In this document: piece by piece, positions 1-48,449 of the stretch
Layout of the letters: each line of letters begins with the position of its first letter
Position numbering within the stretch: position 1 is the stretch's first letter
Virus record (IMG/VR): IMGVR_UViG_3300018081_000002
Location: 1 to 48,449 of that record
Source: a virus
Reading direction: 5' to 3' (one strand)
Length of the DNA stretch: 48,449 nucleotides
Made by a program: the position numbers and the translations under genes
Notes under the pieces: model-generated
What the model was told of the DNA's origin: nothing
Database searches by the model: none
What the model saw: only the letters and a program-made list of their open reading frames with translations

Positions 1-123
1 CCTCTACAGATCCAGACTCATGTCGGGTGAGGAGCCCGATCTCCCAACCCGGGTACAGGGCCGTGAGATGGTTCCCCGTTCCCGCAGCTTCGAGTCCGAG
101 GCGGTCCCGCAGGAGCTGACGCC
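1..123. repeat. Terminal direct repeat, left copy (contig overlap)
   Basis: Bases 1-123 are identical to 48327-48449. The reading frame of the large virion gene continues unbroken across the join, so this is most simply the overlap left when a circular or circularly permuted genome is assembled. A genuine short terminal repeat of the packaged DNA cannot be excluded from sequence alone. Confidence 0.9.
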
Positions 124-2170
124 CTACGTCAGTCAGGATCAATGGAGCCGGATCGACTACCCTCGTCGGATCCAGCTCGCACACAAGGCGGGCCTTCCTG
201 ATGTAGCACAACGTCTAATGGAGGAATCCAAGGCGTACAGTGCTGACATCGCTGCACGTCAGGCAGCTGGCCAGAGCGTCACTCGACGTGTGAACGAGTT
301 GACCGTGCCGCCGCCCGAAGCGATGCCTGAGTCACTCCGCCAGATGGAGCTGCAGGCAGGGTACATCCGTCTCGAGGTAGGAGGGAAGGAGATCGTTGCT
401 CCGTTCACGGACGTGAACTCACTCATCCCCACTCAAGGACCCACGCTCAACCTCCGAGCTCATCGCAGTGGGAAGGAACGTCGCTTCACCGTGGACCTCG
501 GAACGGGGGACGTGGAACCTGAGCCTCTCGACGCTCCGGGAGGGTATTGGCGGGAGCCGGAGTTCACGTCCGCTGATCCCTCCTCTGACTACGAGCACGA
601 GCTCGTCCGTGGCTTCTCTCACCGTGACAACACTTTCACCCTCAGCGTCACCCCGGTCGTGGTCCAAGAAGCGGAGTCGATGACAGGGATACGTTCGAAC
701 ATTGGCCGGCTGGATCGGGCCCAGCCCATTGCCCCATCGGAGTTCGGAGCGTACAAACACAGCTTCGGAGGGAAGGCTGCGACCGGCGACCTGGCACCGA
801 GTGGTCCAGAGGGCTATTGGGACAACCGCTTCACTGCGGGCTTCGAGCCCCGTCGGCAGCAGCTTGAGTCGCACCAGGCAGGGAGCGATATCGGCTACGA
901 TCGGAGCGCCACCTCCGGGATCACGAACCGGAGTATGGTCTATGACGAGAACCTGGCACTCGAGGACCTAGATCCAACGGCCCGACGGAAGGTGCAGAAG
1001 GTCCACGATCCCCGGGGCTTGCCGGACAAGACCCAGCGTCCGGACGTTCTCTACAAGGATCCGGAAACTGGAAAGTGGACGAAGGGTGATCCCACTAAAC
1101 GGGTGAGCACCCTCCGTAGCTACGAGATCTACGACAAGACTCAGGGTACGAATCCTAACATGGTCCAGTTCCGGGACGCAGCGCGGAAGTTGATCAAGGC
1201 GGGCGTTCCCGAGTCTACGCCCGTACGTCTCCGTGTGAGCCACACGACCCATGCTCCAGGGAAGAAGGCTCCCTCCATGACCCTTCGGGAGGCCGCGGAT
1301 ATCGACCTGGGTTACGTGTCGCCTGGTGAGTTGGAGAAGGAGGCCTCGCTCCGTGGCTACACTGTGAAGAGGGATCCCAAGTTGGGAACCTGGACGGTGG
1401 AGAATGCCCTAGTGGGTGAGAAGCAGGTCTTCTCTCATCCCATGGAAGCAATGGCCGCGATGGCCAAGATCCCGATCAAGAAGAACGGGGTCAAGTTGGA
1501 GGGGGGCTTGGAACGGGCGTGGAACATGGGTCGGGAGCGTGGAAGGGATCCGGACATCGACTCCAAGGCCTTCCTCCCTGCTAAGGCTATCGACCAGACC
1601 TTTCAAGAGGTTGTTACAGCAGGCAGGCCTGGGATGGAGCTGTATGTAGTTCCACACGCCGAAGCGGGTGGCGTGCAGCAGGCCGTAGGCAAGGCTGGGG
1701 AGCTAACGGAGACAGCACTCCGCGTTATGTCTCCTCCGAACAGGGTCCAAGCGATCCTCGACAACCTCGCACAGAAGGTTCCTCAACTCCGGTCCCTCCG
1801 AACATGGACGGCACAGGAGCTGGTGAACGGTCGGCAGAAGATGTTCGTGTACGACGAGAACAAGGTCACACAGCTCTTCCAGCAGTGGGAGAAGGGCTTC
1901 CAACAGTTCGGGGTGGACGTCCGCCTTCCCGATGGGCGGATGAGACCCATCACGACGATCCTCGACGAGATCGACAAGAAGATTCCAGACGGCCTCGACA
2001 TCTTGAAGGGGCGGGATCCGTCGGACGCCTTCATGTACAGCTGGTACAAGAGCAAAAGCATGAAGGAAGAGTTCATGGCAGGGAAGCTGCAGGCCGATAG
2101 CCAGGGTCAATATCGGGTGTTTCCACCGGAGGAGAAAAGTGCCGCCTTTGCCAAACTGCCCCCCTGCTAG
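2..2170 (+). CDS. Large internal virion protein, C-terminal part (continues from 46024)
   Basis: This open frame enters from the left edge and is the continuation of the gene that starts at 46024. Joined across the terminal repeat the protein has about 1,490 residues. The ATG at 20 is only an internal methionine. The sequence is rich in charged and polar residues with no recognised catalytic motif. Size, position after the tail-fibre genes, and the next huge gene resemble the internal ejection proteins of podoviruses such as T7 gp15 and gp16; that role is inferred from context. The stop at 2168-2170 overlaps the start of the next gene by 32 bases. The six-C run at 2159-2164 lies in this overlap. 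Confidence 0.75.
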   Translation, partial: LYRSRLMSGEEPDLPTRVQGREMVPRSRSFESEAVPQELTPYVSQDQWSRIDYPRRIQLAHKAGLPDVAQRLMEESKAYSADIAARQAAGQSVTRRVNELTVPPPEAMPESLRQMELQAGYIRLEVGGKEIVAPFTDVNSLIPTQGPTLNLRAHRSGKERRFTVDLGTGDVEPEPLDAPGGYWREPEFTSADPSSDYEHELVRGFSHRDNTFTLSVTPVVVQEAESMTGIRSNIGRLDRAQPIAPSEFGAYKHSFGGKAATGDLAPSGPEGYWDNRFTAGFEPRRQQLESHQAGSDIGYDRSATSGITNRSMVYDENLALEDLDPTARRKVQKVHDPRGLPDKTQRPDVLYKDPETGKWTKGDPTKRVSTLRSYEIYDKTQGTNPNMVQFRDAARKLIKAGVPESTPVRLRVSHTTHAPGKKAPSMTLREAADIDLGYVSPGELEKEASLRGYTVKRDPKLGTWTVENALVGEKQVFSHPMEAMAAMAKIPIKKNGVKLEGGLERAWNMGRERGRDPDIDSKAFLPAKAIDQTFQEVVTAGRPGMELYVVPHAEAGGVQQAVGKAGELTETALRVMSPPNRVQAILDNLAQKVPQLRSLRTWTAQELVNGRQKMFVYDENKVTQLFQQWEKGFQQFGVDVRLPDGRMRPITTILDEIDKKIPDGLDILKGRDPSDAFMYSWYKSKSMKEEFMAGKLQADSQGQYRVFPPEEKSAAFAKLPPC

Positions 2171-4286
2171 GGGACCTCGTGATCCACGGGACCTCTCGGA
2201 GATCACTGGCCCGCCGGAGGAGTCGTTCGATCCTCGTGACGCTGAGGGCCCTCGTCACGTGGACATCTCTGACGCAGAGATGAACCAGGAGATCATGGAC
2301 AGCATCAAGGCTGGCGGGAAGGAGCTGGCTACAGATACCGGGGGGATGTTCGCTAGCATCACTCGGATGTTCCGTCCCACTGGGAACATGTTACAGGATC
2401 TGCAACGGGAGACCGGTATCCCCTTCTGGACGTGGTATCGCTCTATCGAGCTGGGCCGGCGGGATGCGGAGACGTTCCTTGCGGAGGCGTCGTACAGCAT
2501 CATCCCCAAGATCTTCTCCGGGAGCACCCGGCAAGAGCGGGAGATGGTCCAGGAGCTGTTCGAGATGGCGGGGAACGAGAAGGGGAAGGCTACACTCCTC
2601 AAGGGCCTTCCTCCACAGAAGGCTGCGTACGTTCAAACGATGCATGATCAGTTGTGGAAGACGTACGTAGACTACTTCGCGAAGCTCGACTACAGCACGG
2701 AGGACGTTGCGGAGCTGTTGGGCAACTTCGTCCCCAGCATCCGGGCGATGGGAGGGGACTACAGCAAGTTCAGCCAGATCAAGACCCCTGGGAAGATCAG
2801 CAGCCTCATCTCCCGCTCCGTTCGGACGGGCGAAGCCCCAGTCGACAGGGAACTCGATGCGCAGATCATCGCGAAGACCCTCTTCCGAGCTGTGAGCACG
2901 GAGACACACCTCGCTCCACACTGGAACCTCGCGGTCACCCAGTTCAAGGCGTTCGCGGAGCAGATGAACCCTCAGACGGGGGAGCTGTTCCTCCGCTACC
3001 TTCACCAAGTCCGCCACTCTCCCGACAGCACGCAGCTCGCGCTCGCGGAGTCGATGAGGCGGATCATCAACAAGCTCGATGGGCAGAAGGGGTTCAAGAA
3101 GCTCGCCGTCATCCTGAACAAGAGTGATCTCCGTGACCTCACCTCAATGATGGTCAGCTGGAACTATCAAGCCAACCTCGCGTGGAATCCGGGTGCGGTC
3201 CTACGCCAATTCCAACAGCCACTTCAGACCGTGATGCCGGACATGGGCCTGAACAACACCCTGTCCGGGATGAAGACTGCGATCAAGTGGTTGAAGGATG
3301 AGAACCTCCAGAAGTACTACGAGTCACGGGGCGTGATCACAAGGAACGTGCAACACGAGCAGTTCCGGGAAGTGAGTGATGCACTCCGCCAGTTCCAGGG
3401 TCACGGACTCGCGGGCAAAGCGTCCGAGGCCGTCAGGTTCTTCCAAGAGAAGGGGACCGTAGCGTTCAAGTCGGCGGATGACTTCATGCGTATCACGGCG
3501 TATGATGCGATGATGAAACACTCCCTCCCCCACATGAAGCGCTTTGCGAAGGGCGAAACGAGCTGGGTTGAGTTCTTCGAGAAGTCCAAGCTGGATCGAC
3601 TGGACGACCAACAAGGTCCCTTCACCCAGGTAATCCGGAAGCTGCTGGCCGAGGGGAACGTGGAGACCGCACAGCACGAGATGGCCTTCAAGTTCATGCA
3701 GGACACCCAGTTCATTTACTCCAGGGGGAACAATCCCTACGTGATGAATTCCACGATGGGCCGCTTCCTCGGGCAGTACGGCACGTGGCCGATGCAGTAC
3801 ATGGAGTACATGGGGAACATGTATCGACGTGGAAGCCAGAAGAATCGGATCACAGCCTTCACCCGTTGGCTCGGCGTGAACGGGGCAATGGTTGCCGGAG
3901 CCTCGAGCGTGTTGGGTGTGGACCTGAGTAAGTGGAGCTTCTTCTCCCCCTTCGGCTACACGGGGGGCCCGTATATGGAGATGGCGCAGCAAGCGGGGAG
4001 CGCCCTGAAGCTTGCTGCGGGTGGCCAGGTTGACTTGGGGAAGTCGTGGGAGAAGACGAAGGAGAGCGGCGGCTTCCCCACGATGGTAGGAACCAGCGAC
4101 GCGAACCTGATCGACAGACTCCAGGCTCAACGTCTTGGTCGGAACATCGTCCAGCAAAACGTCCCCATTCCGTGGGGCCAGATTCGCCGGACGACTGAGT
4201 CGCTCGAGCTGTTGTGGAACGCCGACATAGGGGAAGCCACAAAGAAGTTCCTCGGATTCCCTTCTACGACGCCTCCTCCTCGCTGA
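2139..4286 (+). CDS. Putative internal virion protein
   Basis: A 715-residue protein starting at GTG 2139, behind a strong ribosome binding site (GGAGGAG) that lies inside the preceding gene. The N-terminus is Pro/Arg-rich; the remainder looks mostly alpha-helical, with many Gln, Met and aromatic residues. I do not recognise a catalytic domain. It is the last gene of the rightward block and follows a roughly 1,490-residue virion protein, so a role in DNA ejection is inferred. Its 3' end overlaps the convergent helix-turn-helix gene by 23 bases, and a copy of the TTGGTGGGGGGTA repeat starts two bases after its stop codon. Confidence 0.7.
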   Translation: MPPLPNCPPARGPRDPRDLSEITGPPEESFDPRDAEGPRHVDISDAEMNQEIMDSIKAGGKELATDTGGMFASITRMFRPTGNMLQDLQRETGIPFWTWYRSIELGRRDAETFLAEASYSIIPKIFSGSTRQEREMVQELFEMAGNEKGKATLLKGLPPQKAAYVQTMHDQLWKTYVDYFAKLDYSTEDVAELLGNFVPSIRAMGGDYSKFSQIKTPGKISSLISRSVRTGEAPVDRELDAQIIAKTLFRAVSTETHLAPHWNLAVTQFKAFAEQMNPQTGELFLRYLHQVRHSPDSTQLALAESMRRIINKLDGQKGFKKLAVILNKSDLRDLTSMMVSWNYQANLAWNPGAVLRQFQQPLQTVMPDMGLNNTLSGMKTAIKWLKDENLQKYYESRGVITRNVQHEQFREVSDALRQFQGHGLAGKASEAVRFFQEKGTVAFKSADDFMRITAYDAMMKHSLPHMKRFAKGETSWVEFFEKSKLDRLDDQQGPFTQVIRKLLAEGNVETAQHEMAFKFMQDTQFIYSRGNNPYVMNSTMGRFLGQYGTWPMQYMEYMGNMYRRGSQKNRITAFTRWLGVNGAMVAGASSVLGVDLSKWSFFSPFGYTGGPYMEMAQQAGSALKLAAGGQVDLGKSWEKTKESGGFPTMVGTSDANLIDRLQAQRLGRNIVQQNVPIPWGQIRRTTESLELLWNADIGEATKKFLGFPSTTPPPR

Positions 4287-4656
4287 CTTGGTGGGGGGTA
4301 ACGTCTTCCCCGGATGTTACCTCCTCCCTATGTCCCCTTGCGTTGTAACCCGCCCTCTTCAAAGCCTTGTACAACGTCGTCTCATCCAACTCCAGCTCCC
4401 TGCTCAAGCTTAGAACGCCCTGCGTCTGGATCCTCTCCAACAGGGCCGGCGTGATCTCCAGCTTGAGGTTGTTCGGCCCGCCTGGCGGCTTGGGCCTTAT
4501 GTCGTGTCGCTTCAGCTCGGCCCGGACGGTGTTCACGCTAATAGCGAAGCGCATGGCCAGTTGACCCACGCTGTGCTTGTTGTAGAGAACCTGCCACATG
4601 TGTTGTGTGTCCTTATACCCTAGCTCCTGTGCTATCCTCTCCCACTGTATCGCCAT
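4264..4656 (-). CDS. Helix-turn-helix DNA-binding protein
   Basis: A 130-residue protein with two HTH-like segments. The first, near residues 27-52, carries the motif SVGQLAMRFAISVNTVRAEL. The second, near residues 84-106, carries LSLSRELELDETTLYKALKR. A Pro-rich linker separates them and the acidic tail is Glu/Ser-rich. The ATG at 4656 follows AAGGA by about eight bases. It is the last gene of the leftward operon, 10 bases after the DUF3987-like gene. Copy 4288-4300 of the dispersed repeat lies in its 3' coding end and encodes Thr-Pro-His-Gln. It is one of two HTH proteins here that might bind that repeat, which is speculation. It could also be a small-terminase-like or homeodomain-type protein. 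Confidence 0.7.
   Translation of the reverse strand: MAIQWERIAQELGYKDTQHMWQVLYNKHSVGQLAMRFAISVNTVRAELKRHDIRPKPPGGPNNLKLEITPALLERIQTQGVLSLSRELELDETTLYKALKRAGYNARGHREEVTSGEDVTPHQVSEEEAS
4288..4300 (+). repeat. Dispersed G-tract repeat, copy 1
   Basis: Exact TTGGTGGGGGGTA, followed by ACGTCTTCCCC. It lies in the convergent junction: two bases after the stop of the rightward gene and inside the 3' coding end of the leftward HTH gene. Confidence 0.9.
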
Positions 4657-4666
4657 ATAAGTGTCC

Positions 4667-6052
4667 TTAGGTGTTGAAGGCCCATCCCTCGGTCGTGAGG
4701 AAGTAGGTGTGAGTCGGCGCGTCGTACTCGACCAGGCCAGCGGACTTCAGGGTCTCTAGCAGCTCCCTGAACTCCCTCTGCCTCATCCGATTGCTGTTCA
4801 TCCGGAGCCAGTCGCTGTGGAGCAGCTTCCCACCCTTCCGCTTCAGCTGTGTCAGCAGCCTCGCTTGATCCTCTCCGAAGGCGTTCTGGTTCATCTCTCC
4901 GAAGGCGCCTGGGAGGAACAGTTCCAGCCATTCCAGAATCTGGAGTGCCCGCTTCAGGTGACTCGGAGTGAGGACCAAGGAACTTCCGCCACTCGCTGAG
5001 AGGATCATTGCCAGGCGGATCAGGTGATCCGGCTTCCGTTCGTTGTACCCAGCGAACTGCTTGTCGGTATTGGTGGACTCCACCCTGTTGAGATACCAGT
5101 TGTCGTACCACTCCTCCGCTTCCGGGGTCATATGGAACTCCCCCCGTAACTCGTGCAGCTCACGGAGGCGCTGGACCAGCCGACTTTCCAGGTCCTTGTC
5201 CATGGCCGGGGGACGGGGGAAGACGCGGGGAGTGTCGTGTTGGATTACGAAGAGGAGCCTGGACATAAACCCCCCACCAAATGCGTCCCTCGGAATGGCG
5301 GTCTGGATCCAGTCCATGGTGGAGCAGGCTAGCATGCTAAACGCTGCGTTGTACAGGATCACCTCTCCCCTCGTGATCGTCACGCTCTTAAACTCCTTCG
5401 GGCAGTCGAACAGCGCCGTCAACAGCGGGATCATCCCCTCCTGATACTTCTGCTTGCCGAGGAAGACAGCGAACTCCGGAGCGTAGATCGTGGCGATGCT
5501 TTCCGTCTTGTCTTGGAATGCGGCCGTTAAGGCCTCGGGTGTAGCCTTATCAGCAAGGACAGTACCACCTCCTTTCCGCAAGAGGGACATGGCAACGTTA
5601 CAGGCGCTAGTTTTTCGACACTTGCCGGAGGGTGCGACGATGAGTACTGCAAGGTTAGGGTATATCTGGTAGGCCCCTTTGTCGTAGTAGACGTTTCGTC
5701 CGAGTACGGATCCAATCGCCACACACCCTGCGAAGAAATGGAAGACATCAGGAGGCTCCGTGTTGAGGGTGAAGAGCATGTAGTCCGAGAGCCAGGTCTG
5801 CGCTGGTACCAGGGACATGAAGTCGGGTATCCGCTTCTTCTTCATGTCCAAGGCGGTCGTCAATTCCGTGTCGCTGAGGTGAAAGCTGAGCTGCATCGCA
5901 CGGAGTAGCTCTGGTGGTCGAGAGGCGGGGGGTAGTAACAAGACCCACTCGAGGACTTGGTTGTAGAGCGCGCCACCACGGACGTCGTTGACTCCCTGTA
6001 GGAACTCCATCAGCTTCGCGATCTGCTGGCTGATTGGGAGTGCCGTCTTCAT
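4667..6052 (-). CDS. DUF3987-like phage ATPase (primase/helicase-associated)
   Basis: A 461-residue protein from the ATG at 6052. The start is chosen because it overlaps the dpdA stop as ATGA, the pattern used throughout this operon; a longer frame to 6091 exists. Residues 140-149 read APSGKCRKTS, a variant P-loop close to the R-K-S/T type of the DUF3987/YfjI family. Upstream is a conserved helical segment ending VFHFFAGCVAIGS. The C-terminal 90 residues look like a winged helix (QREFRELLETLKSAGLVEYD). DUF3987 proteins usually occur in replication modules, where they may act as helicase or primase partners. No other replicative helicase is recognisable here, so this may fill that role. Downstream by 10 bases is the HTH gene. 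Confidence 0.65.
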   Translation of the reverse strand: MKTALPISQQIAKLMEFLQGVNDVRGGALYNQVLEWVLLLPPASRPPELLRAMQLSFHLSDTELTTALDMKKKRIPDFMSLVPAQTWLSDYMLFTLNTEPPDVFHFFAGCVAIGSVLGRNVYYDKGAYQIYPNLAVLIVAPSGKCRKTSACNVAMSLLRKGGGTVLADKATPEALTAAFQDKTESIATIYAPEFAVFLGKQKYQEGMIPLLTALFDCPKEFKSVTITRGEVILYNAAFSMLACSTMDWIQTAIPRDAFGGGFMSRLLFVIQHDTPRVFPRPPAMDKDLESRLVQRLRELHELRGEFHMTPEAEEWYDNWYLNRVESTNTDKQFAGYNERKPDHLIRLAMILSASGGSSLVLTPSHLKRALQILEWLELFLPGAFGEMNQNAFGEDQARLLTQLKRKGGKLLHSDWLRMNSNRMRQREFRELLETLKSAGLVEYDAPTHTYFLTTEGWAFNT

Positions 6053-6771
6053 ACGAATCTCCGAAGATACGCTATGTTGTAGTACGTGCACGCCAACTCC
6101 TCTCCTGTCAACACGGCGTCCATCCGCAACGGCCCGATTCCCCGTAACTCGATCCCCGGCTCGAAGCGCTTCAGCTTCTGCCCGAACTTGATCGGCTTAC
6201 TAGTGTCCACGCTACCGTGGATCCCCCGTTCCTCGAACATCCCACGGATGATGCGGAGCTCGGAGAGGCTGCTCACACCGAGCAAGTGGTGCCGCACCTT
6301 CACCCGGCTAAACAGGTGTAGGCTCTCCTTCAGCCACACTTCCCTCGCTTCCTTGAACGGCCAGAAGAACCAGCTGCACCCTCTCGAGAGAGCTGCACTG
6401 ATGAACTGCGCCCTGAGATGCGGCTCATTCCCCGTAACCACGATCCCGACGGGAAACTCCCCTTTCATCACTTCCACAGTCTCTTCCCACTGCTCCCAGT
6501 TCCACGTCCGTTCCCCCAACTTGTCCGGCGCAACGACTACGGTAGGCTTTATCTCCCTCGCGGCCAAGCGGAGCTCGATGGGCGACAGGGGCACCCCTAG
6601 CTCGTGGAAGCTGTTGTCGAGGATGACCTCCCTCTTCCTCTCTCCCATCTCCCTGTAGAAGCTGGCGTAGCGCCGGTGGTCCAGGACCATGTGAGCGAGG
6701 GCGAAGTCCATCTCGCAGAGGGGGCTCAGATCGCTGAGGTGAGCCACGGGGATCTCCATGCACAACTTCAC
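6049..6771 (-). CDS. dpdA: DpdA-like 7-deazaguanine DNA transglycosylase
   Basis: A 240-residue protein resembling the short, phage type of tRNA-guanine-transglycosylase-like TIM barrel. Visible elements are VILDNSFHELG (residues 49-59, containing the presumed catalytic Asp), VVVAPDKLGE (78-87), GIVVTGN (109-115), HHLLGVSS (161-168) and GSVDTSKPIKFGQ (186-198). Known DpdA enzymes exchange guanine in DNA for preQ0 made by FolE, QueD, QueE and QueC, and all four are encoded in the same operon, which supports the call strongly. GTG 6771 overlaps the previous stop as GTGA; ATG 6759 is an alternative. It lacks the zinc site of tRNA TGTs, but the gene immediately upstream encodes a four-cysteine protein. 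Confidence 0.75.
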   Translation of the reverse strand: MKLCMEIPVAHLSDLSPLCEMDFALAHMVLDHRRYASFYREMGERKREVILDNSFHELGVPLSPIELRLAAREIKPTVVVAPDKLGERTWNWEQWEETVEVMKGEFPVGIVVTGNEPHLRAQFISAALSRGCSWFFWPFKEAREVWLKESLHLFSRVKVRHHLLGVSSLSELRIIRGMFEERGIHGSVDTSKPIKFGQKLKRFEPGIELRGIGPLRMDAVLTGEELACTYYNIAYLRRFV

Positions 6772-7001
6772 TTCGCCACCTCCACATTTACCTCGACACA
6801 GATGCTTCCCACAACCTCGCGATGCCGGTTCTTGTCCAGGAGGAACGCCATCACGCTGCCGCAGCGGACGCACTGATACGCTGGGTGGAGCGTCTCCTCC
6901 GCTCGTCCCAGAAGCGTCACGTTGTACACCTTGGTAAAGCAGCCACAGTGGCAGGTCTCACAGTGGATGTGGGTTTCCCTCTCGATCTCGCCAATCTTCA
7001 T
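6768..7001 (-). CDS. Small zinc-ribbon protein coupled to dpdA
   Basis: A 77-residue protein with cysteines arranged as CETCHCGC near residues 14-21 and CVRC near residues 45-48, a likely zinc ribbon. The ATG at 7001 overlaps the polymerase stop (ATGA), and its own stop overlaps the dpdA start (GTGA), so translation of the three genes is probably coupled. The function is unknown. Because this DpdA lacks an obvious zinc site of its own, a partner or specificity subunit is an attractive but untested idea. Confidence 0.65.
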   Translation of the reverse strand: MKIGEIERETHIHCETCHCGCFTKVYNVTLLGRAEETLHPAYQCVRCGSVMAFLLDKNRHREVVGSICVEVNVEVAK

Positions 7002-9490
7002 AATCCGAGCTCCTTCCGAAATGTCGCCTGGGCCTCGCCCTCCAACTTCGTCTCCATCCAATTCCGCGGCCCGAAGCTCGGCTCGGCGGGCACGCGCCAA
7101 CCTTGCGGATAGAACTTGCGCACTGTAGCGGGATCTCGTGAAGCTTCCACGATTTCCGGCCATTGCCTCTGCATCACAGCTGTAAGGCATTCCGTTGCCT
7201 CCTTTACCACGTCCCTGTGACTCACGACCACGAGCTCGTCATGCACCGTCAATCTGACCGTCGCTCCCTTCGGAAGCTGCTCGTCGGCCTCCCGGATCGC
7301 GACGTACATCATGTCCGCTCCGGTACTTTGCGGGGGGAAGTTGTACATCTCTGTCACTTGCCTGGTGTACCACCACCTCCTCCGGCCAAACGGATTTGCC
7401 AGGAAGTGTTGCCGTTCCACCTGCTCCTCGAGGCCCTTCCTCCACTTCTCGTACACGTGGTACTTCGTGAAGAAGCGGAAGAGGAACCCTTCCACCCACG
7501 TCTTACTCGTCCCTAGTTGCTGGGCTATGGATTGGGCTCCCCTTCCGTAACCTAGTCCGTAGACGATGAACTTCGTGGCGTATCTGTAATTATACTGCTT
7601 TCCTGGGACGAGGTCCCGTACACGTGAAAGAGGGAGACCGAAGCCTTCGGCAGCTGTAACCTCATGAATGTCCGCACCAGCTGCCAGAAGGCTGAGGCCG
7701 TAAGGGTCGCCCGAGAGCGCCATCGCAATTCGCCACTCGACCTGGCTCCAGTCCACGCTGATGAAAACGTGATCCGGTGTGTCAGGGATGTAGATCTCCC
7801 GTAGCTTCTTCGGTATGTTCTGAGCGTTCGGGTCCCAGCTATTGATACGTCCAGTCGCCGCTTTAGCACAACCAAATCTCGGGTGGACGAAGCCCTCGTC
7901 ATCTGTCTCTACCTCCAAATTCGTGCTCACGGTGTGATACGCGCTTCGCACCTCGTTGATGAGCCCCAGGATCTTGTTCTCCGGGAACTTCTCCACGAGG
8001 GCCTCGACTGCGCCGGCGTTCGCTGTCGGCCTCATTCCTCCCTTCTGGTCCTTGGTGTATTGGACTGGAAGGCCCAACTTGTCGTACAGCAGCTTCATCA
8101 GTTCCTTGGGACTCTGCACGTTCAGGTTGGGCATACCTACCGCGTCCCGTAGCATCTGCTCGTACTTCGCAGCGCCGATGAGCATCCCCTGCGCCCACAT
8201 CTCCGCCTTGTCCACATCCTTCCGAATTCCCCGATCGGCCATGCGACGGAGGATTGGTTGCAGGGGCATCACGTTGTTGTAGAGGAGGTTATCCATCCCC
8301 ATATTGTGGATCTCTTGTCGGAGACCCAGGTAAGACCTGGTGGTCGCATCGACGTCCTTCGCGCAGCCTGTGGCCAGTCCAACCTCATCACCCTTGTACA
8401 TAGAGTCATCTTTCCAGTGCTCCATGTCGGTGTAGAAGGTCTTGATGGTGTCCAGTGACTTTGGAAGGTCACTGTTTGTGAGGTGGAACATGAGCATCGT
8501 GTCACAGGTGTTCGGCGCTATGTGCCAATTTTCTCCGGTTGCTTGTTGACGCTTGCGTTCGAAGAGGGGCCAGTCGTAGGACTCGCTGTTTTGTCCGACC
8601 TTAACAATCGTAGGATTTGTGAGGAGCCCGTAGAGTAGGCGCTGAGCTTCAAGGGTCCAACGGAAAACGCGAGCACGACCTTGGGCCGATCCGACCCCGT
8701 AGCACTTGATGTGAGCTTCATCGAGGTCGAGGCTCGTTGTCTCGGCGTCGACGCTGATGAAGCCGGACTCCTGGGCTTCTCTTCTAACAGCAGCTGCGTG
8801 ATCCGCAGCATCAGGGAGGATGGAATACTCCACTGCGACGCGACGGACTTCCCGGAACTCGCTCTCTTTCTTCGCTTTGACGAGGTCCCAGACGACGACC
8901 GGCCAGAACGTTTGCGTACGCATGACGAACGCGGGGTGAAACGTGGGGAGAACCTTCCTTCCTCCAGCGCCCTCAATAGGGATGCCGCGATAGCTGCCGA
9001 TCTCTGCCTTTCCTGTAGTGACGTAGAGAGCAGTCGCTCCGACAGGGACGAGGAGTTTGGGGTTGACGAGTTTGAGCTCGTTGACGAGGTAGCGGGCACA
9101 CCACCGGATTTCTTCATCATCAGGCTTCCTGTTCTTGGGAGGCCGACACTTCACGGCATTGGTTATGTAGATGTCGTCCCTACGAATGCCCGCTTGGCCC
9201 AGCAGCGCAGTGAGCACACGGCCAGACCCTCCTACGAAGGGAAGGCCCCTTCGGGCCTCCTCCTCGCCGAGGGCTTCTCCCACGAGCATCATGTCCGCAT
9301 TGGGTGGGCCGACACCATAGGCGTACCCCTCACCAATCTCGTAGAGGGGGCAGCCTATGCAATCCTTCGGCTTGGGGCCCGTGACCAGCTTCACCTGGCA
9401 TACGGGACACAGCCCTGTGTTCGGGTGCAGATCCGCCGTAGCGGCCTTGCCGTCCGGCCCCGCTTTGCAGACGGAGTTTTGGCACTTCAC
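6998..9490 (-). CDS. polA: Uracil-DNA glycosylase / family A DNA polymerase fusion
   Basis: An 830-residue replicative polymerase. Residues 1-220 form a family 4-type uracil-DNA glycosylase: GEALGEEE (71-78), NAVKCRPPKNRKP (111-123) and HPAFVMR (185-191), with Cys44, Cys47, Cys115 and Cys131 spaced as 4Fe-4S ligands. A 3'-5' exonuclease domain follows (DAETTSLD at 248, VGQNSESYD at 298, AKDVDAT at 377). The polymerase domain has motif A SVDWSQVEWRIA (578-589), motif B RYATKFIVYGLGYG (636-649) and motif C VHDE (749-752). It would copy the genome and may scan the template for uracil. GTG 9490 overlaps the upstream stop (GTGA). All catalytic residues I can check are present. Confidence 0.93.
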   Translation of the reverse strand: MKCQNSVCKAGPDGKAATADLHPNTGLCPVCQVKLVTGPKPKDCIGCPLYEIGEGYAYGVGPPNADMMLVGEALGEEEARRGLPFVGGSGRVLTALLGQAGIRRDDIYITNAVKCRPPKNRKPDDEEIRWCARYLVNELKLVNPKLLVPVGATALYVTTGKAEIGSYRGIPIEGAGGRKVLPTFHPAFVMRTQTFWPVVVWDLVKAKKESEFREVRRVAVEYSILPDAADHAAAVRREAQESGFISVDAETTSLDLDEAHIKCYGVGSAQGRARVFRWTLEAQRLLYGLLTNPTIVKVGQNSESYDWPLFERKRQQATGENWHIAPNTCDTMLMFHLTNSDLPKSLDTIKTFYTDMEHWKDDSMYKGDEVGLATGCAKDVDATTRSYLGLRQEIHNMGMDNLLYNNVMPLQPILRRMADRGIRKDVDKAEMWAQGMLIGAAKYEQMLRDAVGMPNLNVQSPKELMKLLYDKLGLPVQYTKDQKGGMRPTANAGAVEALVEKFPENKILGLINEVRSAYHTVSTNLEVETDDEGFVHPRFGCAKAATGRINSWDPNAQNIPKKLREIYIPDTPDHVFISVDWSQVEWRIAMALSGDPYGLSLLAAGADIHEVTAAEGFGLPLSRVRDLVPGKQYNYRYATKFIVYGLGYGRGAQSIAQQLGTSKTWVEGFLFRFFTKYHVYEKWRKGLEEQVERQHFLANPFGRRRWWYTRQVTEMYNFPPQSTGADMMYVAIREADEQLPKGATVRLTVHDELVVVSHRDVVKEATECLTAVMQRQWPEIVEASRDPATVRKFYPQGWRVPAEPSFGPRNWMETKLEGEAQATFRKELGL

Positions 9491-9780
9491 ATCTTCCTCC
9501 GTCTCTTGTTATCCTCGATCCACCCTTGCACAGCGTCGAGCATCCCCTCCCTCTCGCTGTTGGAGATCCAGAACACAGCTCCCCGACCCTTCGGAGCAGC
9601 TTCGTTGACTCCGAAGGGAACGAGGAACAGTCCCCAACCCCAGTCCTCGGGCACCTCCTCGTCGATCAGGGTGGCAAGGGTGCGGAGTGCCCGCTCGATG
9701 TACTCGTCGCGGACCTGGTATCGCTCGTCAGGTGTTTGCGGGGGGTATTGTTGCCGCTTCTTCCCGTTGCTCTGTTTCAT
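9487..9780 (-). CDS. Hypothetical phage protein
   Basis: A 97-residue protein with a Lys/Arg/Gln-rich N-terminus, a central helical segment (EYIERALRTLATLIDEE) and a conserved-looking core (RGAVFWISNSEREGMLDAVQGWIE). I recognise no family. It overlaps folE upstream (ATGA) and the polymerase downstream (GTGA). A degenerate copy of the dispersed repeat lies in its first 15 codons. Confidence 0.6.
   Translation of the reverse strand: MKQSNGKKRQQYPPQTPDERYQVRDEYIERALRTLATLIDEEVPEDWGWGLFLVPFGVNEAAPKGRGAVFWISNSEREGMLDAVQGWIEDNKRRRKM
9736..9747 (+). repeat. Dispersed G-tract repeat, degenerate copy
   Basis: TTGCGGGGGGTA followed by TTGTTGCC: one base shorter and altered in the TGGT part, but with the same G6-TATTGTT core and flank. 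It lies in the 5' coding end of the leftward 97-residue gene. Confidence 0.5.
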
Positions 9781-10367
9781 CTCGCTTCCACCCTCGGATA
9801 CCCGATCATCCGGAGGAACTCATCCCTTGTGGGGTGATTGGTCATGAAGAGCCCTCTCATGGCGCTTGACACTACGTCCGCGTCGCTACGGACTCCCCGA
9901 TGCCTCATGCAACCATGCCTTCCCACAACAACGACTCCAGCGCCTTTCGCATCTGTGGCGTGTTGGAGGAGATCGACCACTGCGTCGGTGTACGTCTCCT
10001 GCATGATGGGTCCTGTGAGAGGCTGTTCAGCAACACGTGCCAGCTTGGAGAGACCGAGGACCTCTTTATGCGGAATGTAACCGACGTACACACGCATCTC
10101 CACCGGAACGAGATGGTGCGGGCAGACTCCATGCACAACATGTCCCCGTAGAATAACCATGGAGTCGTGTTGTTCGGGGAAGGTGGCGAAGCTGTTGTGC
10201 CTGGGAGTAAACAGCTCTCGGTACATACGTGTGACGCGCGCGGGCGTGTCCTTGTAATTACGATCACTGAGATCCACTCCCATTCCCTCCAGCAGGAGTT
10301 TGACCCCCTGCTGGAGTTTCTTGTCGTCGAACCGGTTGGTGGGGGGTAACGTTTCCCGTTTCTTCAC
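9777..10367 (-). CDS. folE: GTP cyclohydrolase I
   Basis: A 196-residue protein that converts GTP to dihydroneopterin triphosphate, the first step towards preQ0. The zinc site is visible: CPHH at 82-85 and Cys153 in HGCMRHRGVR. The core GYIPHKEVLGLSKLARV is typical of the family. The GTG start at 10367 overlaps the previous stop (GTGA), so residues 7-12 (LPPTNR) are encoded by an antisense copy of the dispersed repeat. That extra N-terminal segment would not disturb the fold. It works with QueD, QueE and QueC encoded upstream in the same operon. Extra supply may bypass a limiting host step. Confidence 0.93.
   Translation of the reverse strand: MKKRETLPPTNRFDDKKLQQGVKLLLEGMGVDLSDRNYKDTPARVTRMYRELFTPRHNSFATFPEQHDSMVILRGHVVHGVCPHHLVPVEMRVYVGYIPHKEVLGLSKLARVAEQPLTGPIMQETYTDAVVDLLQHATDAKGAGVVVVGRHGCMRHRGVRSDADVVSSAMRGLFMTNHPTRDEFLRMIGYPRVEAR
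10336..10348 (+). repeat. Dispersed G-tract repeat, copy 2
   Basis: Exact TTGGTGGGGGGTA followed by ACGTTTCCC. It lies within the first 12 codons of leftward folE, antisense to it. Confidence 0.9.
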
Positions 10368-10558
10368 TGCTCTTCCTCGACCTCAAGCTGGTCCAGAGCC
10401 TTGTTGAGCCACAAGCATCCCTGCTCGAGGTTGGTGACAGCGAGTGAGAGCTCACGGGATTGAATCTCCTTCGGTTGGAGCTTCAGACTGCCAATGTGAG
10501 CGAGAACGATGTCGTGCACTTCACGGAGTCCGGATTTGGTATACCAGTTAATCGGCAT
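10364..10558 (-). CDS. Acb2-like small hairpin-domain protein (putative anti-CBASS sponge)
   Basis: A 64-residue helical protein. Its C-terminal half, with SRELSLAVTNLEQGCLWLNK at residues 34-53, matches my memory of the Acb2/Tad1 hairpin domain, where a pattern like REL-ALT-LE-A-W-N is conserved. Acb2 proteins bind cyclic di- and trinucleotides and so block CBASS defence signalling. The gene lies between queE and folE and overlaps folE by GTGA. The family call rests on pattern recall, not a search. The N-terminal half (INWYTKSGLREVHDIVLAHI) also fits a helical hairpin. Confidence 0.55.
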   Translation of the reverse strand: MPINWYTKSGLREVHDIVLAHIGSLKLQPKEIQSRELSLAVTNLEQGCLWLNKALDQLEVEEEQ

Positions 10559-10562
10559 GGCT

Positions 10563-11195
10563 TCACCTCACGTTCAGGAACTTGTGGAACTGGTTGCTAA
10601 GGCGGAGCTCCGGGTGCCTGTCCACCAGCCCGAGTGCCTCGTCCAGCGCGAGAGGGTCGATGAAGTGTTTCAGGTTCCGAGGCTGCAGGTAGACCAGCTT
10701 GCCTTCCCTGGCCCACACGACAGCTTGCTCCACGCTGGGCCACCCTGTCGGATCGTCTCCTAGGCCCCCCAAGATAACCTTGACCTCGTTGGCCATCTCG
10801 ATCATGAAGGGTAGGTAGCCCGGCTTGGGAGACACAGTGATCCAGTTAAGGGAGCCGTGGCGTTGGGGATCGTACTTCACGGTCCCCGAGGTTTCCACGT
10901 GGACCACGATCCCCTCCTCGTGAGCCGCGTCCACGAGGGGCTTGAGGCTCCGGTCGAGTGGCTCTCCACCTGTAAGACAGATCGTATCGTAGGGGAGCGA
11001 CCACGTAGCGAGCTCCGTGGGATCGTACAACCCCCCACCAAGCTCGGGATATGGCTTGTCGAAGTCCGTGTCGCAGTGAGTGCACACCCCCTGTCCCACA
11101 CTACATCCTACAAGCCTGATAAAGGCCATCGGGGCCCCGGTGTAGAGGCCTTCTCCCTGGATGCTCTTGAAGCGCTCGGCGAGTGGATACTTCAT
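10563..11195 (-). CDS. queE: 7-carboxy-7-deazaguanine synthase (radical SAM)
   Basis: A 210-residue radical SAM enzyme that converts 6-carboxytetrahydropterin to 7-carboxy-7-deazaguanine. The N-terminus FKSIQGEGLYTGAPMAFIRL is diagnostic, as is TGGEPL for the SAM-binding region. The cluster cysteines are spaced C-x6-C-x2-C (CSVGQGVCTHCDTDF), not the common C-x3-C-x2-C. The ATG at 11195 overlaps the queD stop (ATGA). A GGTGGGGGGTT stretch at 11031-11041 encodes the ELGGGLYD segment and is probably coincidental to the dispersed repeat. Confidence 0.92.
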   Translation of the reverse strand: MKYPLAERFKSIQGEGLYTGAPMAFIRLVGCSVGQGVCTHCDTDFDKPYPELGGGLYDPTELATWSLPYDTICLTGGEPLDRSLKPLVDAAHEEGIVVHVETSGTVKYDPQRHGSLNWITVSPKPGYLPFMIEMANEVKVILGGLGDDPTGWPSVEQAVVWAREGKLVYLQPRNLKHFIDPLALDEALGLVDRHPELRLSNQFHKFLNVR

Positions 11196-11620
11196 ACACG
11201 CCCCTTTATCAGGTATACTTCCCTGTTAACCCGATCCGTGGTAGCCCATCCACCATCGGACTCCATCACTCTGACCTCCTTCACGCTATACGAGAGGTCC
11301 TGCATGTGGTTGAACATCAGGCTCGAGATGTGCTCCGCGCTAGGGTTCCTCGTGAGGAGCATGTAGCGGTTCTCACTGTTCTCGAAGAAGGCTTGGGCCG
11401 GATCCCCCTTGATCAGGAGCATTGTGTGGTCCAAGGTGTCGAGCAGCTTCCGCATGTCCCTTTTAATCACGGTGAAGTCCGTCACGAGGCCCACCGCGTC
11501 CGGGTTGCCCATCACCGTGACCTCGAACACGTAGTTATGTCCGTGGAGATTTGCGCACAGTCCCTCGTGCCCCAGAAGCCTGTGTCCCATGGCGATTGTC
11601 ACTCTTGCCGTACAATTCAT
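11192..11620 (-). CDS. queD: 6-carboxytetrahydropterin synthase
   Basis: A 142-residue T-fold protein of the QueD/PTPS family, the second step of the preQ0 pathway. The zinc ligands His13 (MGHRL) and His26/His28 of CANLHGHNY are present, as is the catalytic Cys22. Later motifs include VTDFTVIKRDM, LDHTMLL and EVRVMES. The ATG at 11620 has an AAGGAG ribosome binding site immediately downstream of a repeat copy. The ATGA overlap with queE suggests coupled translation. Confidence 0.93.
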   Translation of the reverse strand: MNCTARVTIAMGHRLLGHEGLCANLHGHNYVFEVTVMGNPDAVGLVTDFTVIKRDMRKLLDTLDHTMLLIKGDPAQAFFENSENRYMLLTRNPSAEHISSLMFNHMQDLSYSVKEVRVMESDGGWATTDRVNREVYLIKGRV

Positions 11621-12164
11621 CGAGCGTCTCCTTGGTGGGGGGTATTGTTGCCCCCTGTTCGAACAATGGGTCGTGAAAGAACCCGTTCTCCAACTGATGC
11701 GACAGCACCATCAGGCCCCATCCCGCGGCCCCGATGTGGTCGTCCACCTCGAGCAGGCTGTTCATCCCCTCGCACAGTTCTTGCATACGCTCTGGCCAGG
11801 TTCCTTCTTGTTGGGCAACGTAAGCTAGGCCCCGGCGGAAAGCGTCCTGCAACGTCAGGAGGTGCGCGATCGTGTGATTCAACACGTCCGAGGTTGGGAG
11901 GCCCTTCTCCCAGTTACCCTCTCCGTATTTTAGAGCCCCACCATCCGCCTGGCCAGATTCGTCGGCGTGCCCAGTTGCACGCTCTGCGATACGCTCGATC
12001 AGGGAGTGGACCACGAGGTCGTACCTGACCACTCGGCCGCTGCGTTTCGCGCCTGTAGGATAGGTGTGCATTCCAGCCCCTTGACTTACGGAGGCAGTCG
12101 GGGCACTCGAGCCAGTAAGATCCCGGAGCCGCGGGAGATCGTCTAGGTCCTTGTCTCTCGGCAT
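11535..12164 (-). CDS. DUF5664-like (dATP/dGTP diphosphohydrolase N-terminal) protein
   Basis: A 209-residue frame. The central part resembles the DUF5664 family: TGAKRSGRVVRYDLV, then ALKYGEGNWEKGLPTSDVLN and later DDHIGAAGWGLMVLSH. Family members include phage enzymes or helpers that hydrolyse purine dNTPs, as in the Z-genome phage S-2L pathway. Here it could trim the dNTP pool, which is inference. The ATG at 12164 has GGAG about eight bases upstream; the ATG at 12071 would begin directly at the conserved part. The 3' end overlaps queD by 86 bases, a long overlap, and the last 30 residues look like low-complexity read-through. The first 31 residues conflict with a competing frame at 11914-12231. 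Confidence 0.6.
   Translation of the reverse strand: MPRDKDLDDLPRLRDLTGSSAPTASVSQGAGMHTYPTGAKRSGRVVRYDLVVHSLIERIAERATGHADESGQADGGALKYGEGNWEKGLPTSDVLNHTIAHLLTLQDAFRRGLAYVAQQEGTWPERMQELCEGMNSLLEVDDHIGAAGWGLMVLSHQLENGFFHDPLFEQGATIPPTKETLDELYGKSDNRHGTQASGARGTVRKSPRT
11632..11644 (+). repeat. Dispersed G-tract repeat, copy 3
   Basis: Exact TTGGTGGGGGGTA followed by TTGTTGCCCCC. On the leftward strand it lies directly before the queD ribosome binding site and inside the 3' end of the DUF5664-like frame. Confidence 0.9.
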
Positions 12165-12231
12165 GTGAACTCCAATGTGAAAGGGGGTGTTGGTGGCCCC
12201 AGAAACGACACCAGGTGAGTCGTGAATCCAT
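11914..12231 (-). CDS. Possible small zinc-ribbon protein overlapping the DUF5664-like gene
   Basis: A 105-residue alternative frame with the best ribosome binding site in the area (AGGAGG, five bases before ATG 12231). Its first 52 residues look like a phage zinc ribbon: LTWCRFWGHQHP followed by YWLECPDCLRKS. The remainder is Arg-rich and looks like read-through of the DUF5664-like gene in another frame. If this gene is real, the DUF5664-like protein probably starts at 12071. I cannot decide between the two. Confidence 0.35.
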   Translation of the reverse strand: MDSRLTWCRFWGHQHPLSHWSSHAERQGPRRSPAAPGSYWLECPDCLRKSRGWNAHLSYRRETQRPSGQVRPRGPLPDRAYRRACNWARRRIWPGGWWGSKIRRG

Positions 12232-12247
12232 CTGACCTCCTAGACGA

Positions 12248-12260
12248 TACCCCCCACCAA
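12248..12260 (-). repeat. Dispersed G-tract repeat, copy 4 (left arm of inverted pair)
   Basis: Exact element on the minus strand. Together with 12268-12280 it forms a perfect 13-bp inverted repeat with a 7-base loop (GTCTGCG) in the gap between two leftward genes. Confidence 0.92.
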
Positions 12261-12267
12261 GTCTGCG

Positions 12268-12280
12268 TTGGTGGGGGGTA
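12268..12280 (+). repeat. Dispersed G-tract repeat, copy 5 (right arm of inverted pair)
   Basis: Exact TTGGTGGGGGGTA followed by ACGTTGTTTG. It is the second arm of the 13-bp inverted repeat with 12248-12260. It is followed at 12291-12305 by a separate hairpin, TAGGCC-GAA-GGCCTA, that contains the stop codon of the next leftward gene. Confidence 0.92.
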
Positions 12281-12290
12281 ACGTTGTTTG

Positions 12291-12305
12291 TAGGCCGAAG
12301 GCCTA
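12291..12305. other. GC-rich triloop hairpin at a stop codon
   Basis: TAGGCC-GAA-GGCCTA is a 6-bp stem with a 3-base loop. On the leftward strand its first three bases are the TAG stop of the DUF669-like gene. No T-run follows, so it is not a standard terminator. Confidence 0.6.
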
Positions 12306-12701
12306 CCGGGCGATGTCCGTGGGGAGGTACTTCACGACCTTGTTACGGTCGCTGTAGCCGGCCTGCCCCTTCTCGGTGGTGATGGCAGCGCAGACCTCGA
12401 GCTGGAGGAGCTGGTCGGTATCGTCCAGCGTGTCGTCCTCACCCCAGCCGAGGGCGTCCTTGAGGAGCTGGTCGAGCTTGAAGGTCTTGCCCTTCGCCAG
12501 CGTCAGGATGTCCCACACCGCGCGACCGAGCCACTCGCCCTCGTCGACGCACTTGAGCATGAGGTTGATGTACGGCTCCTTCCCCTCGCCCTGCGCCTTC
12601 TTGATCTCGGCGCGGTCGATGCGGAAGGTGTAAACGGCGTCCGGCATGAGGCTGGACGCGAGGTCTCCGGTGCGGACGGGTCCGCCAGGCAGTTGTGCCA
12701 T
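12303..12701 (-). CDS. DUF669-like, possible ssDNA-binding protein
   Basis: A 132-residue protein with the layout of DUF669 phage proteins: an early beta strand (YTFRIDRAEIKKAQGEGKEP), the YINLMLKCVD-W-GRAVWDILTL core and a C-terminal strand with RNKVVKYLP. In many phages this family sits beside a RecA-like ATPase and a nuclease and is thought to bind single-stranded DNA; both neighbours occur here. Its ATG at 12701 overlaps the ATPase stop as TAATG. Confidence 0.65.
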   Translation of the reverse strand: MAQLPGGPVRTGDLASSLMPDAVYTFRIDRAEIKKAQGEGKEPYINLMLKCVDEGEWLGRAVWDILTLAKGKTFKLDQLLKDALGWGEDDTLDDTDQLLQLEVCAAITTEKGQAGYSDRNKVVKYLPTDIAR

Positions 12702-13552
12702 TACGCTTCTCCTTGACCACGTGTCGTGGTCGTTGTGGGCGTTGTGCCCCTTCCAGAGGCTCCCGGTTTGGGAACCTCAAGTCGCTTCACAGCCGTCATG
12801 TCGCCCATCATCAGGGCTATCACGTCTGTGATGTTCGCCAGGATAGGATCCGGGATGGGTGTTCCACCCGGAGCTCGGATTCCTGAGACCCGCTTCCCCT
12901 GGTTCTTCGTCCGGAAGACACGTGTCGCGCCCCGGAACTCACCGTACAACGTGGCGTCCGTCTCCCCTGTCAGCTTCTTCGGTAGTTGCTGGCCAGGTAA
13001 ATCGGGCACCTCGTATTGGACCTTGATCTCGTTCCCCTTGTCGTCGAAACCCACCGACTCCTCGAGGATGGTCACTCGTGAGGTCATCACGAGATGTGCG
13101 TCCAACGACAGGAACAACTTCATGGCCTGCTGTCCCTTCTCGCTGATGTAGCTGTAGACCCGTCTGGGATCCTTCCCTTTCTCCATCCCCCAGACGTCCT
13201 TCCAGCCCATGATCTTCATTCCGGCCTGCATCCACAGCTCGCCACACCCGGGTCCGAGGCTGTCGATGAACACCGTCTCGAAGATCTCACCGTCCAGCTC
13301 CACGCGGCCAGGTGTCTTCCGGAGCGTGGCGATCAGCTGGACCATCTCATCCCAGCTCCGGACCCTCACAGCTGGTAGGTCTAGGTCTGACAGTGTCATC
13401 AGGCCGCCGGTGCTTCCTGCCTCCGTACTTATCACCAGAGGTTTGGGACACGTCCGTGCAAGATGTGTCTTCCCCCAGCGCGGAGGTGCGTACACGAGGA
13501 TCGTCGCCCTTGGCGCCTTGAGACTGCTCGTGCGCAGGAGTTCGAATGGCAT
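12701..13552 (-). CDS. RecA-like phage recombination ATPase (AAA_24 type)
   Basis: A 283-residue protein from the ATG at 13552. Walker A is YAPPRWGKTHLA (residues 21-32). A Walker B-like strand, ETVFIDSLGP, follows near residue 95. After an ATPase core of about 200 residues comes a Pro/Thr-rich tail (TTPTTTTTRGQG). Such ATPases are found with SSB-like and Cas4-like genes in phage recombination or replication modules, which matches the neighbours on both sides. The start is chosen because it overlaps the upstream stop as TAATG; a longer frame to 13633 has no such support. Confidence 0.75.
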   Translation of the reverse strand: MPFELLRTSSLKAPRATILVYAPPRWGKTHLARTCPKPLVISTEAGSTGGLMTLSDLDLPAVRVRSWDEMVQLIATLRKTPGRVELDGEIFETVFIDSLGPGCGELWMQAGMKIMGWKDVWGMEKGKDPRRVYSYISEKGQQAMKLFLSLDAHLVMTSRVTILEESVGFDDKGNEIKVQYEVPDLPGQQLPKKLTGETDATLYGEFRGATRVFRTKNQGKRVSGIRAPGGTPIPDPILANITDVIALMMGDMTAVKRLEVPKPGASGRGTTPTTTTTRGQGEA

Positions 13553-13779
13553 TACGCTATATCCCCTCTCTTCCCCGTGACCGCGAAGCTGATCCGCCCA
13601 CCGACCGTGGTGAGGTGGACCATGTCTGTCCACGGAATCCAGACGTGCGTGCCGGGCTTACGCTGTGCCACCTCGAGGATCACCCCGAGGTCGCTGTAGC
13701 GGAGGCGGACACGAGCTACCTCGTGTCCGTCCTCGTACAGTGTGAGGGCCTCGCCCGGCTTAATTTGCGGGGTCGCCAT
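13552..13779 (-). CDS. Hypothetical small protein
   Basis: A 75-residue, probably all-beta protein (ALTLYEDGHEVARVRLRYSD, THVWIPWTDMVHLTT). I do not recognise it. The ATG at 13779 lies 20 bases inside the GroES-like gene; an AAGGA lies only two or three bases ahead of it, so the start is uncertain. It ends as TAATG with the ATPase start. Confidence 0.55.
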   Translation of the reverse strand: MATPQIKPGEALTLYEDGHEVARVRLRYSDLGVILEVAQRKPGTHVWIPWTDMVHLTTVGGRISFAVTGKRGDIA

Positions 13780-14230
13780 CTTCCTTGTCCGCCTCGGCCA
13801 CGAGCTCGCCGAGATCCTCGAGGGCGTTCTCGATGCCCACGAGGTCGTCATCCGTCAGCGTCGTGTTCTCCGGAACCACGCTGTCGATCAGCTTGCCCAC
13901 TTCTTCCTTCAACTCGTCTCTGAACATGTTGTCCTCCAATACGGCCAGGATGCTGTGCTCGGGAAGGAGCCACAGATCGAGGCCGTGTAGCGTGAATGGC
14001 CGCCCTGACAGTTTCTCGATTACCACCTTGCAGCCGCTAAGAAGTGGTTCACCGCCCCAGTAGTCCCAGTATCCGCCGGGCTCATGGAGATGGACGTAGC
14101 CCCAGACTGACAGTTCCTCGTAGTGCGGAGGGAGCACGATCAGGCCACTGGGCGTTCTGTCTACGATTGGGTCACGAGTGATGAGCACGTGACCCGGGAG
14201 AATCTGGATGGAAAGGTTACCCCCCACCAA
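13760..14230 (-). CDS. GroES-like co-chaperonin
   Basis: A protein of up to 156 residues whose first 105 resemble Cpn10/GroES. The N-terminal strand IQILPGHVLITRD parallels the start of GroES, SGLIVLPPHYEELSVWGYV matches the GGIVLP region before the mobile loop end, and SGRPFTLHGLDLWLLPEHSILAVLED matches the C-terminal closing strands. The acidic tail after residue 115 is unusual. It would cap the host GroEL to fold a phage protein such as the capsid, as T4 gp31 does. There is no ATG: the frame begins TTG GTG inside a dispersed repeat copy, so translation may start in the repeat or at a GTG further in. Confidence 0.7.
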   Translation of the reverse strand: MVGGNLSIQILPGHVLITRDPIVDRTPSGLIVLPPHYEELSVWGYVHLHEPGGYWDYWGGEPLLSGCKVVIEKLSGRPFTLHGLDLWLLPEHSILAVLEDNMFRDELKEEVGKLIDSVVPENTTLTDDDLVGIENALEDLGELVAEADKEDGDPAN

Positions 14231-15158
14231 CGGCCTCCTTCTTCTGGGTGAGGATCGAGGGATCGTCTACGTAGTCCCTCTTACGGGGGATGTAGGCCAT
14301 CCGCCGGATCGGGTTGTCCTTGAGGCACAGGTCCCGGAAGTAGCAGGTGCCGTAGGAGAAGCACTCGTTCGTGTTCTTGTAGAACACCTGCTTCCAGTCC
14401 TCACCCTCCTTCACCCGTCGGTGTCGCCACCGAATTTCCCGGGCGATCTCCACGAACTCCCGCTCAAACTCCTCCAGCTCCTCGTCCGTCCGGATGAAAC
14501 GTTCGCGGTGGAACTGAGGCACCTGGGTTTTGACGAGGACGTTCACGATCACGCCGGCCACTCGGACCGGACGTCCACTCTCCTGTGTCAGCTTCTTCGT
14601 GATGGCGTACGTGTAGGCCGTCATCTGGAGGTCCATCTCGTACTTAAGCATGTCCCTGGGATCCAGCCTCGCCGCGGTCTTGTGGTCCACGATCCAGAGC
14701 ATCTTGTCCTGGAGTGCGAGCTCGTCCGTTCGGAACACGAGGAACACGTTTGTCCCTGTCCCGATCTCCACGCGCCCCGCTACCTCGAGACCGATCGGCT
14801 TCCACGGATTGTAGTCACTCTTGTAGTGTTCGTAGTACGCTGGGAGCATCTTCTCCATCAGCTCGATGTGCTCGTTGACGATGCCCTCGTCTCCGGGGAA
14901 CTTCCCTTCGGGCATCTGCTTCCGGAACGTCGCGATGCCGTGTGAGAGGGCGTCGTTCATGTCCATCTTCCCTGAGGCCACCTCCGCTAGGGCCGCGTGG
15001 ACCGCGGTTCCGAAGCTGAGAGCGTACGTGGGCCTGTCCGGCTGTAGATGCTCGTGGTAGAACCACCCGTACTTCCGGTGGCACCGGAGGAAGGTCTGAA
15101 CCCGAGATTGGTTCAGGTTGATCACTTGGTCGTCGACCTCAAGGTCTAGGAATGACAT
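14217..15158 (-). CDS. PD-(D/E)XK nuclease, Cas4/RecB-like
   Basis: A 313-residue protein from ATG 15158 (GAGGG six bases upstream). The N-terminal SQSRVQTFLRCHRKYGW and ALSFGTAVHAALAE are typical of PDDEXK_1/Cas4-like phage exonucleases. The nuclease core shows LWIVDHKTAARLD (D-x-K) with an upstream FRTDELAL. Cysteines in RCHRKY and ECFSYGTCYFRDLC could bind an iron-sulphur cluster. It probably acts with the adjacent ATPase and DUF669-like protein in recombination or end processing. Its TAA stop is supplied by a dispersed repeat, so the last residues (VGGG) are repeat-encoded. Confidence 0.85.
   Translation of the reverse strand: MSFLDLEVDDQVINLNQSRVQTFLRCHRKYGWFYHEHLQPDRPTYALSFGTAVHAALAEVASGKMDMNDALSHGIATFRKQMPEGKFPGDEGIVNEHIELMEKMLPAYYEHYKSDYNPWKPIGLEVAGRVEIGTGTNVFLVFRTDELALQDKMLWIVDHKTAARLDPRDMLKYEMDLQMTAYTYAITKKLTQESGRPVRVAGVIVNVLVKTQVPQFHRERFIRTDEELEEFEREFVEIAREIRWRHRRVKEGEDWKQVFYKNTNECFSYGTCYFRDLCLKDNPIRRMAYIPRKRDYVDDPSILTQKKEAVGGG
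14218..14230 (-). repeat. Dispersed G-tract repeat, copy 6
   Basis: Exact element on the minus strand, sense to its neighbours. It contains the stop codon of the PD-(D/E)XK nuclease and the only in-frame upstream start codons (TTG, GTG) for the GroES-like gene. Confidence 0.92.
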
Positions 15159-15333
15159 TCGTGTCCCTCTTATCTGAATACCCTTCTTCACACCACATCG
15201 CGATCAACCAGCGGATCGCAGATGTCGGTGTAGCTGGTGGTTCACACGACTCACACCTCGCAAGAAACTCCTTGTACTCCTCCGGTGTGAGACGAAGGGT
15301 AAGGTGGACAGAGTGTCGTCGGTTCTCACTCAT
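15139..15333 (-). CDS. Hypothetical small protein, possible ribbon-helix-helix
   Basis: A 64-residue protein. HSVHLTLRLTPEEYKEFLAR at residues 7-26 resembles the strand-helix start of ribbon-helix-helix regulators. It is followed by CESC and a helix (TSAIRWLIAMWCEEGY). Its start overlaps the upstream gene end by eight bases and its end overlaps the nuclease start by 20. Confidence 0.55.
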   Translation of the reverse strand: MSENRRHSVHLTLRLTPEEYKEFLARCESCEPPATPTSAIRWLIAMWCEEGYSDKRDTNVIPRP

Positions 15334-15523
15334 TCTTCTCCTGGAGGAAAGATTCCGACGGTTCGATGATCAGCTGTAGGACCCTGGAGCCCTCCGTCTT
15401 CAGGTAGAACGCCTCCACGATCTTCACCCGTACCGGTGTCCCGAGGTCCGCTAGCTGGGCTGCCCGCATTCCCGCCTTCGGGCTCCAGCGGTAGGTCACT
15501 TTGCCTTTCGGCATGCTCGGCAT
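15326..15523 (-). CDS. Hypothetical small basic protein
   Basis: A 65-residue protein with an OB- or SH3-like run of strands (KVTYRWSPKAG, TPVRVKIVEAFYLKTEG, SRVLQLIIEP). ATG 15523 has AAGGAG eight bases upstream. Almost the whole gene overlaps the 3' part of the 282-residue frame in a different phase, yet its composition looks more protein-like than the overlapped tail. Confidence 0.6.
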   Translation of the reverse strand: MPSMPKGKVTYRWSPKAGMRAAQLADLGTPVRVKIVEAFYLKTEGSRVLQLIIEPSESFLQEKNE

Positions 15524-16178
15524 CTATTCGTCTCCTTGCGTATGCGTGTGGGTCACGGAGGATCTCCTCGATCTCCTTGTCCCCGGTAAGCCACTGCATT
15601 GCTCGGGTCATCGAGGTCCCCCTGATACGCATGTGGCCGTCGAGGAGGATGAAGCTGGCACTCGTGGGGCCCAGGTTCCCGTCTCGTCTCAGCTCCATGT
15701 AACAGCGGAGCATGTCCCCTTGCCTCCAGAACTTTATCGATCCCCCCTCGTGTAGGGTGAAACGACGCTCTTCGTGAGGGAAGGGGATCTTTACTGGCAT
15801 CGGCTCGGATACGGGTGCCTGTTGCATCCGTCCGATCACGATAGCGATGATGTGGGCCTGGTCCGGGTTGTTGAGCACGTCCTCCGACAGGAGGAACTGC
15901 TCCACCTCCTGTCGGAAAGGGAAGGAGGTGAAGCGTTCCCGCATCATTTGGAGGTGCTCGTCGACCTCGCTCTGGGCCCACGTGAGAGGGATCCCGGATA
16001 CCTGGACCAGGCGGAACTCGCTCCGGCCAGGGCCCGGCATCGCTTGAAGGGCGTAGACAGGGATGTCGTCTACCATCCGGAAGTAGGTGAGAGCACGTTC
16101 CGGATGTTCACGCCACAGTTCATGGCGCTCGGTGATCGCACCCTGCATCTCCTCCCATTCCCACCACGTCAGCTCCAT
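15330..16178 (-). CDS. Hypothetical protein
   Basis: A 282-residue protein I do not recognise. The first 215 residues look folded: MELTWWEWEEMQ, a helical middle and a beta-rich part (RRFTLHEGGSIKFWRQGD). The last 60 residues (EPEGGNAGSPASGPRDTG and on) are low in complexity and lie where the 65-residue gene is read in another frame. The overlap may be genuine, or the protein may normally end earlier. It begins three bases after the nucleotidyltransferase gene. Confidence 0.55.
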   Translation of the reverse strand: MELTWWEWEEMQGAITERHELWREHPERALTYFRMVDDIPVYALQAMPGPGRSEFRLVQVSGIPLTWAQSEVDEHLQMMRERFTSFPFRQEVEQFLLSEDVLNNPDQAHIIAIVIGRMQQAPVSEPMPVKIPFPHEERRFTLHEGGSIKFWRQGDMLRCYMELRRDGNLGPTSASFILLDGHMRIRGTSMTRAMQWLTGDKEIEEILRDPHAYARRRIDAEHAERQSDLPLEPEGGNAGSPASGPRDTGTGEDRGGVLPEDGGLQGPTADHRTVGIFPPGEE

Positions 16179-16180
16179 CG

Positions 16181-16828
16181 CTACATCGGCCTTTCGGGCA
16201 TCTCGATTCCCATGTCCACGACCTGCTTCGCAGCTCGAAGCTCGGCCATCTGAATGATACCGCGGGCCAGGCGTTCGACGTGCTCCCAGTTGAGCTTGGT
16301 GCCGTAGCGGTCGCTCAGCGTGATGTAACGGCGGAGGGTGCTGTGTGGAGTGGTGAACCGGAGCACCTCGATCGGTTGGCCTGGGAGCGTGGCCTCACGT
16401 AGTTGCAGTCTCCGTTCGTAGATGTCGAGGAGCGCGTATGCGTAGGCATGGACGCTGAGGTCGAACTCCTTGAGGAGGTTCAAGACGTCCGTCTCGTTGT
16501 CCTCATCTGCTTGATGGTCCTCCCAGACCATGATCTGGATCGGCACCTCGATGTGCTTGTGGACTGTGGCCACCTTGTTCAGGTTCGGGATTCCATACAG
16601 CGCTGTCGGAGATTGGTCAATAACGCACTCTTCGAACGTGCGGAGGTGGGCGAGGACGATTTCAACTACGGACTTGCGCATGTCCCGGTCTGTGAGGATC
16701 CAGACATCCACGTCCCGGAAGTCCGTTGTGATCGCCGCAGAGCCTGCAATGTAGGTGCGGACGTGGAGGTAGGAGGGGATTAGATCCTTGATGTGGGGGA
16801 AGATGTGTGCACGCTGCTCGTGATTCAT
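16181..16828 (-). CDS. Nucleotidyltransferase-fold protein
   Basis: A 215-residue protein of the Pol beta-like nucleotidyltransferase superfamily: YIAGSAAITTDFRDVDVWIL at residues 26-45 has the GS motif followed by D-x-D with the expected spacing. A third acidic strand may be HIEVPIQIMVWED near residue 100. The substrate is unknown. It starts just after queC, sharing the CTGGAG ribosome-binding region. It could act in nucleotide or RNA modification, or in defence or counter-defence signalling; none of these is shown. Confidence 0.7.
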   Translation of the reverse strand: MNHEQRAHIFPHIKDLIPSYLHVRTYIAGSAAITTDFRDVDVWILTDRDMRKSVVEIVLAHLRTFEECVIDQSPTALYGIPNLNKVATVHKHIEVPIQIMVWEDHQADEDNETDVLNLLKEFDLSVHAYAYALLDIYERRLQLREATLPGQPIEVLRFTTPHSTLRRYITLSDRYGTKLNWEHVERLARGIIQMAELRAAKQVVDMGIEMPERPM

Positions 16829-16831
16829 GGG

Positions 16832-17500
16832 CTACTCCAGTGTGATGATGGTTAGGGGATCGATCGTGTGGTTGAGCTCGAAGGCCTCGGCCCGCTCCAC
16901 ACAGGTGCCACACTTGCCACAGGGGAGCAGGGTCCCCTCGTAACAGGTCCATGTAAGCTCGTAGGGGACGTTCCGGTACAGGCCCTCCTCCAGGATTTGG
17001 GCCTTCGTTACGTCGATGTACGGGGTGTAGATGCTGACCTTGTGTTCGTCGCAGAGGCGGATGGCCTCACCCATGGCAGTCACGAATTCCGGACGGCAGT
17101 CTGGGTAGATCGCGTGGTCCCCTGCGTGCGCGGCGTAGGCAACGAAGTCGGAGTGGGTGGCGATGGCAAACGCTGTTGCGATGGAGAGCATGACCATGTT
17201 CCGGTTTGGCACCACAGTGACTTTCATGCTTTCGTCCGTGTAGTGACCGTGTGGAACCGGCACTCCACTCGTTTGAGAGGAGCCGAACATAAACTCTCGG
17301 CCGACCTGGCGAAGGTTGACGATGTGATGGGGGGTGTGGTAGTACTTGGCGATAGCGTGGGCCGCGTGGAGTTCCTTGCTGTGCCGTTGTCCGTAGTCGA
17401 ACGAGATGGCGTGGTGTCGGCCATCGGGAAATGCGTTGAGTGTGTGTGCTAGGAGGGTGGAGCTGTCCATTCCACCCGAGAGGAGAACGATTCCGTTCAT
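16832..17500 (-). CDS. queC: 7-cyano-7-deazaguanine (preQ0) synthase
   Basis: A 222-residue PP-loop ATPase that converts 7-carboxy-7-deazaguanine to preQ0. The loop is LLSGGMDSST near the N-terminus. Family motifs follow: SFDYGQRHSKEL, TVVPNRNMVML, AAHAGDHAIYPDCRPEF and the C-terminal zinc cysteines C-x8-CGKCGTC. There is no fused glutamine-amidotransferase domain, so the pathway probably stops at preQ0. ATG 17500 has AAAGGA seven bases upstream; a longer frame to 17557 is Gly/Pro-rich and unlikely. It is the most promoter-proximal of the deazaguanine genes. Confidence 0.95.
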   Translation of the reverse strand: MNGIVLLSGGMDSSTLLAHTLNAFPDGRHHAISFDYGQRHSKELHAAHAIAKYYHTPHHIVNLRQVGREFMFGSSQTSGVPVPHGHYTDESMKVTVVPNRNMVMLSIATAFAIATHSDFVAYAAHAGDHAIYPDCRPEFVTAMGEAIRLCDEHKVSIYTPYIDVTKAQILEEGLYRNVPYELTWTCYEGTLLPCGKCGTCVERAEAFELNHTIDPLTIITLE

Positions 17501-17512
17501 CGGCTGTCCTTT

Positions 17513-17527
17513 GGGCCCTGCGGGCCC
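17513..17527. other. GC-rich triloop hairpin upstream of queC
   Basis: GGGCCC-TGC-GGGCCC, a 6-bp stem with a 3-base loop, just upstream of the queC ribosome binding site. No T-run follows. Confidence 0.6.
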
Positions 17528-17573
17528 GGCATGCTTTTGTTGCACATTGAAGTCCACTTAGCGGCCCAACGAA

Positions 17574-17617
17574 TGGGGGAGTGTGCTGTCCTCCCCCACT
17601 TGTTGGCGCGAAGCGCC
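17574..17617 (-). other. Tandem GC-rich hairpins between two leftward genes
   Basis: Two hairpins follow the stop of the 118-residue gene. GGCGC-GAA-GCGCC (17605-17617) abuts the TAA, and an 8-bp stem TGGGGGAG/CTCCCCCA with a 9-base loop (17574-17598) comes next. Neither is followed by T residues. They may stall or process the leftward transcript before queC. Confidence 0.5.
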
Positions 17618-17974
17618 TTACGCCGGCTGCTGCGTGGCCTCGGGGCCGCCGTCTGCCGTGATCCCGAGGGCCTTCGCCTTCGCGAGGATCGCCTTCTCTG
17701 CGGCCTGCCGCTTGAGGCGGTAATCCTTCATGCGGGCCTTCACCTCGGGCTTCTGCATGTAGGCCTTGCGGGTCTCCTTGAACTTCTCGGGGTTCTTCTC
17801 CCGGTACTGCTTGCTGTAGGCCAGCCGCTTCTCCTTCGCCTCGGGAGAAGCGTTGTACTCCTTCTGCTTCTCCTGACGCTTGGCCCGCTGCTCCTGGATC
17901 TTGGCGAACTCCGCCTTGAGCTGCTCGGGGGTGAGGGACTCAACCTGTGCCGTGACTTCGTCTAGAATTCCCAT
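17618..17974 (-). CDS. Highly charged helical protein with repeat pattern
   Basis: A 118-residue Lys/Glu/Ala-rich protein predicted to be a long helix or coiled coil. Segments such as ASPEAKEKRLAYSKQYREKN and QKPEVKARMKDYRLKRQ look like imperfect repeats (P-E-x-K-x-R-x-x-Y), a pattern also partly present in the gene at 21776-22396. It is the first gene after the promoter at 18176-18204. ATG 17974 has AAGGAG 11 bases upstream. Such basic repeat proteins may bind nucleic acid, which is inferred. Confidence 0.65.
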   Translation of the reverse strand: MGILDEVTAQVESLTPEQLKAEFAKIQEQRAKRQEKQKEYNASPEAKEKRLAYSKQYREKNPEKFKETRKAYMQKPEVKARMKDYRLKRQAAEKAILAKAKALGITADGGPEATQQPA

Positions 17975-17990
17975 GTGTCTGTCGCTCCTT

Positions 17991-18063
17991 GGGCCGTTGG
18001 CCCGTATTGCTGGGTTAGTGTTGCCCTTACATGGCCTGCGGCCAACGTGTCTGGCCACAGGCC
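17991..18063 (-). other. Leader with three triloop hairpins
   Basis: The transcript from the promoter at 18176 would have an untranslated leader of about 190 bases. It holds three hairpins: GGCC-ACA-GGCC (18053-18063), GGCC-TGC-GGCC (18033-18043) and GGGCC-GTT-GGCCC (17991-18003). A 75-residue frame across this region lacks protein character and is not annotated. Confidence 0.5.
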
Positions 18064-18175
18064 ACCTTCATGAACTAGGGATAGTATATGGCACCCCTCG
18101 TTGGAAATCAACGTCGAACTGCCTGTCTCTACCCACGTAGTCCCGGTGTGTAGGGCTGCTTCTATCATTGTATCC

Positions 18176-18204
18176 ATTATATCACACAACGATCAAAAAA
18201 GCAA
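18176..18204 (-). promoter_or_regulatory. sigma70-like promoter, leftward
   Basis: On the minus strand: -35 TTGCTT (18199-18204), a 17-base spacer and -10 TATAAT (18176-18181) with the extended TGA just before it. It shares GGGTTGCTTTTT, GAT and TGTGATATAATG with the promoter at 21401-21429. It would drive 17974 and the deazaguanine and replication operon. Confidence 0.85.
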
Positions 18205-18240
18205 CCCGGTTTGATCACGTTTTCCTCGCTGTTAGGGTTC

Positions 18241-18939
18241 CTACTCGCCCTTCTCGACCTTGAAGGATTCCCAGGCGTGGATCTCCTTCTTCCCGATCAG
18301 GTTGATCGGCTGGTCCTCGACCGTGGGGCCTCCACCCGCGATGCCGGCGATCAGGCCGCTGTTCGTCCGGAGCGCGATCTTGTCGCCGATCTGGACGCAG
18401 GTCTGTGCGATGGTGTCGTCGATCATCGCTTGGACCTGGGACTCGGTGAGCCCTCCACCCTGCGGACGGGTGGGTGTTCCGGGCGAGGTGCCTCCACCCG
18501 TTCCGGTGCCAGGGACGTTGGGGCCGACGACCGGGGTGTACTCGTTCCCTGCCACCCAGTACCAGGCCCAGATGAGCCCGGAGCTCTGCTGCGAGGTGAG
18601 CTTCCTGAAGTCCTGGTCGGCGTTGTGCGCCCTGGAGTAGGTCTGCTTCGCGTCATCCAGGTACTGGATGCAGCGAGTGTAGTAGCCCAGCTCGTCGGGT
18701 GTGCTGGTGGGTAGGAAGATCCGGCCCTTCGGCGCTCCGCTGAACTGCTGCGTGATGGCGAAGTAGGGCATGGAGGCGTTGGGCTTGATGTTCGGCCCGT
18801 AGCCGGGTGGGAGGCCGCATGCTGTCATAATGGCTTCCCAGTCGTGGGCCGGCGCGCCGATGTAGCGGCCGATCCCTTCGTAGAACCAGGCCTTGGCCTC
18901 CTCCTCGTTCTGGGGGCACCGTGTGAGGTCAAAAGACAT
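18241..18939 (-). CDS. Hypothetical protein with Pro/Gly-rich linker
   Basis: A 232-residue protein I do not recognise. An N-terminal domain of about 150 residues has many aromatic residues (KAWFYEGIGRYIGAPAHDWE, SGLIWAWYWVAGNEY). A linker of Thr, Gly and Pro follows, then a short C-terminal segment. It is the last gene before the next promoter (18176-18204). Confidence 0.6.
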   Translation of the reverse strand: MSFDLTRCPQNEEEAKAWFYEGIGRYIGAPAHDWEAIMTACGLPPGYGPNIKPNASMPYFAITQQFSGAPKGRIFLPTSTPDELGYYTRCIQYLDDAKQTYSRAHNADQDFRKLTSQQSSGLIWAWYWVAGNEYTPVVGPNVPGTGTGGGTSPGTPTRPQGGGLTESQVQAMIDDTIAQTCVQIGDKIALRTNSGLIAGIAGGGPTVEDQPINLIGKKEIHAWESFKVEKGE

Positions 18940-19132
18940 CTTTCTGCTCCTGGGGGCTGCGCCCCCCTGGGGGAATGATTAGAATGCCTACTGGTTCCCC
19001 CGTCAGTAGACATGCGTCACGCGCAAGCGTGAGTTCGTGGAGGACGCAGAGGAATGTGGCTGCGTCCTCGGTGTAGCCGGCACACTCGTGGTCGAGCATC
19101 CGGATGAATACGCTGAGGTCCTGGAGAGTCAC
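18929..19132 (-). CDS. Hypothetical small protein
   Basis: A 67-residue helical protein (LQDLSVFIRMLDHECAGYTE). The GTG start overlaps the upstream stop as GTGA and the end overlaps the next gene by 11 bases. The family is not recognised. The 3' end contains a GGGGGC-TGC-GCCCCC hairpin at 18952-18966. Confidence 0.5.
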   Translation of the reverse strand: MTLQDLSVFIRMLDHECAGYTEDAATFLCVLHELTLARDACLLTGEPVGILIIPPGGRSPQEQKDVF

Positions 19133-19320
19133 CCGAGCTTCTCGTCCGCGAGAGGGGGCTCGGGGTAAGGGGGCACGGCTCCCAGCGCCTCGCCGGCGTA
19201 GCGGCTGATGAGCTCGAGCCGGGTCTCCCGGCCGTCCGGATGGCCCTTGTACGCGATCTCGAGGATGCGGCGGAGGGCCTCACGGTACTGGCCTTCGAGG
19301 ATCTGAGGTTCGTTGTGCAT
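19129..19320 (-). CDS. Hypothetical small protein
   Basis: A 63-residue protein. ATG 19320 is chosen because AAGGAG lies eight bases upstream. It is helical (LEGQYREALRRILEIAYKG) with a Pro-rich end. Not recognised. Confidence 0.5.
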   Translation of the reverse strand: MHNEPQILEGQYREALRRILEIAYKGHPDGRETRLELISRYAGEALGAVPPYPEPPLADEKLG

Positions 19321-19321
19321 G

Positions 19322-19600
19322 TTAGGTGCTCCTTCTCTCATCGTGTGGGGCGTGCGGCAGTTTGCTACACGCGCGACAGAGGTTGAACTTCACGTGACGG
19401 AGGCCGGGGAACGTGACGGTGCGGATACGTTCTATGTGGGTCTGCGCGATACCGTTCACGTGGGAGGTGATCTCTGTGTCCACGAGGCTGGTCTCCGGCT
19501 CCTGGATCCATGAGTGGATAGTGGGCGAGCGGAAGATGTGGCCGCAGCTGGGGCACTTGACCCTGCGATAGCCGTGGTGTTGACGCTTGCCGGTGGACAT
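19322..19600 (-). CDS. Zinc-ribbon hypothetical protein
   Basis: A 92-residue protein with VKCPSCGHIFRSP near residue 14 and LCRACSKL near residue 74, a split CxxC...CxxC zinc ribbon around a beta-rich middle. The ATG at 19600 has CTGGAG upstream. The function is unknown. Confidence 0.6.
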   Translation of the reverse strand: MSTGKRQHHGYRRVKCPSCGHIFRSPTIHSWIQEPETSLVDTEITSHVNGIAQTHIERIRTVTFPGLRHVKFNLCRACSKLPHAPHDERRST

Positions 19601-19601
19601 G

Positions 19602-19946
19602 TTAGCTCCAGATCCGGAGGAGAGCTTCCACCTTGGACTCGATCCGGTCCAGGCGCTCCTCGATGCGGGTGAGGATCCCAGGTCCCACGGACGGGACAGG
19701 AACGGGCGCCTTGGTGAGGGGTACCCTGGGCGCGCCGCCGTTGCTGAAGGAGAAGCGTGTGGAGTTGGGCTTCCCGTTGGCCTTGATGTACTCCGCCAGC
19801 TGCTTGGAGTCGATCAAGGGGAAGTGCTTCCGCTTCTTGGGATCGCGGGGCTTCACGTCGACGAGGAGGCCTGCCTTGATCATGGTGTGGACGCGGGTAC
19901 GGGTGATGCCCAATTTCTCTGCCACTTGGACTGGGTTAAGGTGCAT
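19602..19946 (-). CDS. MerR/excisionase-type HTH protein
   Basis: A 114-residue protein. Residues 4-52 form a winged-helix of the excisionase/MerR_1 type: NPVQVAEKLGITRTRVHTMI, then a wing and LIDSKQLAEYIKANG. A Pro-rich linker leads to a C-terminal coiled coil (ILTRIEERLDRIESKVEALL) likely to dimerise it. ATG 19946 has AGGAG upstream. Its own leader carries a perfect inverted pair of the dispersed repeat (19973-20004), which makes autoregulation through that element a reasonable hypothesis. Confidence 0.7.
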   Translation of the reverse strand: MHLNPVQVAEKLGITRTRVHTMIKAGLLVDVKPRDPKKRKHFPLIDSKQLAEYIKANGKPNSTRFSFSNGGAPRVPLTKAPVPVPSVGPGILTRIEERLDRIESKVEALLRIWS

Positions 19947-19972
19947 TGTCTGCTCTCCTGTTGGGATGCCGT

Positions 19973-19985
19973 TACCCCCCACCAA
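19973..19985 (-). repeat. Dispersed G-tract repeat, copy 7 (inverted pair)
   Basis: Exact element on the minus strand. With 19992-20004 it forms a perfect 13-bp inverted repeat around a 6-base loop in the leader of the HTH gene. Confidence 0.92.
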
Positions 19986-19991
19986 GACATT

Positions 19992-20004
19992 TTGGTGGGG
20001 GGTA
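19992..20004 (+). repeat. Dispersed G-tract repeat, copy 8 (inverted pair)
   Basis: Exact TTGGTGGGGGGTA. The extended 18-mer ACATTTTGGTGGGGGGTA starting at 19987 is identical to one at 25216 in the small terminase gene. Confidence 0.92.
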
Positions 20005-20010
20005 CGTGCG

Positions 20011-20289
20011 TCATTCACTGTCGTCGTCTTCCCGGGTGGCTTCGTCGAACTCCTCGGGGCTGAGGCCCGTCTGGATGAACCCACGCTCGTTGGCGTCCAG
20101 GAAGGGGAACGCGTGCTGGATCAGGCGGCGTTGTTGCTGCCAGTAGTACCAGCCCTGGTTGACCACCTCGAAGTCGACCGCGACCTCGATGCTACGGTCC
20201 TTTTGGCGGATGCGAGTGACACCGGGCCGGATGGGCTCGATGGTGTACATCAGCCCGATGGCGTTGTAGCGGGTGATCGTGTAGCTCAC
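20011..20289 (-). CDS. Hypothetical protein
   Basis: A 92-residue protein with a beta-rich first half (MYTIEPIRPGVTRIRQKDRS) and a Gln-rich helix (YYWQQQRRLIQHAFPFLD), ending in an acidic tail. The ATG overlaps the preceding stop (ATGA). Not recognised. Confidence 0.55.
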   Translation of the reverse strand: MSYTITRYNAIGLMYTIEPIRPGVTRIRQKDRSIEVAVDFEVVNQGWYYWQQQRRLIQHAFPFLDANERGFIQTGLSPEEFDEATREDDDSE

Positions 20290-20450
20290 TTGACAACCTC
20301 GATCGTGATCCTGATCTCCTTGGCGTCCGCGAGGCCGGAGGTGCGGTTGAGGTAGATCGAGCTGACGAGGTTGTTGGGCCCACCGTCGCCGTTGAAGCGG
20401 ACGGAGTGCTTGTGTTCGGAGAAACGGATGAGGATCTGCTGTTTTTCCAT
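20286..20450 (-). CDS. Hypothetical small protein
   Basis: A 54-residue protein from ATG 20450 (AAGGAG nine bases upstream). It is probably all-beta (QQILIRFSEHKHSVRFNGDG, EIRITIEVVK). Not recognised. Confidence 0.55.
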   Translation of the reverse strand: MEKQQILIRFSEHKHSVRFNGDGGPNNLVSSIYLNRTSGLADAKEIRITIEVVK

Positions 20451-20466
20451 TGTCTGGACTCCTTGG

Positions 20467-20643
20467 TTAACGGCCTGCGTTGCGATCGAGGGTAGAACGG
20501 TGAAGCTTGTGAACACGCCAGCCCTTCGGGCGGAGGCAGTTCACACAGATATCACGCTTGTCGTAGAAGCAGGACGTACCCGGCTTCTCGCAGTAGGCTG
20601 GGCCTTTGGCCTGTGGATGCTTCGGAACGGATTTGTCACTCAT
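20467..20643 (-). CDS. Small cysteine-rich protein
   Basis: A 58-residue gene. The ATG at 20643 overlaps the previous stop (ATGA) and the TAA ends just before the ribosome binding site of the next gene, so it fits the operon exactly. Four cysteines (AYCEKPGTSC, ICVNC) suggest a zinc knuckle, and the C-terminus is basic (WRVHKLHRS). A GGCC-TTT-GGCC palindrome lies in the coding sequence. Confidence 0.65.
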   Translation of the reverse strand: MSDKSVPKHPQAKGPAYCEKPGTSCFYDKRDICVNCLRPKGWRVHKLHRSTLDRNAGR

Positions 20644-20933
20644 TCACATTCCCTGCAGACTCGGATGTCGTCGTCGGAGAAGGGTTTACGGATGATACGG
20701 AGGTCGCGGGCTGCGAAGATGGTGTAGCATCGGTCGCAGACGCCGTAGACGGTGTCGAGGGTGCCACCACCGAACCATCTGCCGGGGCGTGGTGCACCCC
20801 AGCGAGGTGGAAGGTCACACACTTCGATGAGCTCCTCCGAGGTGAGCGTGGGGTACTTACGCCAGAGCTCGTAGGCCGCGCGATACAGCTCCAGGTGCTG
20901 TGCGTGCGGTAGTGGGTCGCGGTGGTCACTCAC
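20640..20933 (-). CDS. Zinc-ribbon hypothetical protein
   Basis: A 97-residue protein from GTG 20933, which overlaps the preceding stop (GTGA). The N-terminal half is helical (LELYRAAYELWRKYPTLTSE). The C-terminal half has VCDRCYTIF and VCRECE, a zinc ribbon. Not further recognised. Confidence 0.6.
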   Translation of the reverse strand: MSDHRDPLPHAQHLELYRAAYELWRKYPTLTSEELIEVCDLPPRWGAPRPGRWFGGGTLDTVYGVCDRCYTIFAARDLRIIRKPFSDDDIRVCRECE

Positions 20934-21115
20934 GAGTTCTGTTCCAGCCAGTCGACGAAGAGGGCGATGAGCTCGCCGTACACGTCTCCGGATTCGTCCT
21001 CGAGGATGGACTCCTTGAGCCACGATGAGTCCTTCGTGAGGAGCTCGGCGAAGAAGTCCTCGACCTGGGGAACGAGGACGTTGAGGAACTCCGTTTGGAT
21101 GGAGGGTTCCTCCAC
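20930..21115 (-). CDS. Hypothetical acidic protein
   Basis: A 61-residue acidic helical protein (LVPQVEDFFAELLTKDSSWL). GTG 21115 has GAGG upstream; an in-frame ATG at 21142 lies inside the previous gene without a ribosome binding site. Not recognised. Confidence 0.5.
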   Translation of the reverse strand: MEEPSIQTEFLNVLVPQVEDFFAELLTKDSSWLKESILEDESGDVYGELIALFVDWLEQNS

Positions 21116-21116
21116 G

Positions 21117-21326
21117 TTAACCTCGCTGGGCCGAAGGCCCATTGTGGAACACTCCGGGGATCAAGGCTACTGCCTGGTGCAGGGCGTGTGGGTACGAGTG
21201 GGCGTCGATCCGGATGGCTGAGACACCCTTGATGAGGGTGAACCAGGGTGAACGGCTGTCGAGGATGTAGCCGTGCCGGAAGAGGACGAACTCGTTGTGA
21301 AGGGTCTCCGTGATCAGGTCTTCCAT
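21117..21326 (-). CDS. Hypothetical small protein
   Basis: A 69-residue protein, first after the promoter at 21401-21429. ATG 21326 has CTGGAG nine bases upstream. Not recognised. The triloop hairpin GGGCC-GAA-GGCCC (21128-21140) is in its 3' end. Confidence 0.5.
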   Translation of the reverse strand: MEDLITETLHNEFVLFRHGYILDSRSPWFTLIKGVSAIRIDAHSYPHALHQAVALIPGVFHNGPSAQRG

Positions 21327-21400
21327 TATCTGGACTCCAGGGAAGTAGGACTGTGGACGTTGGCACGGTGTGTGTTGGTCACAATCCTCATTATGATAAC

Positions 21401-21429
21401 ATTATATCACAGGTAGAATCAAAAAGCAA
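21401..21429 (-). promoter_or_regulatory. sigma70-like promoter, leftward
   Basis: On the minus strand: -35 TTGCTT (21424-21429), a 17-base spacer and -10 TATAAT (21401-21406) preceded by TGTGA. Spacing and flanks match the promoter at 18176. It would drive the small genes from 21326 down to 18241. Confidence 0.85.
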
Positions 21430-21461
21430 CCCTGTTTGGGTCGGATATCCGCACCGTTCGG

Positions 21462-21475
21462 TTGGTGGGGGGTCC
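21462..21475 (+). repeat. Dispersed G-tract repeat, copy 9 (arm of long inverted repeat)
   Basis: TTGGTGGGGGGTCC: the common element but ending TCC instead of TA. Its partner at 21539-21552 carries the matching GGA, giving a perfect 14-bp inverted repeat around 63 bases that contain a further GCCGC-GAA-GCGGC hairpin (21497-21509). Confidence 0.92.
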
Positions 21476-21538
21476 TGTACACCGTTTGTTGTGTTGGCCG
21501 CGAAGCGGCGGGGGGTCCGCATACAGGTTCTGTGAAGG

Positions 21539-21552
21539 GGACCCCCCACCAA
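21539..21552 (-). repeat. Dispersed G-tract repeat, copy 10 (arm of long inverted repeat)
   Basis: Minus-strand TTGGTGGGGGGTCC, the perfect complement of 21462-21475. The 91-bp unit lies in the gap between the gene ending at 21565 and the promoter at 21401-21429. Confidence 0.92.
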
Positions 21553-21564
21553 CGCGGGCAGGTG

Positions 21565-21774
21565 TTACTTGGACCTGTACTGAGCGTTGATGGCAGCATG
21601 CCATCGTTCGCCGACGTCGGCGGGTGGAAGGGGTGGGAGATCTGCCTTTCGTCGGGCTTCCTCCCACTTCTTCACTTGGGCCGGCTCGTGTGTTAAAACC
21701 CACGTGTAGTAGCCAGGTTCCCAGACGCGAGGACGCTTCGGGCGGCGGAGCCAAGTGGCGAGTTCAGGGGTCAT
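21565..21774 (-). CDS. Hypothetical small protein
   Basis: A 69-residue basic protein from ATG 21774 (GAGGAG eight bases upstream). It contains PRVWEPGYYTWVLTHEPAQV and KKWEEARRKADLPPLPP. Not recognised. It follows the 206-residue gene directly. Confidence 0.55.
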   Translation of the reverse strand: MTPELATWLRRPKRPRVWEPGYYTWVLTHEPAQVKKWEEARRKADLPPLPPADVGERWHAAINAQYRSK

Positions 21775-21775
21775 G

Positions 21776-22396
21776 CTACTTCTCCTCGGGCTTGAAGTTG
21801 TAGGGTTCGTCGTCCATGGGTGTGCCGATCTGGATGGGTGGGGTTTGCACGAGCGCCGAGGACCCCCCACCAAGATGTTTCGCCTTGTACTCATCGAGGA
21901 AGTCGAGTGAGGGAGCCGTGAGTTCTTCCTGGACGTTCAGCTTGGCGCGAAGTTCCTCGAGCTCCACCTTCATCGCGAGTACCTGTTTGGCAGCTTCACG
22001 CCGCCGGGCGTATGCGGCCTTCGAGTACTCCTTCTGCTTGTCCTTTGTCTGGGCTCGATGCCATTTGTGGTACTCAGGTGAACCAGCAGGAAAGCCGGAC
22101 TTGTTTGCTGGACGTTTGCCTCGTGGAGTAGGCTTGCTGATGAGCTTAGTGTTGTCGAAGGATTCATTCGTCCAGTGCTTGTCTGCCCAGACAGGGTACT
22201 GCTCGTTCGGGTCCCAAAAACCGTGAGCTGCCTCAGCGATGACGTGGAGTAGGGGAATCGTGGAGCCGTTATCGAGGACGACGAGACGTGAGTTGACCCA
22301 GGAGATACGAGGAGAGAGTGGGTCTAGGACCTTGCGGTTGCCGATGAGCTCTAGGACCCTTTCGTCTGTGATAGGAATACGGGGTGGCGCGGCCAT
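21776..22396 (-). CDS. Hypothetical protein with repeat-derived segment
   Basis: A 206-residue protein. The N-terminal part (SPRISWVNSRLVVLDNGSTI, IAEAAHGFWDP) recalls small phage DNA-binding or endonuclease-like proteins but I cannot name a family. A basic helical centre (KDKQKEYSKAAYARRREAAK) resembles the charged repeats in the gene at 17618. Residues encoded near 21862 (HLGGGSS) come from an in-frame copy of the dispersed repeat. ATG 22396 has AAGGA eight bases upstream. It is the first gene after the promoter at 22444-22473. Confidence 0.6.
   Translation of the reverse strand: MAAPPRIPITDERVLELIGNRKVLDPLSPRISWVNSRLVVLDNGSTIPLLHVIAEAAHGFWDPNEQYPVWADKHWTNESFDNTKLISKPTPRGKRPANKSGFPAGSPEYHKWHRAQTKDKQKEYSKAAYARRREAAKQVLAMKVELEELRAKLNVQEELTAPSLDFLDEYKAKHLGGGSSALVQTPPIQIGTPMDDEPYNFKPEEK
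21862..21873 (-). repeat. Dispersed G-tract repeat, copy 11 (within a coding region)
   Basis: TTGGTGGGGGGT followed by CC on the minus strand, sense and in frame inside the 206-residue gene, encoding Leu-Gly-Gly-Gly-Ser. It shares the TCC ending with copies 9 and 10 nearby. Confidence 0.85.
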
Positions 22397-22443
22397 TGCG
22401 GATCCTTTCCGGGGCGGGGCCCCATCTGCGATCTTATATAGGG

Positions 22444-22473
22444 ATTATAACCCGGGGCTCATGTGGAAGTCAA
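22444..22473 (-). promoter_or_regulatory. sigma70-like promoter, leftward
   Basis: On the minus strand: -35 TTGACT (22468-22473), an 18-base spacer and -10 TATAAT (22444-22449), about 45 bases upstream of the gene starting at 22396. Confidence 0.75.
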
Positions 22474-22631
22474 CTGCAATTTCAAGTGGGGACGGGTTGG
22501 AGTACAGGGAGGTCCCACGCTACAACACTGTCCGTTGTAAGTGGTTGAAAACAAAGGAGTTCCGATGGGTTGTGGACCTGATTGCCTGAGGGCTTATAAA
22601 AGTAAAGGATCCCACCCTCGAACCCATTGGA

Positions 22632-22649
22632 CCTATATATATATATAGG
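22632..22649. other. AT-rich perfect palindrome
   Basis: CCTATATATATATATAGG is an 18-base perfect palindrome, followed 17 bases later by ATTATATATATAGAGG. This is the most AT-rich stretch of the genome and could be an easily melted element. Confidence 0.7.
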
Positions 22650-22729
22650 ATGTTGAGTTGTACCCATTATATATATAGAGGCAAGTCGGCATCTGAAGAA
22701 CACATCGTAAGTCCTTTAGATTCAACAAG

Positions 22730-22790
22730 TTACAACGGAGAGTGTTGGAAAGTGGGAAACATCCACACTACAACACAGTTCGTAATTTGG
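22730..22790. repeat. Divergent pair of operator-like half-sites
   Basis: GTGTTGGAAAGTGG on the plus strand and GTGTTGTAGTGTGG on the minus strand face away from each other. A third copy, GTGTTGTAGCGTGG, is on the minus strand within 22511-22544. The outer copies also share TTACAACGGA upstream. Spacing fits binding by a dimeric regulator. Confidence 0.55.
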
Positions 22791-22996
22791 ATGGGTGGAT
22801 GGGCAACCCCGACGGGGGGCAATGACTCCGCCGTCGGCCATCGGGCGACATTTCTACTTCGTCGTCACTCAAATCAGGGACCTCGGATCGAGGAACGCCT
22901 GCGCCGGTGGGTGGGGTCGGGAAAAGAGTTACTCGGGCTAGGCCTGCGGCCTGAAGAGCCTCGTGTCTCCTGCCTGCCCGAAGGGCATAGCCTTCC

Positions 22997-23030
22997 AAAA
23001 AAAAGCGGAGACTCTAGATGAGTCTCCGCT
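22997..23030 (-). terminator. Intrinsic terminator, leftward
   Basis: On the minus strand an 11-bp stem (AGCGGAGACTC/GAGTCTCCGCT, loop of five bases) is followed by eight T residues. It ends the transcript of the 23.0-24.0 kb genes. Confidence 0.95.
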
Positions 23031-23044
23031 GAAACGCTCAGAAG

Positions 23045-23269
23045 CTACTTGCCGTTCTTGAGCTTCTTCGCCACCAGCTCCTTGACCTTCGCCTCGAGCT
23101 GCTTGAACTCCGCCGTGCCCTTCAGCACTTCCTGGTACGCCTGAACGCGCATGTTCCGCCCCTTGCGGTACTCGCGATTCTTCGTTCCCTGTACCAGATC
23201 CACCGCAGCCTGCTCTTCGCCAACCGCTGCGATCGCCTCGAGCAACGCCTTGTTCTTGATGTCAGCCAT
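23045..23269 (-). CDS. Small helical protein
   Basis: A 74-residue Lys/Ala/Glu-rich helical protein (ALLEAIAAVGEEQAAVDLVQ, QLEAKVKELVAKKLKNGK). ATG 23269 has AGGAG ten bases upstream. An element at 23332-23337 (minus TAGTATGTGG) resembling that before 24042 may drive it. Directly followed by the terminator. Function unknown. Confidence 0.6.
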   Translation of the reverse strand: MADIKNKALLEAIAAVGEEQAAVDLVQGTKNREYRKGRNMRVQAYQEVLKGTAEFKQLEAKVKELVAKKLKNGK

Positions 23270-23331
23270 CTGTCACGCTCCTGTTTTAGTGAGAGAAGTT
23301 TATCCTCTCTCTTCCATTACACAAACACCAC

Positions 23332-23357
23332 ATACTACAACTATTTCACCCCCTGTC
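23332..23357 (-). promoter_or_regulatory. Repeated promoter-like element
   Basis: The minus strand reads GGTGAAATAGTTGTAGTAT followed by GTGG, closely matching GGTTAAATTGTGATAGTAT followed by GTGG at 24069-24088. Both lie upstream of the ribosome binding site of a small leftward gene. Confidence 0.45.
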
Positions 23358-23439
23358 GTCCGCTCGCGACGATGCAGATCAGCCAGATGATCGCGATTAC
23401 GACCGTGATGCTGGAGAAAGGACCCTCTCCCCAGCCCAC
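23341..23439 (-). CDS. Very small single-span membrane protein
   Basis: A 32-residue gene. The GTG at 23439 overlaps the preceding stop (TAGTG) and GAGGA lies about eight bases upstream. The protein has one hydrophobic segment, SITVVIAIIWLICIVAS, with a short positively charged end. It could be a small membrane toxin or superinfection factor; the function is unknown. Confidence 0.45.
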   Translation of the reverse strand: MGWGEGPFSSITVVIAIIWLICIVASGRQGVK

Positions 23440-23687
23440 TACTTCGTCCTCGACATCCGGAACGTGGTCTTGATCGTCTCCGTCACGCAGACTGCCGAGA
23501 TCCGATGCGGATCGACCGTGAGACCCTGAGCGAAGATGGCCTCGATCCTCTCCGTTGTCATGTCGCCGTCGCTGAAGAAGTGGATCTGGACCGTCTTGTC
23601 GACGATCTCGTCCGTTGAGACGAGTGAGTCCGGAATGACTGTCGCCTCACGCCAATCCGGGTTGTTCACGCCGTTCTTGTTTGCCAT
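23439..23687 (-). CDS. Hypothetical small protein
   Basis: An 82-residue protein (DEIVDKTVQIHFFSDGDMTT, ERIEAIFAQGLTVDPHRISA). It is probably alpha/beta. ATG 23687 has GAGGAG eight bases upstream and forms TAATG with the previous gene. Not recognised. Confidence 0.6.
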   Translation of the reverse strand: MANKNGVNNPDWREATVIPDSLVSTDEIVDKTVQIHFFSDGDMTTERIEAIFAQGLTVDPHRISAVCVTETIKTTFRMSRTK

Positions 23688-23866
23688 TAGAATCTCCTCG
23701 CTGCTGCGATTGTTGCCGTTGCCGTCCTCTCAGGCGACCACTTCGCCTGATAAGCCTTCTGAAAGTCGAAGTCCTGAAATGCCTCTGAGTCTAGACCGGT
23801 CTTCTTGATGAGTAGAGCCTCGACGCACTGCTTCCAGAGAGCGTACTCCATCCGCTTGTTCGCCAC
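23687..23866 (-). CDS. Hypothetical small protein
   Basis: A 59-residue protein from GTG 23866, which overlaps the preceding TAG stop (TAGTG) and has GGAG about eight bases upstream. Sequence features: MEYALWKQCVEALLIKKTGL and DFQKAYQAKWSPERTATAT. Not recognised. Confidence 0.55.
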   Translation of the reverse strand: MANKRMEYALWKQCVEALLIKKTGLDSEAFQDFDFQKAYQAKWSPERTATATIAAARRF

Positions 23867-24042
23867 TAGTAGCACTCCGGAGTGTCGAGCATGACCGAGT
23901 AGCCCGTGACCGTGATGTCGATGCTCGCGAGCTTGACGATCAAGTTCGCGATCCACGGCAACGCTAGTGCCGCCGACTCGAAGTTCCGCGTAATCGTCCC
24001 GTCGTCCTTCAGAAAGACTCTAGCTTCGTATAGTTCGTACAT
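23866..24042 (-). CDS. Hypothetical small protein
   Basis: A 58-residue gene with the best ribosome binding site in this block (AAGGAGG, six bases before ATG 24042) and a promoter just upstream. The protein is moderately hydrophobic (ALALPWIANLIVKLASIDIT) and ends DTPECY. Its stop overlaps the next start. Not recognised. Confidence 0.7.
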   Translation of the reverse strand: MYELYEARVFLKDDGTITRNFESAALALPWIANLIVKLASIDITVTGYSVMLDTPECY

Positions 24043-24068
24043 ATCTATCCTCCTTCACAAATAACCAC

Positions 24069-24097
24069 ATACTATCACAATTTAACCCCAAAGTCGA
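24069..24097 (-). promoter_or_regulatory. Promoter for the 24.0-23.0 kb small-gene operon
   Basis: On the minus strand: -35-like TCGACT (24092-24097), a 17-base spacer and -10-like TAGTAT (24069-24074) preceded by TGTGA, as in the two strong promoters. Each box matches consensus at four of six positions. Confidence 0.55.
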
Positions 24098-24157
24098 GAG
24101 TGGGGTGATAGGGCCAAGGGTTAAGGGGGACGTCCGTTCGAGTTACCACAACCTTCC

Positions 24158-24189
24158 AAAAAAATAGACACATTTCTGTGTCTATTTTT
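24158..24189. terminator. Bidirectional intrinsic terminator
   Basis: A 13-bp stem AAAAATAGACACA / TGTGTCTATTTTT with a TTTC loop, with T-runs on both strands. It lies ten bases past the stop of the leftward gene at 24199. The sequence CCTTCCAAAAAAA beside it is shared with the terminator at 22997. Confidence 0.93.
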
Positions 24190-24198
24190 CCCCCTAAC

Positions 24199-24378
24199 CT
24201 ACAAATCAATCTCTTTCTTCCTCACCTCCCAAAACTCAACAACCTCGCTCATCAAATAATACTTCTCCTTTCCATCCTTCCCAACCACCACAACCTGCAA
24301 ATACTTCCCATTCCTCCTAACAAACATCTCAACACTCTTCTCCACAAACCCTTCTTCAACCCAATTCTTCTTTTCCAT
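24199..24378 (-). CDS. Small protein encoded by nearly cytosine-free mRNA
   Basis: A 59-residue protein from ATG 24378 (GGAGG six bases upstream). It is Lys/Glu/Val-rich with GKYLQVVVVGKDGKEKYYLM and EVVEFWEVRKKEIDL, probably a small beta-sheet protein. I do not recognise it. The coding strand contains only two C residues in 180 bases, whereas neighbouring genes are rich in C; most codons use G, T and A. This points to recent acquisition, strand-specific C-to-T deamination or selection against C. It stands alone between the divergent region and a bidirectional terminator. Confidence 0.7.
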   Translation of the reverse strand: MEKKNWVEEGFVEKSVEMFVRRNGKYLQVVVVGKDGKEKYYLMSEVVEFWEVRKKEIDL

Positions 24379-24695
24379 CTCTAACCTCCAATTAACTAAA
24401 ACATAACTACCACATATACATATATTTCCAGTACCACAGTCTTTCACGTATCGCTATCTCTACATACAAACATAAACCTACCCCATACCCCCAGACCAGA
24501 TGCTTCCAGCATCTGGTTTACCCCCTCTCCCATTTCGGTGGGGATTTCACACATGGCTCTCTAAGTCAGTGTCCTCAATCACACACTCAGGGTGTAATCC
24601 GACCTACGGACGAGGTATAATCCCATAATCCCTAAGGCGCTTCGCGCCAGCTCAACCTGGATCGGTGTACCCCCCACCAAGTTTGGGGTATCTCT
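24379..24695. promoter_or_regulatory. Divergent early/late control region
   Basis: 317 bases without a gene, separating the leftward and rightward blocks. It holds a 9-bp hairpin ACCAGATGC/GCATCTGGT (24495-24517), a rightward TATAAT (24616-24621) without a good -35 box, a GGCGC-TTC-GCGCC hairpin (24636-24648) and a dispersed repeat copy (24668-24680). The left 100 bases continue the C-rich, G-poor plus-strand composition of the neighbouring gene. Confidence 0.5.
24668..24680 (-). repeat. Dispersed G-tract repeat, copy 12
   Basis: Exact element on the minus strand, 16 bases before the TerS start. Its TACCCC can pair with the GGGGTA at 24685-24690, which overlaps the TerS ribosome-binding region, so it could mask translation. 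Confidence 0.9.
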
Positions 24696-25271
24696 ATGAC
24701 GAACCAGTCTCCAGTCCCGGTGTACGGCGAGTACGTTCCGGCCGGTTGGCACATCTTGATGGCCACAATCTGCGATGTGCCCGGCGCTACGGTGCCAGAA
24801 CTCGCCCAAACGGTGGGAGTTTCGCCCGCTACAATCCGCACCTGGCGCAAAAAGCCCGAGTTTCAGCGCTTTCAGGCCTGGTACATCCAGACGTTCTACT
24901 CCCAACAGGCGCTTCCCAGCCAACTTCCGCCTGGCGGCGCGGTCCGGGAAAGGCGTCAGTTCAAGGAAGAGCTGTCGGATTTCGCGATCGACATGTTCGA
25001 CCGGCTCCAAGACATCGTCGAGAACACGACGGACGAGAAACTCCTGACCCAGATTGCGCATGATGCGCTCGATCGGGCGGGATACGTGGCGACCCGCAAA
25101 GTGGAAACGCGGGCCCAGGTCATGATGCTCACGCCGGAGCTCCTTGACATGCTCAACAAGCGGGCTCTCGAGGCCGGGGAACAGCCTATTTTGGTGGGGG
25201 GTAACTCTTCCCCTAACATTTTGGTGGGGGGTATACCTTCCGAGGCTGTTTCCCTCGTAGAAAAGCCCTGA
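24696..25271 (+). CDS. terS: Terminase small subunit
   Basis: A 191-residue protein with an N-terminal helix-turn-helix (TVPELAQTVGVSPATIRTWR, about residues 33-52) and a helical middle that would form the oligomer (ERRQFKEELSDFAIDMFDRL). It recognises phage DNA for packaging. The large subunit follows with a TGATG overlap. The C-terminal 25 residues are encoded by two tandem dispersed repeats 30 bases apart, giving ILVGGNSSPNILVGG, an unusual tail probably not part of the fold. Confidence 0.8.
   Translation: MTNQSPVPVYGEYVPAGWHILMATICDVPGATVPELAQTVGVSPATIRTWRKKPEFQRFQAWYIQTFYSQQALPSQLPPGGAVRERRQFKEELSDFAIDMFDRLQDIVENTTDEKLLTQIAHDALDRAGYVATRKVETRAQVMMLTPELLDMLNKRALEAGEQPILVGGNSSPNILVGGIPSEAVSLVEKP
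25191..25233 (+). repeat. Tandem dispersed G-tract repeats, copies 13 and 14
   Basis: Two exact elements (25191-25203 and 25221-25233) with identical ATT leaders, exactly 30 bases apart, both in frame in the 3' end of terS. Confidence 0.93.
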
Positions 25272-26977
25272 TGGACATCCTCTCCCGTCAAGAGCAACTC
25301 GACCGCCTCGTCGGCGTGGGCCAGGCACCCACGGAACCCTTGACGATGCACTCAGAGTCGAGGGTCGACGAGATCTACGAGACCACTCGGCGGCGTGCCC
25401 AGGACTCCCTCTACTTCTTCACCACGGCGGTGCTTGGCTGGAACAAGCTGGAGCCCCAGCCCCACCTCGAGATGTGTCAGTTCATCCAGCGGGTGCCTCC
25501 CAAGTGGCCAGAGGCCAAGAGGCGGAAGCTGCTCCTCGTTCCTCGTGACTGCTACAAGAGCACCGTGGCGTCGAAGAGCTTCCCCCTCTGGATCCAGATC
25601 CAAGACGAGTTTTGCGGCATTCCGGGACCCGAGCACAGGATCCTTCTCTACAGCTTCGCAGCAGATAATGCGGTGAAGCAGATCCGCTCGATCAAGCAGC
25701 AGGTGGAGCGCAACGAAAACTTGCGCTGGCTCTTCCCCTCGATCATTCCCGATATCACTCGGACCAAGTGGAGCGACACCAACCTCCTCTTCCCGAGGGA
25801 AGGGATGTACGGAGAGGACAGTATCGAGGCGGCCGGGATCACCACACATATCGTCAGCCGTCACTACACGATCCAGATTGGCGATGACTCGGAGGACAAG
25901 CAAAGCTCGGAGCAACCCGCTGTCCGGGAGAAGGTGAAGACCTTCTACAAGACCGCGGAGGCCCTCTTCGTAGAGGAGAACACGGGCTACGAGCTGATGG
26001 TGGGCACGCGGTGGGGGGTAGATGATCTGTATTCCGAGATCATGACAAATCAGTATCGGGATACAGACATCATGGTGCGTCCGTTGTACTGGACCCGGCA
26101 GATGTTGGAGCAGGACTTCAAGAACGCGGAGGAGGAAGCCCGTCCTCCAACGTATAATATGGACCCGGAGGTCTTCGCTCCGGACAGCGAACACACGTAC
26201 TACTACTTCCCTCGTCACTTTCCCCCCGATACCTGTCAGCGGATTGAGGCAAAGCAGGGCTCCTTCATGTTCAGCATGCTGTACATGAACGACCCAAAGG
26301 ACCCTAAGAACGCCGAGTTCAACCTGAACGACGTGTTATGGTTCACCTTCGACCAAGAGGGCCATATCGTGTTGGACAGGGAAGATGGCACACGCGAAAT
26401 AGTGGACATGGATGGTCTCAAGCGCGTCATCTTCTGGGATCCGGCGAATCGCAGTGAGGACATCCGCAAGCACAGTCGCAACGCCATCGCCGTGGTGGGA
26501 AAGGATCGGAAGGGCCGCATCTTCGTGCTGGACACGTTCGCTCTGCACAAGAAGCCCGAGCTCTGCGTGACCAAGTTTATCGGTATGCATCAGCGGTGGC
26601 GCTGCCACAAGGCCGCGGTGGAAGATGTGGGCTTCATGCGCCTCCTCAAGTTCCCGATCTACCATGCGATGCGGGAACTGGGGTACCACTTCCCGGTGCA
26701 GGAGCAAAGTCCCGTCGGGGACAAGGACAATCGGATCCGCACGCTCATCCCCTTCTGCGAAAGTCGTTTCCTCTGTGTGCGCAGGGGCCTCACGGACCTG
26801 CGGGAAGAGATGAAAGGGTTTCCAATGATGCCCCTGAATGACCTCGTGGACAGTGTTGCCGCGTGCATCGAGCTCCTCGGCAACACGCGGGACGCACGGG
26901 ACACTGGGGCCTCGCGGCGAGACCAGTTGAACGAGCGAGCCCGCGCGGCCACTCGGAACAGCACGACGGGCTACTAA
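25271..26977 (+). CDS. terL: Terminase large subunit
   Basis: A 568-residue packaging motor. The ATPase domain has a variant Walker A VPRDCYKSTVAS (residues 90-101) and a Walker B-like IQIGDDSED (201-209) with acidic residues. GTRWGVDDLYSE follows. The C-terminal nuclease domain begins at VIFWDPANRSED and continues with GRIFVLDTFALHKKPE and a later EDVGFMRLL. It pumps DNA into proheads and cuts it. GTGG-rich sequence in the GTRWGV codons resembles the dispersed repeat by chance. Confidence 0.93.
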   Translation: MDILSRQEQLDRLVGVGQAPTEPLTMHSESRVDEIYETTRRRAQDSLYFFTTAVLGWNKLEPQPHLEMCQFIQRVPPKWPEAKRRKLLLVPRDCYKSTVASKSFPLWIQIQDEFCGIPGPEHRILLYSFAADNAVKQIRSIKQQVERNENLRWLFPSIIPDITRTKWSDTNLLFPREGMYGEDSIEAAGITTHIVSRHYTIQIGDDSEDKQSSEQPAVREKVKTFYKTAEALFVEENTGYELMVGTRWGVDDLYSEIMTNQYRDTDIMVRPLYWTRQMLEQDFKNAEEEARPPTYNMDPEVFAPDSEHTYYYFPRHFPPDTCQRIEAKQGSFMFSMLYMNDPKDPKNAEFNLNDVLWFTFDQEGHIVLDREDGTREIVDMDGLKRVIFWDPANRSEDIRKHSRNAIAVVGKDRKGRIFVLDTFALHKKPELCVTKFIGMHQRWRCHKAAVEDVGFMRLLKFPIYHAMRELGYHFPVQEQSPVGDKDNRIRTLIPFCESRFLCVRRGLTDLREEMKGFPMMPLNDLVDSVAACIELLGNTRDARDTGASRRDQLNERARAATRNSTTGY

Positions 26978-26978
26978 C

Positions 26979-27098
26979 ATGTTGGTGGGGGGTATTGTTT
27001 TCGCACTTACAATGGCGTTCATCATCCACTGCCCGATCTTCAAGCCGTGGTTCGGCTTCCGCCGTCCACCTGGGCACAGGGGTCGGTGGTTCCAGTGA
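26979..27098 (+). CDS. Small peptide encoded through a dispersed repeat
   Basis: A 39-residue frame starting right after the terL stop. Its N-terminus MLVGGIVFALTMAFII is hydrophobic and residues 2-5 come directly from the repeat at 26982-26994. The C-terminus is basic (FRRPPGHRGRWFQ). It overlaps the next start as GTGA, which supports translation. No separate ribosome binding site is seen. It may be a leader peptide or a tiny membrane protein. Confidence 0.45.
   Translation: MLVGGIVFALTMAFIIHCPIFKPWFGFRRPPGHRGRWFQ
26982..26994 (+). repeat. Dispersed G-tract repeat, copy 15
   Basis: Exact TTGGTGGGGGGTA followed by TTGTTTTC, five bases after the terL stop. Confidence 0.92.
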
Positions 27099-27205
27099 CA
27101 ATTCTCGAAGTTGCTGTCCTCCTCATCGTCATCACGTTCGTCTTCCTCTTCCTAGGCGCGTTGTACATGATCAAGAGCAAGGGGCGCAACGGCCGCGATC
27201 GCTAG
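27095..27205 (+). CDS. Small single-span membrane protein
   Basis: A 36-residue frame from GTG 27095 (overlapping the previous TGA). One transmembrane segment, VAVLLIVITFVFLFLGALY, is followed by a strongly basic tail (KSKGRNGRDR). The shape fits a pinholin or small lysis accessory but its position between terL and the portal is unusual for a lysis gene. The next dispersed repeat begins directly after its stop. Confidence 0.55.
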   Translation: MTILEVAVLLIVITFVFLFLGALYMIKSKGRNGRDR

Positions 27206-27218
27206 TTGGTGGGGGGTA
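27206..27218 (+). repeat. Dispersed G-tract repeat, copy 16
   Basis: Exact TTGGTGGGGGGTA followed by TTGTTTCC and then the ATG of the next gene. It abuts the preceding stop codon. No other ribosome binding site is present, so the G6 run may pair with the anti-Shine-Dalgarno sequence through one G-U pair. Confidence 0.92.
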
Positions 27219-27226
27219 TTGTTTCC

Positions 27227-27469
27227 ATGGCTAAGAAAAAGTGGGCAGACGTCAGGGACAAGGTCCTCGGCGCGAAAGGGGAGAAGAAGGATGAAGAAGA
27301 TGAAGCCGTCGAAGTCAGCACCAAAGGGAAACCCAAAAAAGCAACGGCGAGGCGCAGCGTCGTCCGGGAAGAAAGGGAGCAAGTAAAGAAGGTCCCGGCC
27401 GCCGTCCGCAACGCCCGGCCGGCGCTAGGCAAGCAGAGCACTTCGCGGGCGTGGACTTACCATGATTGA
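27227..27469 (+). CDS. Hypothetical highly charged protein
   Basis: An 80-residue protein rich in Lys, Glu and Arg (EKKDEEDEAVEVSTKGKPKK, SVVREEREQVKKVPAAVRN), likely disordered or helical. It precedes and overlaps the portal gene by eight bases. It may be a small packaging or head-assembly factor. The ATG at 27227 lies nine bases after the dispersed repeat; the TTG inside the repeat is in frame, so a longer product beginning LVGGIVS is possible. Confidence 0.6.
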   Translation: MAKKKWADVRDKVLGAKGEKKDEEDEAVEVSTKGKPKKATARRSVVREEREQVKKVPAAVRNARPALGKQSTSRAWTYHD

Positions 27470-29381
27470 ACCACTTCCTCTCGTTCTCGAGCCCGCGCAA
27501 GAAGACGCACTGCGTGTCCGCGTGCGGGAGGAGCTGTCTTCCGCGACGGAGACTCACGCGAAGCGTGAAGAACGCTTCGCGAATTTCCTCCGTGCGTACA
27601 AGTTCAGGCCCAAGACCGAGAAGAAGGACTTCCCGTGGCCTGGTGCCAGCAACGTCGTAGTACCCCTCGTCAAGATCACGATCGACGCGGTTGTCGCGAG
27701 GCTGCAGAAAGCGATCATGGGCACCCCGGACCTGGTGGAGGTCACCATCAAAGCGGCCCAGTGGGAGCCCATGGAAAGGGACATACGGGATTGGCTAACA
27801 TGGTTCGTGGAGAACGGTGGCCTGAAGTCCGGCCTGCGCACGATCGCTTTCGACATGGGCCTGTGTGGCGACAGCTTTGTCCTTCCTCGGTGGATCAAGA
27901 GGGAGCGGGACAGCCATATGTACGATCCGAGTGGGAACATCGTGACGGTTCCCATAGTGGAGTACGAAGGTGTATTCTGGCATGTAGCCTCTCCCTCGGA
28001 TGTGCTCTATCCCAATGGATTTGACGAGTGGGGCCAGCTTCCCTGGAAGGCGATCAAGCATCGATACACCTGGGCCGAGTTGAAGCGGAAGGAGGCGAAG
28101 GGCGACTTCGAGGACGTAGGGCGGATTCGCAGCACCTCCAAGGAGCGTAGCGACCCGGCTTGGCGGGCCAGAGCGGAGAACAGCGAGACCACCGGGACTA
28201 CCTCCACCCTGTACGAGCTGTACGAGATCCATGGCTTGTGGGAGATCCCTCCGGCCGAGGATGCAGGGGACGAGGCGGAGCCAGTGTTCGAGGAGTTGAT
28301 CCTCACCTACAGCCTGGACGGGGATTGCTTCCTCAGCATGGTCTACAACCCCTTCTTCGGGAAGGCCCACCACATCGTGAAAGTGCCCTTCCTCAACCAG
28401 GCCCACGAAGTGCAGGGACAGAGTGTCGCGGAGCAGTGCCTCCCCTTCCAAGACGAGGCCAGCACTGCGCACAACCAGAAGATCGACGCCGCCACCGCGG
28501 CCAACGCAGGGATCGTGGTGGTTAGCGAGGAGTCGACACTCGGACCCCAGCAGGAGATCTATCCGGGCGCCCGTATCGTGACGCCCAACCCGGACAAGGA
28601 CGTCCGCATCCTCCACATGAGCGAGCCCGGTCCCGCGATCCAACGCGTGGAGGACCAGGCGGCCTTCCTCGCGGAGAAGTCTAGTGGGATGTCCTCCTAC
28701 AACCTCGGCATGGAATCCAGCATTGTCGGATCTCGAGCAACTGCTACTGGAACAACTGCTCTTATCTCCGAAGGTAACATCCGACAGTGGGTATCAATCG
28801 ATGATATGCGAGATGCTCTTGCGGAGCTCTTGTATCTTACAATCCAGCTCGAGCAGCAATATCGCCCCGAGGGGCACGAGTACGTTCCCGGGAAACGGAT
28901 TGTGTTCCCTCAGGGAGACGTGCGGTCTTCTCTTGGACTTCGTTTGAAGGTCACCAGCGAGCAGGTGAATCGGGAGTTGGAGCTCCAGAACCTGCAGATG
29001 TTGATGACCGTGCTCAACGACTACTACATGCGCCTCTCGCAGGCCGCGATGATGATGTTCAACCCGCAAGTGCCTCCACAGGCCAAGCAGACCAGCTTCA
29101 TGATCATGATGGCCTCTCAGGACCTGATCCGCAGGTACGTGGAGCGCTTCGACGTGGAGAACGTCGAAACCATAGTGCCAAACATCCAGACAATTTTGCA
29201 GGGAGTTGCAGGTGCCCCACCCCCAGAGCTTGGCGGCGTTCCAGGAGCTCCCCCCGCGGGCCCACAGATGGGTCCTGGAATGGCTCCAGGAGGAGGAGCA
29301 GGCATGCTACCGCCGAATGCGGCTGGCGGACTCCCCGGAGGAGCTCCGGCAGGAGCAGGGGGCATGCCGCCTGTTATGTAA
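27462..29381 (+). CDS. Portal protein
   Basis: A 639-residue protein placed directly after the terminase genes, with the layout of podovirus-type portals: DFPWPGASNVVVPLVKITID near residue 58, a central core with GDCFLSMVYNPFFGKAHHIV, the tunnel-helix region (NQKIDAATAANAGIVVV) and EKSSGMSSYNLGMES. The last 45 residues are a Gly/Pro/Ala/Met-rich tail (GPQMGPGMAPGGGAGM). It forms the dodecameric DNA gate. The low-complexity tail coincides with a second open frame (29206-29451). Confidence 0.88.
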   Translation: MIEPLPLVLEPAQEDALRVRVREELSSATETHAKREERFANFLRAYKFRPKTEKKDFPWPGASNVVVPLVKITIDAVVARLQKAIMGTPDLVEVTIKAAQWEPMERDIRDWLTWFVENGGLKSGLRTIAFDMGLCGDSFVLPRWIKRERDSHMYDPSGNIVTVPIVEYEGVFWHVASPSDVLYPNGFDEWGQLPWKAIKHRYTWAELKRKEAKGDFEDVGRIRSTSKERSDPAWRARAENSETTGTTSTLYELYEIHGLWEIPPAEDAGDEAEPVFEELILTYSLDGDCFLSMVYNPFFGKAHHIVKVPFLNQAHEVQGQSVAEQCLPFQDEASTAHNQKIDAATAANAGIVVVSEESTLGPQQEIYPGARIVTPNPDKDVRILHMSEPGPAIQRVEDQAAFLAEKSSGMSSYNLGMESSIVGSRATATGTTALISEGNIRQWVSIDDMRDALAELLYLTIQLEQQYRPEGHEYVPGKRIVFPQGDVRSSLGLRLKVTSEQVNRELELQNLQMLMTVLNDYYMRLSQAAMMMFNPQVPPQAKQTSFMIMMASQDLIRRYVERFDVENVETIVPNIQTILQGVAGAPPPELGGVPGAPPAGPQMGPGMAPGGGAGMLPPNAAGGLPGGAPAGAGGMPPVM

Positions 29382-29451
29382 GTTACACGCAGACCTGAGA
29401 AGGTCGTTAGAAGCAGTGGCGCGACGCGCCCAGGAGAGTATCGATGCCTAA
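29206..29451 (+). CDS. Possible gene overlapping the portal 3' end
   Basis: An 81-residue frame in a different phase, two-thirds inside the portal gene. It has the look of a real helical protein: AHRWVLEWLQEEEQACYRRM, SPEELRQEQGACRLLCKLHA. The portal in this stretch is only Gly/Pro/Ala repeats, so the DNA may be constrained by this frame. It ends eight bases into the next gene. The start is uncertain (TTG 29206 with GGGAG too close). Confidence 0.5.
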   Translation: MQVPHPQSLAAFQELPPRAHRWVLEWLQEEEQACYRRMRLADSPEELRQEQGACRLLCKLHADLRRSLEAVARRAQESIDA

Positions 29452-30259
29452 GGTTGACGAGAACGGGATCATTACGGAGGGGCGATTCCAGGGGTACCGT
29501 GCCGTAGACGTGCTCGAGTTCGCGGAGTCGGTGGAAACAAACTCCGCGGGCGGGGAAGGCACGCCTCCAGGAGGTACAGCGCCCAGGCCCCCTCTGGATC
29601 CGAGTGCAAAGCTCAACGCAGACTCCACTGGTCGGGTGGACAGGACAATGATGCTCCTGGCAAGCCAGCAGGAGAAAGCGGACGAGGATGCATTCGCCGC
29701 GACGGTGTCGGATTACGATCGGCCGGTTCCCGGACTCGTGCCCGAGAAGACCTACAGGCAGGTAATCGCGGAGACCAAGGCGGGGATGAGCATCGAGCAG
29801 CGGATCCAACAGGGATTCCACCGGCGGGTGTACATTCTGGTGAAAACTCAGCAGGACCCGGACGCAATGGCCCGAGTGGTCAGGCGGGACCCTGAGCCTA
29901 CACCCGCAGAAGAGGAAGAGGCTGCAGAGGAACCTACTCCCTCCCCTCGTAACGAGGTCCCCGATCTTCCGCCCGAGCCGAAACCTGCGGCAAAAGCGGC
30001 CCCTCCCAAGAAGGCCTCTGGACCTGCGGCCCCGACCCCGGGGGCTCGGGCGGAACCCAAGGCGTCGGCCAAGCCGACCCTGCAGCTCAACGACAAGATC
30101 CGCCGTTTCACGAAGAAGATGGGCCTCAACGAGGGCGAGTACCTGTTGGAGCTCCAACGCCGTGGCTTTACCCAGGCGGATGTGGACAGATATAGCACTG
30201 GTGTTGGTCCCACGAGGCCCGCTGGTAGAAAGAGTGTGTTTGACTATGTCGATGAATGA
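29444..30259 (+). CDS. Putative capsid scaffolding protein
   Basis: A 271-residue acidic protein with a Pro/Ala/Glu-rich middle (TPAEEEEAAEEPTPSPRN, PPKKASGPAAPTPGARAE) and a compact C-terminal domain (LNDKIRRFTKKMGLNEGEYL), typical of scaffolds whose C-terminus contacts the coat. It sits between portal and capsid genes, the usual place. No family motif is decisive. Confidence 0.6.
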   Translation: MPKVDENGIITEGRFQGYRAVDVLEFAESVETNSAGGEGTPPGGTAPRPPLDPSAKLNADSTGRVDRTMMLLASQQEKADEDAFAATVSDYDRPVPGLVPEKTYRQVIAETKAGMSIEQRIQQGFHRRVYILVKTQQDPDAMARVVRRDPEPTPAEEEEAAEEPTPSPRNEVPDLPPEPKPAAKAAPPKKASGPAAPTPGARAEPKASAKPTLQLNDKIRRFTKKMGLNEGEYLLELQRRGFTQADVDRYSTGVGPTRPAGRKSVFDYVDE

Positions 30260-30680
30260 CAGGCTTTTCGTACCCAAGCCCGAGGCCGGCTGGCGCTATC
30301 GGTGGGTGAACACCCGGGACCACGTAGTTCGTGAAAGGTTGTCGCAGGGGTTCGAATTCGTCACGGACCCCGAATCACCCTTGCCCCCAGGGACCGCGGT
30401 GGCCCTAGGGCAACAGACAGGATCTCCTGCAGCGGGCGGGAGTATCACGCGTGGGGACGTCGTCCTCATGCGGATGCGTAATGAGGCCTTCGAGGAGAGA
30501 ATCGCAGCCCCGAAGCGCGAAGCACGAGAGCGGCAGAAAGCCTCCTTCGACACCATGGTCGCGCAGTCAAACGAGAATGCGCAGCGGCTCATGCGGGCCG
30601 CAGGCCTGAAGGGTGTACCCAAGCAAGTGGTTTACGAGACCTCGAGCGAAGCCTCGTTCGAGGAAGACTCGAAGAAGTGA
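30246..30680 (+). CDS. Hypothetical head-region protein
   Basis: A 144-residue protein from ATG 30246 (an ATG six bases later is possible). Its start, RLFVPKPEAGWRYRWVNTRD, resembles small proteins found next to scaffolds in other phages, followed by GFEFVTDPE and a charged helical end. It may act in capsid assembly, which is inferred from position. Overlaps the scaffold gene by 14 bases. Confidence 0.55.
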   Translation: MSMNDRLFVPKPEAGWRYRWVNTRDHVVRERLSQGFEFVTDPESPLPPGTAVALGQQTGSPAAGGSITRGDVVLMRMRNEAFEERIAAPKREARERQKASFDTMVAQSNENAQRLMRAAGLKGVPKQVVYETSSEASFEEDSKK

Positions 30681-30698
30681 GCCTTCGGCCAACGTAAG

Positions 30699-30711
30699 TT
30701 GGTGGGGGGTA
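30699..30711 (+). repeat. Dispersed G-tract repeat, copy 17
   Basis: Exact TTGGTGGGGGGTA followed by TCTCTTCC, between two rightward genes and upstream of a separate AAGGAGG ribosome binding site. It is preceded by a small GCC-TTC-GGC hairpin (30681-30689). Confidence 0.92.
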
Positions 30712-30736
30712 TCTCTTCCAGATTAAGGAGGGCTGA

Positions 30737-31246
30737 ATGCCAACGCAAGCGAAGTTTGAGTTCCGCTCTGTGCGGACCATCTTCGGGACACCGATACCCA
30801 AGCAGCACTTTCCCGAGGGTGCAACGGAGACGTTCAAGAAGGGCGCTGTCTGTTTCGTAGGAACAGACGGAATGCTCACGGAGTGCGCGGCGGCGCCGGC
30901 ACTCGTGATGGGCATCGCGACAGCGGATGCGAAGAACACGACCGCGGAGGGCAAGGTCAACCAGATCGTGGAGCTTGCCAGTCCCGGGGTCCTGTACCGA
31001 GGGTACTTGGACACGATCGCGTCGGAAGGGACCGGCGTCGGCACGCTGGCCATGATCGGACAGGCTCACGGTGTCGTGAAGTCGGCCACCGGGGGAATCT
31101 GGTTCGTCAGCACAACGGACATCACGAACGATCAGGTCGTGATCTGGCAGTTCTGGGACGGGGACAACAACAAGTTCGACGACCAGCGTTCACACGTTCT
31201 TTTCCACTGGAATTCCTCCAAGTGGCAAGGGAACGTCGGATACTAG
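30737..31246 (+). CDS. Putative capsid decoration or head protein
   Basis: A 169-residue protein just before the major capsid gene. ATG 30737 has AAGGAGG seven bases upstream, a very strong site that suggests high expression. The sequence is beta-rich (FKKGAVCFVGTDGMLTE, ALVMGIATADAKNTTAEGKV) and resembles capsid-stabilising proteins that precede the coat gene in other podoviruses. The role is inferred. Confidence 0.6.
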   Translation: MPTQAKFEFRSVRTIFGTPIPKQHFPEGATETFKKGAVCFVGTDGMLTECAAAPALVMGIATADAKNTTAEGKVNQIVELASPGVLYRGYLDTIASEGTGVGTLAMIGQAHGVVKSATGGIWFVSTTDITNDQVVIWQFWDGDNNKFDDQRSHVLFHWNSSKWQGNVGY

Positions 31247-31261
31247 GAAAGGAGGATCTAA

Positions 31262-32182
31262 ATGGCAGTCACAACTGGTGGATTCTCCGAGCTCCTCGCC
31301 CCTGGCCTTTACGAGGTCATGTTCAACGAGATGGAGGCTACGCCCCCCTCGTGGGTCCCAATCTTCAACGTGCGTGACTCGAAGCGCGCGTACGAAGAGG
31401 ACTTCAAGATGGCGGGCCTCGGCTCCATGGTCCTCAAGCCCGAGGGGACCGCAACGACGTTCGATGACCCCCTGAAGGGCAACATCGTCCGTTACACCCA
31501 CTCGAGCTACGGCCTGGGCTTCCGCATCACGCGGGAGATGTACGACGACGATCTCTACGACATCATGAACGACATGTCGGCGGAGCTGGCACGCAGCGCC
31601 GCTTACAAGATCGAGATCGATGCGTGGAGCGTCCTCAACAACGCGTTCAACCCCGCGTTCCCCGGTGCCGACGGTCTCCCGCTGTGCCACACTGCGCATC
31701 CGAGGTTGGACGGCGTGGGCACCATCGCCAACAGGCCGAGTCCGGACGTCGACTTCAGCATGACTGCGTATCAGGCTGCGATCGACAGCTTCCGGAACAT
31801 GGTCGACGACAGGGGCAGGCCCCTGAACCTGGAGCCCACGATCCTCCTGATCGGGCCGGAGAACGAGTGGGCCGCGCGTGAGGTCATGGAGTCGGAGTTC
31901 AAGCCGTACACCGCGAACAACGAGGTGAACGTGCTGAAGTCGGGTGATCGTACGTATCAGGTCGTCCGCTACTTCACGGACCCCGATCAGTGGTTCCTCA
32001 TGGCTCCGAAGAAGCAGCGCAGGGCCCGCGGCGGCCACGATCTGAAGTTCTGGTGGAGGACGCGGCCGGAGTACGGCAACGCCGATGACTTCCTCACGGG
32101 CGACGCGATGTTCAAGACCTTCTCGCGCTACAGCCGAGGCTTCTCGGAGTGGCGGGGAGTGTACGGTTCGAGCGGAGGCTAG
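31262..32182 (+). CDS. Major capsid protein (Mu gpT-like fold)
   Basis: A 306-residue protein with AAGGAGG ahead of its ATG. It has the pattern of HK97-fold coats of the Mu gpT-like group: FSELLAPGLYEVMFNEMEAT at the N-terminus, a YGLGFRITREMYDDDLYDIM spine-helix region, ELARSAAYKIEIDAWSVLNN, DGLPLCHTAHP and a C-terminal DLKFWWRTRPEYGNADDFLT. It forms the icosahedral shell. Confidence 0.85.
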   Translation: MAVTTGGFSELLAPGLYEVMFNEMEATPPSWVPIFNVRDSKRAYEEDFKMAGLGSMVLKPEGTATTFDDPLKGNIVRYTHSSYGLGFRITREMYDDDLYDIMNDMSAELARSAAYKIEIDAWSVLNNAFNPAFPGADGLPLCHTAHPRLDGVGTIANRPSPDVDFSMTAYQAAIDSFRNMVDDRGRPLNLEPTILLIGPENEWAAREVMESEFKPYTANNEVNVLKSGDRTYQVVRYFTDPDQWFLMAPKKQRRARGGHDLKFWWRTRPEYGNADDFLTGDAMFKTFSRYSRGFSEWRGVYGSSGG

Positions 32183-32185
32183 GCG

Positions 32186-32602
32186 ATGGGTGCCACCTCT
32201 TTCGGCTCGATCGTAACCACCGAGGCGCCTGGTGTGATGACCTTTACCAGCCCGTCGACTATCACGACGGCTGGAGTGGTCACCTACACCGCGCAGCAGC
32301 TACTCGGTGGTCTGATCCTCAGAGACCCGAACGGTGCGTCAAGGAACGACTTGTTCCCTCCTGCAGCTGACATCGTTGCAGCTCTGCAGGCCTCCCTCGG
32401 AGTCCCGCCTACCCCTGGCATGTCGTTCAACTTCAGCGTCCGCAACACGGCGGACGCTGCGGAGACGATCAACTTCGGAACGCAGGCAGGGCTAACGCTC
32501 AGTGGTACGATGACCTTGGCGCAGAACAACACGCGGCAATTCAGCGCAGTGGTCACCTCGACGGGGGTGACGATCTACAGCCTGGGCACTTTCGTCCACT
32601 GA
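32186..32602 (+). CDS. Putative capsid-associated beta-sandwich protein
   Basis: A 138-residue Thr/Ala-rich protein (VMTFTSPSTITTAGVVTYTA, RNTADAAETINFGTQAGLTL) that looks all-beta, as head decoration proteins do. It lies three bases after the capsid gene. Similar sequences occur in surface-exposed viral or bacterial structures; the role is inferred. Confidence 0.5.
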   Translation: MGATSFGSIVTTEAPGVMTFTSPSTITTAGVVTYTAQQLLGGLILRDPNGASRNDLFPPAADIVAALQASLGVPPTPGMSFNFSVRNTADAAETINFGTQAGLTLSGTMTLAQNNTRQFSAVVTSTGVTIYSLGTFVH

Positions 32603-32611
32603 GGAAGTCAG

Positions 32612-32755
32612 GTGCTTCCACAGGACAGGGAGCAACGGAAAACTGTCTTGTGGAGGCTCCTCCTATACCTAGGGGAGCTTGCACGAAGTGGGAACTCGAC
32701 CGCAGCGGCGGAGTTTCGACTCCATGCAAGACGTTGGAGACAAGAGTTCACTTGA
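32612..32755 (+). CDS. Small basic protein
   Basis: A 47-residue frame in a gap that otherwise has no gene. GTG 32612 has GAGGA five bases upstream, overlapping the previous stop. The protein is Arg/Leu-rich and helical (TVLWRLLLYLGELARSG, EFRLHARRWRQEF). Function unknown. Confidence 0.45.
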   Translation: MLPQDREQRKTVLWRLLLYLGELARSGNSTAAAEFRLHARRWRQEFT

Positions 32756-32798
32756 CCTACGAGTGAATCCGCGCTGGCAGCGCTGGAAAGGATGATCA

Positions 32799-33077
32799 GT
32801 GGCAACTATAACTAAGGGCCGGAGCCTCATCTTCAACGCGGCCGGGGACCGGTACGACCCCGTCGTGCACTGTCGTAGCGTGGTCCTGCAGACCAACGCT
32901 GGCGTGGCAGGGGACGCGTTGACCATCACGGATGGAGCAGGAGACGTGATCTTCCACTACCGGACGAAGAACACGGTGGACGAAGTGGACTTCTTGCAGG
33001 GGAACCCCTACTCCTGTCGTGGGATGGTCGTCACCTCGATGCCTGCAGGGGGCCAGGTCCTTATCCTCCTCCGTTGA
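32799..33077 (+). CDS. Hypothetical head or connector protein
   Basis: A 92-residue beta-rich protein from GTG 32799 (AAAGGA nine bases upstream): RSLIFNAAGDRYDPVVHCRS and DVIFHYRTKNTVDEVDFLQG. Not recognised. A dispersed repeat variant begins right after the stop. Confidence 0.55.
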   Translation: MATITKGRSLIFNAAGDRYDPVVHCRSVVLQTNAGVAGDALTITDGAGDVIFHYRTKNTVDEVDFLQGNPYSCRGMVVTSMPAGGQVLILLR

Positions 33078-33090
33078 TTAGTGGGGGGTA
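33078..33090 (+). repeat. Dispersed G-tract repeat, variant copy
   Basis: TTAGTGGGGGGTA (one mismatch) followed by TTGTTTCTGG, directly after a stop codon. Confidence 0.8.
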
Positions 33091-33124
33091 TTGTTTCTGG
33101 TATGTGTCAGTAAAAGGAGAGAAT

Positions 33125-33652
33125 ATGTCACATTCGCGTCTAGCGTACATCACGTTCGTCGACGGTGGCCCGGTCGATCCGGGCTTCGGGCAGCAGCCTC
33201 CCGTTGACCCCGGGTACGGTCGCCCGGGCGGCGGATGGAGCCCTGTCGATCCGGGCTTCGGACAGGGTCGTCCGGTTCGCCCGGACAACGGCCTGCCCGT
33301 TGGCCCTCCGGGATCGATTGGCACGCTGCCAGTCTTCCCGTGGGATCCGACTGACCCCGGATTCGGGGTGGGTCGTCCTGAGCGTCCCGACAACAGTCTG
33401 CCTGGCAGCGGTGGCCGTCCCGACAACAGCTTGCCGGGTTCGGGCGGACGACCGGACAACTCGTTGCCGGGGAGCGGTGGACGCCCCGACAACTCGTTGC
33501 CGCCGACCGCGATCCGTCCCGGCTTGAAGCTCGTGGTGAAGTACCTCGCCTGCACGGGCTTGATCCTCGTGCCGGACAACGAGTTGCCGACGACGCCGCC
33601 GCCGACCACGGACAACACGCTGCCCGAGACGGGCGAACCGAAACCCGCGTAA
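33125..33652 (+). CDS. Pro/Gly-rich repeat protein
   Basis: A 175-residue protein from ATG 33125 (AAAAGGAGAG upstream). It has early PVDPGFGQ/PVDPGYGR repeats and then four tandem 11-residue units RPDNSLPGSGG (nucleotide period 33 bases at roughly 33383-33500), followed by a short beta-rich end (GLKLVVKYLACTGLILVPDN). The extended repeats suggest a surface fibre or flexible head decoration. Repeat number may vary between isolates. Confidence 0.65.
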   Translation: MSHSRLAYITFVDGGPVDPGFGQQPPVDPGYGRPGGGWSPVDPGFGQGRPVRPDNGLPVGPPGSIGTLPVFPWDPTDPGFGVGRPERPDNSLPGSGGRPDNSLPGSGGRPDNSLPGSGGRPDNSLPPTAIRPGLKLVVKYLACTGLILVPDNELPTTPPPTTDNTLPETGEPKPA

Positions 33653-33653
33653 C

Positions 33654-33666
33654 CTGGTGGGGGGTA
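33654..33666 (+). repeat. Dispersed G-tract repeat, variant copy
   Basis: CTGGTGGGGGGTA (one mismatch), directly after a stop codon. Its GGGGGTATC pairs with GATACCCCC seven bases later to make a 9-bp hairpin (33660-33684). A second small hairpin (CCTCC-TTTC-GGAGG) follows and covers the AGG likely used as the ribosome binding site of the next gene. Confidence 0.8.
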
Positions 33667-33700
33667 TCGTTTCTTGATACCCCCTCCTTTCGGAGGGCCT

Positions 33701-33883
33701 ATGGCGATCATTCCGTTGCTCCTCGCGGTCCTCGTCGTCTGCATCGTGATCTGGGCCACACGTTCCTTGACCGCAGCGTTCGGTGTGGGGGAGCCCATTT
33801 CCACCGTAATCATGGTTGTGGTGGTCCTGATCTGTCTCCTGTTCATCCTTAGCCGCCTCGGCCTCAACTTGGGGATCACGTAG
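33701..33883 (+). CDS. Two-span membrane protein, possible holin (Thivi_2564-like)
   Basis: A 60-residue protein with two hydrophobic segments (IIPLLLAVLVVCIVIWAT and VIMVVVVLICLLFILSRLGL) separated by a short polar loop. Size and shape fit a class II holin. Small two-span proteins annotated as Thivi_2564-type in proteobacteria and phages look similar; this is recalled, not searched. The upstream repeat-derived hairpins could limit its translation. Confidence 0.6.
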   Translation: MAIIPLLLAVLVVCIVIWATRSLTAAFGVGEPISTVIMVVVVLICLLFILSRLGLNLGIT

Positions 33884-33886
33884 GCC

Positions 33887-34123
33887 ATGCTGGATGTAAG
33901 GCAGACGAATCGGCGCTTCGGCGAGGAGTGGTACACCTGCCAGCGGTGCGGATTTCCGTATCCCCGGAGCAAGGTGATTGTCCAAAACGGTCTCGTTGTG
34001 TGCAGGGGCAGCGGAACGGTAGGCTGCATCGATGAGCCTGGTGCGGTTCCCGCGAGAGCGAGACTGACCCTTCCTCTCGAGCAGCCTATCGACCCCCTTC
34101 CTGAAGTGGTAGAGGACCTCTAG
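33887..34123 (+). CDS. Zinc-ribbon hypothetical protein
   Basis: A 78-residue protein with WYTCQRCGFPYPRSK near residue 15 and VCRGSGTVGC near residue 38, a zinc-ribbon pattern also seen in phage head-completion regions. It lies between the putative holin and the connector gene. Function unknown. Confidence 0.55.
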   Translation: MLDVRQTNRRFGEEWYTCQRCGFPYPRSKVIVQNGLVVCRGSGTVGCIDEPGAVPARARLTLPLEQPIDPLPEVVEDL

Positions 34124-34125
34124 CG

Positions 34126-34740
34126 ATGGCCAGACGCACGTTCACGGACGCCTCGGCGGAGCTGCTCCTGCGCTTGGGGAACAGAAGTGATGCGTTGGAC
34201 GCCCTGCGGGAGCAGTGGTTGAACGACGCGATGTTCAAGTGTGGGATGCAGTACGACCATCGGGAGCTGCAGCGGACTACGTCCCTTCCTCTCCTCGCGG
34301 ACACGGATACCGTGCCCACCCCTGCCGGGATGTGGTGGCCTGAGTGGTTGTACAATGAGACGGATGGGCGGCCCGTGACGGTCGGGGACAGGGACCTGAT
34401 CGAGGCTGTGGACAAGCAGACCACCACCCCCACCCGCTTCTATACGTGGGGCAACGCCTTTTTCTTCAACTCCGTTGCGGACGTGCAGAAGTCAATCCGT
34501 CTGTACTACGTGGAGAAGCCTCTCCGATGGGTCGGCGCGGCACAGTTGCCCTACGACGAGAATTACGACATCTTGGTGATGATGTGGGCGACGAAGCTGG
34601 GCCTCACGGCGCTACGGGATCTGGAGGAGGCTGGCGCTGTGGGCCAAGAGATCGGGATGTACACGAGCGGAATGCGATTCCCACTAAGGGAGCAGAGGAA
34701 GAACGACCGGCTGACCGGTGTCCAGGTGAAGTTCCGCTAA
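34126..34740 (+). CDS. Head-tail connector / adaptor protein
   Basis: A 204-residue protein whose position (after capsid genes, before the tail genes) and composition fit the adaptor or tail-tubular A group: LLLRLGNRSDALDALREQWL, WWPEWLYNETDG and DENYDILVMMWATKLGLTAL. It would seal the portal and attach the tail. No decisive motif is seen. Confidence 0.55.
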   Translation: MARRTFTDASAELLLRLGNRSDALDALREQWLNDAMFKCGMQYDHRELQRTTSLPLLADTDTVPTPAGMWWPEWLYNETDGRPVTVGDRDLIEAVDKQTTTPTRFYTWGNAFFFNSVADVQKSIRLYYVEKPLRWVGAAQLPYDENYDILVMMWATKLGLTALRDLEEAGAVGQEIGMYTSGMRFPLREQRKNDRLTGVQVKFR

Positions 34741-34741
34741 C

Positions 34742-34754
34742 TTGGTGGGGGGTA
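34742..34754 (+). repeat. Dispersed G-tract repeat, copy 18
   Basis: Exact TTGGTGGGGGGTA followed by TTGTTTT and then the ATG of the next gene, one base after the preceding stop. As at 27206, no other ribosome binding site is visible. Confidence 0.92.
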
Positions 34755-34761
34755 TTGTTTT

Positions 34762-35865
34762 ATGGCGGCTACGAATCAGTGGAACGAGAACAGCCCCAAG
34801 GGCACGGACCTCATCTCCTCGGGGGACGACGAGATCCGGAAGTTCAAGTTGGACGTTCGCGAGCGTCTCAACCTCGAGCACTTCTGGGGTGTAGACCTCA
34901 CGCAGGACGGGAAGCACCGCCACATTACCCTCACGCCGGCGGGGGATGTCACTGCCATCACAGGTGGCGGAAACGTGATGACGGGGCCCGGAGGTGGAGG
35001 TTTAATCCATCTAAGTCAGACCTGGAACGGGCCCGCACACTACGACGGCCTGCGGATGGACATTACGGACGTGGCGTCTGCACCTGACAGCCACTTGATC
35101 CACATGACCCTGAACGGGGCCCCTGTCTTCACTATCTCGAAGACGGGCCTTGTGGTTGGAGGTGGCGGAGGTAGTGGGTCAGACATCTTCAACAACCCCG
35201 TCACCTTCGTCTCGACCACTCACTTCGTCGGCCAGTCGACCTTCGACTCCCACGCCACCTTCAATGGCGGTTTGACGTCGAACGCGACTTCCTACTTCAA
35301 TGGGGACACCAACTTCGCGACGGGACAAGTCCACTTCGGTGGACCTCAGCCCGTTGTCTTCGACACCCCCGTCATCTTCAACGGCCTCGCTACCTTCAAC
35401 GGGGGCACGTCGGGGGTGGGAGGCGGGGGAGCGGGAGGAGAAGCCTTTCCCATAGGGGCCGTGTTCCTCAGCGTAGTGGCAACTAGTCCTGTCACGATGC
35501 TCGGCTACGGTGCGTGGACCCAGTTCGGACAGGGGCGGATGCTCGTGGGCGTGAATCCAGGAGAGCCGGAGTTTGCGGCTCCGGAGCAGATAGGTGGAGA
35601 GAAGGCCCACACCTTGACGGAAGGTGAGCTGCCCTCTCACAACCACGACGGCTGGGATGGAGGTCACGTTCACAAGGGTTACTGGGGGGAGACGGAGAAC
35701 ATGCAGACAGCGGTTCCTCCGTCCGGATGGGTTGCTTCTGGTACCTCACCCGTGTGGACGGACATCGGCTACGCGGACGTACATGTAGGCCACAGGGGTG
35801 GCGGAGCAGCGCACAACAACTTGCCTCCGTACATCACTGTGTACATGTGGAAGCGCGTCGGCTAA
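34762..35865 (+). CDS. Tail fibre / collar-domain protein
   Basis: A 367-residue protein. A short N-terminal domain (DLISSGDDEIRKFKLDVRER) is followed by Gly- and Thr-rich beta repeats (HFVGQSTFDSHATFNGGLTS). The C-terminal 140 residues match the phage tail collar type: GAVFLSVVATSPVTMLGYGAW, then LPSHNHD and HNNLPPYITVYMWKRVG. This domain often forms trimeric fibre tips that bind the host. Confidence 0.75.
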   Translation: MAATNQWNENSPKGTDLISSGDDEIRKFKLDVRERLNLEHFWGVDLTQDGKHRHITLTPAGDVTAITGGGNVMTGPGGGGLIHLSQTWNGPAHYDGLRMDITDVASAPDSHLIHMTLNGAPVFTISKTGLVVGGGGGSGSDIFNNPVTFVSTTHFVGQSTFDSHATFNGGLTSNATSYFNGDTNFATGQVHFGGPQPVVFDTPVIFNGLATFNGGTSGVGGGGAGGEAFPIGAVFLSVVATSPVTMLGYGAWTQFGQGRMLVGVNPGEPEFAAPEQIGGEKAHTLTEGELPSHNHDGWDGGHVHKGYWGETENMQTAVPPSGWVASGTSPVWTDIGYADVHVGHRGGGAAHNNLPPYITVYMWKRVG

Positions 35866-37424
35866 TGCGAACTGGAGTCGCGTACAGGCAGACCCTCGAC
35901 ATCTACCCTACAGCTGGGATGATCACCCAGTTGCCAGCGAAAGAGCTTCCGCTCGGGGCCTCGCCCGACATGATGAACATGTGCGTGGTTGGCGGGTGTC
36001 TGAGGAAGCGGCCGGGTTACAAGCAGTTCCGACCAGCGAACGCTCCGTTTGACACCAGCGTGATGGGCCTCGCGAGTACAAGGGACGAGGCGAATAAGGT
36101 GCACCTATACGCGTGGTCCGAGACCGCGATGTACAAGTACGACCGGGACCTGTACGATTGGGTGCTGTGCTCAGGGCCCGCGTTCACGGGAGGCGGGGAG
36201 AACCTGTTTACGTGGGAAGTAAGCCAGAACAGCATCGTCGCCTCGCAGGGCATCGATCCGGTCATCCGTACACCGTTCACCACGACCTACGCCGTCCTAA
36301 GTCCCGACTGCCCTCCGGCCAGGTACATGACAAGGGGAGCGGACAGGCTCCTGCTGGGAGACACACTGGAGGCTGGTATCCGGAAGCCTTTCAGGATAAG
36401 ACGGTGTGTTGCAGGAGACCATACGGATTGGACGGGAGTAGGGAGCGGGTTTACGGACCTGGCCGAGTCTCCCTACCACGTGTACAACCTCCGGAAGATT
36501 GGGACGCGGATCGCAGCGTACACAGAGAAGATCGTGTGGATCGGAGTGCGGACGGGAAACGCAGCGGCTCCGATCGAGTGGCAGCCGATCATCACGGAGA
36601 GTGGGCTGCTAGCTCCACACACTGTAACGGGTCGACGGAATCTACACGTGTATCTGGGAACGGATGACGTGTACGAGTTTAACGGGACGGGTGCCACTGG
36701 CGTCGCTGGAGCAGTAATCGACGAGTTGTATCGACAGATCAACTCCGAGTTCGAACACATGATGTTCGGGGAGTGCTTGAACGAGACGCAGGAAGCCCTC
36801 TTCTTCATCGTCAGCGGACATCATCGCACTCCGGATCGGGTGTGGGCCTATAACTGGGGCCGTGGGGCGTGGTACCCCTGGACGGTCAACGGACCGAAGT
36901 GCAGCACTCTACACAGGGTAGGGAACACCGCTATATGGGACGCTTTCCCCATTCCCTGGGACACCTTCCAGCTGGAGTGGGACGCTGTATCCCTAAGCTC
37001 TGCGTACCCCGCTCTGTTGACAGGACACACGGATGGCAGGGTTTACGTGTGGAACCATGGGCATTTGAGCGATGATGGACTCGCGATCCCCTGTTACTGG
37101 AGCAGCAAGGAGTTTAGTGCGGGGGATGTGAGCAACGAGTTCCAGGGACGACAGATCACCCTCCGCAGCGTGACGGTCTCCTATAAGAGCAGCGGCTCCG
37201 AGATGAACGTGGATTTCTTCTACCGCTCGGATGGCGGACTGTGGCAGGGCCCCTTTCCTAAGGTGATCCCTGCTCAGACGGCAGGGGATCGGACCTTCAC
37301 GGTAGACGACCAGATTAGCGGGGGCAGGGTCCAGTTCCGTATTGCGCATTGGTCCGCTACTGAGTCCATCATCATCAATAGCTTCCACCCGGAGATCGAG
37401 ATCCGGGACTACCAGGCGCGCTGA
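35865..37424 (+). CDS. Beta-propeller-like tail protein
   Basis: A 519-residue protein from ATG 35865 (TAATG overlap). Repeated YxWxxGRG/YVWNHG-type strands (KVHLYAWSETAMYKYDRDLY, WAYNWGRGAWYPWTV, GRVYVWNHGHL) suggest a beta-propeller, as in short-tail hub or nozzle proteins of podoviruses. The N-terminus LDIYPTAGMITQLPAKELPL resembles tail stabilisation proteins. It probably builds the tail tube tip. Confidence 0.6.
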   Translation: MRTGVAYRQTLDIYPTAGMITQLPAKELPLGASPDMMNMCVVGGCLRKRPGYKQFRPANAPFDTSVMGLASTRDEANKVHLYAWSETAMYKYDRDLYDWVLCSGPAFTGGGENLFTWEVSQNSIVASQGIDPVIRTPFTTTYAVLSPDCPPARYMTRGADRLLLGDTLEAGIRKPFRIRRCVAGDHTDWTGVGSGFTDLAESPYHVYNLRKIGTRIAAYTEKIVWIGVRTGNAAAPIEWQPIITESGLLAPHTVTGRRNLHVYLGTDDVYEFNGTGATGVAGAVIDELYRQINSEFEHMMFGECLNETQEALFFIVSGHHRTPDRVWAYNWGRGAWYPWTVNGPKCSTLHRVGNTAIWDAFPIPWDTFQLEWDAVSLSSAYPALLTGHTDGRVYVWNHGHLSDDGLAIPCYWSSKEFSAGDVSNEFQGRQITLRSVTVSYKSSGSEMNVDFFYRSDGGLWQGPFPKVIPAQTAGDRTFTVDDQISGGRVQFRIAHWSATESIIINSFHPEIEIRDYQAR

Positions 37425-39166
37425 TGGCGCTAAAGCTCCCATACGACTTTCCGTTGGAGCCTCCTCTGGAGGCCTATACACGGAAGTACTTCGAGGAGAT
37501 GGTTGTCCTCATTCAGAAGCACTTCGAGCTGATCTCCGGGACTGTCAACAACCTAAGCGGACCGGATGGCATTGGTGGGGGGCCACACGCCACGACCCAC
37601 TACGTTACGGGGAACGACCCGGTAGACGTGACGAAGTTGGACGGGTTTCCCGGTGGGACGACTACCTTCCTCCGGGACGACGGGACCTTTGCCGCTGTTA
37701 CGGGAGTCGCTGGCCCGCCTGGACCCGCAGGTCCGCAGGGTCCACAAGGCGAGACCGGTCCTCCACTCAACATCCAGGGCTCTCTGCCTCCAGGTACTCC
37801 CCTCCCCCCGACCGGCGAGCCGGGAGACGCGTGGATCGACGAGGACGACGGGCACATCTGGGTCTGGGATGAGGACACTGGGACCTGGGTCGACGCTGGG
37901 CAGTTCGTCGGCCCAGCGGGACCTGCAGGACCTCCGGGGCCCGAGGGGCCAATGCCCCCTCTCACCGAGACGTTTATCACGTTGGAGGGTGAGCCTACCC
38001 TTCCCAACTCGGTGCAGCTGGTGGCAGGGGACAACGTCATCCTTGACAGCTCCGTTCCAGGTCAGATCATCGTGAACTCCTCCGGAGGTGTCGGTGGAGG
38101 AATGAATCTGGACTACCTGGGCAACTTTACCAGCGGCCCAGTGTACTACGACGGGGACATCGTAATCGGTCCGGACAACATCGCGTACATGTGCGTGGTT
38201 GACGGCACAACCACGCCTCCCGAACCGTGGCCGGGAGTAGGGATGGCCTCAGCCGTCGGACCTCCCGGACCACAAGGGCCACAAGGGCCACAGGGAGATC
38301 CTGGCACCAGCGCCGCGATCGTTGCGGACGCGACGTATTGGACAGTCAGCAACCACGCCGCCTTGAGCCAGGAGCGGGCGCTCAACCTGTTGGCCAACGG
38401 CTACGTGAAGTCGACGTATGGAGAGCCCTCGACAATTGCCGTGATTCCGGTGGCCGAAGGGGGAACGGGGGCGACGGAGCCAACGCAGGCCCGCGCGAAC
38501 CTGGGTTGTGGGAACGTGGCCACCCAGAACTATAATGGGAGCTCGGCTTACTTCCTACGGGGCGACGGGGTGTGGGCGACGATACCGGACCAAATCCCGC
38601 AGAACCTTGTGGCTATCTTCTTCCAAGCGTGCCCCGCTGGCTGGGCTCGTGTGGCGCAGTGGGACGGCTACTTCCTCCGTGCAGCCCCAGCGTACACCGG
38701 AGTGGCTAATCCCGCGAACAACCACTACCATGGAGCGGATGGCGGCCTGATCACGCCAGCCCACACCCATACGGCCGCTGGCCTCACCCTTCCGAGCCAC
38801 AACCATGGGGGCTTGGTCGGGATCGATGGGCGGACGGATAACGATGGGGAACACAGCCACCCGTTCGGAGTACACGGTACCACGGGGATGAACAATCAGG
38901 GTAACATGAACGTGGACGGTGGTAATAGTGGGTTCATGTCACGTGGGGACCACAACCATAACATTGACATCAGTGATAACACTGCGAACGCGGGTCTACA
39001 CTCCCACCACCTCGCGATCACGGGTACGATCCCCTCGGACTACGGACAGGGGATTAACGGGTCAGTCTCCACCGCGCCGGCCGTTGCGGTCACCGGAAAC
39101 ACGGGTTGGGCTACGGCTACCTCGTACCCAGCGTTCTTTGACGTTGTCTATTGCTACAAGCTATGA
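37424..39166 (+). CDS. Collagen-like tail fibre protein
   Basis: A 580-residue protein with at least three collagen-like Gly-X-Y runs (GPPGPAGPQGPQGETGPP near residue 90, GPAGPAGPPGPEGP near 163, GPPGPQGPQGPQGDPG near 280) that should form triple helices. The C-terminal 150 residues are His/Gly/Asn-rich with HTAAGLTLPSHNHGG and HSHPFGVHG, a collar or gp12/gp37-like tip. It binds the cell surface. It ends in an ATGA overlap with the next gene. Confidence 0.8.
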   Translation: MALKLPYDFPLEPPLEAYTRKYFEEMVVLIQKHFELISGTVNNLSGPDGIGGGPHATTHYVTGNDPVDVTKLDGFPGGTTTFLRDDGTFAAVTGVAGPPGPAGPQGPQGETGPPLNIQGSLPPGTPLPPTGEPGDAWIDEDDGHIWVWDEDTGTWVDAGQFVGPAGPAGPPGPEGPMPPLTETFITLEGEPTLPNSVQLVAGDNVILDSSVPGQIIVNSSGGVGGGMNLDYLGNFTSGPVYYDGDIVIGPDNIAYMCVVDGTTTPPEPWPGVGMASAVGPPGPQGPQGPQGDPGTSAAIVADATYWTVSNHAALSQERALNLLANGYVKSTYGEPSTIAVIPVAEGGTGATEPTQARANLGCGNVATQNYNGSSAYFLRGDGVWATIPDQIPQNLVAIFFQACPAGWARVAQWDGYFLRAAPAYTGVANPANNHYHGADGGLITPAHTHTAAGLTLPSHNHGGLVGIDGRTDNDGEHSHPFGVHGTTGMNNQGNMNVDGGNSGFMSRGDHNHNIDISDNTANAGLHSHHLAITGTIPSDYGQGINGSVSTAPAVAVTGNTGWATATSYPAFFDVVYCYKL

Positions 39167-39507
39167 TCCTCAACCTCACGGATGAACAGGGAAAGGTTCA
39201 CTTCGAGTTCCTCTTTGTGGGCTTCGTACTCGGAGGCTCACTACAGGATAAGAAGGGAATGCCACTCCTCCGCAAGGAGGTCGCCCTCTTCATGAAGTTT
39301 GAGGAGATCAGCGAGCCCAAGCCGTGTGGGAAGAAGTTGCCGAACGGAGAGCTGGAGCGGATCCTCACTGGAAGCCAGATTGAGATCACGCTGGACGAGT
39401 TCGACATGCTGTACAACTACCTCAGCGCCGTCGCGTGGCAGACCGGGACGCCAGCGAAGCTCGCTGTAGAGACGATTGACTGGTTGCGTAGCCATGGCAA
39501 TTCCTGA
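39163..39507 (+). CDS. Hypothetical protein between fibre genes
   Basis: A 114-residue mixed alpha/beta protein ([40 protein letters not shown]). It starts by ATGA overlap with the upstream fibre and overlaps the next fibre by 14 bases. A fibre assembly chaperone would fit the position, but this is only inferred. Confidence 0.5.
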
Positions 39508-41659
39508 TCCTTCAACAACGGAGTGGGTCCCGATCTGGAACCCTGTGAGCGAGGGTCCTGTTGGTCCGCAAGGGCCACAAGGGATCCAGGGTCCGCAAGG
39601 GATCCAGGGTATACAGGGTATACAGGGTATACAGGGACCGCAGGGCACACCAGGTGAGATGTGGTTTGCTGGAGCCGGAGTCCCGGCCGGGAACCTGGCC
39701 GGTAGTGCTGTCGGGGACTGGTACCTCAACACGACTAACGGGGACGTGTACGAGAAGACCGCCGCGAGCGTGTGGACCCTCCGAGGGAACATCAAGGGCA
39801 CGCCGGGGGAGAAGTGGTTCTCGGGAGCGGGGGCCCCCGCGGGCGCAACGGGAGCCGTAGGCGACTGGTACCTGAACACGACCAACGGCGATGTCTACGA
39901 GAAGACGGGGGCGTCCACATGGACGTTGATCACCAACATCAGGGGCCCGCAGGGTGTTCAGGGTATTCAAGGGCCGCAGGGTATCCAGGGGCCTAAGGGC
40001 GATCAGGGACCATCGGGAAGTGTTGGCCAGCATCATCCTACGCACGAGCCGGGTGGTACTGACTACTTGGTCAACTCGGTGTGGACGAACGTCGCCAACA
40101 CGTTCACGCAAGACCAGACTATCAGTAAGGATATCCCACGCATCGGGTTGAACCACCCCGCGGGTGGACCCGGTAACAAGCTATGGCGGATCGCTGCCAC
40201 CGGGACTGAGTTCCTTGTGGCGGCGATGGACGATGCTGGGGCGGTGGCCGCATCGCAGCCGCTCACGCTCAACCGTGACGGGACTACGACTCTTAGCGCA
40301 CGTCTGGTCGTCAGCGGGGCCGGTACCGGTAACCTCGGCCACGTGTCCGGCCAATTCGTGGGACGACTGGTGATTGACTCCGGACAGAGTTTCGCCGGTC
40401 TTGAAGTCATCGGGAAGTATGCCGCGGGTACGCACGCCGGAATTGTTCTCCACGAACCGGCTGGTGCCGTAGATGCAAAGAGGTGGCGCATCAACAACTA
40501 TCTCGGCACGTTAAGTTTGGAACGGTTGAACGATGCCGAGACTGGTGTAGTGAATACCGCGTTGCTCTTGAAGGCGGATGCGTCGGTCGATGTGGGTGGG
40601 CACCTGAAGACCAAGGGGAACATTTATCCGGGGATGGACGGCACCGCGATTCAGAGCAGTTTCTATCTCCAAGGCAACACCACTTACGGCCTCTGGTGCA
40701 GCACCGGCCTCTACCTCTCGTTCGGCCTGTGGACCGCCGCGCATGTGATTTGCGGCACGTATATGACGGTCGGCACGTATATGACAGTCGGCACCACGCT
40801 GAGTTGCGGCACCGATTTTTCCGCTGGAGGGTCGATTGGCTGCACGTCGAACATATGGCGCAACAATCTTCACCCGACCGGAGGGTTGTACCCCGGTGAT
40901 TACACAACGGCGCTGCAACAGTCGGCGTGGGGCTTGTGGGGGCATCCAAGCTACGGACTGTTCAGTAACACGGGTCTGTATCTAACGGCAGGTCTGACGG
41001 CGGCGGCGGTGAATTGTACCGGTACGTTAACCTTAGCGGGGTCCGTGTGGCACGTCAGTAGTGATGGCTGGCAGCGTCTCCACTATGGGTGGGGTGGCCC
41101 AACCTACATCAAAGGCAACGGCATCGTGTTCCGGAAAACGACCACCGGGGCAGATGATCAGGATGTTGGCTCGTTCAGTGCAACAGATAGCCAATTCTAC
41201 GCCAACCATGGCGTGAAATCGATCGGGTATGGTTGTCGTGCGGGTATCTATGCAGCTGGGTATGGGAGTTGGTTCAACTTCAACTGGACCGGCGCTATCC
41301 AATGCTGGATTGATGCGAGCTACGTAGGCGATATCACGCTTGCCTCTGACGCACGCCTCAAGCGGGACTTCACGCCGCTGGTAGGAAGTCTTGACAAAGT
41401 GTTGCAGATGCGTCCAGGCTCGTTCTATTTCCGGCCGATCGGAGAGGACGTTGAAGCCGATCCCCATCTGCGTCTCGGGTTGCTCGCGCAGGACGTACAA
41501 CTGGTCGCGCCGGAGTTGGTTCGGAATACTGGGATGGAAACACCCTTGACCCCAGACGGCATGTTCCAAATCAACTATCTGGAAATGATCCCAATGCTTG
41601 TCGCTGCCATTCAGGAGTTGGAGCAGCGTGTCGCAGCGTTCGAAGGAGAATCAGAATGA
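39494..41659 (+). CDS. Collagen-like tail fibre with S74 chaperone domain
   Basis: A 721-residue protein. The N-terminal collagen-like part includes [19 protein letters not shown] and a nearly exact duplication of a [16 protein letters not shown] module. The centre is beta-rich with a tandem 18-base duplication at 40754-40789 (GTYMTV twice). The C-terminal 100 residues from SDARLKRDF (about residue 616) are a peptidase S74 intramolecular chaperone, with the Ser and Lys of the self-cleavage site visible and [15 protein letters not shown]. It trimerises the fibre and is then released. Confidence 0.85.
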
Positions 41660-42141
41660 CCATGTCCGAAAGCACGTTGCAGATGATGCTGGCAAAAGAC
41701 CCAGCCTTCCTCAATCGGTTGAACTACCTGATGCTGCAGACGGCGCGAACGGTGAAAGAGGAACCCGCTGACACACCGTACCACTACAAGCGCACGACGT
41801 ACGCCTCACAGGTGCTCTCCAACTCCGCGTTGATGGTGTCGCAAGCCGCTTCTACCGTTGTTGGCGGCATCAACCTGATTGGCACAGTGGAGTTGAATGA
41901 TGACGGCGTGACGACCACAGCGTCCGATGCTGCCATCCTCAGCCAGGTATCCACATTCTGGAACGCATTGTCCAGTGTGGACACAATGGACGACCCTAAC
42001 CAGCAGCCCCCAACGTACCCGTTCCCGCCGCAGAATCTCGTCGGCACGGGGATAACGGTACCCACAGCACGAGTACCCGAGGAGACAAATGGACCAGCAA
42101 CCGTTAAACCTACAAGCAAAGTACGAACTGAGCCTCGATGA
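41656..42141 (+). CDS. Hypothetical tail-region protein
   Basis: A 161-residue protein coupled to the fibre by ATGA. The first part is helical ([20 protein letters not shown]), followed by Ser/Thr-rich sequence and a Pro-rich end. Not recognised. A short gene starts in its last 55 bases. Confidence 0.55.
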
Positions 42142-42268
42142 GCTGTACAAGATCATCGGCGAACTCGAAGTGATGCGTCGGAAGCAGCAACAGATAATCG
42201 CACAGCTGGCAGAGAAGCATGACGACCACAGCGATCGATCCGGTCCACGTCCCGTTGAAGGTCCTTGA
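42089..42268 (+). CDS. Small coiled-coil protein
   Basis: A 59-residue gene overlapping both neighbours. ATG 42089 has GAGGAG upstream. Residues 14-43 form a strong heptad pattern ([31 protein letters not shown]). The last 15 residues overlap the next gene and look disordered. Function unknown. Confidence 0.55.
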   Translation: MDQQPLNLQAKYELSLDELYKIIGELEVMRRKQQQIIAQLAEKHDDHSDRSGPRPVEGP

Positions 42269-42701
42269 GTTCCAGTCGCTGGAGGATATCCAGAGGATTC
42301 TGGCACTCTACGACGGCCTCAAGGTCCCGAAGCAGGACCGCAGCCAGTTCGCGTGGCACCTAACGCAGGATCGCGCGTCCTGGTTCCTCGAGGTAGGGGA
42401 CTCTGGATTGGTCTACTTCACAAACGTCTTGCCCCAGAACAGAGCGACCCTCAACGTTGTGTTCTGGGACCAGAAGCTTGGGAAGGAACGAGTGGCCGTG
42501 ACCCGCGAGGCCTGCCGCTTGGCCTGCGAGGAGCTGGGCCTCCAGCGGATCGGGGCCCAGATGAAGTGGAGTAACCGCGTCTTGAGGGACTTCCTCAAAC
42601 GTGTGGGCCTCATCTGGGAAGGGACTATCCGTCGGGGATGGTTGGATGAGAAGGGTTTTGAGGACATGATCTTGCTCGGAGTGATACGAGAGGAACTCTG
42701 A
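42219..42701 (+). CDS. GNAT-fold acyltransferase-like protein
   Basis: A 160-residue protein whose C-terminal part LKRVGLIWEGTIRRGWLDEK-GFEDMILLGVIREEL closely follows the end of GNAT acetyltransferases (G-F-x-x-E-G-x-x-R ... D ... LG-x-x-R-E). The acetyl-CoA loop is not obvious, so it may be a divergent or structural relative. GNAT-like proteins near tail genes occur in other podophages. Confidence 0.6.
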   Translation: MTTTAIDPVHVPLKVLEFQSLEDIQRILALYDGLKVPKQDRSQFAWHLTQDRASWFLEVGDSGLVYFTNVLPQNRATLNVVFWDQKLGKERVAVTREACRLACEELGLQRIGAQMKWSNRVLRDFLKRVGLIWEGTIRRGWLDEKGFEDMILLGVIREEL

Positions 42702-42702
42702 C

Positions 42703-44319
42703 ATGGCACTCGCAAACGATTACTTCGGGCTGGATACGCTGGGCTACGATCCGTATCACCAGCAGAAGCTGGACACATTGTCCCGTTACCAACAGATGGA
42801 CTCGCTGCTCCAGCAGCAGACCCAGACTCCTACAGGGACGCAGACGCGGACTGCTGCGACTCCGACACCCACTACCACTGCGACTGCACAGCCGACGCAG
42901 TACTCCAATACCGGGATCAGTGGGATGGGAGATCTGGCCTCCTTCTTCTCCACACTGGGGACGGGTGGTAACTACCAACCTCAGAGTATCATCGATCGCC
43001 CAGGAGGTACAGGGGACACGAGTGGAGCTCCACGTGGAGGTTCAAATCCCTGTCCAGAGGGCTACGTTCAGGAGCAGGACGGATCGTGTCATCAACTCCC
43101 ACCTCCTGGGGACAGCACGTATGACCCTAACGGGAGCCCGCAGCCTAACGACCCCAACGCTCCTTGTCCCTCTGGACAGGTCAGGAACAGTCAAGGATAC
43201 TGCACCTGGGGGCAGAAACCTGAAGGAGGTGGCTGTCCTCGTGGGATGCATGTAGAAAATGGGGTCTGTGTAACGGACAACCCGGACGCACCGGAGCGCG
43301 AGAGCCCGACTGGTACTGCAGTCAACAACATCTACACCTCGGGGAACATTCCCCCAGACATCCAGGCACTGCGGAAGGCCCTCGGAGCCTTCTTCACCCA
43401 GAACTTCAACGCGACGACCCCAGGGTACGAGGGAAACCTGATGATGGGGGGAAGCCCCTACATGGACCAGGCGGCCGCTGCGGGCGCGCAGGGTGCTTCG
43501 ACGACCAACAAGTACGGCGGCCTGTTCGAGAGCCTTATCGGCCAGATGCAGGGTGCATTCCCTGGGTACCAGGATCAGCTCAACGCGATCGACACGCAGG
43601 GGAAGGGGCAGCTTGAGGACGTAGGCGCTCAGATCCGGGAGCAGTACGGAGCGATGGGCCTCGGCGCCGGCTCCGACGTAGCGGAGGCCGTGGCCAGGGG
43701 TCAGGGGCGGACGATCGCGGACATGAACGTGGCGAAGGGCAACGTATTGCAGAGCGCCTGGGAAGGACAGCAGAACAGGTTGCTCGGGGGAGCGGGGATT
43801 ATCCCGGGGATGACGACAGCGCAGTCATCGGGATACGGGCAGTACGGCAACCTTCTCGCTCAGCTGGCCGGCATGGATCTGGGTATCCAGGAAGGCAACA
43901 TCACAAGGCCCTACAACGAGTTCATCCGCCAGCAGGAGAACCCGTACATGAACTACGCTCTCGGCCTCGCAACGGGCTTCCCACCGAATCCCAACCCCAA
44001 GCCGGTGGTGCAGGGTAGCAACACCATGAGCTGGCTCGGACCCTTGATGGGTACCCTCGGCGCGGCGGCGATCGGTCTGTCGGACATAGACGAGAAGGAA
44101 GACATTGTGCCGTTCCGTGGCAGCACCCTTGCGGGCCTCCGGCAGTTGGATGTGAGCACTTGGCGGTATAAGGGTGAAGAGACCGTCCACATCGGCCCGA
44201 TGGCTCAGGACATGAAGCGAGTGTTCGGAGTGGGCGACGGGAAGACGATCCACCTCGTAGACGTGATGGGAATCCTGATCGCAGCTGCGAAGGAGATGGC
44301 CGATGCCCAAAATTCGTGA
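42703..44319 (+). CDS. Virion protein with C-terminal S74-like domain
   Basis: A 538-residue protein. The N-terminus is Gln/Thr-rich (QQQTQTPTGTQTRTAATPTP); the centre has repeated Cys-containing C-P-x-G/x-Q modules (PCPEGYVQEQDGSCHQLPPP, PCPSGQVRNSQGYCTWG). The last 80 residues from SDIDEKEDIVPF (about residue 460) match the S74 chaperone pattern (WRYKGEETVHIGPMAQDMKR, VDVMGILIAAAKEM). It is probably an injected or spike protein. The domain is the second S74-type in this genome. Confidence 0.7.
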   Translation: MALANDYFGLDTLGYDPYHQQKLDTLSRYQQMDSLLQQQTQTPTGTQTRTAATPTPTTTATAQPTQYSNTGISGMGDLASFFSTLGTGGNYQPQSIIDRPGGTGDTSGAPRGGSNPCPEGYVQEQDGSCHQLPPPGDSTYDPNGSPQPNDPNAPCPSGQVRNSQGYCTWGQKPEGGGCPRGMHVENGVCVTDNPDAPERESPTGTAVNNIYTSGNIPPDIQALRKALGAFFTQNFNATTPGYEGNLMMGGSPYMDQAAAAGAQGASTTNKYGGLFESLIGQMQGAFPGYQDQLNAIDTQGKGQLEDVGAQIREQYGAMGLGAGSDVAEAVARGQGRTIADMNVAKGNVLQSAWEGQQNRLLGGAGIIPGMTTAQSSGYGQYGNLLAQLAGMDLGIQEGNITRPYNEFIRQQENPYMNYALGLATGFPPNPNPKPVVQGSNTMSWLGPLMGTLGAAAIGLSDIDEKEDIVPFRGSTLAGLRQLDVSTWRYKGEETVHIGPMAQDMKRVFGVGDGKTIHLVDVMGILIAAAKEMADAQNS

Positions 44320-46024
44320 GACCAAGGACGCGTACATCGTCGAGCCCTCCTTCATGGAGTCGCTAGGTCCAGCTCTCAACTCGCTCGCTGAGGCCTTTGT
44401 CAAGAAGCAGCTCCTGGACCAGAAGAAGAAGAAGGACCAGGAGGAGGCTGAACTCGAGCAGGCGAAGTGGGAACTGCAGCTCGCGGAACTGTCGAAGACG
44501 GATCCGGAGAAAGCGACTGAGCTCCAGAACCTGCCCGCTGTGGCGAAGATCCTTGATCCGCTACGGATCGAGAAGCTGAAGCACGAGAACGAGAGCCTGT
44601 TCACGAAGTACCGGCACCGGAAAGAGCATGAGGCCTTGAAGGGGACACCCTTTCCGAAGGGCACCGAGTTGGGCTTCCCTCTCCTCGCAGCCCAGAGCCT
44701 GACTGCACCGGGGTCGCGACCGGATTACAAAGTGAGTCCGCAACTCCAGGCTGCGAGAGAGAAAGCGGCAGATGAAGCGAGGAAGGCTGGAACAGAAGCA
44801 GACCTCGCTGAGGCGAAGACTGGTGAGACACTAGCGGGTCTCTATAGCGGGAACATAGCCACCAAGATGGTGGTACAGGGTCTAGACCCTGGTAACCCGA
44901 CCGCAGTCATGGCGTTCCTCAAGAAGCATAAGGATATCGAGACGAAGTACGAGTCGGAGGTTCCTGGGACAGAGTCATTCATCTCGAAGAAGGCTGCAGA
45001 CCTGGCAGGGGACCTGTTGAAGGAGTATCCTGGTGGAAATGCAAAGGATCTCCAAGCGTTCGCGCGGAGCGTGTACACAGGGGAGAATCTCCCCGCTGAC
45101 GTGCGAAAGAGGCTCGGTGAGTCCCAGGCGACGAAGAAGTTGAAGCTCGACGAGCGCGCGCAGAGGTCCCGCGAGGCGGAGGTCACTCTCTCACGGGAGC
45201 GGCAGCAATTTGAGAGGAACAAGGCTACGTTCGAGACGACACAGAACTTGGTGAACAACGGGATGGACCCCGCAGTGGCTGGATCGGTTGCGGCCTCCAT
45301 CATCAAGACTGGTCAGGCTCCTGAGGGCGTAACGGTTCCTGAGGACTTGTTGAAGAAGGCACAGCAACTGAAGCTGACGGATGATCACATAGACGCACAG
45401 GTTCGTAGCCCGAAGTTCAATGCACTGAACGCAATGGCCCAGCGGACCCCGGAAGGACCAGCACGGAACAATCTGATCCAGCAGATGTATACGGAGATGT
45501 GTAAGGGCCCCGGGACGAATTGCCCGACGTACGAAAAGCCGATGCCGTGGTATGAGTGGGTCAACACACAGGTCGGGAAGAACTACAAAGAGGCACTCGA
45601 GGGGTACTGGAAGCTCGGAGCGAAGGCTGCGGCAATAGGCTCAGGAGTTGCAGCCCCTGTTGTCGGTGGAGCGGTCAAATATGGTACAGAGGCAGCATCG
45701 ACGATCGGTGAGGCTGTCGGTGGAGCCTTTACTGGAGCCCCGACCTCGAAAACTGCACAGCCACCAGTAACCATGACTCCGAGTCTCATCTCCGATCCGA
45801 GGGCTGCACTACCAACTCCAGAGGCTCCGGCAAAGCTCACACCCGAGATATCAGCGAAGGCTGACCAGGCTGCAGCGGCCCTTGAGGAGACGTTCCAGAA
45901 CCCGAACATCCCGGAGATGGCTAAGACACAGTTGGCCAAGATCGCGGGAGAGTTGGCCGCTGCAATGAAGTCGGGGAATGCTGCAGAGATAATGAGGGTT
46001 CTAGCATCACTGGGGCAGAAGTAA
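44303..46024 (+). CDS. Putative internal virion protein
   Basis: A 573-residue, strongly helical, Lys/Ala/Glu-rich protein (AFVKKQLLDQKKKKDQEEAE, SREAEVTLSRERQQFERNKA). A Gly/Ala stretch near residue 450 (AIGSGVAAPVVGGAVKYGTE) could cross or insert in membranes. Position before two very large genes matches ejection proteins of podoviruses. It overlaps the S74-type gene by 17 bases and ends as TAATG with the next. Confidence 0.6.
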   Translation: MPKIRETKDAYIVEPSFMESLGPALNSLAEAFVKKQLLDQKKKKDQEEAELEQAKWELQLAELSKTDPEKATELQNLPAVAKILDPLRIEKLKHENESLFTKYRHRKEHEALKGTPFPKGTELGFPLLAAQSLTAPGSRPDYKVSPQLQAAREKAADEARKAGTEADLAEAKTGETLAGLYSGNIATKMVVQGLDPGNPTAVMAFLKKHKDIETKYESEVPGTESFISKKAADLAGDLLKEYPGGNAKDLQAFARSVYTGENLPADVRKRLGESQATKKLKLDERAQRSREAEVTLSRERQQFERNKATFETTQNLVNNGMDPAVAGSVAASIIKTGQAPEGVTVPEDLLKKAQQLKLTDDHIDAQVRSPKFNALNAMAQRTPEGPARNNLIQQMYTEMCKGPGTNCPTYEKPMPWYEWVNTQVGKNYKEALEGYWKLGAKAAAIGSGVAAPVVGGAVKYGTEAASTIGEAVGGAFTGAPTSKTAQPPVTMTPSLISDPRAALPTPEAPAKLTPEISAKADQAAAALEETFQNPNIPEMAKTQLAKIAGELAAAMKSGNAAEIMRVLASLGQK

Positions 46025-48449
46025 TGGATGTCATTGAAAGGCTCCTCGCACTCGCAGCCAGGAAGCCCGATCCCAAGACCACTCCTCGCCCGCTCACCAC
46101 GATCGAGCGTCTTGAGGCGATAGCCTCAACGAAGCCGCAAGACCCGGAGGAGAAGAAGGCGGACGAGGCCCTGATCAAGGACCTGAACGAACGGAACATG
46201 GCCGAGGGGACGTATGGGATCCCCATCACGAAGAGCCCCTTCCAAAGTCCTGGCGATCCTGGCTACGATAGGGAGATGCTCGGAGGGAGCAAGGTCTCCG
46301 CCACCACGTTCAAACGTCAAGGGAACGTGCCCCCTGTTTCAGACCCGGACGCAGCGAAGGCCCTGTTTCGGGGAACGTTTGCCAGCTTCGCTCACGGAGT
46401 GATGTCCCCGATTGCCGCTCTCGTACCAAACTGGTACAAGGCAGCGGGAGAGGTAATGGAAGAGGATCGGGCGACAACGGAACGGTTCCTCGCGCAACCG
46501 ACGTATGGTGTACCAGGCTTCAGTCCGAAGGCCTCCGCGATCGGGTCCTACGTACCTCAAGTCGCAGGGGAGATCGCTGGAACACTCGTCCCTGGTGTAG
46601 GGACCGTGAAAGCTGGCAATGCGATCTGGAACGTGACCAAGGCGACGACGAGCATCAAGAGGCTCACAGCGGCGGGAGCAACGGCTGGCGGGATGTTCAG
46701 CATGTTCGCTGAAGCGGATAATGGTGAAGACCGCGTGTACCACATGATGCGGGACGCGGCACTCGGAGGTGCGGGTGAAGCGGTCATCGGCGCCTTCATG
46801 GGAGCCACACACCGCGCGCTGCGGACGGAGATCAAGGACGGGAAGAAGAAGCTGGACCAGGTTGTAGAGGAGATCGCGAAGAAGACAGGTCAGCATACGG
46901 ACAACGTGGAGTCCAAGTTGGGCTCCATTCGAAACGGGACCTCGACGAAGGACGTGGAGACTGCGGAGCAGGTGCTCAAGGCGACACAGGGCACTCCGGC
47001 TGAGAACACGCCACTCGCCCACCAGTCCGCGAAGATCGTGGAAGCCTTCAACATGCGCTCGCCCAGCTTCTGGAACGTCCAGGCGGGCATCGAGAGGGGC
47101 TCCGGAGTCACTATCAAGACCCGGATTAACGGGGTTGAGGAGACCACCCTGTTCAAGTCCGACGCGACGGGAGCGGATCGGAACCTGTTCCGGAACACTG
47201 TCTTCTCATGGGCTCAGAAGATGGAGTCCGCTAGGGTGATGGGTCACAAAGTGGAGATCCTCGAGGCTGCACACGGGTCCAAGGACGCGGGCGCAGCTTC
47301 CTGGATGCTCAACCTGTTGGAGAACGGTCCAGCGGCCAAACGGAAGGTCCCTGGAGCCCCGAAGCCTGGCACAGTGGCCCACAGTGGCAACGTTCCGGAA
47401 GTGGGCGCCTCGGTCACTGTCCGTGTACCTGGTGGGGGTACTGTAACCGGAACGGTCCTCGAGGTAGGGGCTACTGCGTCCGGAGGACCAGGACGAGCGG
47501 CTGTCGCGGGGATGGAACCTGGCACCACTCGAGTGTACGGGAAGGGTGGCAAGTGGGTAGTGCAGCAGTCAACGGGGGAGACAACTGAGTTTGCGACGGC
47601 TAAGGAGGCAACGACTCACGCTAACAAGTTGTACGTCCAGAGCACTCCTGAGGTCCAAGCGGCGAAGGCTCGGATGGAAGAGTCCATGGCTGCCGACAAA
47701 GCTATGGTCGAAGGGAAGGCTGCCGACATCACGATCAATGAGGAGTGTCACAGCCCCTGTAAGTGGACCGTCCGGACGAAGAACAACGAGGTCTTGGAGG
47801 AGTTCGAGGATTCAAAGGACGCCCAGGCCTACGCCAAATCGATCATCGGGAAGGGTGAGTACGTCCGTGTTGTCCGTCCGGACACTCCGGGGCCTTCGGC
47901 CAAGCGGGCAGCAGCAGTCCAGGCTCCGGTGCAGGACGTCTCTGGCGAGGCTCTCGGGATCCCTGTGAAGAAGCGGACCATGCTTACGGAGGTGCCTGCC
48001 TCCGAGTTCATCGTGGACCGCGTCGCCACGGATAAGAAGACGTGGGTCGTACGGAAGAAGGACGGGACGTCCCTGAAGAAGTTCAAGGACCACGAAGCAG
48101 CCCTTCGCTACGCGGAGAACCTGTCAGAAGGGAAGCCTGTTACCCTTGTCCATCCGGACGAGACCCGTGTCGTCCAGGGCACGGGAGAGCAGAGACGCGA
48201 GTACAGGTGGAATCGCCAAGGTGAACGCATCGACGCCGAAGGCAACGTGATGGGCCGGAAGCGGCCGGAGCGGCCCACTCCTGGTGTAGGACCAACGGGG
48301 CCCGAGTTCGCAGACACTCCCGAAACCCTCTACAGATCCAGACTCATGTCGGGTGAGGAGCCCGATCTCCCAACCCGGGTACAGGGCCGTGAGATGGTTC
48401 CCCGTTCCCGCAGCTTCGAGTCCGAGGCGGTCCCGCAGGAGCTGACGCC
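46024..48449 (+). CDS. Large internal virion protein, N-terminal part (continues at 2)
   Basis: The frame opens at ATG 46024 and has no stop before the right edge; across the terminal repeat it continues in the same phase to 2170, for about 1,490 residues. Hydrophobic stretches near residue 125 (FRGTFASFAHGVMSPIAALV) and 170-240 (GEIAGTLVPGVGTVKAGNAI) could insert into membranes. Later parts contain short repeated modules (KWTVRTKNNEVLEEFEDSKD and TWVVRKKDGTSLKKFKDHEA). Probably a DNA-ejection protein, by position and size. Confidence 0.8.
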   Translation, partial: MDVIERLLALAARKPDPKTTPRPLTTIERLEAIASTKPQDPEEKKADEALIKDLNERNMAEGTYGIPITKSPFQSPGDPGYDREMLGGSKVSATTFKRQGNVPPVSDPDAAKALFRGTFASFAHGVMSPIAALVPNWYKAAGEVMEEDRATTERFLAQPTYGVPGFSPKASAIGSYVPQVAGEIAGTLVPGVGTVKAGNAIWNVTKATTSIKRLTAAGATAGGMFSMFAEADNGEDRVYHMMRDAALGGAGEAVIGAFMGATHRALRTEIKDGKKKLDQVVEEIAKKTGQHTDNVESKLGSIRNGTSTKDVETAEQVLKATQGTPAENTPLAHQSAKIVEAFNMRSPSFWNVQAGIERGSGVTIKTRINGVEETTLFKSDATGADRNLFRNTVFSWAQKMESARVMGHKVEILEAAHGSKDAGAASWMLNLLENGPAAKRKVPGAPKPGTVAHSGNVPEVGASVTVRVPGGGTVTGTVLEVGATASGGPGRAAVAGMEPGTTRVYGKGGKWVVQQSTGETTEFATAKEATTHANKLYVQSTPEVQAAKARMEESMAADKAMVEGKAADITINEECHSPCKWTVRTKNNEVLEEFEDSKDAQAYAKSIIGKGEYVRVVRPDTPGPSAKRAAAVQAPVQDVSGEALGIPVKKRTMLTEVPASEFIVDRVATDKKTWVVRKKDGTSLKKFKDHEAALRYAENLSEGKPVTLVHPDETRVVQGTGEQRREYRWNRQGERIDAEGNVMGRKRPERPTPGVGPTGPEFADTPETLYRSRLMSGEEPDLPTRVQGREMVPRSRSFESEAVPQELT
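48327..48449. repeat. Terminal direct repeat, right copy
   Basis: Exact duplicate of bases 1-123; see the left copy. Confidence 0.9.

Follow-up and report, generated by a model that had tools for sequence, protein, structure and literature searches.

A dispersed 12-mer in an environmental phage genome as a candidate operator for a phage-encoded winged helix–turn–helix protein

What is the function of a 12-bp word that recurs, mostly at gene junctions, in a phage known solely through environmental DNA? The window analyzed here is the whole 48,449-nt stretch of IMG/VR record IMGVR_UViG_3300018081_000002, in which a preliminary description had counted 18 exact copies of TTGGTGGGGGGT, 12 on the plus strand and six on the minus. 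The repeat is real: an exact scan finds all 18, the listed minus-strand starts being up to one base off, and adds two minus-strand copies, at 5269 and 11030, that had been missed, so the count is 20 and the split is 12 to 8. By simple chance, ~0.006 exact copies would be expected. Matches with up to two mismatches number 29, compared with 6.1 in dinucleotide shuffles, and the reversed word has no exact occurrence in the window. About five variant copies accompany the exact ones; those proposed near 33078 and 33654 carry one mismatch and that near 9736, starting at 9735, carries two. The sites and two candidate binding proteins are listed below, where G numbers denote relatives, all of them metagenomic contigs and some incomplete. 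G007 (IMGVR 3300027533_000006, 49 kb, ~83% DNA identity to the window) is the nearest full-length relative.

4288–4299 (+): exact site at the end of tail gene 2259–4286, inside the 3′ end of HTH gene 4264–4656 (−); conserved in G007
5269–5280 (−): exact site inside the primase gene; conserved in G007
9735–9746 (+): variant, two mismatches, near the start of 9487–9780 (−); G007 has a one-mismatch copy there
10336–10347 (+): exact site just within the start of folE (9777–10367, −)
11030–11041 (−): exact site inside queE
11632–11643 (+): exact site 12 bp upstream of the queD start (11620, −)
12249–12260 (−): exact site of a head-to-head pair, after gene 12303–12701 (−); pair conserved in G007
12268–12279 (+): exact site, partner of 12249; G015 has a pair of other sequence at the same junction
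14219–14230 (−): exact site at the stop of gene 14217–15158 and the start of gene 13760–14227
19602–19946 (−): candidate binding protein, 114 aa, predicted winged HTH and C-terminal coiled coil; Pfam Rv2175c_wHTH 2.5e-5, below the curated cut-off
19711–19722 (+): variant, one mismatch, inside the wHTH gene; exact in G007
19974–19985 (−): exact site of a head-to-head pair, the pair lying 28 bp upstream of the wHTH gene start
19992–20003 (+): exact site, partner of 19974, in the gap upstream of the wHTH gene
21462–21473 (+): exact site of a tail-to-tail pair with 21541; G007 keeps the pair, with a diverged spacer
21541–21552 (−): exact site, tail-to-tail partner of 21462
21862–21873 (−): exact site inside gene 21776–22396 (−)
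24669–24680 (−): exact site between a conserved TATAAT-like stretch and the terS start
25191–25202 (+): exact site at the terS 3′ end, upstream of terL; motifs of other sequence here in G015, G016, G017 and G039
25221–25232 (+): second exact site upstream of terL, within the terS 3′ end; absent in G007
26982–26993 (+): exact site 3′ of terL, present in G004 but not in G007
27206–27217 (+): exact site directly 3′ of the stop of 27095–27205, just upstream of ATG 27227
30699–30710 (+): exact site between 30246–30680 and 30737–31246; absent in G007 and G004; another motif at this junction in G017
33078–33089 (+): variant, one mismatch; exact in G007
33654–33665 (+): variant, one mismatch, at the 33652/33701 junction
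34742–34753 (+): exact site between stop 34740 and ATG 34762, the last before the tail region; another motif there in G016
4264–4656 (−): alternative candidate binder, a 130-aa tandem-HTH protein encoded by almost every relative

When 62 distinct sites, drawn from the window and from close relatives, are compared, the 12-mer hardly varies (1.8–2.0 bits per base), and the base that follows, position 13, is A in 77%. The flanking consensus proposed earlier exists but is weak, amounting to a T/C-rich tail of 0.1–0.6 bit at positions 14–21, and the same sites show no conservation upstream of the 12-mer, including at −10/−35 distance. A sigma-54 type −24/−12 promoter was rejected by eye, as its spacing is one off and it leaves the invariant G-run unexplained.

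The genome of G007 carries 22 exact copies of TTGGTGGGGGGT. Fifteen of the 18 alignable window sites are letter-perfect there, compared with 21–23% retention for a random 12-mer (P ~1e-7), and the retained sites lie on either strand and include ones inside primase and queE. Pairs are kept while their spacers change, from 6 bases in the window to 3 in G007 at 19974/19992. Because retention extends to synonymous positions and to both strands, the word is probably a DNA site under selection, and the pattern points to a double-stranded DNA site rather than an RNA element or a neutral repeat. Of the options raised in the preliminary description, a protein-binding site is the one that the data favor, since sites are conserved at matching positions in relatives, within codons as well as on either strand. 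Four window copies are absent from G007 (25221, 26982, 30699 and 34742); 26982 is present in G004, and 30699 and 34742 look like clean insertions in the window relative to G007 and G004. Such insertions would suit a neutral, mobile micro-repeat spread by recombination, but most orthologous places keep the site letter-perfect, synonymous positions included, in spite of the four copies gained or lost. Since sites persist at orthologous positions, the neutral reading fails the very comparison with close relatives that the preliminary description had set for it; it is largely refuted and its chances are very remote.

With genes as called in this analysis, 14 of the 20 exact copies are 60 bp or less from a gene end (26% expected at random), the 18 kb of tail genes holds no copy (P 1e-4), and nine copies fall inside called genes, where synonymous codon resampling predicts 0.04, several of the statistics having been framed after inspection of the data. 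The earlier statement that the word marks gene boundaries is correct for about two thirds of the copies but not for 5269, 11030 and 21862, which lie deep in genes. In the rightward late block, all eight copies, variants included, are oriented with transcription and each is upstream of a start: at terS/terL, after terL, before 27227 and at the junctions 30680/30737, 33077/33125, 33652/33701 and 34740/34762. Placement within 20 bases after a stop codon, as had been described for this block, is seen for 26982, 27206, 30699, 33078, 33654 and 34742, with 25191 and 25221 instead inside the terS 3′ end. The leftward block is of mixed orientation, and about half of its conserved copies oppose transcription; here the sites are found at or just inside the starts of folE, queD and others, inside primase, queE and 21776–22396, and in inverted pairs. 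These pairs, head-to-head at 12249/12268 and 19974/19992 and tail-to-tail at 21462/21541, are able to form stems of 13–16 bp. Sites occur independently of strand and reading frame. Three of them are within the wHTH gene 19602–19946 (−) or no more than 60 bp away (P 0.006).

All 22 records at greater distance (terL or primase ~46–60% identical) lack TTGGTGGGGGGT, syntenic relatives among them. The G017 genome has ~14 copies of GTAGAGGTACTAA, variants included, all facing with transcription and several directly before a ribosome site; they are located at terS/terL, after terL, before the portal gene, at the 30680/30737 junction and downstream of the capsid gene. GTATCTGCTA occurs six times in G015, including at terS/terL, at terL–portal and beside its wHTH gene, and an inverted GTATCTGCTA pair directly follows the gene-13 homolog, the junction of 12249/12268 in the window. 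G039 carries TAGCAGGCTC, a weak repeat of just four exact copies, one location being the terS 3′ end, and in G016 the repeats are of GGATC type and lie at terS/terL, downstream of terL and at 34126/34762. Because the repeats of these four genomes sit at the window's junctions, site positions recur while the words differ. In many other relatives the surroundings of terL hold no strong repeat. The repeats of G016, G019, G022 and G041 look like different kinds. The sense-strand words of the window, G015, G039 and G017 share roughly RTRG-RGR-A, a likeness that is suggestive only, the chance of such a match between unrelated words being a few per cent. A search for the inverted pair in other genomes returned a single hairpin, in a Parcubacteria contig, with the appearance of an ordinary terminator.

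Which protein might recognize these sites? The 19602–19946 protein is predicted to contain a winged HTH followed by a C-terminal helix, in a model of low confidence (pLDDT 56), and its matches to Rv2175c_wHTH (24.6 bits; curated cut-off 27.1) and HTH_17 (20.0; cut-off 27) are both below threshold. Identity to its G007 counterpart is 94% in nucleotides and 96% in amino acids. Homologs are present in G015, G017 and G039, each with its own dispersed word, and were not found in ten other long relatives; G024 may hold a degenerate remnant of the gene. Co-occurrence of protein and repeat is partial. Repeat-strength scores are 83, 55, 34, 22 and 14 with the protein and have a median of 12 without it (Mann–Whitney P 0.01), a comparison limited by the small number of homologs. 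Most relatives without the protein also lack a strong repeat, the exceptions being G022 (44), G019 (24) and, weakly, G016 and G041. Scanning with a profile of the protein additionally brought up G052; it carries a few palindromic CACAATCCTAGGATTGTG sites, one of them abutting the gene's end, and tblastn over the 20 kb tested finds no other gene that it shares with the window. No isolated phage with the wHTH protein was found.

It is also possible that the sites are bound by another protein, either the tandem-HTH protein 4264–4656 or a host factor, and we give this a modest chance. Two HTH domains, predicted with fair confidence, would suit an asymmetric 12–13 bp site bound by a monomer, and site 4288 lies within the tandem-HTH gene. 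The gene is, however, found in almost every relative, those lacking a strong repeat among them, and its product has no significant fold match (repressor structure 7r6r at E 1.9).

Our preferred model, with a probability of roughly 0.5 on the basis of sequence comparison, is that TTGGTGGGGGGT(A) is the double-stranded DNA recognition site of a phage-encoded protein controlling transcription, most likely the wHTH protein 19602–19946 (−). One sequence-specific phage DNA-binding protein would use the site about 20–25 times per genome, with TTGGTGGGGGGTA as the proposed target of 19602–19946 or else of 4264–4656. Bound at gene boundaries and near promoters and start codons, the protein would control two sets of genes, those of the leftward early block and, in the rightward late block, those of the head half. 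We infer both the binding of the wHTH protein to the site and a repressive effect of that binding on transcription: initiation could be blocked, for example at site 24669, just downstream of the TATAAT-like stretch, or elongation could be hindered. The inverted pair 19974/19992 upstream of the wHTH gene may provide autoregulation. Among the proteins scanned, none was named as an integrase, a recognized repressor, an RNA polymerase or a sigma factor. The protein presumably acts on the RNA polymerase of the host, given that no phage polymerase or sigma factor is among the scanned proteins, and there may be no lysogeny to maintain, since neither an integrase nor a recognized repressor was found. 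More tentatively, wHTH/coiled-coil proteins could form a family, each with its own dispersed sites and co-diverging with them at fixed positions; such proteins, with no detectable relation to the L5 repressor, would make up another stoperator-like system that arose independently, in phages that are apparently lytic and carry a deazaguanine pathway.

The best reading of the sites appears to be as distributed operators, or stoperator-like sites, much like those of mycobacteriophages, and the L5 parallel was the best among the options put forward earlier. As in Cluster A (L5, Bxb1), the site is short and asymmetric, intergenically biased and lineage-specific (PMC6550527, PMC9283540), and the 20 exact and ~5 variant copies compare with 20–30 copies per genome of an asymmetric ~13-bp site. 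A site also lies at the regulator's own gene, autoregulatory in Cluster A and that of the candidate regulator here. Unlike in Cluster A, orientation follows transcription in the rightward block alone (8/8, variants included) and is mixed in the leftward block, and sites are also found within coding sequence and in hairpin-forming pairs. True stoperators do not repress when reversed, and the L5-type repressor binds its asymmetric site as a monomer with two DNA-binding domains in one chain (PMC9283540). No L5 immunity repressor homolog was named by Pfam, PHROGs or NCBIfam among the proteins scanned. Because orientation and repressor both depart from the Cluster A pattern, we do not file the system as a member.

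The start-associated sequences (SAS/ESAS) of Cluster K, also invoked earlier, are likewise well-conserved 13-bp asymmetric repeats near starts, some tied to inverted repeats, but they differ in placement and orientation: SAS typically lie 3–7 bp from a start codon, nearly all in one orientation and in the non-structural half only (PMC3203893), whereas the sites here are up to ~47 bp from a start, on both strands and also in head genes. Microbacterium Cluster EC has repeats placed in short intergenic gaps, several of them from terminase to portal, as in the window; these 18-bp repeats occur in 12 copies, 21–30 bp upstream of starts, in a lytic phage without repressor or integrase, and differ in being all oriented alike, in their sequence and in the presence of an encoded sigma factor (PMC7302621). 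The rightward block and G017 fit a layout of asymmetric gap repeats that lie upstream of the ribosome site and share one orientation; the leftward block does not. Junction placement is common to SAS and Cluster EC, and Cluster EC is the closest. Dispersed gene-boundary repeats are already known in several actinobacteriophage clusters, with a binder established for Cluster A and none reported for SAS (PMC3203893) or the Cluster EC repeats (PMC7302621). Here, comparative data name a concrete candidate binder and several presumed cognate site sets. How such repeats work thereby becomes directly testable in vitro, for which a few small proteins and short oligonucleotides suffice.

The word could instead be a promoter or start-associated element that recruits RNA polymerase, through a sigma factor or activator, or the ribosome to the downstream gene. 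GGGGGGU in the word pairs with the anti-Shine–Dalgarno sequence, and for genes 27227 and 34762 it would be the only ribosome site (motif–anti-SD pairing −10.7 kcal/mol; gene median −8.0). The uniform rightward-block copies upstream of starts also recall the Cluster EC repeats, which lie in similar places, from terminase to portal, in phages that encode a sigma factor (PMC7302621). This reading is nonetheless unlikely, given the conserved leftward-block copies that oppose transcription, the several copies inside genes, the lack of any other conservation at −10/−35 distance and the lack of a sigma factor or RNA polymerase in the scanned proteins. An RNA-level role, with paired copies acting as hairpins (terminator, pause or stability element), seems improbable: the stems of 13–16 bp, the terminator-like Parcubacteria hairpin and a head-to-head spacing that varies from 3 to 7 nt, tolerable for a hairpin, are set against the facts that most copies are single, that sense and antisense copies are alike conserved and that Rfam gives no match. 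Both a promoter of a novel type and an RNA element, as suggested in the preliminary description, fit less well than a protein-binding site because many conserved leftward-block copies face against transcription. Also improbable is a role in recombination, replication or genome organization rather than transcription control. The word contains TGGTGG, as in the Escherichia coli Chi site, and a wHTH with a coiled coil presumably resembles DNA-bridging proteins such as RacA, but a Chi-like function is ill-suited to the absence of sites from the 18 kb of tail genes, the preference for gene junctions and the conservation of inverted pairs.

Hairpins with TTCG or GAAG loops lie near five of the sites in the window, compared with 0.9 expected, the number of such hairpins being small overall.

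DNA modification by the window phage is plausible, judging from gene content, because a preQ0 (deazaguanine) synthesis set is accompanied by a putative DpdA-like gene at 6049–6771. The set, which is common to most relatives of the phage, and a polymerase gene are located in the window as follows:

9777–11620 and 16832–17500, minus strand: FolE, QueE, QueD and QueC genes, the preQ0 synthesis set
6998–9490, minus strand: DNA polymerase A fused to an N-terminal uracil-DNA-glycosylase domain

The resemblance of the 6049–6771 product to DpdA was judged by eye only, and none of the libraries scanned gave it a name.

The region between the two gene blocks (24500–24650) is non-coding and highly conserved; the palindromic sequence CAGATGCTTCCAGCATCTG occurs in it, as does a TATAAT-like box, and it is probably the divergent promoter region. 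The full-length relative G007 (~83% DNA identity) is circularly permuted with respect to the window, with the ends of its record meeting at window ~23342–23861.

G016, a relative without the winged-HTH/coiled-coil protein, has a different repeat system, where 12-bp TTGGATCCTTCG units form a tandem array (G016 16386–16421) and CACGAAGGATCA copies are dispersed. A AAGCCGCTGCAA repeat was also noted for two other phage records, G021 and G022, with 12 copies in G022, coding DNA included.

Follow-up and report, generated by a model that had tools for sequence, protein, structure and literature searches.

The 48,449-base virus record analyzed in this work (whole record, hereafter the window) very probably encodes a system that modifies DNA with a 7-deazaguanine through a DpdA transglycosylase. 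Since it carries four enzymes of preQ0 synthesis and a distant, shortened relative of DpdA, this phage probably disguises the guanines of its DNA chemically. The overall explanation that we favor (probability of about 0.8) is that the phage makes preQ0 and that a compact DpdA with the fold of tRNA-guanine transglycosylases (TGTs) would swap guanine for preQ0 in DNA. The 7-deazaguanine module predicted in an earlier note on this DNA is well supported, by the genes and their motifs, by the TGT fold and by conservation.

Completeness of the genome

An exact repeat of 123 bases is found at both ends of the window, which indicates that the genome is complete. The sister record G002 (49,383 bases), which holds the related locus L003, has an end repeat of 127 bases, and each record is a circular permutation of the other, with about 81% identity at the nucleotide level along 42 kb. 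We conclude that both genomes are complete and close into a circle. The virus is a tailed phage of lytic type whose head module is podovirus-like: the terminase, SU10-type portal and capsid genes occupy the plus strand from about 24.7 kb onward, and the replication genes are on the minus strand. It belongs to an uncultured lineage with a small genome (about 48.3 kb). Megablast against known phages gave no match, and the host and prophage scan of a genome collection found no relative.

Genes for preQ0 synthesis

As the earlier note had stated, FolE, QueD, QueE and QueC are all encoded with their active-site residues: family models (Pfam, NCBIfam or PHROG) match the four proteins and all the expected metal and active-site motifs were found. 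All four genes are on the minus strand. They encode (i) the GTP cyclohydrolase I FolE (9777-10367; PF01227, 4e-41), with CPHH and RHGC motifs, (ii) the 7-carboxy-7-deazaguanine synthase QueE (10563-11195; TIGR04508, 1.5e-23; phrog_2076, 8e-22), with the radical-SAM cysteine triad CX6CX2C, (iii) the 6-carboxytetrahydropterin synthase QueD (11192-11620; PF01242, 1.3e-24; TIGR03367, 2.4e-21), with the motifs CANLHGH (CX3HXH) and LDH, and (iv) the preQ0 synthase QueC (16832-17557; PF06508, 7e-57; TIGR00364), with an SGGMDS loop, a zinc site CX7CX2CX2C and no fused amidotransferase domain. The spacing of the QueE triad is the same in the related loci L003, L006 and L009, whereas QueE of Mycobacterium phage Funsized and Arthrobacter phage Sonali has CX3CX2C. 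Only QueC exceeds the curated NCBIfam cut-off (178.6 bits for TIGR00364, compared to 150.3); FolE, QueE and QueD score below theirs, which may fit diverged phage versions.

No QueF was found in the window or in its complete sister, and neither a class-II amidotransferase domain (GATase_6, fused or free) nor the ArcS domain DUF5591 was found in the window clade. A weak QueF signal in the records G006 and G007 was rejected, its coordinates falling inside FolE; FolE and QueF both have the T-fold. QueA and QueG were not seen among the annotated genes of the window. Since the genome is complete, the lack of QueF, class-II amidotransferase and ArcS is real, and the claim that the phage has no QueF or fused amidotransferase holds.

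Fold and catalytic residues of the DpdA candidate

The candidate DpdA-like DNA-guanine transglycosylase (6049-6771, minus strand, 240 residues) starts with a GTG at 6771 that overlaps the stop codon of the preceding gene; the two genes share four bases. It has no match in Pfam, NCBIfam or PADLOC and only a weak PHROG match to a family of unknown function. A sequence search of the PDB found nothing, and a PDB search with the profile of its family gave a single unrelated and non-significant match (E-value 0.067), so a fold search was needed. The AlphaFold2 model, built on an alignment of 46 sequences, has a pLDDT of 91.6 and a pTM of 0.89. Comparison of this model with TGT structures, a check suggested in the earlier note, was done with Foldseek, and TGT folds are the top PDB matches: the best 28 comprise 27 TGT entries (E-value 2.3e-7 at best) and the bacterial DpdA 7ui4 (3.5e-6), other TIM barrels ranking below the TGTs. 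Against a viral library, phage proteins annotated as queuine transferases appeared lower down the list. The fold, together with homology to the DpdA of Flavobacterium phage immuto and to a protein of Campylobacter phage CP220, bears out the proposal that this 240-residue protein is DpdA-like.

The motifs LDNS-x2-E, PD, HLLG and DTS-x-P are kept in every member of the 46-sequence alignment, as are Asp52 (LDNS), Asp83 (APD) and Asp189 (VDTS). Asp52 and Asp189 would correspond to the TGT catalytic pair D102/D280 and Asp83 to the base-binding D156, a correspondence drawn from the order of the motifs and from weak, non-significant hhalign alignments of the family with single TGT or DpdA sequences, used for this purpose only. 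One residue of the base pocket differs: the Gln of the VVQG motif (TGT Q203) is replaced in the window, L003, L006 and L009 but kept in 43 of the 44 others. This loss could suggest that the pathway is decaying or that DpdA is inactive, leaving virion DNA unmodified or nearly so. However, the catalytic aspartates are invariant, and the DpdAs of CAjan, Funsized and Sonali, compared by eye, also lack QG at the corresponding place. Since DpdA1-type proteins do without this residue too, its loss was not taken as decisive, and we regard decay or inactivity as improbable (see also the selection data below).

The TGT fold is common to tRNA enzymes, and the module could in principle serve a queuosine- or archaeosine-type modification of tRNA by which the phage takes over host translation. 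Several features make this very improbable. The zinc motif of TGTs (CXCXXC...H), a feature of the tRNA enzymes, is absent from the 240-residue protein, and the lack of QueF, and of QueA and QueG among the annotated genes, also argues against it. Furthermore, the gene lies in a DNA-replication operon, between the polymerase and primase-like genes, and its relatives either bear the annotation DpdA or belong to phages whose DNA is modified.

Relationship with known DpdA proteins

Among 50,697 phage records, tblastn of the candidate retrieved only immuto, whose protein is annotated as DpdA (22% identity), and the CP220 group (24%), with E-values of about 1e-4; identity with characterized enzymes is just 22-25%. 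With immuto and CP220 left out, the window protein was combined with its viral relatives into a profile, which matches the immuto DpdA (1.1e-111) and the CP220 protein (7.5e-84). At E-values up to 1 it matches nothing in nt-1 (DpdA2), Dp-1, CAjan (DpdA1), Funsized or Sonali. In the tree, the window, L003, L006 and L009 group together with full support, and a very long branch separates their clade from all the other sequences. From these comparisons, the window DpdA appears to be neither a CAjan-type DpdA1 nor an nt-1-type DpdA2 but a deep side branch of the CP220/immuto group. CP220-like phages with complete replacement of guanine were reportedly assigned to a DpdA3 subfamily by Cui et al. in 2023. 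We consider it unlikely that the window clade, as the deepest branch beside the CP220/immuto enzymes, is an uncharacterized DpdA subfamily (about 240 residues, pocket Gln and zinc site lost) that would insert preQ0, instead of preQ1 or ADG, at very high density and perhaps in place of most guanine, or that would make a previously undescribed base.

Operon organization and neighboring genes

The genes follow one another in the continuous order QueD, QueE, a 64-residue ORF, FolE, a 97-residue ORF, the polymerase, an 83-residue ORF, DpdA and a DUF3987 gene. Nearly all the junctions of this run overlap, mostly by four bases, so that it resembles a tightly translated operon. The polymerase (6998-9490, minus strand) is a family-4 uracil-DNA glycosylase (UDG) fused to a family A DNA polymerase (PF03167, 5.7e-30; PF00476, 2.6e-54). 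The DUF3987 gene (4667-6091, minus strand), which follows DpdA in this operon, is primase/helicase-like (PF13148, 1.8e-18; phrog_14296, DNA primase). QueC lies about 5 kb upstream. The genes are thus spread along a replication operon, as the earlier note described, but QueD, QueE, FolE, the polymerase and DpdA form a continuous, overlapping run and only QueC is apart.

Other neighbors were considered. The 83-residue, cysteine-rich (zinc-ribbon-like) protein (6768-7019, minus strand), whose ORF overlaps the DpdA start by 4 nt, is 82% identical in L003 but was rejected as a conserved partner of DpdA: L009 has a different small ORF at this place, and the protein is probably not essential to the module. 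A dATP/dGTP diphosphohydrolase-like protein (11535-12164, minus strand; PF18909, 1e-6), encoded upstream of QueD, may alter the nucleotide pool; nothing links its gene to the module. An ORF without identified family starts within 3 bases after QueC. Two ORFs of this region were considered and rejected: the nucleotidyltransferase (NTase)-like ORF 16181-16828, as part of the module, because it has no tblastn match in G006, and the ORF 15330-16178, as a tailoring enzyme, because its model (pLDDT 38) is too poor to interpret. In G006, QueC is followed by a partial homologue of the latter (28% over 95 residues).

Conservation and selection

A scan of viral contigs with DpdA initially returned five relatives at 78%; with a small alignment it gave at least 561 relatives, 80 of which were kept. 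By simple tblastn, at least one of FolE, QueD, QueE and QueC is detectable near the DpdA relative in 38 of 76 loci, a figure that is too low since short loci are frequent and the queries are diverged, and an immuto-type QueF is present in 61 of the 76. All five genes of the module are kept in the sister L003/G002 and in the more distant L009/G006, whose DpdA is 40% identical to that of the window and whose record includes QueC. The order QueD-QueE-FolE-UDG/polymerase-DpdA is the same in L003 and L009.

Between the window and L003/G002, dN/dS is 0.23 for DpdA, 0.07 for FolE, 0.08 for QueD, 0.43 for QueE and 0.14 for QueC. All five genes are under purifying selection, most relaxed for DpdA and QueE. 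The faster evolution of these two compared to the other pathway genes would be in line with decay, but the five ORFs are intact and constrained.

Predicted base and mechanism

Starting from GTP, FolE, QueD, QueE and QueC of the phage would produce preQ0 by an established pathway. An aspartate nucleophile of DpdA would then release guanine from its substrate, predicted to be DNA rather than tRNA, and attach preQ0, following the established base-exchange chemistry of TGT and DpdA. As DpdA is encoded between the polymerase and primase-like genes, it would suit a replication-coupled, post-replicative step. As the genome is complete and encodes no QueF, class-II amidotransferase or ArcS, one would expect the product to be 2'-deoxy-7-cyano-7-deazaguanosine (dPreQ0), and guanines modified in this way would stop many restriction enzymes of the host. 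We rather favor dPreQ0 as the main final base.

CAjan and Rosebush have the same set (FolE, QueD, QueE, QueC and DpdA, here of the DpdA1 type, and no amidotransferase); dPreQ0 was measured in both and is lost in CAjan without dpdA, and their modified DNA was shown to resist host nucleases (PMC6884629). These phages agree with the earlier claim that such a set without amidotransferase or QueF leads to preQ0 in DNA. However, the authors of that paper (Hutinet et al., PMC6884629) expected "preQ0 or ADG" in phages equipped in this way, and CP220, the closest characterized relative by its DpdA, is reported to carry dADG, which makes dPreQ0 the leading but not a secure prediction.

Alternatively, a phage or host enzyme that escaped recognition could turn the product of the same module into dADG or a different derivative, which might take the place of most or even all guanine on the pattern of the CP220 group. 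The window DpdA groups with that of CP220, and a passage of PMC8306585 citing earlier work gives 100% replacement of dG by dADG in CP220, even though this phage has no recognized QueF or fused amidotransferase. In the CP220 genome, we found an unfused QueC of 231 residues and no QueF above the cut-off. The ORFs 15330-16178 and 16181-16828, just downstream of QueC and without identified family, would also leave room for such an enzyme. However, no tailoring enzyme was recognized in the window, tblastn of its ORFs against CP220 gave matches for DpdA, FolE and QueC only, and the deep split between the two DpdAs weakens any transfer of chemistry. We thus regard a dADG-type base as a serious alternative, though less likely than dPreQ0. 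By analogy, guanine replacement could be extensive in the window phage.

Comparison with known systems

The closest systems are those of the CP220 group and immuto, both of which encode a QueC besides a DpdA homologous to that of the window. FolE of CP220 also matches that of the window, and FolE, QueD and QueE adjoin DpdA in immuto. They differ from the window clade by their distant DpdA, with the VVQG Gln that this clade has lost, by the presence of QueF in immuto, and by the dADG reported in CP220 DNA, compared to the dPreQ0 predicted here. In CAjan, dpdA, folE, queD and queC are in one block and DpdA1 is not detected by our profile. The bacterial DpdA of the dpd genomic island (7ui4) shares the TGT fold but has a chain of 413 residues instead of 240, and the window protein has no PADLOC match. 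Vibrio phage nt-1 likewise has a transglycosylase of the TGT superfamily, DpdA2, that occurs together with preQ0 genes (PMC6884629), but our profile matches nothing in the whole nt-1 genome. By its gene content (FolE, QueD, QueE and QueC; no Gat-QueC, QueF-L, ArcS or QueF), the window resembles group 2 of Hutinet 2019, with a DpdA that at the profile level is homologous to the CP220/immuto type and not to DpdA1 or DpdA2.

Significance

The gene set and the strategy of disguising guanine are already known from other phages: the set occurs in 40 phages of the 2019 group (Hutinet 2019) and the window QueC matches 328 phage records. The accepted picture of 7-deazaguanine systems is unchanged by this module. 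The novelty lies in the DpdA clade, compact and divergent, found in a phage genome that is small and complete. The transglycosylase type of CP220 and immuto has here a compact, divergent representative, which Pfam, NCBIfam and PADLOC miss, and such compact DpdAs may be useful as minimal tools for DNA base exchange. With the window clade, one could also ask whether enzymes that lost the pocket Gln use preQ0 rather than preQ1 or ADG. Overall, the lineages in which 7-deazaguanine is predicted to mask phage DNA are joined by one more, uncultured and with a small, complete genome.

The two ends of the record (positions 1-123 and 48327-48449) form an exact direct repeat of 123 bases, and therefore the assembly of the window is complete and closes circularly. 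Two large proteins are encoded on the plus strand at 20-4286, the first of which appears to run on over the record ends. The equivalent region of the sister locus L003 consists of one ORF of 1550 amino acids. A Pfam search gave no matches for either of the two large proteins, which are possibly ejection or virion enzymes.

The QueE protein (10563-11195, minus strand) carries its cluster cysteines as CX6CX2C, a spacing common to the whole window clade (the window, L003, L006 and L009), whereas those of Mycobacterium phage Funsized and Arthrobacter phage Sonali show CX3CX2C and that of Flavobacterium phage immuto differs from both. Directly downstream of QueC lies a pair of putative protein-coding ORFs on the minus strand (16181-16828 and 15330-16178), neither of which had a match in Pfam. 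The first carries a GS...DVDVW motif and, from this motif, looks like a nucleotidyltransferase; a partial homologue of the second adjoins QueC in the more distant phage G006. The minus-strand gene at 6998-9490 encodes a family A DNA polymerase that carries a family-4 uracil-DNA glycosylase as an N-terminal fusion. This arrangement is not new, since similar proteins, aligning from about residue 42 on, are already known in Pseudomonas and Serratia phages.

The window also harbors a recurring element of consensus TTGGTGGGGGGTA(A/T)(C/T)GTTTCC (17 occurrences with at most three mismatches versus 0.1 expected). Copies (for example at 4288, 10336, 11632, 14210, 25191, 25221, 26982, 27206, 30699, 33078, 33654 and 34742) are found on both strands, many of them at gene junctions, and include two closely spaced inverted pairs (12240-12288 and 19965-20004). 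Its 13-base core occurs 25 times in the complete sister phage G002, at positions partly shared with the window and partly different; a search of G006 for this core found none. The element looks like a putative regulator-binding (stoperator-like) or promoter-associated site.
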